From Chamaelirium japonicum (lineage: Eukaryota > Streptophyta > Magnoliopsida > Liliales > Melanthiaceae), in contig CANTAL010000003.1 of NCBI GenBank assembly GCA_947650365.1, forward strand, positions 1,488,001-1,552,000: a stretch of DNA of 64,000 nucleotides, in the 5' to 3' direction. Under the pieces are notes generated by a model. That model was given only the letters and a program-made list of their open reading frames with translations, did not search any database and was not told the DNA's origin. Positions 1-64,000 of the stretch are shown here, piece after piece. The translations under genes were made by a program, and so were the position numbers. Every line of letters begins with the position of its first letter. Position 1 is the first letter of the stretch.

Positions 1-905
1 GGATCGTACGAATGAATTAGAATGGATATATTTATGCGAATGAATTAGAATGGATCATGCGAATGAATTAGAATGAATCATACGAATAAATTAGAATGGT
101 TACATTCGTGCGAATGAATTCGAATGGATCGTACGAATGTATTAGAATGGATCGTACGAATGGATTAGAATGGATTGTACGAATGAATTAGAATGGATCG
201 TACAAATAAATTAGAAAGGTTACATTTATGAGAATGAATTATAATGGATCGTACGAATGAATTAGAATGGATCGTACGAATGGATTAGAATGGATCGGAT
301 CGTGCGAATGAATTAGAATGGATCGTACGAATGGATTAGAATAGATCATACAAATGTAACCATTCTAATTCATTCGTACGATCCATTCTAATTCATTCGT
401 ATGATCCATTCTAATTCATTCCTACGATCTATTCTAATTCATTCGCTCGAATGTATCCATTCTAATTCATTCGTACGATCCATTCTAATTCGTTCGTACG
501 ATCCATTCTAATTCGTTCGTACGATCTATTCTAATTCATTCGTACGATCCATTCTAATTTATTTGTACGATCCATTCTAATTCATTCTTACGATCTATTC
601 TAATTCATTCGTACGATCCATTCTAATTCATTCTCACAAATGTAACCTTTCTAATTCATTTGTACGATCCATTCTAATTCATTCGCATGATCCATTCTAA
701 TTCATTCATACGATCCATTCTAATTCATTCGCACGATCCATTCTAATTTTTTCATATGATCCATTCTAATTCATTCGCACGAATGTATCCATTCTAATTC
801 TTTTGCACGATCCATTCTAATTCATTCCTATGATCCATTCTAATTCATTCCTATGATCCATTCTAATTCATTCGCTCGAATGTATCCATTCTAATTCATT
901 CGTAC
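1..905. repeat. Partial higher-order repeat copy A (plus block then minus block)
   Basis: This segment matches the segment starting at 1642 with a constant offset of 1641 bp. Both contain the same irregular joints in the same order: a GGATATATTTATGCG joint near the start, a doubled GGATCGGATCG joint (292 here, 1933 there), then the switch to minus strand through GAATGTAACC. Similarity stops near 905, where this copy flips back to plus strand and the other does not. It is therefore a truncated member of the higher-order family that also includes 1912-3785 and 3785-5640. Confidence 0.75.
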
Positions 906-1911
906 ACATTTGTGCGAATGAATTAGAATGGATCCACCGAATGAGTTAGAATGGATCATACGAATGAATTCGAATGGATCGTACGAATGAATTAGAATGG
1001 ATTGTGCGAATGAATTAGAATAGATCGTATGAATGAATTAGAATGGATCCACCGAATGAGTTAGAATGGATCAAACAAATGAATTAGAATAGATCGTACG
1101 AATGAATTACAATGGATTGTGCGAATGAATTAGAATAGATCGTATGAATGAATTAGAATGGATCGTACAAATGAATTAGAATAGCTCATACGAATGAATT
1201 AGAATGAATCGTACGAATGAATTAGAATGGTTACATTCATGCGAATGAATTAGAATAGATCATGCGAATGAATTAGAATGGATCGTACGAATGAATTAGA
1301 ATAGATCGTACGAATGAATTAGAATGGATACAGTCGATCGAATGAATTAGAATGGATCGTACGAATGAATTAGAATGGATCATACGAATGAATTAGAATG
1401 GATCGTACGAATGAATTAGAATTGGAATGGATCGTACGAATGAATTAGAATACATCATGTGAATGAATTAGAATGGATCGTACGTTTGAATTAGATTGGA
1501 TTGTGCGAATGAATTAGAATGGATACATTCGTGCGAATGAATTAGAATAGATCGTAGGAATGAATTAGAATCGATCATATGAATGAATTAGAATGGATCG
1601 TACGAATGAATTAGAATGGATACATTCTAATGGATTACAATGGATCGTACGAATGAATTAGAATGGATATATTTATGCGAATGAATTAGAATGGATCGTG
1701 CGAATAAACTAGAATGAATCGTACGAATGAATTAGAATGGTTACATTCGTGCGAATGAATTAGAATGGATCGTACGAATGGATTAGAATGGATCGTACGA
1801 ATGGATTAGAATAGATCGTACGAATGAATTAGAATGGATCGTACAAAAGAATTAGAAAGGTAACATTTGTGAGAATGAATTAGAATGGATCGTACGAATG
1901 AATTAGAATGG

Positions 1912-3785
1912 ATCGTACGAATTGATTAGAATGGATCGGATCGTGCGAATGAATTAGAATGGATCGTACGAATGGATTAGAATGGATCGTACGAATGTAA
2001 CCATTCTAATTCATTCCTACGATCCATTCTAATTCATTCGTATGAGCCATTCTAATTCATTCCTACGATCTATTCTAATTCATTCGCTCGAATGTATCCA
2101 TTCTAATTCATTCGTACGATCCATTCTAATTCGTTCATACGATCCATTCTAATTCATTCGTACGATCCATTCTAATTTATTCGTACGATCCATTCTAATT
2201 CATTCGTACGATCTTTTCTAATTCATTCGTATGATCCATTCTAATTCATTCTCACAAATGTAACCTTTCTAATTCATTTGTACGATCCATTCTAATTCAT
2301 TCGCATGATCCATTCTAATTCATTCGTACGATCCATTCTAATTCATTCGCACGATCCATTCTAATTCTTTCATATGATCCATTCTAATTTATTCGCACGA
2401 ATGTATCCATTCTAATTCATTTGCACGATCCATTCTAATTCATTCCTATGATCTATTCTAATTCATTCGTACGATCCATTCTAATTCATTCGCTCGAATG
2501 TATCCATTCTAGTTTATTCGTATGATCCATTCTAATTTATTCGTACGATCCATTCTAATTCATTCACACAAATGTAACCATTCTAATTCATTCGTACGAT
2601 CCATTCTAATTCATTCCTACGATCCATTCTAATTCATTGATCCATTCTAATTCATTCGCACGATCCATTCTAATTCTTTCGTACGATCCATTCTAATTCA
2701 TTCGCACGAATGTAACCATTCTTATTCATTCGTACGATCCATTCTAATTCATTCCTACGATCCATTCTAATTCATTCGCACGAATGTATCCATTCTAATT
2801 CATTTGTACGATCCAGTCTAATACATTCGCACGAATGTAACCATTCTAATTCATTCGTACGATCCATTCTAATTCATTCCTACGATCCATTCTAATTCAT
2901 TCGCACGAATGTATCCATTCTAATTCATTTGCATGATCCATTCTAATTCATTCCTATGATCCATTCTAATTCATTCGTACGATCCATTCTAATTCATTTG
3001 CACGATTCATTTTAATTTATTCCTATGATCCATTCTAATTCATTCGTACGATCCATTCTAATTCATTCGCACGAATGTAACCATTCTAATTCATTCGTAC
3101 GATCCATTCTAATTCATTCCTACGATCCATTCTAATTCATTCGCACGAATGTATCCATTCTAATTCATTTGCAAGATCCATTCTAATTCATTCATATGAT
3201 CCATTCTAATTCATTCGTACGATCCATTCTAATTCATTCGCTCAATGAATTAGATCGTACGAACGAATTAGAATGGATCGTACGAATGAATTAAAATGGA
3301 TACATTCGAGCGAATGAATTTGAATGGATACATTTGTGCGAATGAATTTGAATGGATCGCACGAATGAATTAGAATGGATCGTACGATGCAATCTAATTC
3401 TTTCGTACAATGCGTTCTAATCCATTCTTACGATCCATTATAATTCATTCGTACAATCTATTCTAATTCATTCGCACGAGCGAATTAGAATGGATCATAT
3501 AAATGAATTAGAAAGGTTACTTTCATGAGAATGAATTAGAATGGATCGTACGAATGAATTAGAATGGATCGTACGAATGAATTAGAATGAATCGTATGAA
3601 TGAATTAGAATTGATCGTATGAATGAATTAGAATGGATACATTCGAGCGAATGAATTAGAATGGATCGTACGAATGAATTAAAATGGATCATAGGAATGA
3701 ATTAGAATGGATCGTGCAAATGAAATAGAATGGATACATTCATGCGAATGAATTAGAATTGATCATAGGAATGAATTAGAATGGA
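1912..3785. repeat. Higher-order repeat unit B, about 1.87 kb
   Basis: This is the first of two adjacent long units in the left arm. It runs from the doubled GGATCGGATCG joint at 1933 through a long minus-strand block, a 140-bp plus segment beginning CTCAATGAATTAGATCG at 3241, a short minus segment, and a plus-strand tail. The next unit repeats this order of irregular variants almost exactly. The offset is 1873 bp at its start and 1850 bp later, consistent with the gain or loss of one 23-bp monomer. Unit edges are chosen from where similarity starts and are approximate. Confidence 0.8.
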
Positions 3786-5640
3786 TCGTACGAATGGATT
3801 AGAATGGATCGGATCGTGCGAATGAATTAGAATGGATCGTACGAATGGATTAGAATGGATCGTACGAATGTAACCATTCTAATTCATTCCTACGATCCAT
3901 TCTAATTTATTCGTATGAGCCATTCTAATTCATTCCTATGATCTATTCTAATTCATTCGCTCGAATGTATCCATTCTAATTCATTCGTACGATCCATTCT
4001 AATTCGTTCATACGATCCATTCTAATTCATTCGTACGATCCATTCTAATTTATTCGTACGATCCATTCTAATTCATTCGTACGATCTATTCTAATTCATT
4101 CGTATGATCCATTCTAATTCATTCTCACAAATGTAACCTTTCTAATTCATTTGTACGATCCATTCTAATTCATTCGCATGATCCATTCTAATTCATTCGT
4201 ACGATCCATTCTAATTCATTCATATGATCTATTCTAATTCATTCGCACGAATGTATCCATTCTAATTCATTTGCACGATCCATTCTAATTCATTCCTATG
4301 ATCCATTCTAATTCATTCGTACGATCCATTCTAATTCATTCGCTCGAATGTATCCATTCTAATTTATTCGTACGATCCATTCTAATTTATTCGTACGATC
4401 CATTCTAATTCATTCGCACGAATGTAACCATTCTAATTCATTCGTACGATCCATTCTAATTCATTCCTACGATCCATTCTAATTCATTGATCCATTCTAA
4501 TTCATTAGCACGATCCATTCTAATTCTTTCGTACGATCCATTCTAATTCATTCGCACGAATGTAACCATTCTAATTCATTCGTACGATCCATTCTAATTC
4601 ATTCCTACGATCCATTCTAATTCATTCGCACGAATGTATCCATTCTAATTCATTTGTACGATCCAGTCTAATACATTCGGACGAATGTAACCATTCTAAT
4701 TCATTCGTACGATCCATTCTAATTCATTCCTACGATCCATTCTAATTCATTCGCACGAATGTATCCATTCTAATTCATTTGCACGATCCATTCTAATTCA
4801 TTCCTATGATCCATTCTAATTCATTCATACGATCCATTCTAATTCATTTGCACGATGCATTTTAATTCATTCCTATGATCCATTCTAATTCATTCGTACG
4901 ATCCATTCTAATTCATTCGCACGAATGTAACCATTCTAATTCATTCGTACGATCCATTCTAATTCATTTCTACGATCCATTCTAATTCATTCGCACGAAT
5001 GTATCCATTCTAATTCATTTGCAAGATCTATTCTAATTCATTCATATGATCCATTCTAATTCATTCGTACGATCCATTCTAATTCATTCGCTCAATGAAT
5101 TAGATCGTACGAACGAATTAGAATGGATCGTACGAATGAATTAAAATGGATACATTCGAGCGAATGAATTTGAATGGATACATTTGTGCGAATGAATTTG
5201 AATGGATCGCACGAATGAATTAGAATGGATCGTACGATGCAATCTAATTCTTTCGTACAATGCGTTCTAATCCATTCTTACGATCCATTATAATTCATTC
5301 GTACAATCTATTCTAATTCATTCGCACGAGCGAATTAGAATGGATCATACAAATGAATTAGAAAGGTTACTTTCGTGAGAATGAATTAGAATGGATCGTA
5401 CGAATGAATTAGAATGGATCGTATGAATGAATTAGAATTGATCGTATGAATGAATTATAATGGATACATTCGAGCGAATGAATTAGAATGGATCGTACGA
5501 ATGAATTAGAATGGATCATAGGAATGAATTAGAATGGATCGTGCGAATGAATTAGAATGGATTGTACGAATGAATTAGAATGGATACATTCGTACGAATG
5601 AATTAGAATAGATCGTAGGAATGAATTAGAATGGATCATA
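3785..5640. repeat. Higher-order repeat unit C, about 1.85 kb
   Basis: This is the second tandem copy of the unit before it. The marker GGATCGGATCG is at 3806 and CTCAATGAATTAGATCG at 5091. Variant order is conserved across two internal strand switches, with differences of only a few per cent by eye. A duplication this long and similar implies recent unequal exchange or a similar copying event rather than monomer-by-monomer growth. Confidence 0.8.
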
Positions 5641-6121
5641 CGAATGAATTAGAATGGATCGTGCGAATGAATTAGAATGGATTGTACGAATGAATTAGAA
5701 TGGATCGTGCGAATGAATTAGAATGGATCGTGCGAATGAATTAGAATGGATCGTACGAATGAATTAGAATGGTTCGTACGAACGAATTAGAATGGATCAT
5801 ACGAATGAATTAGAATGGATCGTACGAAAGAATTAGAATGGATATATTCGAGCGAATGAATTAGAATGGATCATATGAATGAATTATAATGGATCATAGG
5901 AATGAATTAGAATGGATCGTGCGAATGAATTAGAATGGATCGTGTGAATGAATTAGAATAGATCATACGAATGAATTAGAATGGATCGTGCGAATGAATT
6001 AGAATGGATCGTGCGAATGAATTAGAATGGATCGTGCGAATGAATTAGAATGGATTATACGAATGAATTAGAATGGATCGTTCGAACGAATTAGAATGGA
6101 TCGTATGAACGAATTAGAATG

Positions 6122-6126
6122 GATCG
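6122..6126. repeat. Target-site duplication, left copy (GATCG)
   Basis: The five bases GATCG sit directly before the TGTT that opens the 5' LTR and recur directly after the AACA that closes the 3' LTR (19251-19255). Five bases is the usual Ty3/gypsy integrase footprint. GATCG is part of the satellite monomer, so the element landed inside one repeat unit. Removing the element and one GATCG leaves a continuous satellite unit. Confidence 0.93.
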
Positions 6127-6379
6127 TGTTGGGGGTAGACAGAAACCACATATCTTGGGTAGCATTGCAAACGCATCTGAGATAAGAGTTCTCGAGGGAG
6201 CCCGTCCAAAAAGCTCGCCCTCCCAGCCCATCAGGAGCTCGCCCCCCCCACAGGGAGCTGGATGGACACCTTGTATCTGAGTGCAGCTCGCAGGAGTTCG
6301 CTCCCCCGTGCTCACCAAATCACCTTGACAGGGAGCGAGATCCACATTAGGCTGAAAGGGGCCAGGCCAAGAGCACTCT

Positions 6380-6700
6380 TAAGAGCTCACCTGAGCTCGA
6401 TGGAGCTTGCCTGAGATCGCCCAGAAGCTCGCTCAGGAGCTCGCCTGAGCTCGATGGAGCTCGCCCGAGATCGCCCAGAAGCTCGCTCAGGAGCTCGCCC
6501 CGTAGCTCGCCAAGCTCACCCAGGAGCTCGCCTAAGCTCGCTCAGGAGCTCGTCCCGGAGTTCGCCAAGCCCGCGCGAGAACTCGCTGGCAGTGATAGCG
6601 GGAGTTAGACCGTCATGCATAACGAAGACACCGGCATCGCGAACGCCCCTAGCTCGCGCAGGAGCTCGCCCCTAGCTCGCTCAGGAGCTCGCCCAAGCTC
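6380..6700 (+). repeat. GAGCTCGCC-rich low-complexity segment in the 5' LTR
   Basis: About 320 bp made largely of variants of AGGAGCTCGCC, CTGAGCTCGATGG and AGAAGCTCGCTC, repeated irregularly with spacings of about 10 to 40 bp. The palindrome GAGCTC recurs many times. The same segment is in the 3' LTR near 18308-18628, and scattered AGCTCGC words also occur at 13.4 kb and 17.2-17.9 kb of the element. It may be an expanded regulatory or packaging motif or simply slippage. The sequence alone does not decide. Confidence 0.7.
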
Positions 6701-7086
6701 GCCAGAATTCCCCAGTTTATCGAGGAGGTTGCTCCCGCGAGGCCCGACTCTTGATAGATGTGGAAGAGAAGGCGGAGCAATGGAGGGCGAGCTCACCTTA
6801 GCTCCCCGTCGGAGGTCGCCCATAATGTATGAGAGGATACCAGGTGTCAAAACCCCACGGAAGCTACGTGGACAAACGTGGTCCACGGAAGCTCGCTCGA
6901 ATCAGTTCGAGACCTCCCAGACTTGAACATTCCAGAATGGCCACCTGGCCACGACAAGAAAGATTCCCTCCCCCACTCAAACCGCCTGGCAGGCCTGACG
7001 ACAGAATGTCAGGGCGCGAGTACCAAGGACTGTCAGACCCACGCGAGCCAGAACGTGGGGGGTCTAGAAGGCGCCGGAAGAATCTC

Positions 7087-7124
7087 CACGTGTCGGGCCA
7101 CGGTAGGCCGCCGATTGCTATAAA
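7087..7124 (+). promoter_or_regulatory. Predicted LTR core promoter: G-box and TATA box
   Basis: A G-box (CACGTG) lies at 7087-7092 and a TATA box (TATAAA in GCTATAAATGCTC) at 7119-7124, so transcription would be expected to begin about 30 bp downstream, near 7150. The R region would start there. The same pair is in the 3' LTR at 19015-19020 and 19047-19052. In plants the G-box binds bZIP and bHLH factors in light, abscisic-acid and stress responses. Its role here is inference. Confidence 0.65.
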
Positions 7125-7324
7125 TGCTCACCCCCAGGCTCCATAGTACAGGTTCGAAATCCCTTTTCCTTCCTCTTTGGTCCATTACAGCTCGCCGTTG
7201 TGCCACTGTGACTGACTTGAGCGTCGGAGGGTCTGCGCTCCTAAGGGAGCCAGCCGTTCTCACGTTCTCTTTTCTTTGTCTTGCAGGCAGCCCGCACGGA
7301 CCAGCGAAAAATCCCCCGAACATT

Positions 7325-7342
7325 TGGCGCCGTCTGTGGGAT
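7325..7342 (+). other. Primer-binding site for minus-strand DNA synthesis
   Basis: TGGCGCCGTCTGTGGG lies two bases after the 5' LTR, the normal place for a tRNA primer site. The first nine bases, TGGCGCCGT, are complementary to the 3' end of plant tRNA-Asp (…GGCGCCA). The following bases match less well, so the tRNA assignment is tentative. The rest of 7323-7412 is untranslated leader up to the gag ATG. Confidence 0.75.
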
Positions 7343-7412
7343 CTTCGACTGGTTCCTGCGAGAACGCCCACGACCACGCGGTTGAGCGCAGTTCGCTCTC
7401 GTAACCTCAAGG

Positions 7413-9917
7413 ATGGCTCCGGCGACAAGGGAACGCAGGCGACCGAGGACTCGTGCCAGATCTGCGCGCAGCGAGCCTCCGGTCGAGACCCCTCAGCCCC
7501 AGGTCCCGCTCAGCGACCAACTCTTATTGGAGATGTTGGCCACCCAGCGGGCGATGATGGAGGAGCTGACACGATTGCGTCAGGCTCCGGCGGCCAGCCG
7601 ACGATCTGGGCCGATGAAGACGGCGTCTCCGGTGCGACCACCGGCGTCAACATCGCGACCGCCCACGGTCGCTCCGGTGCGGCAGGTTTCCCAACCGGAA
7701 CCCCCAGTCGGGAGAGCGGCTGTACGCGGGGTGCCGGAAACCCCGCTCACAAGGTTGCAGAAGCTAGTCACCCAGCGATCTAGCAACCAGGCGACCTCGC
7801 GCGCGACCATTCCCTGCCGCCGTAGCCGGAGCGCCGATTCTGAGGGGTCGGAGGCAAGATCTCTAGAGCGGGATCGCGACCCACGCCATCGGCGACGAGG
7901 GAAAGAGCCCGCGGTAGAAATATCTTCAGGAGCTCGAGAGGCAACGGCCTCCCACAGACCAACTGACGCGCCGAAGGAATCCGTGGGTGGACAGCAAGGA
8001 GCCCGCCGAGCGGTTGCCCCCGAGGGTCGCCGCGGGGTGGGGCCGACCTCGCCACAAGGGAGCGTACGAGACCGCCTAGGACCTGCGCAGCCACCTCTGG
8101 GAGTTCTCCCCGGGCGCTGGCGGCGACCTAGTACGCCAGTAGATTTACTTGAAGACCTTGCCGCCCACGGAGGTAGCTCGCCTTTCACCAGCGAGGTCCA
8201 CCAAGGGGGTTTTCCGCACCACTGGACCCCCCCGAAGTTTGTATTGTTCGACGGGTCGCAGGATCCCGTTGACCATCTCTTGGCTTACAGAAAGCTTCTG
8301 TTTTTCCGGGACCAAGACCACGTCTTGTGCCGAGCATTCCCGAGCAGTTTGACCGGCTCGGCATTGAACTGGTTCCACAAGTTGCCGCCCGGCACGATCC
8401 CCGACTTTCCAACTCTCTCTAGGCTATTCCTGGAGCAGTATCGCTGCAATAGGCAGCCCCCGAAGAGAATCGAGTCTCTGTTTACTTTAACCATGGGAGC
8501 TCGCGAGACGCTCCGGTGCTTCGCAACGCGATTCCGGAGCGCCTACCTCGCTCTGGAAGACGCGGCGGGCCAAGATCGTACCGTGGTGAGCGCTTTCAGA
8601 AGCGCCCTCCCCGAGGGTTGCAAGCTTCATGACGCTCTAGTGATCAAGGACCCTCGCACGATGGTTGAACTATTTGCCCTGGTCCAGCAACACATCAAGC
8701 TCGAAGACGCTGTGCTAGACCGAAAGGGAAAGGCAGCCGAGCAGCGACCTCCTCCGGCCCCGCGACCGCTCGTCGTCAAGGCCGTAGAGAGAAGGGAGGT
8801 GCCCCTGGCGGTGGCTTTGCCTGGACCGCCCGCTGTTCCTGCTGAACAGCCCGCTGAAGCCCCCACGGCTGTCGCTGGAAGACCGGCGAACTGGCGCCTG
8901 CCTCCAGGACCCGGGGAGCGGGATTTCACCGTGCTGACCCACTCGCCAGGACAAATCTTCCATCAGATTCGGAATGAACCTTTCTTCCAGTACCCGCCAC
9001 CCCTACAGGTCGGAGAGCCTGGCTCTACCGACAACTCGCGGCGGTGCGCCTTTCATCGAAGCCCTGGGCATCACACTAACAGATGCCGGGCTCTCAAGAA
9101 CCACCTCGAGGATTTGGTCACCCAGGGCCACTTGAATCAGTTTATTTCGCCTCCAAGGAGGTTCGAGGTAGTACCGACACGGGCCCCTCGGGAGGGAGAT
9201 CGCCCGGGGCCCGCTGAGCCCGCCCTGCCTCCGCCTCCCGCGGAAGGACCGGCGATCTGCCATACCATTAGCGGGCGGCTGTGCGGCCCGAGATCCAGTA
9301 ATGAAGCCCGCCGACGAGTCAGGGAGATGGAGCGGGCACAAAAGGTATTTTCCGTCTCGCTAACTCCTACTTTACTTCAAGCACCAAGGGTGGAAGCCCG
9401 CGATTTTCTCTGGTTTTCGGAAGATGACATGACTGGGGTCGTTACGCCCCACAATGACCCCCTCGTCATACGCCTGATGATGGCTAACATCGAGGTGAGG
9501 CGAGCTCTGGTTGATCCGGGGAGCGCCGTGGACATCCTTTTTCTGTCGGCCTACCTGCGAATGGGGTTGAGACTCGCCGACCTGTCTCCCTCGACGAGCT
9601 CCCTCAGTGGGTTCACCGGAGAGGTCGCCAGAGTGGCAGGGGAGATAACCCTTACGGTGACCGCTGGCCCGGAGGCTCGCCAAGTCCGCTTCGCGGTAGT
9701 GGATGGAAGTTCCGCATTTAACGCCATCCTTGGGCGGCCTTGGCTAAGGCAAATGAATGCGGTAGCTTCACCCAACCATCAGGCCCTCAAATTCCCAACC
9801 GCGAGCGGGGTCGTAGTAATTCGGGGTGATCAGGTAGCCTCTACCCGATGCGAGCAGGATGTCCTTCACCTCAGGGACATGGAGGTCGCCGAGGCCAAGA
9901 GGCCCGCACCCTCCTAG
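7413..9917 (+). CDS. gag-pro: Gag-protease polyprotein of the Tat retrotransposon
   Basis: An 834-residue ORF whose ATG lies in good context (AAGGATGGCT), 90 bp after the LTR. The first 250 or so residues are basic, Arg/Pro-rich and probably disordered. Residues about 255-440 match the plant retrotransposon gag (capsid) domain, including the DPVDHLLAYR, LNWFHKLP and FLEQYR-type landmarks. A zinc knuckle of the Tat type follows, with C545, H548, H553 and C558 (C-X2-H-X4-H-X4-C). An aspartic-protease-like segment near residue 700 reads LVDPGSAVDIL, followed by a conserved ILGRPWL element. The capsid would form the virus-like particle and the protease would process the polyprotein. The ORF ends at a UAG in the same frame as pol and looks whole. 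Confidence 0.92.
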   Translation: MAPATRERRRPRTRARSARSEPPVETPQPQVPLSDQLLLEMLATQRAMMEELTRLRQAPAASRRSGPMKTASPVRPPASTSRPPTVAPVRQVSQPEPPVGRAAVRGVPETPLTRLQKLVTQRSSNQATSRATIPCRRSRSADSEGSEARSLERDRDPRHRRRGKEPAVEISSGAREATASHRPTDAPKESVGGQQGARRAVAPEGRRGVGPTSPQGSVRDRLGPAQPPLGVLPGRWRRPSTPVDLLEDLAAHGGSSPFTSEVHQGGFPHHWTPPKFVLFDGSQDPVDHLLAYRKLLFFRDQDHVLCRAFPSSLTGSALNWFHKLPPGTIPDFPTLSRLFLEQYRCNRQPPKRIESLFTLTMGARETLRCFATRFRSAYLALEDAAGQDRTVVSAFRSALPEGCKLHDALVIKDPRTMVELFALVQQHIKLEDAVLDRKGKAAEQRPPPAPRPLVVKAVERREVPLAVALPGPPAVPAEQPAEAPTAVAGRPANWRLPPGPGERDFTVLTHSPGQIFHQIRNEPFFQYPPPLQVGEPGSTDNSRRCAFHRSPGHHTNRCRALKNHLEDLVTQGHLNQFISPPRRFEVVPTRAPREGDRPGPAEPALPPPPAEGPAICHTISGRLCGPRSSNEARRRVREMERAQKVFSVSLTPTLLQAPRVEARDFLWFSEDDMTGVVTPHNDPLVIRLMMANIEVRRALVDPGSAVDILFLSAYLRMGLRLADLSPSTSSLSGFTGEVARVAGEITLTVTAGPEARQVRFAVVDGSSAFNAILGRPWLRQMNAVASPNHQALKFPTASGVVVIRGDQVASTRCEQDVLHLRDMEVAEAKRPAPS

Positions 9918-9923
9918 CAATTA
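9915..9923 (+). promoter_or_regulatory. Probable gag-pol read-through signal (UAG CAA UUA)
   Basis: The gag-protease frame ends in UAG followed at once by CAA UUA, and pol continues in the same frame. UAG-CAA-UUA is the tobacco mosaic virus leaky-stop context (consensus stop plus CARYYA). In-frame stop suppression is an established recoding route for making a small amount of a longer product. Here it would set the Gag to Gag-Pol ratio. The match is seen directly; its efficiency in this element is inference. Confidence 0.75.
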
Positions 9924-12900
9924 CCGCCCGCTACGAGCGAGCTATTGGGGAGCCCGCTGGAGGCCTCCTCGCTTAAGTCCCCTACTCCACCCCCGGGTGG
10001 GAGCGGTGTGGACCTTAAGTTGGAGGAGGGAGGTCGCCCGACAACCCCCAAGAGAGGAAGTTTTCCAATTGCCGAACCACTTCAAGAGATCGACATTGGC
10101 GGCAAGGAAGGGCCAAGAGTTGTTAGCCTCGGGACCTCGCTAACCAAGGGCGAGGTCCTGGCCATAACCAACTTGCTCAGGGAATACCGTGACGTATTCG
10201 CCTGGAGCTTCGCGGACATGCCAGGGATTGACCCGGAGGTCGCCTGTCATCGTCTGCACACCATGAAGGAGTTCCCGCCGGTCAAGCAGAAAGCTCGGCA
10301 CATACCTGCTGCAAAGTCCATTGCAGTGGCGGCAGAGATAGACAAGCTGGAGCGAGCCGGCTTCATCCGCGAGGCGCACTTCCCCGAGTGGATCTCCAAT
10401 ATCGTGGCGGTGCCAAAGAAGAGCGGAGCGGTCAGGGTGTGCATCGACTTCTCCGACCTCAACAAGGCATGCCCGAAGGATGGATTTCCTCTTCCGAGAA
10501 TAGGCGCACTGGTCGACGCAGCTGTCGGGTTCCAGGCCCTGTCCTTCATGGATGGATATTCTGGGTATAACCAGATACCTCTCCACGCCGACGATCAGGA
10601 GAAGACCGCCTTCTACTCCGGAGCGGGCTACCAGAAGTTGTACTGCTATCGAGTGATGCCGTTCGGACTTAAGAACGCTGGAGCGACCTACCAAAGGCTA
10701 GTCACTCAGATGTTCAAAGATCAGATCGGCAGAAACGTCGAAGTTTATGTAGACGACCTCCTGGTGAAGAGTCGGGAGAGGGAGGGGCATGTTGCCGATC
10801 TCCGCGAAACCTTCGAGGTACTGAGAAAGTACCAAATGAGGCTAAACCCGGCGAAGTGCGCATTCGGGGTGACGTCGGGGAAATTCCTCGGGTACCTGGT
10901 CACCCACAGGGGGATCGAGGCCGACCCTGGGCAAATCCGAGCACTTGTCGAGATGCCCGCGCCGAGGACCCGGCAGGAAGTCCAGAGGTTGAGCGGGCGA
11001 ATCGCCGCGCTCAATCGGTTCATCTCCAAATCCTCAGACAACTGCCGACCTCTTTTCGAGCTGCTACGAAAAGGAGCAAGCATTTGTTGGAATGAGAAGT
11101 GCGAGCACGCCTTCCAAAAGATCAAGGACTACCTGGCGAGCCCACCGATCTTAGCGGCACCCAAAGAGGGCGCCGAACTCGGCGTGTACCTTGCGGTCAC
11201 TGAGAATGCGGTGAGCGGGGTCCTGGTTGTGGAAGAAGCAAAGGTGGAGCGGCCTGTCTACTTTGTAAGCCACACGATGCTTCCCGCCGAGCTCCGGTAT
11301 CGACTAATCGAGAAGGTCGCATTGGCCTTGGTCCTTACCGTGAGAAAGCTCCACCCCTACTTCTCGGCTCACCCTGTCAGGGTCATCACAGAGCACCCTC
11401 TAAAGAGCGCGCTCTCCAGGCCCTCAGTAGCCGGCAGGCTCTACCGTTGGTCCGCCGAGCTCGCCGCCTATGGCTTGGAGTATGTCCCTCGAGTTGCGGT
11501 CAAAGGACAGGCGCTCGCCGATTTCTTGGCGGACTTCCCCATAGAAGAACCGGTCCAGTACCGGGAGGATGAGCCAACTGAGGCACACCCTGGGAAGGCG
11601 AGGTTCTTGGACAATCAAGGCGAGCATCCTCCAACTAAGCGTTCAGAGGAGGCAGGCTGGGAATTATTCGTCGATGGATCCTCCAACGCTTTGGGGGCGG
11701 GGATCGGGGTCGCACTGATCGCCCAGTCGGTACTTCTGGAGAAGTCAGTCCGACTGGATTTCGCCGCTACCAACAATGAGGCGGAATATGAGGCGCTGCT
11801 GGCCGGCCTAGAGCTCGCCAAAGAGGTAGGCGCCGAACGCCTGAAGGTCTTTAGCGATTCCCAGCTAATTGTTTGCCAAGTCAATGGGGAGTACGCCTCT
11901 CGGGACGCACGAATGGCGGGCTACGTGGATCTGGTGAAGCACAAGGCCGCGGAGTTCGAAAAGATCTCCTTCGAGCAAATTCCGCGAGCCGATAATAGGC
12001 GAGCTGATGCTTTGGCAAACGCCGCCTCTTTGCTGGGAACATCAGAGGCTCGCCAGATTCTCATCGAAGTCCAAAATCAGTCTCGGCTCCAACTGATGGA
12101 GCCCGCTGTTAACCAAGTCTCCGCAAACGTACCACTCAGCGGGTGGACCGCCCCCATTTTTCGCTTTCTCCAGAAGGGCGAGCTACCAGAGGATAGAGAG
12201 GAAGCCCGGCGAGTGGAGAAATGCGCTGGGCGCTATCTCATTCGCTGGGATCGCCTTTTTCGAAGATCCTTTGGCGGGCCAAGTCTCCGTTGCGTCGAGA
12301 GCCCGGAAACCGAAGAAGTTCTAAAGTGCATTCACTCTGGCGAGCTGGGAAACCACGCTGGTGGGCGGTCTCTTGCTGCGAAAGTACGAAGGCAAGGATA
12401 CTGGTGGCCCACTCTGGAGCAAGACGCTTTGAGGGTCGCCCAGAGGTGCATCCAGTGCCAGAAGCACGCCACCACGAACCATATGCCCGCAGAAGAACTG
12501 CATCCTCTGGCGAGCCCCTGGCCTTTCCAGCAATGGGGGTTGGATATTGTGGGACCTTTCCCTGTGTCAGCCCGATAAAAGAAATTCATCCTAGTAGCTA
12601 CGGACTACTTCACCAAATGGGTGGAAGCGGTCCCGCTAGCTAAGATAGGCGAGAAGCAAGTCAAGGACTTCCTTTGGAAGAATATCTTCTGCCGCTTTGG
12701 GCTGCCACGAGTGCTGATCACCGACAATGGTCGCCAGTTCGACAATCGCTTGATCAGAAGCTTTTGTGTTGAATATGGGGTCGACCTAAGGTTCTCATCC
12801 CCGAGGTACCCTCAAAGCAACGGGCAGGCCGAAGCGACGAATCGCGTGATCTTGGACAACCTCAAGAAGAGGCTGGAAGGGAAAAAAGGATTGTGGGAGC

Positions 12901-13379
12901 AGGAGCTCGATGGAGTCTTGTGGGCCTATCGCACTACTCCATGTCGCTCAACTAACGAATCCCCTTTCAGTCTCACTTTTGGTTGCAAAGCCGTGCTACC
13001 CATAGAGGCCGAGCTGCCCACTGAAAGAAGGTTTGCGTCGGCGGAGGTCGACAACGACAAACTGCTAGTCGACTCCCTTGATCAACTCGAAGAAAGACGA
13101 GAGCGCGCCAATCTACACCTCGCCGGATACCGACAAGAGATGAAGCGCGCCTATGATAAAAGAGTCCGCCATCGGGCATTCAAAGCCGGGGACATGGTGA
13201 TGAGAAAGGTGTTCGCAAATACCCAAGAGCCTAATGCAGGAAAGCTCGCGGCGAATTGGGAAGGCCCCTACATAATACGCGAAGCGCGAGGCCAGGGGGC
13301 TTACCAGTTGATGACCGCTGAAGGCGACCTGTTAGAGCGGCCTTGGAATGCTTTACACCTTCGCAAGTTCTATGCCTAA
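9918..13379 (+). pseudogene. pol: Pol region: reverse transcriptase, two RNases H, integrase; looks broken about once
   Basis: Reverse transcriptase spans roughly 10340-10880, with FSDLNKACPKD, MDGYSGYNQI, MPFGLKNAGATYQR and the catalytic YVDD at 10746-10757. The RT-linked RNase H follows at about 11145-11540 and ends in ALADFLADFP. A second, separate RNase H lies at about 11655-12040 with its acidic set in FVDGSS, NNEAEYEALLAGL, FSDSQL and NRRADALA; this double RNase H is a Tat-lineage hallmark. Integrase has an HHCC zinc-finger segment (about 12330-12470, CIQCQKH) and a catalytic core with LDIVGPF, TDNG and GQAEATNR in DD35E spacing. A C-terminal part with NWEGPYII and LRKFYA ends the region. 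Pol would copy the RNA and insert the cDNA. It appears to carry about one break, so this copy is probably not autonomous. Confidence 0.9.
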
Positions 13380-13492
13380 GGAAATTTTTGTAAAATTTTC
13401 TTTTTGAAGAGGTTATGAATGAATGATGGGATTTTCCACAAAGAATTCCACCCGGAAGCTCGCCGCACCAAGAGCTCGCTTAATCTACAAAA

Positions 13493-14078
13493 CAGTCCGC
13501 CGTTGTGCGGACTTAAAGCAAGACCGGGATCCTCAGAGGCAGCCAGTGGGCGACCTTGAGCTTCCCGGAGCAGTCCGCCATTGTGCGGACTTAAAGCAAG
13601 ACCGGGATCCTCAGAGGCAGCCAGTGGGCGACCTTGAGCTTCCCGGAGCAGTCCGCCGTTGTGCGGACTTAAAGCAAGACCGGAATCCTCAGAGGCAGCC
13701 AGTGGGCGACCTTGAGCTTCCCGGAGCAGTCCGCCGTCGTGCGGACTTAAAGCAAGACCGGGATCCTCAGAGGCAGCCAGTGGGCGACCTTGAGCTTCCC
13801 GGAGCAGTCCGCCGTCGTGCGGACTTAAAGCAAGACCGGGATCCTCAGAGGCAGCCAGTGGGCGACCTTGAGCTTCCCGGAGCAGTCCTCCGTCGTGCGG
13901 ACTTAAAGCAAGACCGGGATCCTCAAAGGTAGCCAGTGGGCGACCTTGAGCTTCCCGGGGAAGTCCGCCGTTGTGCGGACTTAAAGCAAGACCGGGATCC
14001 TCAGAGGCAGCCGGTGGGCGACCTTGAGCTTCCCGGGGAAGTCCGCTGCCTAGTGGACTCTAAACCTAACCAGGATCC
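13493..14078 (+). repeat. 78-bp minisatellite with an internal hairpin, about 7.5 copies
   Basis: Repeats start at 13493, 13571, 13649, 13727, 13805, 13883 and 13961, exactly 78 bp apart, with a decayed eighth partial copy from 14039. Each unit begins AGTCCGC, has a loop of about 6 bp, then GCGGACT, a 7-bp perfect inverted repeat able to form a hairpin. AAGCAAGACCGGGATCC and GGCGACCTTGAGCTTCCCGG follow. Copies are nearly identical. Because 78 is a multiple of three, an open frame runs through most of them, but there is no recognisable protein domain and I do not call it a gene. It lies between the end of pol and the 3' end of the antisense genes. Confidence 0.92.
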
Positions 14079-14519
14079 TTCGCGTTCACCTGCCATGAAC
14101 GGAAGCATCCTGGCGTTGGCAAACCCCTCAAAGGGCGAGCCCGCCAAACAGGACCATCGAGAGAAATTAACCGGGCAGGGGGCAGCTAGCACTTATTAGT
14201 TTCCTTTAAAAATAAAAATCGTTTAAGTCTCTGAGTGTAGGGAAGTTTTTGAAGTCTTTTGGTTCGTTTTAACGTTTTCCGGGCTCAGAGACTATCAAGT
14301 TTTTACGAGCATGCCGAGTTTTTCGTTTGCATATACTTAAAAATAAAAGGGTTGAATCGAATTAGCTGCCTCGCCCGGGGTATCGCTCTCGAGGTCGCTG
14401 CGAACTCCCAAAGCGGACTCATAAAAGGCACATAGAAAGAAAGAAACGCATATGCGGGCCCAGAAAGATAAATTTCATTGATTGGCAAAAATTACAAAAG
14501 TAGTTACAAGGCAGCAAGC
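14079..14519. other. Spacer between the minisatellite and the antisense genes
   Basis: About 440 bp without a convincing gene. It is more AT-rich than the rest of the element and has AATAAA-like words near 14207 and 14340. A perfect 10-bp inverted repeat is present: AGTCTCTGAG at 14226-14235 and CTCAGAGACT at 14284-14293, separated by 48 bp. Pol and the antisense ORFs converge here, so transcripts from both strands might end in it. That is inference. Confidence 0.5.
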
Positions 14520-15053
14520 TCAAGGCTTGCTTGTCTCCGCCCCACTGTCGTCCCCTCGGCGCCGCTTCTTCGACCTTTCGGTCTTGTATTTCTCCACAGC
14601 GGCCAGGGCGCCTTTCTTGAGGAGATCGTCCAGTTGGGCTTGGAGGCGGCCTTGCTGAGCCCGAAGGCCGTTGGCGTGTGTCTCCTTCAAGGCCGCAATC
14701 TCCGTCTTTAGAGCAGCGACCTCGCCTTGAAGTTGAGCCGCCTCCCGCTGTGCGACCTCCCGGGCGGACACAGCTTCGTCTCGCTCCGCCTTGGACTTGA
14801 GGAGGGCAGTAGCGGACAGGCCTTTGGCTACCTCGGCCATGGCGAGGCCTGACGCCAGGGTTTTGACCCTGCGGTGCAGTGCCTCTGACTCCACCCTCAG
14901 CTCCTCGGAGCCCTTGGCTCGCTGAAGCTCGTGGATGTGCTCGTCTACCTTGCGCTCGGACCCCCGAAGGGAATCATCGAACAAGGCGGCCAGTGCCTTC
15001 CCGGCCCCAGCGACCTCCGCGGCCAGCGCCTGGCTCTGCTTCTCCACCTGCAT
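14520..15053 (-). CDS. Antisense ORF, coiled-coil protein with a basic C-terminus
   Basis: About 177 residues, Ala/Glu/Lys-rich, with long heptad-like stretches (LQGEVAALKTEIAALKET, LSATALLKSKAERDEAV) that predict a coiled coil over most of its length. The C-terminus has a basic cluster, KTERSKKRRRGDD, like a nuclear localisation signal. It lies downstream of 15714-17069 and 15093-15542 on the same strand, so all three may come from one antisense transcript. Whether they form one product or several I cannot tell, and the start used here is uncertain. Plant Tat elements are known to carry extra antisense ORFs in this place. The function is unknown. Confidence 0.6.
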   Translation of the reverse strand: MQVEKQSQALAAEVAGAGKALAALFDDSLRGSERKVDEHIHELQRAKGSEELRVESEALHRRVKTLASGLAMAEVAKGLSATALLKSKAERDEAVSAREVAQREAAQLQGEVAALKTEIAALKETHANGLRAQQGRLQAQLDDLLKKGALAAVEKYKTERSKKRRRGDDSGAETSKP

Positions 15054-15092
15054 AAGGAAGGTGAAAGAGTTAGCAAAAATTGAGACTAAGAT

Positions 15093-15542
15093 TTATAAGG
15101 AGACAGGTGCGGTGAGTACCTCGGCAAGGCGTTCGCTTATGGAAGCGAAGGGAGCCCGCGCGAAAACGTTGCGGCCCAGCAGCTGCCGCACGTAGTGGGG
15201 CGCCCTCCCCTCCTCCGCAGAGGAGCCCGCGCTGGGACCCCCGGGAGCTCCGGAAGGAGGGGGCACGCCAGGAGGAGTGAGGGCTATCACCTCCCCCGGG
15301 CGAGCTCTGGCTCCTGGCGGGCTCGGAGGGTCCGCGGTGGCCCCCTTGGCCTCTGGCTCCGAGCTGAAGGACTCGGAGTCGGAGCCAATGTCTACAAAGC
15401 TAGGGGACCTGTAGACCAGGTCCCCTAAGCCCTGCTGGGAGCCCGCTCCCTCCTGGCCTTCTGCAGGAGGCGAGGCCGGAGGGGCGGGAGCTGGAGCGGC
15501 CGCCGATGTAGAGGCCGCGGGAGTTGGAGCCGAGGCCGGCAA
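15093..15542 (-). CDS. Antisense ORF, Pro/Ala-rich low-complexity protein
   Basis: About 149 residues. The first 35 are almost all Ala, Pro and Ser. An acidic serine-rich patch follows (VDIGSDSESFSSEPEAKG), then a Pro/Gly-rich linker. No domain is recognised. The composition resembles a disordered linker rather than an enzyme. It sits between the domain-bearing antisense ORF upstream and the coiled-coil ORF downstream, on the same strand and close together, so it is more likely part of a larger antisense gene than an independent protein. The start is uncertain. Confidence 0.45.
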   Translation of the reverse strand: MPASAPTPAASTSAAAPAPAPPASPPAEGQEGAGSQQGLGDLVYRSPSFVDIGSDSESFSSEPEAKGATADPPSPPGARARPGEVIALTPPGVPPPSGAPGGPSAGSSAEEGRAPHYVRQLLGRNVFARAPFASISERLAEVLTAPVSL

Positions 15543-15713
15543 GGAGGTCGCAGCGACGGCGTCGGACTCGCCCTGCTGGACCCCTGCCCCGTCGGCGGGA
15601 GATGGAGGCTCCTGCCCGCTCGATCCCGGCCCTGGTGCGGGAGCTGATGGAGTCGCGGGCTTCTCCCCTTGGGCGGGAGCAACAGGCTCCGCCCGAGGAG
15701 CTTGAGGGGCGGG

Positions 15714-17069
15714 CTATTCTTCCTCGGAGCCTGTTGCCTCCTCCGCAGAGTCCGTCCAGCTGGGCTCCGAGTCCAAGCCCGCCTCCTCCAGCGCTTTCCG
15801 CCGTTGCTCCGCCTGGACGTTAGAAGGCGCGGGCCCCGCGCGTTTGGCCTTCTTCTTCCCGCGGGCCTCCATCTCCGGCGTCAGCACTGCTACACGAAGC
15901 GGGACGGTCAGATCGCCCGGGAAGTAGCCCATTAGAATTTGAGCCATCCCGGATTCGACTTCCGCCATGGTAAGCGGGAGGTCGATGTTCGGGTCGTCGG
16001 GCTCAACCATTTGGATCTTGCGGCGGACAATTGGAGTTGGGGCGGGAGGCTGACCTGGGCCGGCGTCCGGGCGAGGAGGTTGCGGAGGAGCGGAAGCTTC
16101 GCCCTGGTGAAGCATCTCCATGGTATCGGGGTCGTTGAGGCGGATGGGCAAAGCCCGCCTCCGGACCGTCTTCTTACGGGGGTTGCCTCCCGAGCTCCCG
16201 GCCCCCTTGCTGGCCCCTTTGGAGGGAGGGGCGTTCTGCATCGGCGGAATAGCGCCGACCTCCTCCTCTTTCTTCTTCCGGACGGTCTTCTGCTTCAGCA
16301 GAATAGCGCCGGTCTTCCCGTCCTTCAGCTGGAAGGCGAAGTCGGGGGCGGTGATCTTCTCCGGAGTCCGCCCACCGAGGTAGTGGAGGATCGCATCGTC
16401 CAGAGATCGCTCCCGGTCGGGAGCGATGCACTTCTTCTTCCCCGCCTTGTAGAAGGAGATCTCCCGGAAGACCGCCGTCGGGGGAACCCCGGGGTGAGCC
16501 GGGACTCCGCTGTGCCGCCCGCGCCAGTCGCCGACCGCCACGAAAGGATAGTCCTTCCAGTGGCGGTCCTTGCTCTCGATGGTGGAGAAGGGGAGCACCT
16601 CGCCAGGCCGCCCGGCGAGGTAGAAGTAGCCGCAGCCCGCGGTGCTGAAGACCGGTGAGGGCTTGAGGAGCCACTTTTTGAGCAAGTAGCTCAGTGGGAT
16701 CCTCGCCTTCAGAGCGGTCTCCAGCTGGGACAGCCCGTAGAGTATCCCCCAGGAGTTTCCTGAGAGTTGGGCGGGGCAAAGCCCCGTCAACTCCAGGAGC
16801 TCCCCGGCGAGATGACTCAGGGGGAACCGCAGCCCGGACCACAGCAGCCCGACAGAAGCTACTGTGCCCTGGGGCGGCCTCCCCGAGAGTGGCATCTCGG
16901 TGACGAGGATCTCCCGAGGGAGATCGATCGCCGCCCGGATACTGTCCCCGACAGGCACCCCGACGGGGTTTTGCAGCCAGACCACCGCCCTTTCGGTGGC
17001 GGGCTCAGCGGCCTGGGCGGCGGCAGCAGCGGCAGCAACAGCAGCAGCAACGTCAGCAGCGGAAGCCAT
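15714..17069 (-). CDS. Antisense ORF with plant 'putative gypsy type transposon' (Transposase_28-like) domain
   Basis: About 451 residues from the ATG at 17069 (context CTCATGGCT); a non-ATG start further upstream at 17111 is less likely. An Ala-rich N-terminus opens MASAADVAAAV. Residues about 80-180 resemble the plant retrotransposon-borne domain often labelled 'putative gypsy type transposon', with LRFPLSHLAGELLELTGL, NSWGILYGLSQLE and WKDYPFVAVGDW at the expected places. The C-terminal half is basic and disordered (RKKTVRRRALP, RGKKKAKRAG) and ends acidic. It reads opposite to gag-pol and has its own TATA-like element about 96 bp upstream. Antisense genes of this type are typical of Tat elements and their role is unsettled; proposals include host interaction or regulation of the element. 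Family recognition is from memory of conserved words. Confidence 0.75.
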   Translation of the reverse strand: MASAADVAAAVAAAAAAAQAAEPATERAVVWLQNPVGVPVGDSIRAAIDLPREILVTEMPLSGRPPQGTVASVGLLWSGLRFPLSHLAGELLELTGLCPAQLSGNSWGILYGLSQLETALKARIPLSYLLKKWLLKPSPVFSTAGCGYFYLAGRPGEVLPFSTIESKDRHWKDYPFVAVGDWRGRHSGVPAHPGVPPTAVFREISFYKAGKKKCIAPDRERSLDDAILHYLGGRTPEKITAPDFAFQLKDGKTGAILLKQKTVRKKKEEEVGAIPPMQNAPPSKGASKGAGSSGGNPRKKTVRRRALPIRLNDPDTMEMLHQGEASAPPQPPRPDAGPGQPPAPTPIVRRKIQMVEPDDPNIDLPLTMAEVESGMAQILMGYFPGDLTVPLRVAVLTPEMEARGKKKAKRAGPAPSNVQAEQRRKALEEAGLDSEPSWTDSAEEATGSEEE

Positions 17070-17164
17070 GAGAGCAGAAGGGCTAAAGCGAGCTGAAAGC
17101 GCTAGAAGCAAAGGGAGAAGGGAGAGCTGTTTTCACGCAGCAGTAAAAATTGCCCCCCGTCCCC

Positions 17165-17172
17165 TATTTAAA
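17165..17172 (-). promoter_or_regulatory. TATA-like element for the antisense genes
   Basis: On the minus strand the sequence reads GCCTTTAAATAGGGG, a good plant TATA box, about 96 bp upstream of the ATG at 17069. A transcription start around 17135 would leave a leader of about 65 bp. It suggests that the antisense module has its own promoter rather than relying on the LTR. This is supported by position and motif only. Confidence 0.5.
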
Positions 17173-17477
17173 GGCGAGCGAGAGACAGGTGAATCGATCC
17201 GCAGTTAATGCCCAAGCGCGCTCGGCGAGGCAACGTGACGGCGATCAAAGCGACAGCTCGCTTCTCTCAAATCGTCGAGCGCCACGTGGACCACGCGTGG
17301 AAAAAGCTGCGCCGGCGCCAGCACTGTCCTTTATTGACAGAGAAAGGGACAAATGAGGAGGAGACACGCGTCTCGCGCCGATCGGGGTCTCATGATGAGA
17401 TTCGCTGTATCAGCGTTGAGCCTCGTGCCGCAGTTAAGGTGAAGCGACCGTTCGGTGCGATACCCAAGTCACAAGAT

Positions 17478-17922
17478 CGCCCGCGGCAGGCGCCCCAAGC
17501 TCGCCCGAAGCAGACCCTGACCGCGTGTGACAAGCTCGCACCGGAAGGAGATCGCTCGTGGCTGACGCTCGTGGCCCGCCCAGCGTTTGTGAAATACTGG
17601 GAGTCAAAACTCTCGACGCAGATCGCACGCGGCAGGTGCCCGCAGCTCGCCCGAGGCAGACCCTGGCCGCGTGTGACAAGCTCGCACCGGAATGAGATCG
17701 CTCGTGGCTGACGCTCGTGGCCCGCCCAGCGTTTTTGAAAAGTACTGAGAGTCAAAACTCTCGATGCAGACCGCCCACGGCAGGCGCCCAAGCTTGCCCG
17801 AAGCTGATCCTGACCGCAGGTGAGGAGCTCGCATCGCAGGAGATCGCTCATGGCTGATGCTCGTGGCCCGCCCAGCGTTTGCGAAATACTGGCAGTCAAA
17901 GCTCTCGGCGCAGGCCGCCATC
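17478..17922. repeat. Three tandem copies of a repeat of about 147 bp upstream of the antisense genes
   Basis: Copies begin near 17481, 17627 and 17775, 146-148 bp apart. Shared words in the same order are CGGCAGG, CAAGCTCGC, GAGATCGCTC, CTCGTGGCCCGCCCAGCGTTT and GAAATACTGG, then AGTCAAAACTCTCG. The third copy is the most diverged. They lie between the antisense TATA box and the 3' LTR, so they could act as an upstream enhancer-like array for the antisense promoter. ORFs crossing them are repeats read in frame and not genes. Confidence 0.85.
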
Positions 17923-18042
17923 GCTACTATCTCCGCCCCGCAAGAAAACTGTTACGGCAGACATTGATATCAGGCACATTGCCGGGGATAGGAGTTCGCT
18001 AAGACTCCTGAGCAAGCGTCGAGTTTCCTCGATCACTCCCTC

Positions 18043-18051
18043 AGGAGGGGG
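18043..18051 (+). other. Polypurine tract (plus-strand primer)
   Basis: AGGAGGGGG followed by TAA lies directly upstream of the 3' LTR. This is the normal place and composition for the RNase H-resistant primer of plus-strand synthesis. The 17923-18042 stretch before it has no recognisable feature. Confidence 0.85.
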
Positions 18052-18054
18052 TAA

Positions 18055-19250
18055 TGTTGGGGGTAGACAGAAACCACATATCTTGGGTAGCATTGCAAAC
18101 GCATCTGAGATAAGAGTTCTCGAGGGAGCCCGTCCAAAAAGCTCACCCTCCCAGCCCATCAGGAGCTCGCCCCCCCCACAGGGAGCTGGATGGACACCTT
18201 GTATCTGAGTGCAGCTCGCAGGAGTTCGCTCCCCCGTGCTCACCAAATCACCTTGACAGGGAGCGAGATCCACATTAGGCTGAAAGGGCCCAGGCCAAGA
18301 GCACTCTTAAGAGCTCGCCTGAGCTCGATGGAGCTCGCCTGAGATCGCCCAGAAGCTCGCTCAGGAGCTCGCCTGAGCTCGATGGAGCTCGCCCGAGATC
18401 GCCCAGAAGCTCGCTCAGGAGCTCGCCCCGTAGCTCGCCAAGCTCACCCAGGAGCTCGCCTAAGCTCGCTCAGGAGCTCGTCCCGGAGTTCGCCAAGCCC
18501 GCGCGAGAACTCGCTGGCAGTGATAGCGGGAGTTAGACCGTCATGCATAACGAAGACACCGGCATCGCGAACGCCCCTAGCTCGCGCAGGAGCTTGCCCC
18601 TAGCTCGCTCAGGAGCTCGCCCAAGCTCGCCAGAATTCCCCAGTTTATCGAGGAGGTTGCTCCCGCGAGGCCCGACTCTTGATAGATGTGGAAGAGAAGG
18701 CGGAGCAATGGAGGGCGAGCTCACCTTAGCTCCCCGTCGGAGGTCGCCCACAATGTATGAGAGGATGCCAGGTGTCAAAACCCCACGGAAGCTACGTGGA
18801 CAAACGTGGTCCACGGAAGCTCGCTCGAATCAGTTCGAGACCTCCCAGACTTGAACATTCCAGAATGGCCACCTGGCCACGACAAGAAAGATTCCCTCCC
18901 CCACTCAAACCGCCTGGCAGGCCTGACGACAGAATGTCAGGGCGCGAGTACCAAGGACTGTCAGACCCACGCGAGCCAGAACGTGGGGGGTCTAGAAGGC
19001 GCCGGAAGAATCTCCACGTGTCGGGCCACGGTAGGCCGCCGATTGCTATAAATGCTCACCCCCAGGCTCCATAGTACAGGTTCGAAATCCCTTTTCCTTC
19101 CTCTTTGGTCCATTACAGCTCGCCGTTGTGCCACTGTGACTGACTTGAGCGTCAGAGGGTCTGCGCTCCTAAGGGAGCCAGCCGTTCTCACGTTCTCTTT
19201 TCTTTGTCTTGCAGGCAGCCCGCACGGACCAGCGAAAAATCCCCCGAACA
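18055..19250 (+). repeat. 3' LTR (1196 bp)
   Basis: Same length and ends (TGTTGGGGG...CCGAACA) as the 5' LTR, with about 8 substitutions between them and no length difference seen by eye. It repeats the GAGCTCGCC-rich segment, the G-box (19015-19020) and the TATA box (19047-19052). In this copy the promoter points outward into the satellite, so read-out transcription of satellite sequence from here is possible. Confidence 0.96.
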
Positions 19251-19255
19251 GATCG
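19251..19255. repeat. Target-site duplication, right copy (GATCG)
   Basis: GATCG directly follows the last base of the 3' LTR and matches 6122-6126. The satellite then resumes in the same phase and on the same strand as on the left side. Confidence 0.93.
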
Positions 19256-22200
19256 TATGAACAAATTAGAATGGATCGTACGAATGAATTAGAATGGATA
19301 CATTCGAGCGAATGAATTAGAATGGATCGTACGAATCAATTATAATGGATCATAGGAATGAATTTGAATGGATCGTGCAAAAGAATTAGAATGGATACAT
19401 TCGAGCGAATGAATTAGAATAGATCGTAGGAATGAATTAGAATGGATCATACGAATGAATTAGAATGGATCGTACGAATGGATTAGAATGGATCGTACGA
19501 ATGGATTAGAATGGATCGTACGAACGAATTAGAATGGATCATACAAATGAATTAGAAAGGTTACATTTGTGAGAATGAATTAGAATGGATCGTACGAATG
19601 AATTAGAATGGATCGTACGAATGGATTAGAAGGGATCGTACGAATGGATTAGAATAGATCGTACGAATGAATTAGAATGGATCATACAAATGAACTAGAA
19701 AGGTTACTTTCGTGAGAATGAATTAGAATGGATCGTACGAATGAATTTGAATGGATCGTATGAATGAATTAGAATGGATCGAACGAATGAATTAGAATGG
19801 ATACATTCGAGCGAATGAATTAGAATAGATCGTAGGAATGAATTAGAACGGATCATACGAATGAATTAGAATGGATCGTGCGAATGAATTAGAATGGATT
19901 GTACGAATGAATTAGAAAGGATACATTCGTGCGAATGAATTCGAATGGATCGTACGAATGAATTAGAATAGATTGTGCGAATGAATTAGAATGAATCGTA
20001 CGAATGAATTAGAATGGATCGTACGAATGAATTAGAATGGATACGTTTGTACCAATAAATTAGAATGGATTGTACGAATGAATTAGAATGGATATATTCT
20101 TGCGAATAAATTAGAATGGATCGTATATTCATGCAAATAAATTAGAATGGATCATACGAATGAATTAGAATGGATCATGCGAATGAATTAGAATAAATAG
20201 TATGAATGAATTAGAATGGATCGTACGAATGAATTAGAACGAATCGTACGATTCATTCTAATTCATTTATTCATACGATCCATTTTAATTCATTCGTACG
20301 ATCCATTCTAATTCATTCGTATGATCCATTCTAATTCATTCGTATAATCCATTCAATTCAAACGAATGAATTTGAATGGATCCATTCGTATAATCCATTC
20401 TAATCCATTCGTACGATCCATTCTAATCCATTTGTACAATCCATTCTAATTCATTCGCACAAATGTATCCATTTTAATTCATTCGTACGATCCATTCTAA
20501 TTTATTCGCATGATCCATTTTAATTCATTCGTATGATCCATTCTAGTTCATTCGTACGATCCATTCTAATTCATTCGTTCTAATCCATTCTAATTCATTC
20601 GCACAAATGTATCCATTCTAATCCATTCGTACGATCCATTCTAATCCATTCGTACGATCCATTCTAATTCATTCGCACGAATATATCCATTCTAATTCTT
20701 TCGTACGATCCATTCTAATTCATTCCTACGATCCATTCTAATTCATTCGCTCGAATGTATCCATTCTAATTCATTCGTACGATCCATTCTAATCCATTCG
20801 TACGATCCACTCTAATTCATTCGTACGATCCATTCTAATTCATTCTCACAAATGTAACCTTTCTAATTCATTTGTACGATCCATTCTAATTTATTCGTAC
20901 GATCAATTTTAATTCATTTGTACAAATGGATTAGAATGGATTGTACGAATGAATTAGAATGGATATATTTGTGCGATGAATAAGAATAGATTGTACGAAT
21001 GAATTAGAATGGATCATGTGAATGAATTTTAATGGATCGTACAAATGAATTAGAATGGATCGTACGAATGGATTAGAATGGATCGTACGAATGAATTAGA
21101 ATGGATCGTACGAATGAATTAGAATGGATCGTACGAATGAATTATAATGGATCGTACGAATGAATTAGAATGGTCATATTTGTGAGAATGAATTAGAATG
21201 GATCGTACGAATGAATTAGAATAGATCGTACGAATGGATTAGAATGGATTGTACGAATCAATTAGAATGGATCGTGCGAATGAATTAGAATTGATCGTGC
21301 GAATGAATTAGAATGGATTGTACGAATGGATTAGAATGGATCGTACGAATGAATTAGAACGCATTGTACGAATGAATTAGAATGGATCGTACGAATGGAT
21401 TAGAATGGATCGTACGAATGAATTAGAATGAACCATACAAATGAATTAGAAAGGTTACATTCGTGAGAATGACTTAGAAAGGATTGTACAAATGAATTAG
21501 AATGGATCATGCGAATGAATTTGAATGGATCATACGAATGAATTAGAATGGATCGAACAAATGAATTAGAATGGATACATTCGTGCGAATGAATTAGAAT
21601 GGATCGTAGGAATGAATTAGAATGGATCGTATGAATGAATTAGAATGGTTACATTCGTGCGAATGAATTAGAATGGATCGTGCGTAGGAATGAATTAGAA
21701 TGGATCGTACGAATGAATTAGAATGGATCGTACGAATGGATTAGAATGGATCGTGCAAATGAATTAGAATAGATCGTAGGAATGAATTAGAATGGATCAT
21801 ACGAATGAATTAGAATGGATCGTGCAAATGAATTAGAATGGATCATACGAATGAATTAGAATGGATGCATTTGTGCGATGAATAATTCATTCGTTCGATC
21901 CATTCTAATCCATTCGTACGATCCATTCTAATTCATTCGCACGAATGTAACCATTCTAATTCAATCGTACGATCCATTCTAATTCATTCCTACGATCCAT
22001 TCTAATTCATTCGCAAATTAGAATGGATCGTGTGAATGAATTAGAATGGATCGTGTGAATGAATTAGAATGGATCGTACGATCCATTCTAATTCATTCGT
22101 ATGATTAATTCTAATTCATTCGCACGATCCATTCTAATATATTCGTACGATCCATTCTAATTCATTCGCACGAATGTAACCATTCTAATTCGTTCGTACG

Positions 22201-24709
22201 ATCCATTCTAATTCATTCCTACGATCCATTCTAATTCATTCGCACGAATGTATCCATTCTAATTCATTTGCATGATCCATTCTAATTCATTCCTATGATC
22301 CATTCTAATTCATTCGTACGATATATTCTAATTCATTCGCTCGAATGTATCCATTCTAATTCATTCGTATGATTCATTCTAATTCATTCACACGATCCAT
22401 TCTAATTCATTCTGATAAATGTAACCTTTCTAATTCATTTGTACGATCCATTCTAATTCATTCGTACGATCCATTCTAATCCATTCGTACGATCCATTCT
22501 AATCCATTCGTACGAACCATTCTAATTCATTCGCACGAATGTAACAATTCTAATTCATTCGTACGATCCATTCTAATTCATTCGTATGATTCATTCTAAT
22601 TCATTCCTACGATCTATTCTAATTCATTCGCTCGAATGTATCCATTCTAATTAATTCGTTCGATCCATTCTAATTCATTCGTACGATCTATTCAAATTCA
22701 TTCGCATGATCCATTCTAATTCATTCGTACGATCCATTCTAATTCATTCGCACGATCCATTCTAATTTGCGAATGAATTAGAATGGATCGTATGAATGAA
22801 TTAGAATGGTTACATTTGTACGAATGAATTAGAATAGATCGTGCGAATGAATTAGAATGGATCGTACGAATGGATTAGAATGGATCGTACGAATGGATTA
22901 GAATGGATCGTACGAATGAATTAGAATGGTTCATACAAATGAATTAGAAATGTTACATTCGTGAGAATGAATTAGAATGGATCGTGCGAATGAATTAGAA
23001 TTGATCATACAAATGAATTAGAATGGATCGTACGAATAAATTAGATTGCATCGTACGATCCATTCTAATTCATTCGCACGATCCATTCTAATTCATTCGT
23101 ATGATCAATTCTAATTTATTCGCACGATCCATTCTAATTCATTCGTACGATCCATTCTAATTCATTTGCACGAATGTAACTATTCTAATTCATTCGTACG
23201 ATCCATTCTAATTCATTCCTATGATCCATTCTAATTCATTTGCACGAATGTATCAATTCTAATTCATTCGTACGATCCATTCTAATTAATTCGTACAAAT
23301 GTATCCATTCTAATTTATTCGTACGATCCATTCTAATTTATTCGTTCAAATATATCCATTCTAATTCATTCGTACGATCCATTCTAATTCATTCGCACGA
23401 TCCATTCTAACTCATTCGCACGAATGTATCCATTCTAATTCATCGCACGAATCTGTTCTAATTCATTCGCACGAATGTATCCATTCTAATTCATTCGTGC
23501 GAATGAATTAGAACGGATTCGTGTGATGAATAAGAATGGATCGTACGAATGAATTAGAATGGATCGTACGAATGAATTAGAATGGATCATGCAAATGAAT
23601 TTGAATGGATCATACGAATGAATAAGAATGGATCGTGCAAATGAATTAGAATGGATACATTCATGTGAATGAATTAGAATGGATCAAAGGAATGAATTAG
23701 AATGGATCATACGAATGAATTAGAATGGTTACATTCGTGCGAAAGAATTAGAATGGATCGTACGAATGAATTAGAATGGATCGTGCGAATGAATTAGAAT
23801 GGATCGTACGAATGAATTAGAATGGATCATACGAATGGTTTAGACTGGATCGTATGAATGGATTAGAATGGATTGTACGAATGAATTAGAATGGATCGTG
23901 CAAATGAATTTAAATGGATTGTGCGAATGAATTAGAATGGATCGTACAAATGAATTAGAATGGATACATTCGAGCGAATGAATTAGAATGGATCGTACGA
24001 ATGGATTAGAATGGATCGTACGAATGGATTAGAATGGATCGTACGAATGAATTAGAATGGATCATACAAATGAATTTGAAAGGTTACATTCGTGAGAAAG
24101 AATTAGAATGGATCGTACGAATGAATTAGAATGGATCATGAGAATGAATTTGAATGGATCATATGAATGAATAAGAATGGATCGTACGAATGAATTAGAA
24201 TGGATCGTACGAATGTATCCATTCTAATTCATTCGTACGATCCATTCTAATTCGTTCATATGATCCATTCTAATTCGTTCGTACGATCCATTCTAATTCG
24301 TTCGTACGATCCATTCTAATTCATTCGCACGATCCATTCTAATTCATTCGCACGATCCATTCTAATTCTTTCGTATTATCCATTCTAATTCATTCGCACG
24401 AATGTATCCATTCTAGTTCATTCGTACGCTCCATTCTAATTCATTCGTATGCCCCATTCTTATTCATTGCACAAATGTGTCCATTCTAATTCATTCGTAC
24501 GATCGATTCTAATTCATTCGCACGATCGATTCTAATTCATTCGTATGATCCATTCTAATTCATTCGTACAATCCATTCTAATTCTTTCGTACGATCCATT
24601 CTAATTCATTCGCACGATCTATTCTAATTCATTCGTACAATCCATTCTAATTCATTCTTATTCGCACTATCTATTCTAATTCATTCGTGCGATCCTTTCT
24701 AATTTATTT

Positions 24710-27700
24710 GTGCGAATGAATTAGAATGGATCGTACGAATGGATTAGAATGGATCGTACGAATGAATTAGAATGGATTAGAATAGATCATGCGAATGAAT
24801 TAGAATGGATAGTGCGAATGAATTAGAATGGATCGTATGAATGAATTAGAATGGATTGTACGAATGAATTAGAATAGATCGTGCGAATGAATTAGAATGG
24901 ATCGTACGAAAGAATTAGAATGGATCGTACGAATGAATTAGAATGGATCATACGAATGAATTAGAATGGATCGTACGAATGAATTAGAATGGATACATTT
25001 GTGCGATGAATAAGAATAGATCATACGAATGAATTAGAATGGATCGTACGAATAAATTAGAATGGATCGTGCGAATGAATTAGAATGGATTGTACGAATG
25101 CATTAGAATGGATCAGACGAATGAATTAGAATGGATCGTACGAATGGAATAGAATGGATCGTACGAACGAATTAGAATGGATCGTATGAACGAATTAGAA
25201 TGGATCGTACGAATGGATTAGAATGGATCATGCGAATGAATTAGAATGGATCGTACGAATGAATTAGAATGGATACATTTGTGCGATGAATAAGAATGGA
25301 GCGTATGAATTAGAATGGATCATACGAATGAATTAGAATGGATCGTGCGAATGAATTAGAATTGATCATACGAATGAATTAGAATGGATCGTACGAATGA
25401 ATTAGAATGGATCGTACGAATAGATCGTACAAATGAATTAGAATGGATACATTTGTTCGATGAATAAGAATGGAGCGTACGAATGAATTAGAATGGAGCG
25501 TACGAATGAACTAGAATGGAAACATTCGTGCAAATGAATTAGAATGGATTGCACGAATGAATTAGAATGGATACATTCGTGCGAATGAATTAGAATGGAT
25601 CGTACGAATGAATTAGAATGGATCGTGCGAATGAAATAGAATGAATCGTACGAATGAATTAGAATAGATCGTGCGAATAAATTAGAATGGATCATACGAA
25701 TGAATTAGAATAGATATATTCATGCGAATGAATTAGAATGGATCGTACGAATGAATTAGAATGGATCGTGCGACTGAATTAGAATGGATCAAATGAATAA
25801 ATTAGAATGGATCGTACGAATGAATTAAAATGGATACATTTGTGCGAATTAGAATGGATCGTACGAATGGATTAGAATTAGATCGTACGAATGAATTAGA
25901 ATGGATCATACGAATGGATTAGAATGGATCGTACGAATGGATTAGAATGGATCGTACGAATGGATTAGAATGGATCGTACGATTGGATTAGAATGGATCG
26001 TACGAATGGATTAGAATGGATCGTACGAATGAATTAGAATGGATCATACAAATGAATTAGAAAGGTTACATTCGTGAGAATGAATTAGAATGGATCGTAC
26101 GAATGAATTAGAATGGATCATGCGAATGAATTTGAATGGATCGTACGAATGAATAAAAATGGATCGTACGAATGAATTAGAATGGATACATTCGAGCGAA
26201 TGAATTAGAATAGATTGTAGGAATGAATTAGAATGGATCATACGAATTACTTAGAATGGATCGTGCAAACGAATTAGAATGGATCGTACGAATGAATTAG
26301 ATTATATACATTCGAGCGAATGAATTAGAATGGATATATTCGAGGGAATGAATTAGAATGGATCGTACGAATGGATTAGAATGGATCGTACGAATGGATT
26401 AGAAAGGATCGTACGAATGGATTAGAATGGATCGTACGAATGAATTAGAATGGTTCATACAAATGAATTAGAAAGGTTACATTCGTGAGAATGAATTAAA
26501 ATGGATCGTACGAATGAATTAGAATGGATCGTACGAATGAATTAGAATGTATACATTCGAGCGAATGAATTAGAATGGATCGTATGAATGAATTAGAATG
26601 GATCATAGGAATGAATTAGAATGGATCGTGCAAATGAATTAGAATGGATCGTATGAATGAATAAGAATGGATCGTACGAATGAATTAGAATGGATATATT
26701 TGTGCGAATGAATTAGAATGGATACATTCGTGCGAATGAATTAGAATGGATTGTACGAATGAATTAGAATGGATCATAGGAATGAATTAGAATGGATCGC
26801 GCAAATGAGTTAGAATGGATACATTCGTGCGAATGAATTAGAATGGATCGTAGGAATGAATTAGAATGGATCGTACGAATGAATTAGAATGGTTACATTC
26901 GTGCGAATGAATTAGAATAGATCGTAGGAATGAATTAGAATGGATCGTACAAATGAATTAGAATGGTTACATTCGTGCGAATGAATTAGAATGGATCGTA
27001 CGAATGAATTAGAATGAATCATACGAATAAATTAGAATGGATCGTGCGAAGGAATTTGAATGGATCGTGCGAATAAATTAGAATGGATACATTCGTGCAA
27101 ATGAATTAGAATGGATCGTACGAATAAATTAGAATGGATCGTAATGAATTAGAATGGATCGTACGAATGAATTAAAATGGATACATTCATACGACTGAAT
27201 TAGAATGGATCGTGCGAATTAATTAGAATGGATCGTACGAATGAATTTGAATGGATCGTACGAATGAATTAGAATTGATCGTACGAATGGATTAGAATGG
27301 ATCGTAGGAATGAATTAGAATGGATCGTACTAATGAATTAGAATGGTTACATTAATGCGAATAAATTAGAATAGATCGTACGAATGGATTAGAATGGATC
27401 GTACGAATGGATTAGAATGGATCGTACGAATGAATTAGAATGGATCGTACAAATGAATTAAAAAGGTTACATTTGTGAGAATGAATTAGAATGGATTGTA
27501 CGAATGAATTAGAATGGATCGTACGAATGAATTAGAATGGATCGTACAAATGAGTTAGAAAGGTTACATTTATGAGAATGAATTAGAATGGATCGTACGA
27601 ATGAATTAGAATGGATTGTACGAATGGATTAGAATGGATCATACGAATAAATTAGAATGGATCGTATGAATGCATTAGAAAGGATACATTCGTACGAATG

Positions 27701-28480
27701 AATTAGAATGGATCGTGCGAATGAATTAGAATGGATCGTATGAATGAATTAGAATGGATCCACCAAATGAGTTAGAATGGATCAAACGAATGAATTAGAA
27801 TGGATCGTACGATTGAATTAGAATGGATTGTGCGAATAAATTAGAATGTGCGAATAAATTAGAATGGATCGTACGAATGAATTATAATGGATCGTACGAA
27901 TGAATTAGAATGGATACCTTTGTGCATATGAATTAGAATGGATCGTACGAATGAATTAGAATAGATCATATTAATGAATTAGAATGGATCATACGAATGA
28001 ATTAGAATGGATCGTAGGAATGAATTAGAATGGATCGTACGAATGGATCGTACAAATGGATTCGAATGGATCGTACGAATGAATTAGAATGGATCGTACA
28101 AATGAATTAGAAAGCTTACATTTGTGAGAATGAATTAGAATGGATCGTACGAATGGATTAGAATGGATCGTACGAATGGATTAGAATGGATCATACGAAT
28201 GAATTAGAATGGATCGTACGAATAGATTAGATTGGATTGTACGAATGGATTAGAACGCATTGTACGAATAAATTAGAATAGATACATTTGTACGAATGAA
28301 TTAGAATGGATCGTACGAATGGATTAGAATGGTTCGTACGAATGAATTAGAATGGATTGTACGAACGAATTAGAATGGATCGTATGAACGAATTAGAATG
28401 GATCGTACGAATGAATTAGAATGGATACATTCGAGCGAATGAATTAAAATGGATCGTACGAATGAATTAGAATGGATACA
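24710..28480 (+). repeat. Long plus-strand satellite block (3.8 kb)
   Basis: About 160 monomers in one orientation with the usual mix of 23-bp joints (GGATCGTAC) and 28-bp joints (GGATACATTCGAGC, GGTTACATTTGTGAG). It ends with a switch to minus strand near 28480 inside a 28-bp joint, where GGATACATTCG meets CTCGAATGTATCC. Nothing else is embedded. Confidence 0.9.
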
Positions 28481-31400
28481 TTCGCTCGAATGTATCCATT
28501 CTAATTCATTCGTACGACGCATTCTAATTCGTTCATACGATCCATTCTAATTCATTGCTACGATCCATTCTAATTCATTCGCACGAATGTATCCATTCTA
28601 ATTCATTTGCACGATCCATTCTAATTCATTCCTATGATCCATTCTAATTCATTCGTACGATCCATTTTAATTCATTCGCACAAATGTATCCATTTTAATT
28701 CATTCGTACGAGCCATTCTAATTCATTCGCACGATCCATTCTAATTCATTCGCACGAATGTATCCATTCTAATTCATTTGCACGATCCATTCTAATTCAT
28801 TTCATTCCTATGATCCATTCTAATTCATTCGTACGATCCATTCTAATTCATTCACTCGAATGTATCCATTCTAATTCATTCGTACGATCCATTCTTATTC
28901 ATTCATACGATCCATTCTAATTCATTTGTACGAATGAATTACAATGGATCGTACAAATGAATTAGAATGGATAGTACGAATGAATTAGAATGGATCGTAC
29001 GAATGAATTAGAATGGATCGTACGAACGAATTAGAATGGATCGTATGAACGAATTAGAATGGATCGTACGAATGAATTAGAATAGATATATTCATACGAA
29101 TGAATTAGAATGGATAATGCGAATGAAGTAGAATGGATCGTACGAATGAATTAGAATGGATTGTACGAATGAATTAGAATGGATCGTATGAATGAATAAG
29201 AATGGATCGTACGAATAAATAAGAATGGATCGTACGAATGGATTAGAATGGATTGTACGAATGGATTAGAATGGATCGTGCGAATGAATTAGAATGGATA
29301 CATTCGTGAGAATGAATTAGAATGGATCGTACGAATGAATTAGAATGGATCATGCGAATGAATTTGAATGGATCGTACAAATGAATAAGAATGGATCGTA
29401 CGAATGAATTAGAATGGATACATTCGAGCGAATGAATTAGAATAGATCGTAGGAATGAATTAGAATGGATCATACGAATGAATTAGAATGAATCGTACGA
29501 ATGCATTAGAATGGATCGTACGAATGAATTAGAATGGATCGTACGAATGAATTAAAATGGATCATAGGAATGAAATGAATTAGAATGGATCGTGCAAATG
29601 AATTAGAATGGATACATTCGTACGATCCATTCTAATTCATTCGTACGATCCATTCTAATTCATTCCTACGATCTATTCTAATTCATTCGCTCGAATGTAT
29701 CCATTCTAATTCATTCGTTCGATCCATTCTAATTTATTCGTACGATCCATTCTAATTCATTCGTATGAATATATCTATTCTAATTCATTCGTACGATCCA
29801 TTCTAATTCGTTCATACGATCCATTCTAATTCGTTCGTACGATCCATTCTAATTCGTTCGTACGATCCATTCTAATTCATTTGTACGATCCATTGTAATT
29901 CATTCGTACAAATGAATTAGAATGGATCGTATGAATGAATAAGAATGGATCGTACGAATGAATTAGAATGGATACATTCGAGCGAATGAATTAGAATGGA
30001 TCGTACGAAAGAATTAGAATGGATCATAGGAATGAAATGAATTAGAATGGATCGTGCAAATGAATTAGAATGGATACCTTCGTGCGAATGAATTAGAATG
30101 GATCGTGCGAATGAATTAGAATGGTTCATACGAATGAATTAAAATGAATACATTTGTGCGAATGAATTAAAATGGATCGTACGAATGAATTAGAATGGAT
30201 CATAGGAATGAATTAGAATGGATCGTGCAAATGAATTAGAATGGATACATTCGTGCGAATGAATTAGAATGGATCGTAGGATCCATTCTAATTCGTTCGT
30301 ACGATCCATTCTAATTCGTTCGTACGATCCATTCTAATTCATTCGCATGATCCATTCTAGTTCAATTGTACGAATGTTTCCATTCTAATTCATTCGTACA
30401 ATCCATTCTAATTCATTCGAACGAATGTAACCGTTCTAATTCATTCGTACGATCCATTCTAATTCATTCGTATGATCCATTCTAATTCATTCCTATGATC
30501 TATTCTAATTCATTCGCTCGAATGTATCCATTCTAATTCATTCATTCGATCCATTCTAATTGATTCGTACGATCCATTCTAATTCATTTGCATGATCCAT
30601 TCTAATTAATTCCTATGATCTATTCTAATTCATTCGTACGATCCATTTTAATTCATTCGTTCGAATGTATCCATTCTAATTCATTCATACGATCCATTCT
30701 AACTCATTCGTACGATCCATTCTAATTCGTTCTCACGAATTTAACCTTTCTAATTCATTTGTATGTATCCATTCTAATTCATTCGTGCGAATGAATCCAT
30801 TCTAATTCATTCGTCCGATCCATTCTAATCCATTCATACGATCCATTCTAATTCATTCGCATGAATGTAACCATTCTAATTCATTCGTACGATCTATTCT
30901 AATTCATTCCTATGATCCATTGTAATTCATTCGCACGAATGTATCCACTCTAATTCATTTGCAGGATCTGTTCTAATTCATTCCTATGATCTATTCTAAT
31001 TCATTCGTACGATCCATTCTAATTCATTCACTTGAATGTATCCATTCTAATTCATTCGTACGATCCATTCTAATTCGTTCATACGATCCATTCTAATTCG
31101 TTTGTACAATCCATTCTAATTCATTCGTACGATCCATTCTAATTCATTCGTACGATCCATTCTAATTCATTCGCACGATCCATTCTAATTCATTCGCACA
31201 AATATATCCATTCTAATTCATTCGTACGATCCATTCTAATTCATTCGTATGATCCATTCTAATTCATTCGCACAAATGTAACCTTTCTAATTCATTTGTA
31301 TGTACGAATGAATTAGAATGGATCATGCGAATGAATTTGAATGGATCGTATGAATGAATTAGAATGGATCGAACAAATGAATTAGAATGGATACATTCGA

Positions 31401-31569
31401 GCGAATGAATTAGAATAGATCGTAGGAATGAATTAGAATGCATCATACGAATGAATTAGAATGGATCGTGCGAATGAATTAGAATAGATTGTACGAATAA
31501 ATTAGAATGGATACATTCGTGCGAATGAATTAGAATGGATCGGACGAATATATTAGAATGGATCGTACG

Positions 31570-34500
31570 ATCCATTCTAATTCATTTGTATGATCCATTC
31601 TAATGCATTCGTACGATTCATTCTAATTCATTCGCACGATCCATTCTAATTCATTCGTACGATCCATTCTAATTCATTCGTACAATCCATTCTAATTCAT
31701 TCGTACGATCCATTATAATTCATTCTCACAAATGTAACCTTTCTAATTCATTTGTACGAACCATTCTAATTCATTCGTATGATCCATTCTAATCCATTCG
31801 TACGATCCATTCTAATCCATTCGTACGATCCATTCTAATTCATTCGCACAAATGTATCCATTCTAATTCATTCGTGCAATCCATTCTAATTCATTCATAT
31901 GATCCATTCTAATTCATTCCTACGATCTATTCTAATTCATTCTCTCGAATGTATCCATTCTAATTCATTCGTTCGATCCATTCTAATTCATTCGTGCGAT
32001 CCATACAAATTCATTCGTATGATCCATTCTAATTCATTCGTACGATCCATTCTAATTCATTCTCACGAATGTAACCTTTCTAATTCATTTGTATGATCCA
32101 TTCTAATTCATTCGTACGATCCATTCTAATTCACTCGCTCGAATGTATCCATTCTAATTCATTCGTATGATCCATTCTAATTCGTTCGTACGAATGTAAC
32201 CATTCTAATTCATTCGTACGATCCATTCTAATTCATTCCTACGATCCATTCTAATTTATTCGCACGAATGTATCCATTCTAATTCATTTGCACGATCCAT
32301 TCTAATTCATTCCTATGATCCATTCTAATTCATTCATACGATCCATTCTAATTCATTCGCTCGAATGTATCCATTCTAATTCATTCGTACGATCCATTCT
32401 AATTCGTTCATACCATCCATTCTAATTCGTTCATACGATCCATTCTAATTCATTCGTACGATCCATTCTAATCCATTCGTATGATCCATTCTAATTCATT
32501 CGTACCAATGTATCTATTCTAATTCATTCGTACAATGCGTTCTAATCCATTCGTACGATCCATTCTAATCCATTCGTACGATCCATTCTAATTCATTCGT
32601 ATGATCCATTCTAATCCATTCGTACGATCCATTATAATCCATTCGTATGATCCATTCTAATTCATTCTCACAAATGTAACCTTTCTAATTCATTTGTACG
32701 ATCCATTCTAATTCATTCGTACGATCCATTCTAATCCTTTCGTACGATCCATTCTAATTCATTCCTACGATCCATTCTAATTCATTTGTATGATCCATTC
32801 TAATTCATTAATATGATCCATTCTAATTCATTCGTATGATCCATTCTAATTCATATGCACAAAGGTATTCATTCTAATTCATTCGTATGATCCATTCTAA
32901 TTCATTCGTACGATCCATTCTAATTCATTCGCACATTCTAATTCATTCGCACAATCCATTCTAATTCATTCGTACGATCCATTCTGATTTATTCGTATGA
33001 TCCATTCTAACTCATTCGGTGGATCCATTCTAATTCATTCGTACGATCCATTCTAATTCATTCGCACGAATGTATCCATTCTAATGCATTCGTACGATCC
33101 ATTCTAATTCATTCGTACGATCCATTCTAATCCATTCGTATGATCCATTCTAATTCATTCGTACGATCCATTCTAATTCATTCTCATAAATGTAACCTTT
33201 CTAATTCATTTGTACGATCCATTCTAATTCATTCGTACGATCCATTCTAATTTATTCGTACGATCCATTCTAATTCATTCTCACAAATGTAACCTTTCAA
33301 ATTCATTTGTACGATCCGTTCTAATTCATTCGTACGATCCATTCTAATCCATTCGTACGATCCATTCTAATCAATTCGTACGATCCATTCTAATTTATTC
33401 GCACTAATGTAACCATTCTAATTCATTCGTACGATTAATTCTAATTCATTCCTACGATCCATTCTAATCCATTCGTACGATCCATTCTAATTCATTCGTA
33501 CGATCCATTCAAATTCATTCGTACGATCCATTCTAATTAATTCGCACGATCCATTCTAATTCAGTCGTAGAATGGTTACATTCGTACGATCCATTCTAAT
33601 TCATTCGTATGATTCATTCTAATTCATTCGTACGATCTATTCTAATTCATTCGCACGAATGTAACCATTCTAATTCATTTGTATGATCCATTCTAATTCA
33701 TTCCTACGATCTATTCTTATTCATTCGCACGAATGTAACCATTCTAATTCATTCATACGATCCATTCTAATTCATTCCTATGATCCATTCTAATTCATTC
33801 GCACGAATGTATCCATTCTAATTCATTTGCACTATCTATTCTAATTCATTCCTATGATCCATTCTAATTCATTCGTACGATCCATTCTAATTCATTCGCA
33901 CGAATGTATCCATTCTAATTCATTCGCACAAATATATCCATTCTAATTCATTCGTACGATCCATTCTTATTCATTCATACGATCCATTCTAATTCATTTG
34001 CACGATCCATTCTAATTCATTCCTATGATCCATTCTAATTCATTCATAAGATCCATTCTAATTCAATCGTACGATCCATTCTAATTCATTCGTACAATCC
34101 ATTTTAATTCATTCTCACGAATGTAACATTTCTAATTCATTTGTATGATCCATTTTAATTCATTCGTACGATCCATTCTAATCCATTCTTATGATCCATT
34201 CTAATCCATTCGTCCGATCCATTCTAATTCATTCGTACGATCCATTCTAATTCATTCGCTCGAATGTATCCATTCTAATTCATTCGTACGGTCCATTCTA
34301 ATTCGTTCGCACGATCCATTCTAATTCATTAGTATGATCCATTCTAATTCATTCGCATGATCCATTCTAATTCATTCGTACGATCCATTCTAATTCATTC
34401 ACATGATCCATTCTAATTCATTCGCACGATCCATTCTTATTCATTCGTACGATCCATTCAAATTCATTCGCATGATCCATTCTAATTCATTCGTACGATC

Positions 34501-36435
34501 CATTCTAATTCATTCTCACAAAAGTAACCTTCCTAATTCATTTGTATGATCCATTCAAATTCATTCGTACGATCCATTCTTATCCATTCGTACGATCCAT
34601 TCTAATCCATTCGTACGATCCATTCTAATCCATTTGTATGATCCATTCTAATGCATTCATATGATTCATTCTAATTCATTCGTACGACCCATTCTAATTC
34701 ATTCCTACGATTTAATTCTAATCCATTCGTACGATCCATTCTAATTCGCACAAATGTATCCATTTTAATTCATTCGTACGATCCATTCTAATTAATTCAT
34801 ACGATCCATTCTAATTCATTCGCACGATCCATTTTAATTCATTCGTACGATCCATTCTAATTCATTCGCATGAGTATATCTATTCTAATTCATTCGTATG
34901 ATCCATTCTAATTTATTCACACGATCTATTCTAATTCATTCGTACGATTCATTCTAATTCATTCGCACGATCCATTCTAATTCATTCGTACGATCCATTC
35001 TAATTCATTCGCACGAATGTATCCATTCTAATTCATTCGTGCAATCCATTCTAATTCATTCGCACGAATGTATCCATTCTAGTTCATTCGTACGCTCCAT
35101 TCTAATTCATTCGTACGCTCCATTCTTATTCATCGCACAAATGTATCCATTCTAATTCATTTGTACGTTCCATTCTAATTCATTCGTACGATCCATTCTA
35201 ATTCATTCGTACGATCCATTTTAATTCATTCTTACGATCCATTCTAATTCATTCGCACAAATGTATCCATTCTAATCCATTCGTACGATCCATTCTAATT
35301 CATTCGCACAAATGTAACCATTCTAATTCATTCGTACGATCCATTCTAATTCATTCATACGATCCATTCTAATTCATTCGCATAAATATATCCATTGTAA
35401 TTCATTCATACAATCCATTCAGATTCATTCGCACAATCCGTTCTAATTCATTCGTACGATCCATTCTAATTCATTCGTATGATCCATTCTAACTCATTCG
35501 GTGGATCCATTCTAATTCATTCGTACGATCCATTCTAATTCATTCGTACAAATGTATCCATTCTAATTCATTCGTCCGATCTATTCTAATTCATTCGTAT
35601 GATCAATTCTAATTCATTCGCACAATCCATTCTAATTCATTCATATGATCCATTCTAATTCATACGCTCTATTCTTATTCATCGCACAAATGTATCCATT
35701 CTAATTCATTCGTACGATCCATTGTAATTCATTCGCATGATCCATTCTAATCCATTCGTACGATCCATTCTAATTCGTTCATATGATCCATTCTAATTCG
35801 TTCGTACGATCCATTCTAATCCATTCGTACGATCCATTCTAATTCATTCGTCCGATCCATTCTAATGCATTCGTACGATCCATTCTAATTCATTCGCACG
35901 ATCAATTCTAATTCTTTCGCACGATCCATTCTAATTCATTCGTATGATCCATTCTAATTCATACGCTCCATTCTTATTCATCGCACAAATGTATCCACTC
36001 TAATTCATTCGTACGATCCATTCTAATTCATTCGCATGATCCATTCTAATCCATTCGTACGATCCATTCTAATTCGTTCATATGATCCATTCTAATTCGT
36101 TCGTACGATCCATTCTAATTCATTCGTACGATCCATTCTAATTCATTCGTTCGATCCATTCAAATTCATTCGTACGATCCATTCTAATTCTTTCGTACGA
36201 TCCATTCTAATTCATTCGCACGATCTATTCTAATTCATTCGTACAATCCATTCTAATTCATTCGTACGATCCATTCTAATTCATTCGCACTATCCATTCT
36301 AATTCATTCGCACGATCTATTCTAATCCATTCTAATTCATTCGTACGATCCATTCTAATTCATTCGTACGATCCATTCTAATTCATTCATACGATCCATT
36401 CTAATCCATTCGTACGATCCATTCTAATTCATTCG
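31570..36435 (-). repeat. Longest minus-strand satellite block (4.9 kb)
   Basis: About 210 monomers reading as the reverse complement, entered at a GATCGTACGATCC palindrome (about 31565) and left at a near-palindromic ATTCGTACAAATAAATT joint (about 36435). A scrap of plus-strand sequence of about 20 bp occurs near 33570. It contains the 299-bp local duplication at 35.7-36.2 kb. Confidence 0.9.
35661..36240 (-). repeat. Tandem duplication with 299-bp offset (13 x 23)
   Basis: The rare word CATACGCTC followed by ATTCTTATTCATCGCAC occurs at 35661 and again at 35960. The next 150 bp or more keep the same order of variants (CATTCGCATG, CCATTCGTACG, CGTTCATATG, CGTTCGTACG). The offset of 299 is exactly thirteen 23-bp monomers, as expected from in-register unequal exchange. 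Confidence 0.75.
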
Positions 36436-39400
36436 TACAAATAAATTAGAATGGATCGCACGAATGAATTAGAATGGATAGTGCGAATGAATTAGAATGG
36501 ATCGTACGAATGAATTAGAATGGATAGTGCGAATGAATTAGAATGGATCGTACGAATGAATTAGAATGGATTGTACGAATGAATTAGAATAGATCGTGCG
36601 AATGAATTAGAATAGATCGTACGAATGAATTAGAATGGATCGTACGAATGAATTAGAATGGATCATACGAATGAATTAAAATCGATCGTGCGAATGAATT
36701 AGAATCGATCGTACGAATGAATTAGAAATAAATACATTTGTGCGATGAATTAGAATGGAGCTTACGAATGAATTATAATGGAGCATACAAATGAACTAGA
36801 AAGGATACATTCGTGCGAATGAATTAGAATGGATCATATGAAAGAATTAGAATGGATCGTGCGAATGAATTAGAATGGATCGAGCGAATGAATTAGAATA
36901 GATCGTACGAATGAATTAGAATGTATCGTGCGAATGAATTAGAATGGATCGTATGAACGAATTAGAATGGATCGTACGAATGAATTAGAATGGATACATT
37001 CGTACGATCCATTCTAATTCATTCGTACGATCCATTCTTATTCATTCGTATGATCTGTTCAAATTCATTCGCGTGATCCATTCTAATTCATTCGTACGAT
37101 CCATTCTATTTCAATCTCACGAATGTAACCTTTCTAATTCATTTGTATGATCCATTCTAATTTATTCGTATGATCCATTCTAATCCATTCGTACGAACCA
37201 TTCTAATCCATTCGTACGATCCATTCTAATTCATTCGCTCGAATGTATCCTTTCAAATTCATTTGTACGATCCATTCTAATTCATTCGCACAATCCATTC
37301 AAATTCATTTGCATGATCCATTCTAATTCATTGGTACGATCCATTCTAATCCATTCGTACAATCCATTCTAAACCATTCGTACGATCCATTCTAATTCAT
37401 TCGTACGATCCATTCTAATTCATTCGCACGATCCATTCTAATTCATTCGTATGATCCATTCTAATTCATTCGCACGAATGTAACTATTCTAATTCATTCG
37501 TACGATCCATTCTAATTCATTCCTTCGATCCATTCTAATTCATTCGCACGAATGTATCCATTCTAATTCATTTGCACGATCCATTCTAATTCATTCTAAT
37601 TCATTCGTACGATCCATTCTTATTCATTCGTATTCATTCTTACGATCCATTCTTATTCATTCTTATTCATTCGTATGATCCATTCTAATTCATTCGTACG
37701 ATCTATTCTAATTCATTCGTACGATCCATTCTAATTCACTCTCACAAATATAACCTTTCTAATTCATTTGTACGATCCATTCTAATTCATTTGTACGATC
37801 CATTCTAATTCATTCATACGATCCATTCTAATTCATCGCACGAATCCGTTCTAATTCATTCGCACGAATGAATTAGAATGGATACATTCGTGCGAATGAA
37901 TTAAAACGGATTCGTGGGATGAATTAGAATGGATTAGAATGGATACATTCGTGCGAATGAATTAGAATGGATTAGAATGGATACATTCGTGCGAATGAAT
38001 TAGAATGGATCGTGCGAATGAATTAGAATGGATCGTACAAATGAATTAGAATGGATATATTTGAACGAATAAATTAGAATGGATCCTACGAATGAATTAG
38101 AATGGATACATTTGTGCGAATTAATTAGAATGGATCGTACGAATGAATTAGAATGGATACATTCGTGCAAATGAATTAGAATGGATCGTAGGAATGAATT
38201 AGAATGGATCGTACGAATGAATTAGAATGGATACATTCGTGCAAATGAATTAGAATGGATCGTACGAATGAATTAGAATGGTTCGTGCGAATAAATTAGA
38301 ATTGATCATACGAATGAATTAGAATGGATCGTGCAAATGAATTAGAATGGATCGTACGATGCAATCTAATTTATTCGTATGATCCATTCTAATTCATTCG
38401 TATGATCAATTCTAATTCATTCGCACGATCCATTCTAATTCATTCTCACGAATGTAACCTTTCGAATTCATTTGTATGATCCATTCTAATTCATTCGTAC
38501 CATCCATTCTAATCCATTCGTACGATCCATTCTAATCCATTCGTACGATCCATTCTAATCCATTCGTACGATCCATTCGTACGATCCATTCTAATTCATT
38601 CGCACGATCTATTCTATTTCATTCGTACAAATGTAACCATTCTATTTCATTCATACGATCCATTCTAATTCATTCCTACGATCCATTCTAATTCATTCGC
38701 AAATTAGAATGGATCATGCGAATGAATTAGAATGGATCGTACGAATGAATTAGAATGGATCATGCGAATGAATTTGAATAGATCATACGAATGAATTAGA
38801 ATGGATCGAACGAATGAATTAGAATGGATCGTACGAATGAATTAGAATGGTTACATTCGTGCGAATGAATTAGAATGGATCATACGAATGAATTAGAATG
38901 GATCGTACGAATGAATTAGAATGGTTACATTCGTGCGAATGAATTAGAATGGATCGTACGAATGGATTAGAATGGATCGTACGAATGGATTAGAATGGAT
39001 CGTACGAATGAATTAGAATGGATCATACAAATGAATTAGAAAGGTTACATTTGTGAGAATGAATAAGAATGGATCATGCGAATGAATTAGAATGAATCGT
39101 ACGAATGAATTAGAATGGATACATTCGAGTGAATGAATTAGAATGGATCGTACGAATGAATTAGAATGGTTCATAGGAATGAATTAGAATGGATCGTGCA
39201 AATGAATTAGAATGGATACAATCGTGCGAATGAATTAGAATGGATCGTAGGAATGAATTAGAATGGATCGTACGAATGAATTAGAATGGTTACATTCGTG
39301 CGAATGAATTAGAATGGATCGTACGAATGAATTAGAATGGATCGTGCGAATGAATTAGAATTGATCATACGAATGAATTAGAATGGATCATACGATCCAT

Positions 39401-39699
39401 TCTAATTCATTCGCACGATCCATTCTAATTCATTCGTACGATCCATTCCAATTTGCGAATGAATTAGAATGGATCGTAGGAATGAATTAGAATGGATCGT
39501 ACGAATGAATTAGAATGATTACATTCGTGCGAATGAATTAGAATGGATCATACGAATGGATTAGAACCATTCTAATTCATTCGTACGATCTATTCTAATT
39601 CATTCGTCCGATCCATGCTTATTCAATCGCACGAATGTATCCATTCTAATTCATTTGTACAATCCATTCTAATTCATTCGCACAATCCATTCTAATTCT

Positions 39700-42600
39700 T
39701 TCGTATGATCCATTCTAATTCGTTCCTACGATCTATTCTAATTCATTCACTCGAATGTATCCATTCTAATTCATTCGTACGATCCATTCTAATTCATTCG
39801 TACAATCCATTCAAATTCATTCGCATTATCCATTCTAATTCATTCGTACGATCCATTCTAATTCATTCGTACAATCCATTCAAATTCATTCGCATTATCC
39901 ATTCTAATTCATTCGTCTGATCCATTCTAATTCATTCTCACGAATGTAACCTTTCTAATTTATTTGTATGATCAATTCTAATTCATTCGTACGATCCATT
40001 CTAATCCATTCGTACGATCCATTCTAATCCATTCGTACGATCCATTCTAATTCATTCGTATGAATGTATCCATTCTAATTTATTCGTACGATCCAGTCTA
40101 ATTCATTCGTACGATCCATTCTAATTCATTCGCACGAATGTATCCATTCTAATTCATTCGTACGATCCATTCTAATTCATTTATATGATCTATTGTAATT
40201 CATTCGCACGAATGTATCCATTCTAATTCATTCGCACAATCCAATCTAATTCAAACGTATGAATGGATTAGAATGGATCGAACAAACTAATTGTTCATCG
40301 CACAAATGTTTCCATTCTAGTTCATTCGTATGATCCATTCTAATTCATTCGCACGATCTATTCTAATTCATTCGTATGATCCATTCTAATTCATTCCAAC
40401 GGTCTATTCTAATTCATTCGTACGATCTATTCTAATTCATTCGCACAAATGTATCCATTTTAATTCATTCGTACGATCCATTCTAATTTATTCATACGAT
40501 CCATTCTAATTCATTCGCACGATCCATTCTAATCCATTCGTACGATCCATTCTAATTCATTCGTACGATCCATTCTAATTCATTCCTACGTACGATGCAT
40601 TCTAATTCATTCGCACGAATGTAACCATTCTAATTCATTTGTATGATCCATTCTAATTCATTCCTACGATCCATTCTACTTCATTCGCACGAATGTATCC
40701 ATTCTAATTCATTCGTTCGATCCATTCTAATTCATTCGTACGATCCATTCAAATTCATTCGCATGATCCATTCTAATTCATTCGTACGATCCTTTCTAAT
40801 TCATTCTCACGAATGTAACCTTTCTAATTCATTTGTATGATCCATTCTAATTCATTCGTACGATCCATTCTAAACCATTCGTACGATCCATTCTAATTCA
40901 TTCGTACGATCTATTCTAATTCATTCTCACAAATGTAACCTTTCTAATTCATTTGTACGATCCATTCTAATTCATTCGTACAATCCATTCAAATCCTTTC
41001 GTACGATCCATTATAATCCATTCGTACGATCCATTCTAATTCTTTAGCACGAATGTATCTATTCTAATTCATTCGTACGATCCATTCTAATCCATTCGTA
41101 CGATCCATTCTAATTCATTCGTACAATGCGTTCTAATTCATTCGTACGATCCATTCTAATCCATTCGTACAATCCATTCTAATTCATTCGCACGATCAAT
41201 TCTAATTCATTCGCACGATCCATTCTAATTCATTCGTATGATCCATTCTAATTCGTTCCTATGATCTATTCTAATTCATTCACTCGATTGTATCCATTCT
41301 AATTCATTCGTACAACCCATTCAAATTCATTCGCATGATCCATTCTAATTCATTCGTACGATCCATTCTAATTTATTCTCACGAATGTAACCTTTCTAAT
41401 TCATTTGTATGATCCATTCTAATTCATTCGTACGATCCATTCTAATCATTTCGTACGATCCATTCTAATCCATTCGTGCGATCCATTCTAATTCATTCAT
41501 ACGATCTATTCTAATTCATTCGTATGAATGTATCCATTCTAATTTATTCGTACGATCCAGTCTAATTCATTCGTACGATCCATTCTAATTCATTCGCACG
41601 AATGTATCCATTCTAATTCATTCGCACGAATGTATCCATTCTAATTCATTCGTACGATCCATTCTAATTCATTCGTATGATCCATCCAAATTCATTCGCA
41701 CTATCCATCCAAATTCATTTGTACGATCCATTCTAATTCATTTGTACGATCCATTCTAATTCATTCATACGATCTATTGTAATTTATTCGCACGAATGTA
41801 TCCATTCTAATTCATTCGCACAATCCAATCTAATTCAAACATACGAATGGATTAGAATGGATCGAACGAATGAATTATTCATCGCACAAATGTATCCATT
41901 CTAATTCATTCGTATGATCCATTCTAATTCATTCGCACGATCCATTCTAATTCATTCGTATGATCCATTCTAATTCATTCCTACGATCTATTCTAATTCA
42001 TTCGTACGATCCATTCTAATTCATTCGCACAAATGTATCCATTTTAATTCATTCGTACGATCCATTCTAATTTATTCATACGATCCATTCTAATTCATTC
42101 GCACGATCCATTCTAATCCATTCGTATGATCCATTCTAATTCATTCGTACGATCCATTCTAATTCATTCCTACGTACGATCCATTCTAATTCATTCGCAC
42201 GAATGTAACCATTCTAATTCATTCATATGATCCATTCTAATTCATTCCTACGATCCATTCTAATTCATTCGCACGAATGTATCCATTCTAATTCATTCGT
42301 TCGATCCATTCTAATTCATTCGTACGATCCATTCAAATTCATTCGCATGATCCATTCTAATTCATTCGTACGATCCTTTCTAATTCATTCTTATGAATGT
42401 AAGCTTTCTAATTCATTTGTATTATCCATTCTAATTCATTCGTACGATCCATTCTAATCCATTCGTACGATCCATTCTAATTCATTCATACGATCCATTC
42501 TAATTCATTCTCACAAATGTAACCTTTCTAATTCATTTGTACGATCCATTCTAATTCATTCGTACAATCTATTCAAATCCATTCGTACGATCCATTCTAA

Positions 42601-43300
42601 TCCATTCGTACGATCCATTCTAATTCTTTCGCACGAATTTATGCATTCTAATTCATTCGTACGATCCATTCTAATTCATTCGTACGATCCATTCTAATTC
42701 ATTCGTACAATGCGTTCTAATTCATTCGTACGATCCATTCTAATCCATTCGTACAATCCATTCTAATTCATTCGTACGATCCATTCTAATCCATTCGTAC
42801 GATCCATTCTAATTCATTCGTACAATCCATTCTAATTCATTCTCACAAATGTAACCTTTCTAATTCATTCGTACGATCCATTCTAATTCATTCGTACTAT
42901 CCATTCTACTTCATTCGTATGATCCATTCTAATTCATTCGCACAAATGTATACATTCTAATTTATTCATACAATCCATTCTAATTCATTCGCACGATCCA
43001 TTCTAATTCATTCGTATGATCCATTCTAACTCATTCGTACGATCTATTCTAATTCCTTCTCACGAAAGTAACCTTTCTAATTCATTCGTATGATCCATTC
43101 TAATCCATTCGTACGATCCATTCTAATCCATTCGTACGATCCATTCTAATTCATTCGTACGATCCATTCTAATTCATTTGTACAATCCATTCAAATTCAT
43201 TCGCATGATCCATTCTAATTCATTCGTACGATCTATTCTTATTCATCGCACAAATGTATCCATTCTAAATCATTCGTACGATCCGTTCTAATCCATTCAT
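39700..43300 (-). repeat. Tandem higher-order units with 1584-bp offset
   Basis: Two marker joints each recur exactly 1584 bp apart. One is CCAATCTAATTCAAAC at 40241 and 41825, followed in both copies by a tiny plus-strand island of about 30 bp and ATTCATCGCACAAATG. The other is CCTACGTACGAT at 40585 and 42169. Upstream, 39700-40240 also resembles 41230-41820 but with monomer-scale length differences. The tiny inverted island was therefore copied with the unit. Confidence 0.8.
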
Positions 43301-46159
43301 ACAAATGAATTAAAATGGATCATACGAATGAATTAGAATGGATCGTACAAATGAATTAGAAAGGTTACATTTGTGAGAATGAATTAGAATGGATCGTACG
43401 AATGAATTAGAATGGATCGTACGAATGGATTAGAATGGATCGTACGAATGAATTAGAATGGATACATTGGAGCGAATGAATTAGAATGGATCGTAGGAAT
43501 GAATTAGAATGGATCGTACGAATGAATTAGAATGGATACATTCGTGCGAATGAATTAGAATGGATCGTACGAATGGATTAGAATGGATCGTACGAATGGA
43601 TTAGAATGGATACATTTGTGCGAATGAATTAGAATGGATTAGAACGAATGAATTAGAATGGATCGTACGAATGAATTAGAATGGATCGTACGAATGAATT
43701 AAAATGGATCGTGCGAATGAATTAGAATGGATCGTACGAATGAATTAAAATGGATACATTTGTGCGAATGAATTAGAATGGATCGTACGAATAGATTAGA
43801 ATGGATCGTATGAATGGATTAGAATGGATCGTACGAATGTATCCATTCTAATTCAATCATTTGAATTGAATGGACTGTACGAATGAATTAGAATGGATCA
43901 TACGAATGAATTAGAATGGATCGTACGAATGAATTAGAATGGATCGTACGAATAAATGAATTAGAATGGATCGTACGATTCATTCTAATTCATTCGTATG
44001 ATCCATTCTAATGCATTCGTACGATTCATTCTAATTCATTCGCACGATCCATTCTAATTCTTTCGTATGATCCATTCTAATTTATTTGCACGAATATACG
44101 ATCCATTCTAATTTATTCGCAAGAATGTATCCATTCTAATTCATTCGTACAATCCATTCTAATTTTTTTCGTACAAATGTATCTATTCTAATTCATTCGT
44201 ACGATCCATTCTAATTCATTCGTACGATTCATTCTAATTCATTCGCACGATCCATTCTAATTCATTCGTACGATCCATTCTAATTCATTCGCACGAATGT
44301 ATCCATTCTAATTCATTCGTACAATCCATTCTAATTCATTCGCACGATCCATTCTATTTCATTCGTATGATCTATTCTAATTCATTCCTATGATCTATTC
44401 TAATTCATTCGCTCGAATGTATCCATTGTAATTCATTCGTTCGATCCATTCTAATTCATTCGTACGATCCATTAAAATTCATTCGCATGATCCATTCTAA
44501 TTCATTCGTACGATCCATTCTAATTCATTCTCACGAATGTAACCTTTCTAATTCATTTGTAAGATCCATTCTAATTCATTCGTACGATCCATTCTAATCC
44601 ATTCGTACGATCCATTCTAATCCATTCGTACGATCCATTCTAATTCATTCTCACAAATGTAACCTTTCTAATTCATTTGTACGATCCATTCTAATTCATT
44701 CGTACGATTCATTCTAATCCATTCGTACGATCCATTCTAATCCATTCCTACGATCTATTCTAATTCATTCGCTCGAATGTATCCATTCTAATTCTTTTGC
44801 ACGAACCATTCTAATTTATTCCTATGATCCATTCTAATTCATTCGTACGATCCATTCTAATTCATTCACTCGAATGTATCCATTTTAATTCATTCCTACG
44901 ATCCATTCTAATTCATTCGTACGATCCATTCTAATTCATTCTCACGAATGTAACCTTTCTAATTTATTTGTATGATCCATTCTAATTCGTTCGTGCGAAT
45001 GAATTAGAATAGATCGTACGAATGAATTATAATGGATCGAACGAATGGGTTAGAACGCATTGTACGAAAGAATTAGATTGCATCATACGATCCATTCTAA
45101 TTCATTCGTGCGATCCATTCTAATTCATTCGCACAAATGTATCCATTCTAATTCATTCGCTCGAATGTTTCAATTTTAATTCATTCGTACGATCCATTCT
45201 AATTCGTTCGTACGATCTAATTCATTGAGCGAATGAATTAGAATGGATCGTACAAATGAATTAGAATGGATCATAGGAATAAATTAGAATGGATCGTGCA
45301 AATGAATTAGAATGGATACATTCGTGCGAATGAATTAGAATGGGGATCGTAGGAATGAATTAGAATGGTTACATTCGTGCAAATGAATTAGAATGGAACG
45401 TACGAATGAATTACAATGGATCGTAGGAATGAATTAGAATGGATCATACGAATGAATTAGAATGGATCATAGGAATGAATTAGAATGGATCGTACGAATG
45501 GATTAGAACCATTGTACGAATGAATTAGAAAGGTTACATTTATGAGAATGAATTTGAATGGATCGTACGAATGAATTAGAATGGATCGTACGAATGGATT
45601 AGAATGGATCGTACGAATGGATTAGAATAGATCATACGAATGAATTAGAATGGATTGTACGAATGGATTAGAATGGGTCGTGCGAATGGATTAGAATGGA
45701 TCGTATGAATGGATTAGAATGGATCGTACGAATGAATTAGAACGCATTGTACGAATGAATTAGAATGGATCGTACGAATGGATTAGAATGGATCGTACGA
45801 ATGAATTAGAATGGATAGTACGAATGAATTAGAATGGATACATTCGAGCGAATGAATTAGAATGGATCGTACAAATGAATTAGAATGGATACATTCGTGC
45901 GAATGAATTAGAATAGATTGTAGGAATGAATTAGAATGGATCGTACAAATGAATTAGAATGGTTACATTCGTGCGAATGAATTAAAATGGATCGTATGAA
46001 AGAATTAGAATGGATCGTGCGAATGAATTAGAATGGATCAATGAATTAGAATGGATCGTAGGAATGAATTAGAATGGATCGTACGAATGAATTAGAATGG
46101 TTACATTCGTGCGAATGAATTAGAATGGATCGTACGAATGAATTAGAATGGATACATTC

Positions 46160-49100
46160 GGGCGAATGAATTAGAATGGATCATACGAATGAATTAGAAT
46201 GGATCATAGGAATGAATTAGAATGGATCGTGCAAATGAATTAGAATAGATACATTCGTGCGAATGAATTAGAATGGATCATATGAAAGAATTAGAATGGA
46301 TCGTGCTAATGAATTAGAATGGATCGTACGAATGAATTAGAATGGATCATGCGAAAGAATTAGAATGGATCGTATAAATGAATTAGAAAGGCTATATTTG
46401 TGAGAATGAATTAGAATGGATCGTACGAATGAATTAGAATAGGTCGTACGAATGAATTAGAATGGATCGTATGAATAAATTAGAATGGATCGTACGAATG
46501 AATTAGAATGGATCGTATGAACGAATTTGAATGGATCGTACGAATGAATTAGAATGGATACATTCGAGCAAATGAATTAGAATAGATCGTAGAAATGAAT
46601 TAGAATGGATCATACGAATAAATTAGAATGGATCGTACAAATAAATTTGAATGGTTACATTCGTACGATCCATTCTAATCCATTCGTACGATCTATTCTA
46701 ATTCATTCGCACGATCCGATCCATTCTAATCCATTCGTACGATCCATTCTAATTCATTCGTACGATCCATTCTAATTCATTCTCACAAATATAACCTTTC
46801 TAATTCTTTTGTACGACCCATTCTAATTCATTCGTACTATCCATTCTAATCCATTCGTACGATCCATTCTAATTCATTTGCACGAATGTAACCATTCTAA
46901 TTCATTCGTACGATTCATTCTAATTCATTCGCACGATCCATTCTAATTCATTCGCATAAATATAGCCATTCTAATTCATTCGTACGATCTATTCTAATCC
47001 ATTAGAATGTATCAATTCTAATTCATTCGTACGATCCATTCTAATTCATTCGTTTGATCCATTCTAATTCATTCCTATGATCTATTCTAATTCATTCGCA
47101 CGAATGTATCCATTCTAATTCATTCGCACAATCCAATCTAATTTAAACATACGATCCATTCTAATTCATTCACATGATGTATTCTAATACATTCGTACGA
47201 TCCATTCCAATTCTAATTCATTCGTACAATCCATTCTAATTCATTCGTATGATCTATTCTAATTCATTCGTACGATCTATTCTAATTCATTCGATCGACT
47301 GTATCCATTCTAATTCATTCGTACGATCTATTCTAATTCATTCGTACGATCCATTCTAATTCATTCGTATGATCCATTCTAATTCATTCGCACGAATGTA
47401 ACCATTCTAATTCATTCGTATGATTCATTCTAATTCATTCGTATGAGCTATTCTAATTCATTCGTATGATCCATTCTAATTCATTCATACGATCTATTCT
47501 AATTCTTTCGCACAATCCATTGTAATTCATTCGTACGATCCATTCTAATTCATTCGTATGATCCATTTTAACTCATTCGGTGGATCCATTCTAATTCATT
47601 CATACGATCTATTCTAATTCATTCGCACAATCCATTCTAATTCATTAGTACGATCCATTCTAATTCATTCGTATGATCCATCCTAACTCATTCGGTGGAT
47701 CCAATCAAATTCATTCGCACAAATGTGTACGAATGAATTAGAATGGATACATTCGAGCGAATGAATTAGAATGGATCATAGGAATGAATTAGAATGGATC
47801 GTGCAAATGAATTAGAATGGATACATTCGTGCGAATGAATTAGAATGGATCATATGAAAGAATTAGAATGGATCGTGCGAATGAATTAGAATGGATCGTA
47901 CGAATAAATTAGAATGGATCATGCGAATGAATTAGAATGGATCGTACAAATGAATTAGAAAGGTTACATTTGTGAGAATGAATTAGAATGGATCGTACGA
48001 ATGAATTAGAATAGATCGTACGAATGAATTAGAATGGATCGTATGAATGAATTAGAATGGATCGTACGAATGAATTAGAATGGATACATTCGAGCGAATG
48101 AATTAGAATAGATTGTAGGAATGAATTAGTATGGATCATACGAATGAATTAGAATGGATCGTACGAATGAATTAGAATGGTTACATTCGTACGATCCATT
48201 CTAATCCATTCGTACGATCCATTCTAATTCATTCGCACGATCCGATCCATTCTAATCCATTCGTACGATCCATTCTAATTCATTCGTACGATCCATTCTA
48301 ATTCATTCTCACAAATGTAACCTTTCTAATTCATTTGTACGATCTATTCTAATTCATTCGTATGATCCATTCTAATCCATTCGTACGATCCATTCTAATC
48401 CATTCGTACGATCCATTCTAATTCATTCGCACGAATGTAACCATTCTAATTCATTCGTACGATTCATTCTGATTCATTCGCACGATCCATTCTAATTCAT
48501 TCGCATAAATATATCTATTCTAATTCATTCGTACGATCCATTCTAATCCATTCGAATGTATTCATTCTAATTCATTCGTACGATCTATTCTAATTCATTC
48601 GTATGATCCATTCTAATTCATTCCTACGATCTATTCTAATTCATTCGCACGAATGTATCCATTCTAATTCATTCGCACAGTCCAATCTAATTCAAACGTA
48701 CGATCCATTCTAATTCATTCACATGATGTATTCTAATTCATTCGTACGATCCATTCCAATTCTAATTCATTCGTACCATCCATTCTAATTCATTCGTATG
48801 ATCCATTCTAATTCATTCGTACGATCCATTCTAATTCATTCGATCGAATGTATCCATTCTAATTCATTTGTACGATCTATTCTAATTCATTCGTACGATC
48901 CATTCTAATTCATTCGTATAATCCATTCTAATTAATTCGCACGAATGTAACCATTCTAATTCATTCGTACGATTCGTTCTAATTCATTCGTATGAGCTAT
49001 TCTAATTCATTCGTACGATCCATTCTAATTCATTCATACGATCTATTCTAATTCATTCACACAATCCATTGTAATTCCTTCGTACGATCCATTCTAATTC

Positions 49101-49255
49101 ATTCATATGATCCATTCTAACTCATTCGTTGAATCCATTCTAATTCATTCATACGATCTATTCTAATTCATTCGCACAATCCATTCTAATTCATTCGTAC
49201 GATCCATTCTAATTCATTCGTATGATCCATTGTAACTCATTCGGTGGATCCATTC
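46160..49255. repeat. Tandem higher-order units of about 1.55 kb, each with a strand switch
   Basis: Each copy has a plus block containing CATATGAAAGAATTAG (46279 and 47851), a switch to minus at a GGTTACATTCGTACGATCC joint, the reversed doubled joint CGATCCGATCC (46712 and 48239), and a late TCGGTGGATCCA joint (47692 and 49241). Offsets run from 1527 to 1572 bp, varying by whole monomers. The doubled joint is the reverse complement of the GGATCGGATCG marker of the left arm, so the two regions share ancestry in opposite orientation. Confidence 0.78.
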
Positions 49256-49494
49256 TAATTCATTCGTACGATCCATTCTAATTCATTCGCACAATCCATT
49301 CTAATTCATTCCTATGATCCATTCTAATCCATTCGTACGATCCATTCTAATTCATTCGTATGATCCATTCTAATTAGAATTATAATGAATTAGAATGGAT
49401 ACATTCGAGCGAATGAATTAGAATAGATCGTAGGAATGAATTAGAATGGATTATACGAATGAATTAGAATGGATCGTACGAATGAATTAGAATG

Positions 49495-50110
49495 GATACA
49501 TTCGAATGGATTAGAATGGATCGTACGAATGAATTAGAATGGATATATTTATGCGAATGAATTAGAATGGATCGTGCGAATGAATTAGATTGAATAGTAC
49601 GAATGGATTAGAATGGATCGTACGAATGGATTAGAATGGATCGTACGAATGAATTAGAATGGATTGTACAAATGAATTAGAAAGGTTACATTTGTGAGAA
49701 TGAATTAGAATAGATCGTACGAATGAATTAGAATGGATCGTACGAATGGATTAGAATAGATCGGATCGTGCGAATGAATTAGAATGGATCATACGAATGG
49801 ATTAGAATGGATCGTACGAATGTAACCATTCTAATTCATTCGTACGATCCATTCTTATTCATTAGTATGATCCATTCTAATTCATTCCTACGATCTATTC
49901 TAATTCATTCGCTCGAATGTATCTATTCTAATTCATTCGTATGATCCATTCTAATTCGTTCATACGATCCATTTTAATTCATTCGTACGATCCATTCTAA
50001 TTTATTCGTACGATCCATTCTAATTCATTCGTACGATCTATTCTAATTCATTCGTACGATCCATTCTCATTCATTCTCACAAATATAACCTTTCTAATTC
50101 ATTTGTACGA
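49495..50110. repeat. Distant copy of the left-arm higher-order unit
   Basis: This segment repeats the order seen at 1-500 and 1630-2280: a TGGATATATTTATGCG joint, a GGTTACATTTGTGAG joint, the doubled GATCGGATCG joint (about 49759), then the switch to minus strand through GTACGAATGTAACC and a CGCTCGAATGTATC joint. It lies about 48 kb from those copies. This shows that the higher-order family has moved across the whole array as blocks. Confidence 0.75.
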
Positions 50111-53100
50111 TCCATTTTAATTCATTCGTACGATCCATTCTAATTTATTCGCACGAATATATCCATTCTAATTCATTCGTTCGATCCATTCTAATTCATT
50201 CGTACGATCCGTTCAAATTAATTCGCATGATCCATTCTAATTCATTCGTACGATCCATTCTAATTCATTCTCACGAATGTAACCTTTCTAATTCATTTGT
50301 ATGATCCATTCTAATTCATTCGTACGATCCATTCTAATCCATTCGTACGATCCATTCTGATCCATTCGTATGATCCATTCTAATTCATTCCTATAATCCA
50401 TTCTAATTCATTCGCACGAATGTATCCATTCTAATTCATTTGCATGATCCATTCTAATTCATTCCTATGATCCATTCTAATTCATTCGTACGATGCAATC
50501 TAATTCATTCGCACAAATGTATCTATTCTAATTCATTCGTACAAATGTATCCATTCTAATTCATTCATATGATCCATTCTAATTCATACGTACGATCCAT
50601 TCTAATTCATTTGTACGAATGTATCCATTCTAATTCATTCGCACGATCCATTCAAATTCATTCACACGATCCGTTCTAATTCTTTCGCACGATCCATTCC
50701 AATTCATTCGTATGATCCATTCTAATTCATTCGTACGATCCATTCTAATTCATTTGCATGAATGGATCCATTCTAATCCATTTGTACGATCCATTCTAAT
50801 TCATTCGTACGATCAATTCTAATTCATTCGCACGATCCATTCAAATTCATTCGTACGATCCATTCTAATTCATTCGTACAATACGTTCGTACGATCCATT
50901 CTAATGCATTCATTCGTACGAATGAATTAGAATGGTTACATTCGTGCGAATGAATTAGAATGGATCGTACGAATGAATTAAAATGGATATATTCGTACGA
51001 ATGAATTAGAACGGATCGTGCGAATGAATTAGAATGGATCGTACAAATGAATTAGAAAGGTTACATTTGTGAGAATGAATTAGATTGGATCATACGAATG
51101 AATTAGAATAGACCGTACGAATGAATTAGAATGGATCGTACGAAAAATTAGAATGGATCGTACGAATGAATTAGAATGGATCGTACGAATGAATTAGAAT
51201 GGATACATTCAAGCGAATAAATTAGAATAGATCGTAGGAATGAATTAGAATGGATCATACGAATGAATTAGAATGGATCGTGCGAATGAATTAGAATGGA
51301 TTGTACGAATGAATTAGAATTGATAAATTCGTGCGAATGAATTAGAAAGGATCGGACGAATGAATTAGAATGGATCATACGATTCATTCTAATTCATTCG
51401 TACGATCCATTCTAATGCATTCGTACGATTCATTCTAATTCATTCGCACGATCCATTCTAATTCATTCGTACGATCCATTCTAATTCATTCGCACGATCC
51501 ATTCTAATTCATTCGTACGATCCATTCTAATTCATTCGTATGATCCATTCTAACTCATTCCTACGATCTATTCTTATTCATTTGCTCAAATGTATCCATT
51601 CTAATTCATTCGTACGATCCATTCTAATTCGTTCATACGATCCATTCTAATTCATTCTCATGAATGTAACCTTTCTAATTCATTTGTATGATCCATTCTA
51701 ATTCATTCGTATGATCTATTCTAATTCATTCGAACGAATCCATTCTAATTCATTCGCACAATCCATTCTAATTCATTCGTACGATCCATTCTAATTCATT
51801 CGTATGATCCATTCTAACTCATTCGGTGGATCCATTCTAATTCATTCGTACGATCCATTCTAATTCATTCGCACGATCCATTCTAACTCATTCGTACGAT
51901 CCATTCTTATTCATTTGTACGATCCATTCTAATTTATTTGCACGAATATACGATCCATTCTAATTCATTCGCACGATCCATTCTAATTCATTCGTACGAT
52001 CCATTCTTATTAATTCATACGAACCATTCTAATTCATTCTGCACAATCCATTCTAATTCATTCGTACGATCCATTCTAATTCATTCGTATGATCCATTCT
52101 AACTCATTCGCTCGAATGTATCCATTCTAATTCATTCGTACGATCCATTCTAATTCATTCGCATGATCCATTCTAACTCATTCGGTGGATCCATTCTAAT
52201 TCATTCGTACGATCCAATCTAGTTCATTCGCTCGAATGTATCCATTCTAATTCATTCGTTCGATCCATTCTAATTCATTCGTACGATCCATTCTAATTCA
52301 TTCGCAGGAATGTAACCATTCTAATTCATTCGTACGATCCATTCTAATTCATTCGCACGATCCATTCTAATTCATTCACACAAATGTATCCATTCTAATT
52401 CATTCGTTCGATCTATTCTAATTCATTCGCATAAATATATCCATTCTAATTCATTCGCATAAATATATCCATTCTAATTTATTCGTACAATCCATTCTAA
52501 TTCATTCGCATGATCCATTCTAATTCATTTGTACGATCCATTCTAATTCATTTGTATAATCCATTCTAATTCTTTCATATGATCCATTCTAATTCATTCG
52601 CACGAATGTATCCATTCTACTTCATCCGTACAATCCATTCTAATTCATTCGCACGATCCATTCTAATTCATTCGTACGATCCATTCTAATTCATTCGCAC
52701 GAATGTAACCATTCTAATTCATTCGTACGATCTATTCTAATTCATTCCTACGATCTATTCTAATTCATTCGCACGAATGTATCTAATTCATTTGCACGAT
52801 CTATTCTAATTCATTCCTATGATCCATTCTAATTTATTCGTACGATCCATTCTAATTCATTCGCTCGAATGTATCCATTCTAATTCATTCGTACGATCCA
52901 TTCTAATTCATTTCTAATTCATTCGTACGATCCATTCTAATTCATTCGTACGATCCATTGTAATTCATTCATACAATCCATTCGGATTCATTCGCACAAA
53001 TGTATCCATTCAAATTCATTCGTATGATCCATTCTAATTAATTCGTACGATCCATTCTAATTCATTCTCACGAATGTAACCTTTCTAATTCATTCGTACG

Positions 53101-56100
53101 ATCCATTCTAATTCATTCGCACGATCTATACATTCATACGACTGAATTAGAATGGATCGTGCGAATTAATTTGAATGGATCGTACGAATGAATTTGAATG
53201 GATACATTTGTGCGAATGAATCTGAATGGATTATATGAATGAATTACAATGGATCGTACGAATGGATTAGAATGGATCGTACGAATGAATTACAATGGAT
53301 CATACAAATGAATTAGAAAGGTTACATTCATGAGAATGAATTAGAATGGATCATACGAATGAATTAGAATGGATCATGCGAATGAATTTGAATGGATCGT
53401 ACGAATGAAATAGAATGGATCGAACGAATGAATTAGAATGGATACATTCGAGCGTATGAATTAGAATAGATCGTAGGAATGAATTAGAATGGATCATACG
53501 TACGAATGAATAAGAATAGATTGTATGAATGAATTAGAATGGATACATTCTTGCGAATGAATTAGAATGGATCGTACGAATGAATTAGAACAAATCTTAC
53601 GAATGAATTAGAATGGATCGTACGAATGAATTAGAATGGATACATTTGTACGAATAAATTAGAATGGATTGTACGAATGAATTAGAATGGATACATTCTT
53701 ACGAATAAATTAGAATGGATCGTATATTTGTGCAAATGAATTAGAATGGATCATACGAATGAATTAGAATGCATCATGCGAATGAATTAGAATGAATCGT
53801 ACGAATGCATTAGAATGGATCGTACGAATGAATTAGAATGAATCGTACGATCCATTCTAATTCATTCGTCCGATCCATTCTAATTCATTCGCACGAATGT
53901 ATCCATTCTAATTCATTCGTACAATCCATTCTAATTCATTCGCACGATCCATTCTAATTCCTTCGTATGATCCATTCTAATTCATTCCTACGATCTATTC
54001 TAATTCATTCGCTTGAATGTATCCATTCTAATTCATTCGTTCGATCCATTCTAATTCATTCGTACGATCCATTCAAATTCATTCGCATGATTCATTCTAA
54101 TTCATTCGTACGATCCATTCTAATTAATTCTCACGAATGTAACTGTTCTAATTCATTTGTATGATCCATTCTAATTTATTCGTACGATCCATTCTAATCC
54201 ATTCGTACGATCCATTCTAATCCATTCATACGATCCATTCTAATCCATTCTTACGATCCATTCTAATTCATTATCACAAAGGTAACCTTTCTAATTCATT
54301 TGTACGATCCATTCTAATCCATTCGTACGATCAATTCTAATCCATTCGTACGATCCATTCTAATTCATTCGCACGAATGTAACCATTCTAATTCATTCGT
54401 ACGATCCTTTTTAATTCCTTCCTACGATCCATTCTAATTCATTCGCACGAATGTATCCATTCTAATTCATTTGCACGATCCATTATAATTCATTCCTATG
54501 ATCCATTCTAATCCATTTATACGATACATTCTAATTCATTCGCATGATCCATTCTAATTCAATCGTATGATCCATTCTAATTCATTCGCACAAATGTATC
54601 CATTTTAATTCATTCGTACGATCCATTCTAATTTATTCATACGATCCATTCTAATTCATTCGCACGATCCATTCTAATTCATTTGTACGATCCATTCTAA
54701 TTCATTCGCACGATCCATTCTAATTCATTTGTACGATCCATTCTAATTCATTCGCATGAATATATCTATTCTAATTCATTCGTATGATCCATTCTAATTT
54801 ATTCGCACGATCTATTCTAATTCATTCGTACGATCCATTCTAATTCATTCGTACGATCCATTCTAATTCATTCGCACGAATATATCATACGAATGAATTA
54901 GAATGGATCATGCGAATGAATTAAAATGGATCGTACAAATGAATTCGAATGGATCGTGCGAATGAATTAGAATGGATCGTACGAACGAATTAGAATGGAT
55001 CGTACGAACGAATTAAAATGGATCGTATGAACGAATTAGAATGGATCGTACGAATGAATTAGAATGGAGCATAGGAATGAATTAGAATGGATCGTGCAAA
55101 TGAATTAGAATGGATACATTCGTGCGAATGAATTAGAATGGATCGTAGGAATAAATTAGAATGGATCGTACGAATGAATTAGAATGGTTACATTCGTGCG
55201 AATGAATTAGAATGGATCGTACGAATGGATTAGAATTGATTGTACGAATGGATTATAATGGATCGTACGAATGAATTAGAATGGATCGTACAAATAAATT
55301 AGAAAGGTTACATTTGTGAGAATGAATTAGAATGGATCGTACGAATGAATTAGAATGGATCGTACGAATGGATTTGAATGGATCGTACGAATAGATTAGA
55401 ATGGATTAGAATGGATCATACGAATGAATTAGAACGGATCATACAAATGAATTAGAAAGGTTACATTCATGAGAATGAACTAGAATGGATCGTACGAATG
55501 AATTAGAATGGATCATGCGAATGAATTTGAATGGATCGTACAAATGAATAAGAATGGATCGTACGAATGAATTAGAATGGATCGTACGAATGTATCCATT
55601 CCAATTCATTCGTACGATCCATTCTAATTCGTTCATATGATCCATTCTAATTTGTTCGTACGTTCCATTCTAATTCATTCGCACGATCTATTCTAATTCA
55701 TTCGCACGATCCATTCTAATTCTTTCATATGATCCATTCTAATTTATTCGCACGAATGTATCCATTCTAGTTCATTCGTACGCTCCATTCTAATTCATTC
55801 GTACGCTCCATTCTTATTCATCGCACAAATGTATCCATTTTAATTCATTCGTACGATCTATTCTAATTCATTCGCACGATCGATTCTAATTCATTCGTAT
55901 GATCCATTCTAATTCATTCGTACGATCCATTCTAATTCTTTCGTACGATCTATTCTAATTCATTTGCACGATCTATTCTAATTCATTCGTACAATCCATT
56001 CTAATTTATTTGTACGATCCATTGTAATTTATTCGCACTATCCATTCTAATTCATTCGTATGATCCATTCTAATTCATTCTTACGATCCATTCTAATTCA

Positions 56101-58649
56101 TTCGTACAAATGTATCCATTCTAATTCATTCGTACGATCCATTCTAATTCATTCATACGATCTATTCTAATTCATTCGTACGATCCATTCTAATTTATTC
56201 GCACAAATGTATCCATTCTAATTCATTCGTATGATCCATTCTAATTCATTTGCACGATCCATTCTAATTCCTTTGTACGAATATATCCATTCTAATTCAT
56301 TCGCACGATCCATTCTAATTCATTCGCACGATCCATTCTAATTCATTCGTATGATCCATTCTAATTCGTTCGTACGATCCATTCTAATTCATTTGCATGA
56401 ATGTATCCATTCTAATTCATTCGTACGATCCATTCCAATTCATTCGTATGATCCATTCTAATTCATTCATGCAATCCATTCTAATTCATTCATACGATCC
56501 ATTCTAACTCATTCATACGATCCATTCTAATTCAGTCGCATGAATGTATGTATCCATTCTAGTACATCCGCACGATCCATTCTAATTCATACGTACAATC
56601 CAATCTAATTCATTCGCACGAATGTATCCATTCTAATTCATTCGTACGATCCATTCTAATTCATTCGTACAATGCATTCTAATCCATTCGTATGAATGAA
56701 TTAGAATGTATCGTACGAATGAATTAGAATGGTTCGTACGAATGAATTAGAATGGATCGTTCGAATGAATTACAATGGATCATAGGAATGAATTAGAATG
56801 GATCGTGCAAATAAATTAGAATGGATACATTCGTGCGAATGAATTAGAATGGATCATAGGAATGAATTAGAATGGATCGTACGAATGAATTAGAATGGTT
56901 ACATTCGTGCGAATGAATTAGAATGGATCGTATGAATGGATTAGAATGGATCGTACGAATAAATTAGAATGGATCGTACAAATGAATTAGAAAGGTTACA
57001 TTTGTGAGAATGAATTAGAATAGATCGTACGAATTAATTAGAATAGATCGTACGAATGGATTTGAATGGATCATACGAATGGATTTGAATGGATCGTGCG
57101 AATGAATTATAAATGGATCATACAAATGAATTAGAAAGGTTACATTTGTGAGAATGAATTAGAATGGATACATTTGTGTGAATGAATTAGAATAGATTAG
57201 AATGGATCGTACGAATGGATTAGAATCCATTCTAATTCATTTGTATGATCCATTCTAATTCATCGCACGATCCATTCTAATTCATTCGCTCGAATGTATC
57301 TATTCTAATTCATTCGTATGATCCATTCTAATGCATTCGTACGATCCATTCTAATTCATTCGTACGATCCATTCTAATTCATTCAGACAAGTGTATCCAT
57401 TCAAATTCATTCGTACGATCCATTCTAATTCGTTCGTACGATCCATTCTAATTCATTTGCACGACCCATTCTAATTCATTCCTATGATCCATTCTAATTC
57501 ATTCGTACGATCCATTCTAATTCATTCGCTCGAATGTATCCATTCTAATTCATTCGTACGATCCATTCTAATTCATTCGTACGATCCATTCTAATTCATT
57601 CGCACAAATGTATCCATTCTAATTTATTCGTACGATCCATTCTAATTCATTCACACGATCCATTCTAATTCATTCGCACGATCCATTCTAATTCATTCGT
57701 ACGATCCATTCAAATTCATTCGTACGATCCATTCAAATTCATTCGTACAATGCAATCTAATTCATTCGCACAATTATATCAATTCTAATTCATTCGTACA
57801 ATGCGTTCTAATCCATTCTTACGATCCATTATATTGCATTCGTACGATCCATTCTAATTCATTCATACGATCCATTCTAATTCATTCGTATGATCCATTC
57901 TAATTCATTCGCACGAATGTATCCATTCTAATTCATTCCTACGATCCATTCTAATTCATTCGCACGATCCATTCTAATTCATTCGTACGATCCATTCTAA
58001 TTCATTCGCATGAATATATCTATTCTAATTCATTCGTATGATCCATTCTAATTTATTCGCACGATCTATTCTAATTCGTTCGCTCGAATGTATCCATTCT
58101 AATTCATTCGTACGATCCATTCTAATTCGTTTATACGAACCATTCTAATTCATTTGTACGATCCATTCTAATTCATTTGATGAATGTATCCATTCTAATT
58201 TATTCGTACGATCCAGTCTAATTCATTCGTACGATCCATTCTAATTCTTTCGCACGAATATATCCATTCTAATTCATTCGTACGATCCTTTGTAATTCAT
58301 TCGCACGATCCATTCTAATTCTTTCATATGGTCCATTCTAATTCATTCGCACGAATGTATCCATTCTAGTTCATTCGTACGATACATTCTAATTCATTCC
58401 TACGATCCATTCTAATTCATTCGCACGAATGTATCCATTCTAATTCATTCGTATGATCCATTCTAATTCATTCCTACGATCTATTCTAATTCATTCGCTC
58501 GAATGTATCCATTCTAATTCATTCGTTCGGTCCATTCTAATTCATTCGTACGATCCATTCAAATTCATTCGCATGATCCATTCTAATTCATTCTCACGAA
58601 TGTAACCTTTCTAATTCATTTGTATGATCCATTCTAATTCATTCGTACG

Positions 58650-61600
58650 ATACATTTGTGCGAATGAATTAGAATGGATCGTAGGAATGAATTAGAATGG
58701 ATCGTGCTAATGAATTAGAATGGATCGTGCAAATGAATTAGAATGGATCGTACGAATGAATTATAATAGATCGTAGGAATGAATTAGAATGGATCGTGCG
58801 AATGAATTAGAATGAATCGTACGAATGAATTAGAAAGGTTACATTTGTGAGAATGAATTAGAATGGATCGTACGAATGAATTAGAATGGATCGTACTAAT
58901 GAATTAGAATGGATCGTGCGAATGAATTAGAATGGATCATACAAACGAATTAGAAAGGTTACATTCGTGAGGATAAATTAGAATGGATCGTACGAATGAA
59001 TTAGAAAGGTTACATTCGTGAGAATGAATTAGAATGGATCGTACGAATGAATAAGAATGGATCGTACGAATGAATTAGAATGGATACATTCGAGCGAATG
59101 AATTAGAATGGATCATACGAATGAATTAGAATGGATCAAACGAATGAATTAGAATGGATACATTCGAGCGAATGAATTAGAATAGATCGTAGGAATGAAT
59201 TAGAATGGATCATACGAATGAATTAGAATGGATCTTGCGAATGAATTAGAATGGATTGTACGAATGAATTGGAATGGATCGTACGAATGGATTAGAACGC
59301 ATTGTACAAATGAATTAGAATAGATCGTACGAATGAATTAGAATAGATCGTATGAATGAATTAGAATGGATCGTATGAATAAATTAGAATGGATCGTGCG
59401 AATGAATTAGAATGGATCGTACGAATGAATTAGAATGGATCCACCGAATGAATTAGAATGGATCATATCAATGAATTAGACTGGATAGTACGAATGAATT
59501 AGAATGGATACATTCGAGCGAATGAATTGGAATGGATCGTACGAATGAATTAGAATAGATCATAGGAATGAATTAGAATGGATCGTGCAAATGAATTAGA
59601 ATGGATACATTCGTGCGAATGAATTAGAATGGATCGTAGGAATGAATTAGATTGGATCGTACGAATGGATTAGAATGGATCGTACGAATGAATTAGAATG
59701 GATCGTACGAATGGATTAGAATGGATACATTCGAGCGAATGAATTAGAATGGATCGTACGAATGAATTAGAATGGATCATAGGAATGAATTAGAATGGAT
59801 CGTGCAAATGAATTAGAATGGATACATTCGTCCGACTGAATTAGAATGGATCGTAGGAAGGAATTAAAATGGATTAATGGTTACATTCGTGCGAATGAAT
59901 TAGAATGGATCGTACGAATGAATTAGAATTGATCGTGCGAATGAATTAGAATTGATCATACAAATGAATTAGAATGGATCGTACGAATGGATTAGTACGA
60001 ATGAATTAAAATGGATTAGAATGGCTCGTACGAATGAATTAGAATGGATCGTACGAATGGATTAGAATGGATCGTACGAATAGATTAGAATGGATCGTAC
60101 GAATGGATTAGAACGCATTGTACGAATGAATTAGAATAGATATATTTGTACGAATGAATTAGAATGGATCGTACGAATGGATTAGAATGGATCGTGCAAA
60201 TAAATTAGAATGGATCGTACGAATGAATTAGAATGGATCATACAAATGAATAAGAATGGATTGTACGAATGAATTAGAAAGGTTACATTCGTGCGAATGA
60301 ATTAGAATGGATCGTACGAATGGATTAGAATGGATCGTACGAATGAATTAGAATGGATCGAACGAATGAATTAGAATTGATCGTACGAACGAATTAGAAT
60401 GGATCGTATGAATGAATTAGAATGGATCATACGAATGAATTAGAATGGATACATTCGTGCGAATGAATTAGAATGGATCATACGAATGAATTAGAATGTA
60501 TCGTACGAATGAATTAGAATGGATCGTACGAATGAATTGGAATGGATTGTGCGAATGAATTAGAATGGATCGTATGAATGAATTAGAATGGTTACTTTCA
60601 TGCGAATTAATTAGAATGGATCATACGAATGGTTTAGAATGGATCGTACGAATGGATTAGAATGGATCATACGAATGAATTAGAATAGATACATTCGTGC
60701 GAATGAATTAGAATGGATCGTAGGAATAAATTAGAATGGATCGTACGAATGAACTAGAATGGATACATTCGTGCGAATGAATTTGAATGGATCATATGAA
60801 AGAATTAGAATGGATCGTGCGAATGAATTAGAAAGGATCGTACGATTGAATTAGAATGGATCGAACGAATGAATTAGAATGGATACATTCGAGCGAATGA
60901 ATTAGAATAGATTGTAGGAATGAATAAGAATGAATTAGAATGGATCGTATGAATGAATAAGAATGGATCGTACGAACGAATTAGAATGGATCGTGCGAAT
61001 GAATTAGAATGAATCGTACGAATGCATTAGAATGGATCGTACGAATGAATTAGAATGGATACATTTGTGCGAATGAATTAGAATGGATCGTGCGAATAAA
61101 TTAGAATGGATCGTACGAATGAATTAGAATGGATATATTTTTGCGAATGAATTAGAATGAATCGTACGAATGCATTAGAATGGATCATACGAATGGATTA
61201 GAATGGATCGTACGAATGAATTAGAATGGATCGTACAAATGAATTAGAAAGGTTACATTTGTGAGAATGAATTAGAGTGGATCGTACGAATGAATAAGAA
61301 AGGATCATACGAACGAATTAGAATGGATCGTACGAATGAATTAGAATGGATCGTACGAATGAATTAGAATGGATCACATGAATGAATTAGAATGGTTATA
61401 TTCGTGCGAATGAATTAGAATTGATCGTACGAATGGATTAGAATGGATCGTACGAATGGATTAGAACGCATTGTACGAATAAATTAGAACAGATACATTT
61501 GTGCGAATGAATTAGATTGCATCATATGAATGAATTAGAATGGATCGTACGAATGAATTAGAATGGATCGAACGAATGAATTAGAATGGATACATTCGAG

Positions 61601-62845
61601 CGAATGAATTAGAATAGATCGTAGGAATGAATTAGAATGGATCGTACAAATGAATTAGAAAGGTTACATTTGTGCGAATGAATTAGAATGGATCGTATGA
61701 ATGAATAAGAATGGATCGTACGAATTAATTAGAATGGATCGTGCGACTGCATTAGAATGAATCGTACAAATGCATTAGAATGGATCGTACGAATGAATTA
61801 GAATTGATACATTCGTGCGAATGAATTAGAATGGATCGTACGAATGAATTAGAATTGATACATTCGTGCGAATGAATTAGAATGGATCGTAGGAATGAAT
61901 AAGAATGGATCGTACGAAGGAATTAGAATGGTTACATTTGTGCGAATGAATTAGAATGGATCGTACGAATGGTTTAGAATGGATCGTATGAATGGATTAG
62001 AATGGATCGTTCGAATGAATTAGAATGGATCGTATAAATGAATTAGAAAGGTTACATTTGTGAGAATGAATTAGATTGGATCGTACGAACGAATTTGAAT
62101 GGATCGTATGAACGAATTAGAATGGATCGTACGAACGAATTAGAATGGATCGTACGAATGAATTAGAATGGATCATATGAATGAATTAGAATGGTTACAT
62201 TCGTGCGAATGAATTAGAATGGATCGTACGAATGGATTAGAATGGATCGTGCGAATGTATTAGAACGCATTGTACGAATGAGTTAGAATAGAAACATTTG
62301 TACGAATGAATTAGAATGGATCGTACGAATGAATTAGAATAGATCATACGAATGAATTAGAATGGATCGAACGAATGAATTAGAATGGATACATTCGAGC
62401 GAATGAATGAGAATAGATCGTAGGAATGAATAAGAATGGATCATACGAATGAATTAGAATGGATCGTGCGAATGAATTAGAATGGATTGTACGAATGAAT
62501 TAGAATGGATACATTCGAGCGAATGAATTAGAATGGATCGTACGAATGAATTAGAATGGATCATAGGAATGAATTAGAATGGATCGTACGAATGGATTAG
62601 AACCATTGTACGAATGAATTAGAATTGATCGTACAAATGATTTAGAATGGATACATTCGTGCGAATGAATTAGAATGGATCGTACGAATGAATTAGAATG
62701 GATCGTGCGAATGAATTAGAATGGATAGTGCGAATGAATTAGAAGGGATCGTACGAATGAATTAGAATAGATCCATCGAATGAGTTAGAATGGATCATAC
62801 GAATGAATTAGAATGGATCGTACGAACGAATTAGAATGAATCGTA
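58650..62845 (+). repeat. Long plus-strand satellite block (4.2 kb)
   Basis: About 180 monomers in one orientation, entered at GTACGATACATTTGTGCGAATG near 58650 and left at the palindromic AATCGTACGATCC joint near 62845. A recurring GATTAGAACGCATTGTACG variant (about 59285, 60105, 61455 and 62265) hints at a further higher-order period, irregularly spaced at 0.8-1.35 kb. Nothing but satellite is present. Confidence 0.88.
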
Positions 62846-64000
62846 CGATCCTTTCTAATTCATTCATCCGATCCATTCTAATTTATTCGCACGAATGTAT
62901 CCATTCTAATTCATTCGTACAATCCATTCTAATTCATATGCACGATCCATTCTAATTCATTCATATGATCCATTCTAATTCATTCCTACGATCTATTCTA
63001 GTTCATTCCCTCGAATGTATCCATTCTAATTCATTCGTTCGATCCATTCTAATCCATTTGTACGATCCATTCTAATTCATTCCTATGATCCATTCTAATT
63101 CATTCGTACGATCCATTCTAATTTATTCGCTCGAATGTATCCATTCTAATTCATTCGTACGATCCATTCTAATTCATTCGTACGATCCATTCAAATCCAT
63201 TCGTACGATCCATTCTAATTCATTCGTACAATACGTTCTAATCCATTCGTACGATCCATTCTAATCCATTCGTACGATCCATTCTAATTCATTCGAACGA
63301 ATGTAACCATTCTAATTTATTCGTACGATCCATTCTAATTCATTCCTACGATCCATTCTAATTCATTCGCACGAATGTATCCATTCTAATTCATTTACAC
63401 GATCCATTCTAATTCATTCCTATGATCCATTCTAATTTATTCGTACGATCTATTCTAATTCATTCGCACGAATGTAACCATTCTAATTCATTCGTATGAT
63501 CCATTATATTTCATTCCTACGATCCATTCTAATTCATTCGCACGAATGTATCCATTCTAATTCATTTGCACGATCCATTATAATTCATTCCTATGATCCA
63601 TACTAATTCATTCGTACAATCCATTCTAATTCATTCGCTCGAATGTATCCATTCTAATTCATTCGTACGATCCATTCTAATCCATTCGTACGATCCATTC
63701 TAATTCATTCGTACGATCCATTTTAATCCATTCGTACGATCCATTCTAATTCATTCCAATGATCCATTCTAATTCATTCGCACGAATGTATCCATTCTAA
63801 TTCATTTGCACGATCCATTCTAATTCATTCCTATGATCCATTCTAATTCATTCGTATGATCCATTCTAATTCATTCGCTCGAATGTATCCATTCTAATTC
63901 TTTCGTACGATCCATTCTAATTTATTCGTGCAAATAAATTAGAATGGATCTTACAAATGAATTAGAATGGATCGTGCGAATCAATTAGAATGGATCATAC

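Follow-up and report, generated by a model that had tools for sequence, protein, structure and literature searches.

The window analysed here, 64,000 bp of the forward strand of Chamaelirium japonicum contig C15, consists of a satellite array and a retrotransposon lying within it. The satellite occupies positions 1 to 6126 (identified by TRF, a strand parser and the chain of mirrored matches that places it in the left arm of a mirror described below) and positions 19251 to 64000 (TRF and parser), and it alternates in strand in both parts. It is almost certainly the Chio1/Chio2 (23/28-bp) holocentromere satellite of Chionographis japonica. CENH3 enrichment of this satellite (PMC10264360) and mixed forward and reverse arrays of alternating orientation (Kuo et al. 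2023, PMC10264360; Kuo et al. 2025, PMC12722358) are already published. A satellite had initially been read over the whole of positions 1 to 64000, which holds for most of the window and fails at 6127 to 19250, where a Ty3/gypsy-type LTR retrotransposon lies on the plus strand. This element was recognized by its LTRs (1,196 bp, 99.33% identical), its flanks (a 5-bp target duplication, GATCG) and its Pfam domains (gag, RT, RNase H and integrase).

TRF periods in the window are 23 and 23n+28, and 264 kb of C15 contain 1,939 inserts of 28 bp versus 9,914 monomers counted. As read from the sequence, the 28-bp variant is the 23-bp unit with the insert ACATT and an A to G substitution. The minus-strand unit, CATTCGTACGATC, contains TTCGTACGA, the 9 bp published for Chio, and every unit includes a self-complementary dyad of 8 bp, TCGTACGA, which is the sole long homology between the two strands of the unit.

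To follow strand along the array, we used a Viterbi parser built of two strands by a 28-state ring, which covers both the 23- and the 28-bp units. Within the window it placed 64 switches, split evenly into 32 from plus to minus and 32 from minus to plus, and the count stayed at 64 to 66 across switch penalties of −8 to −20. Window blocks range from 22 bp to 4,867 bp. The sequence-only reading, which had proposed more than 60 strand changes and blocks from under 100 bp to nearly 5 kb, was thus accurate on both counts. A wider sample, comprising 264 kb of C15 and six 10-kb loci, yielded 308 joints, with a median interior block of 542 bp. The six loci are a nonrandom set chosen around BLAST hits of window pieces, four of them via a uniform plus-block query, and in two of the six the parser found no switch.

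Both strands' GTAC dyads coincide at 40 of the 64 window joints (25/32 and 15/32 in the two classes), and the other 24 lie outside this register. Among joins made at random between plus and minus pieces, 5.9% (n=1,500) and 5.0% (n=1,500) fell in GTAC register, which bears out the earlier suggestion that switches often sit at palindromic GTAC joints. All five plus-to-minus joints quoted in support of that suggestion are in register: AATCGTACGATT at 20242 to 20253 (switch parsed at 20241), GGATCGTACGATCC at 22071 to 22084 (22073) and again at 31560 to 31573 (31562), GGATCGTACGATTC at 43968 to 43981 (43970) and GAATCGTACGATCC at 53840 to 53853 (53840). The quoted minus-to-plus joints fared less uniformly, the dyads coinciding at 28922, at 36429 (CATTCGTACAAAT, 36430 to 36442) and at 37864, and not near 50920, where the joint with CATTCGTACGAATG (50911 to 50924) was parsed at 50910, 4 bp out of register.

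The preference extends to the wider sample, in which GTAC register was found at 163 of the 308 joints; the remaining 145 share 0 to 5 bp of homology. An exact palindrome of at least 10 bp lies within 8 bp of 78 of the 279 C15 joints, compared with 1.0% of positions drawn at random along the array and 8.5% of random joins, a simpler test that agrees with the register counts and with the palindrome preference anticipated for these switches. Homology of at least 6 bp occurs at 41% and 19% of joints in the two classes versus 1% of random joins, and the 92 joints concerned (63 and 29) all have GTAC register. Joints are thus located in a self-complementary site much more often than chance joining would place them, which makes template switching, or annealing at inverted microhomology, a reasonable mechanism. 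Template switching was one of the two mechanisms put forward from the letters alone; as to the other, cutting at GTAC is not required, since homology alone yields the same register, the random joins sharing at least 6 bp having registered at GTAC as well (7/7 and 11/11).

The 64 window switches are not 64 independent events. When related joints were collapsed (90% over 200 bp), GTAC register was found in 57 of 124 clusters, a clustering that took in 307 of the 308 joints, one being too close to a locus end. Under the most lenient merging (85% over 60 bp, same register) the figure was 18 of 71. Single-linkage cluster counts depend on the threshold, with 13 clusters (7 in register) at 0.80, 22 (12) at 0.82 and 197 (110 in GTAC register) at 0.95. 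Further, the 401 bp at 20000 to 20400, around the first of the joints above, recur at 95 to 96% identity on contigs C170, C127, C325, C95 and C154 and at 89 to 94% on others. Joints recur in both orientations, in the clusters of the C15 sample as well as among the joints listed from contig C1, where one convergent interior makes up 21 of 100, in forward orientation in 12 cases and in reverse in 9. Many joints are therefore copies of fewer ancestral ones.

Across the genome, exact 22-bp perfect palindromes (convergent/divergent) number 5,655/4,823 at GTAC, 2,056/4,339 at GATC and 73/2,333 at AATT. Five 400-bp loci were sampled for such palindromes; four have a switch at the palindrome, and the fifth, a convergent AATT, was parsed as an unbroken minus array. 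The joint counts behind the C1 listing were 44,649 convergent and 81,028 divergent, with some double counting by gap range. Among the C1 joints listed, 100 places each in C1:1.365-2.351 Mb and C1:1.365-1.856 Mb, GTAC register accounts for 23 of the 100 plus-to-minus joints and for 5 of the 96 in the minus-to-plus class. GTAC as a universal connector of the genome is rejected by this different mix on C1 and by the genome-wide GATC and AATT palindromes, and its minority share in the listed C1 stretch indicates that founder effects matter.

Our main new result is that the window contains the centre of an inverted duplication, about 260 kb across, with arms about 95% identical where they match. 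The left arm covers positions 1 to 28477 and continues leftwards for about 100 kb beyond the window; the right arm covers 32318 to 64000 and extends about 98 kb to the right. Both arms are defined by an inverted collinear chain and by mirrored switches. Between the halves of the 264 kb, this chain comprises 70.6 kb in 153 HSPs at 95.2% identity, each arm amounting to about 115 kb once retrotransposon sequence is set aside; HSPs below 93% were left out, so the arm identity of 95% is biased upward. The corresponding chains reached 32.3 ± 3.6 kb (maximum 42.4 kb) in 300 shuffles and 24.6 kb in direct orientation. An inverted partner (at least 90% identical) was present at the expected mirrored place for 52 of the 145 left-arm switches, with 46 distinct partners and a longest series in mirrored order of 46, compared with 0 to 3 in ten shifted controls; five left-arm switches have a direct-orientation copy at the expected place instead. 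Non-satellite stretches longer than 100 bp number only two in the 264 kb and are not at mirrored places, the retrotransposon being found in the left arm only.

The arms are separated by a core of about 3.84 kb (28478 to 32317) in which the main mirror register gives no long match, as delimited by the innermost long HSP, which pairs window positions 28041 to 28477 with 32318 to 32754 (128041 to 128477 with 132318 to 132754 in local coordinates of the 264 kb). Inside the core, shorter matches of 132 to 202 bp occur at other offsets. From the parser and the innermost HSP, the left core edge is placed 11 bp away from the switch of a near-palindromic plus-to-minus joint, GGATACATTCGCTCGAATGTATCC (28474 to 28497); the core edges may have been shifted by later duplication or turnover, or the core itself made by it. 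The mirror search covered one contig, C15. A query taken from C15 at 950 kb (568 kb off centre) and at 600 kb (918 kb off centre) gave no partner near the mirrored places among 40 scored candidates. A mirror running through the whole contig is thus not borne out, and the arms may end about 130 to 568 kb from the centre.

Based on the joints and the mirror together, we propose, with a probability of about 0.65, that small joints arise by annealing or switching at the dyad, that blocks are then copied by duplication, and that the mirror of about 260 kb formed as a fold-back or U-turn. In a rare repair or replication event, an array strand would anneal to, or switch onto, an oppositely oriented dyad. 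A new joint would often fall at the dyad because this is the only long stretch common to both strands, and GATC and AATT, which are shorter cores, could serve as alternative joint sites. Joints would then spread through duplication of blocks of kilobases and up, direct as well as inverted. The largest such duplication would be the inverted one of about 260 kb, whose core of about 3.8 kb in the window has the form expected of a fold-back or U-turn; the switches shared by its arms would be older than the mirror.

A local fold-back at every small joint was also considered and rejected, as neither arm resemblance nor abutting inverted copies give a trace of it. In a comparison of arms at 40 to 300 bp, taking one joint per cluster with both blocks long enough, the arms of small joints were no more alike than the arms of other joints at 80 to 300 bp, and the small excess at 40 bp only is the dyad neighbourhood itself. 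Inverted copies abutting joints (within 5 to 30 kb) were above random in 3 of 18 settings, all of them plus-to-minus. The picture of single bricks of about 19 bp flipping between symmetric connectors, offered by the sequence-only reading, had to be abandoned. Only 12 of 300 interior blocks in the wider sample are 25 bp or shorter, and GTAC register at the two ends of a block is independent (both ends GTAC in 76 of the 276 C15 blocks whose two joints were parsed, versus 77 expected, 147 × 145/276), so the ends do not look like the product of one flip.

This independence of block ends also suits a different origin, in which eccDNA circles or other fragments are inserted at breaks in random orientation and the joints reflect microhomology end joining. 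Among the routes proposed for the spread of Chio are interlocus gene conversion, inversions and eccDNA reintegration (Kuo et al. 2023, PMC10264360), and orientation is balanced genome-wide, one unswitched 22-mer occurring 1,110,171 times forward and 1,122,085 times in reverse. Such insertion, however, gives no reason to expect collinear arms mirrored over about 260 kb, in which 46 joints are repeated in mirrored order, and we consider it unlikely as the main source of the pattern, while giving it some weight.

Selection could in principle retain the joints and the mirror, if hairpin dyads or macro-palindromes serve as a centromere mark. Hairpins between adjacent Chio monomers are predicted for the 8-bp dyad (PMC10264360), the 9 bp TTCGTACGA are common to the otherwise different Chama satellite of a sister genus (PMC12722358), and the conserved inversion sites of Tribolium are read as possibly functional (PMC13081366). 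However, the Chama arrays are consistently oriented despite the same 9 bp (PMC12722358), and two Chio loci lack a switch across 10 kb, which leaves this explanation improbable. Site-specific cutting at CGTACG with rejoining, so that single bricks are flipped, would agree with GTAC being the most frequent register among the joints of the C15 sample, but it is at odds with the rarity of single-unit flips, the uncorrelated block ends and the thousands of exact palindromes at GATC or AATT instead, and we regard it as very improbable. Least credible are false joins or chimeric reads: satellite arrays are difficult to assemble, but the assembly is HiFi and typical HiFi reads are longer than the median interior block, the surroundings of one joint were found again on many contigs, and the arms, about 5% apart in sequence and with different retrotransposon insertions, do not look like one read doubled back on itself.

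The preferred reading, dyad-guided joints spread by duplication and fold-back, suggests how centromere DNA may grow. More tentatively, and with considerable doubt, we speculate that holocentricity licenses palindromic growth of centromeres, whereas monocentric chromosomes purge the dicentric and acentric products; with 7 to 11 centromere units per chromosome, products of exchange would survive. If so, the self-complementary dyad would let any two array copies pair in inverted orientation, fold-back or U-turn duplication would be a normal route by which centromere units grow and spread, and strand alternation would be left at all scales, the smallest being tens of bases and the largest about 260 kb. 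Consistently oriented Chama arrays with the same dyad would then suggest purging in monocentric chromosomes. Dyad joints and the mirror thus pose a testable question, namely, whether centromere satellites can tolerate inverted exchange only if the load is spread over many centromere units.

Among known systems, Chio as published (PMC10264360, PMC12722358) matches the window in its 23- and 28-bp units, TTCGTACGA and mixed orientation. The view that this alternation is unusual for plant satellites is a fair one, but it had already been published for C. japonica (PMC10264360, PMC12722358). Our literature search recognized no account of joint positions in Chio; in the part of the Chio papers' text covered, there are no switch positions, joint families or mirror of about 260 kb as found here. 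The 60-bp Chama satellite of Chamaelirium luteum, in a sister genus, shares the 9 bp and a centromeric role, but, unlike Chio, has a consistent orientation and belongs to monocentric chromosomes (PMC12722358). FabTR-10 of the pea metapolycentromere (PMC10027222) occurs in both orientations among arrays, one pair stemming from duplication and inversion, but, unlike in Chio, orientation within each array is uniform, with one exception. Human fold-back inverted duplications, as given in Hermetz et al. 2014 (PMC3907307), have spacers of 766 to 70,466 bp (median 3,428) and 2 to 8 bp of microhomology; our mirror may resemble them in having a short, possibly unduplicated spacer and perhaps a joint at short inverted microhomology beside it. 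They involve mostly single-copy DNA, large CNVs and a dicentric intermediate, whereas the mirror lies inside a centromeric satellite and its spacer edges are less certain. The nearest precedent of the mirror is the macro-dyad symmetry of Tribolium (T. madens TmSat1/TmSat2), documented only in that genus according to PMC13081366, which describes orientation changes at recurrent conserved inversion sites and array-level palindromes. The C15 array shows the same two features in the assembly, inverted halves at array level and recurrent inversion sites. The Tribolium cases are from a beetle, with mostly two subarrays, a longest annotated case of 75 kb and long-stem inversion sites (PMC13081366), whereas here, in a plant, a mirror of about 260 kb encloses hundreds of blocks, whose joints frequently lie at 8-bp dyads. 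Array-level palindromes are thereby extended from flour beetles to a plant, at more than three times the longest reported there.

Outside positions 6127-19250, the window is built from copies of a 23-bp unit, GAATGAATTAGAATGGATCGTAC, and of a 28-bp variant, and by sequence it is an already known satellite: given the unit sizes and the common TTCGTACGA, these units most probably correspond to Chio1 and Chio2 of the holocentric Chionographis japonica. The sequence-only reading had extended the satellite over 1-64000, which holds except at 6127-19250, where a Ty3/gypsy-type LTR retrotransposon with gag, RT, and RNase H domains and an integrase resides. The window covers positions 1,488,001-1,552,000 of its source contig (C15), which is 3.25 Mb long in an assembly of 1,518,659,071 bases in 3,253 contigs. 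Across the whole genome, an unswitched Chio1 22-mer has 1,110,171 forward and 1,122,085 reverse occurrences, an almost exact balance of orientation. With ACATT added to Chio1, the 28-bp variant contains a complete CATTCGTGCGAATG (for example, at window 21578-21591) and thereby forms a miniature minus-to-plus joint within a uniform block; Chio2 may be the scar of a tiny fold-back.

A Viterbi parser placed 64 strand switches (joints) in the window, and 64 to 66 when the switch penalty was varied, in line with the more than 60 first noticed. The suggestion that switches favor GTAC palindromes was also borne out: at 40 of the 64 joints (25/32 plus-to-minus, or convergent; 15/32 minus-to-plus, or divergent) the GTAC dyad of one strand falls on that of the other, a register found in only 5.9% and 5.0%, respectively, of random joins (1,500 of each kind). 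A larger sample took in 264 kb of C15 together with six loci of 10 kb each (contigs C1, C4, C7, C8, C11, and C12), the latter picked around BLAST matches of window pieces rather than at random. Among its 308 switches, 163 were in the GTAC register (101/153 convergent and 62/155 divergent). Switch density in C15 was about 1.2 per kb, and two of the six loci (C8:59766001-59776000 and C1:114785001-114795000, 10 kb of Chio each) had zero switches, although both were selected with a uniform query and are therefore an unfair sample for switch density. When related joints were collapsed, 57/124 clusters were in the GTAC register; a lenient collapse (85% over 60 bp), which preferentially fuses GTAC joints, left 18/71.

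Sequence of at least 6 bp common to both strands was present at 41% of convergent and 19% of divergent joints, compared with 1% of random joins. All 92 joints with such homology were in the GTAC register, as were all random joins with it (7/7 and 11/11), and the remaining 145 joints had 0 to 5 bp of homology. Hence, the dyad, an 8-bp self-complementary stretch of the unit, is the sole long homology that both strands offer. Site-specific cutting, as in the candidate mechanism of cutting at palindromes followed by rejoining, is not needed for the GTAC register, since random joins with at least 6 bp of homology also fall there. The self-complementary cores read in the unit are GTAC, GATC, and AATT; the available text of a 2023 study counts Chio dyads without giving their letters (Kuo et al., PMC10264360). 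Exact genome-wide counts of six perfect 22-bp palindromes gave 5,655 convergent and 4,823 divergent for GTAC, 2,056 and 4,339 for GATC, and 73 and 2,333 for AATT. Four of five 400-bp loci at such palindromes contained the switch (two divergent GATC, one convergent GATC, and one divergent AATT), and the fifth, at a convergent AATT palindrome, was parsed as an unbroken minus array with no switch. Zero-spacer palindromes at other unit phases were rare (at most 7 per phase at two mismatches in 324 kb sampled).

Many of these switches are inherited copies, as joints recur with the same interiors and copied surroundings and C15 carries direct copies (1.3 to 3.8 kb, 95 to 99% identity, spacing mostly 1.6 to 12 kb). 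Anchored joint patterns occur at 44,649 convergent and 81,028 divergent places genome-wide, counts that include some double counts. Among the first 100 convergent places, all inside C1:1.365-2.351 Mb, one interior accounted for 21 (12 forward and 9 reverse), and 47 interiors were distinct with reverse complements merged; among the 96 divergent C1 places listed, one interior accounted for 32, and 34 were distinct. The GTAC register was found at 23/100 and 5/96 of these places, respectively, and the leading registers were unlike those in C15; local register seems to be set by founder joints. The 401 bp around window 20241 have 95 to 96% identical copies on C170, C127, C325, C95, and C154 and 89 to 94% copies elsewhere, including on chromosome scaffolds. 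The same three-joint run occurs at window 3244-3481 and 5094-5331, and its 1,850-bp spacing is matched by a 1,326-bp direct match (97.7% identity). An ordered set of three convergent joints at C1:1856518-1861484 appears again about 452 kb away at C1:2308982-2313912, which suggests that a further array contains a direct duplication of large size.

Self-comparison of the 264-kb C15 stretch (inverted matches of at least 500 bp) revealed a large mirror, with 55.0 of 75.2 kb of inverted matches centered at local 120-140 kb and a chief center at local 130.3-131 kb (window 30.3-31 kb). Side registers lie near local 122.8, 128, and 132-138 kb; in our reading the first fits the 13.1-kb retrotransposon of the left arm, and some of the rest may derive from later duplications. 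Each arm has about 115 kb of sequence outside the retrotransposons, of which the best inverted chain covers 70,581 bp (153 HSPs, 95.2%), against a mean of 32,252 (sd, 3,563; maximum, 42,353) in 300 nulls with the right half shuffled and flipped in 5-kb pieces; the direct chain is 24,636 bp. An inverted partner (at least 90%, no more than 1.5 kb from the mirrored position) was found for 52/145 left-arm switches, compared with 0 to 3 in each of ten shifted controls; these have 46 distinct partners, 46 are in strict mirrored order, and 45/52 keep the same register. Five further left-arm switches have a directly oriented copy instead. The two halves of the innermost long match of the main register enclose a core (about 3.84 kb, window 28478-32317) whose interior has matches of 132 to 202 bp at other offsets; 11 bp separate its left edge from the nearby switch at 28488. 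Because the chain fills almost the entire stretch (local 0.2 to 261.7 kb), the true ends of the mirror may lie beyond it; a query taken from 568 and 918 kb off center had no mirror partner among 40 scored candidates.

The retrotransposons bear on the age of the mirror. The window element has 99.33% identical LTRs and a GATCG target duplication and contains 7.1 copies of a 78-bp tandem repeat (window 13493-14046); its 465-aa antisense frame (window 15714-17111) had no Pfam match. The right arm carries another LTR element (C15:1613161-1626898), with LTR pieces of 96.7% identity, and the two positions are not mirrored. Such unlike insertions would speak against a folded read or simple misjoin. 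As the arms differ by about 5% in matched parts (a lower bound, given the 93% HSP cutoff), the mirror would predate both insertions if rates are alike, and the shared switches would be older still.

By analogy, the form of the mirror, with a kilobase-scale core and joints at short inverted homology, appears to be that of human fold-back duplications, for which the passages available report spacers of 766 to 70,466 bp (median, 3,428) and microhomology of 2 to 8 bp (PMC3907307). A self-complementary 8-mer in every unit would supply fold-back homology everywhere in the satellite. The many small blocks gave no clear sign of fold-back: arms were unmirrored at 80 to 300 bp, inverted copies adjoining joints exceeded random places in only 3/18 settings, and a block's two ends were independent in register. 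These blocks may be old and shuffled or may stem from joining of another kind at the dyad, among them the insertion of excised fragments.

Strand alternation itself is known, as the "frequently alternating orientation" of Chio, in contrast to the sister genus, which is monocentric and has Chama arrays of consistent orientation, is already in print (Kuo et al. 2025, PMC12722358). Joint positions, joint copying, and the large mirror had no description for Chio in the literature passages available. Those from the Luzula sylvatica paper (PMC11538461) contain none on array orientation, and those on the pea metapolycentromere describe arrays that, with a single exception, are each uniform in orientation (PMC10027222). 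In the passages available, the architecture comes closest to the macro-dyad symmetry of Tribolium satellites, whose arrays reach up to 75 kb and have recurrent inversion sites; such symmetry is said there to be documented in Tribolium only (PMC13081366).
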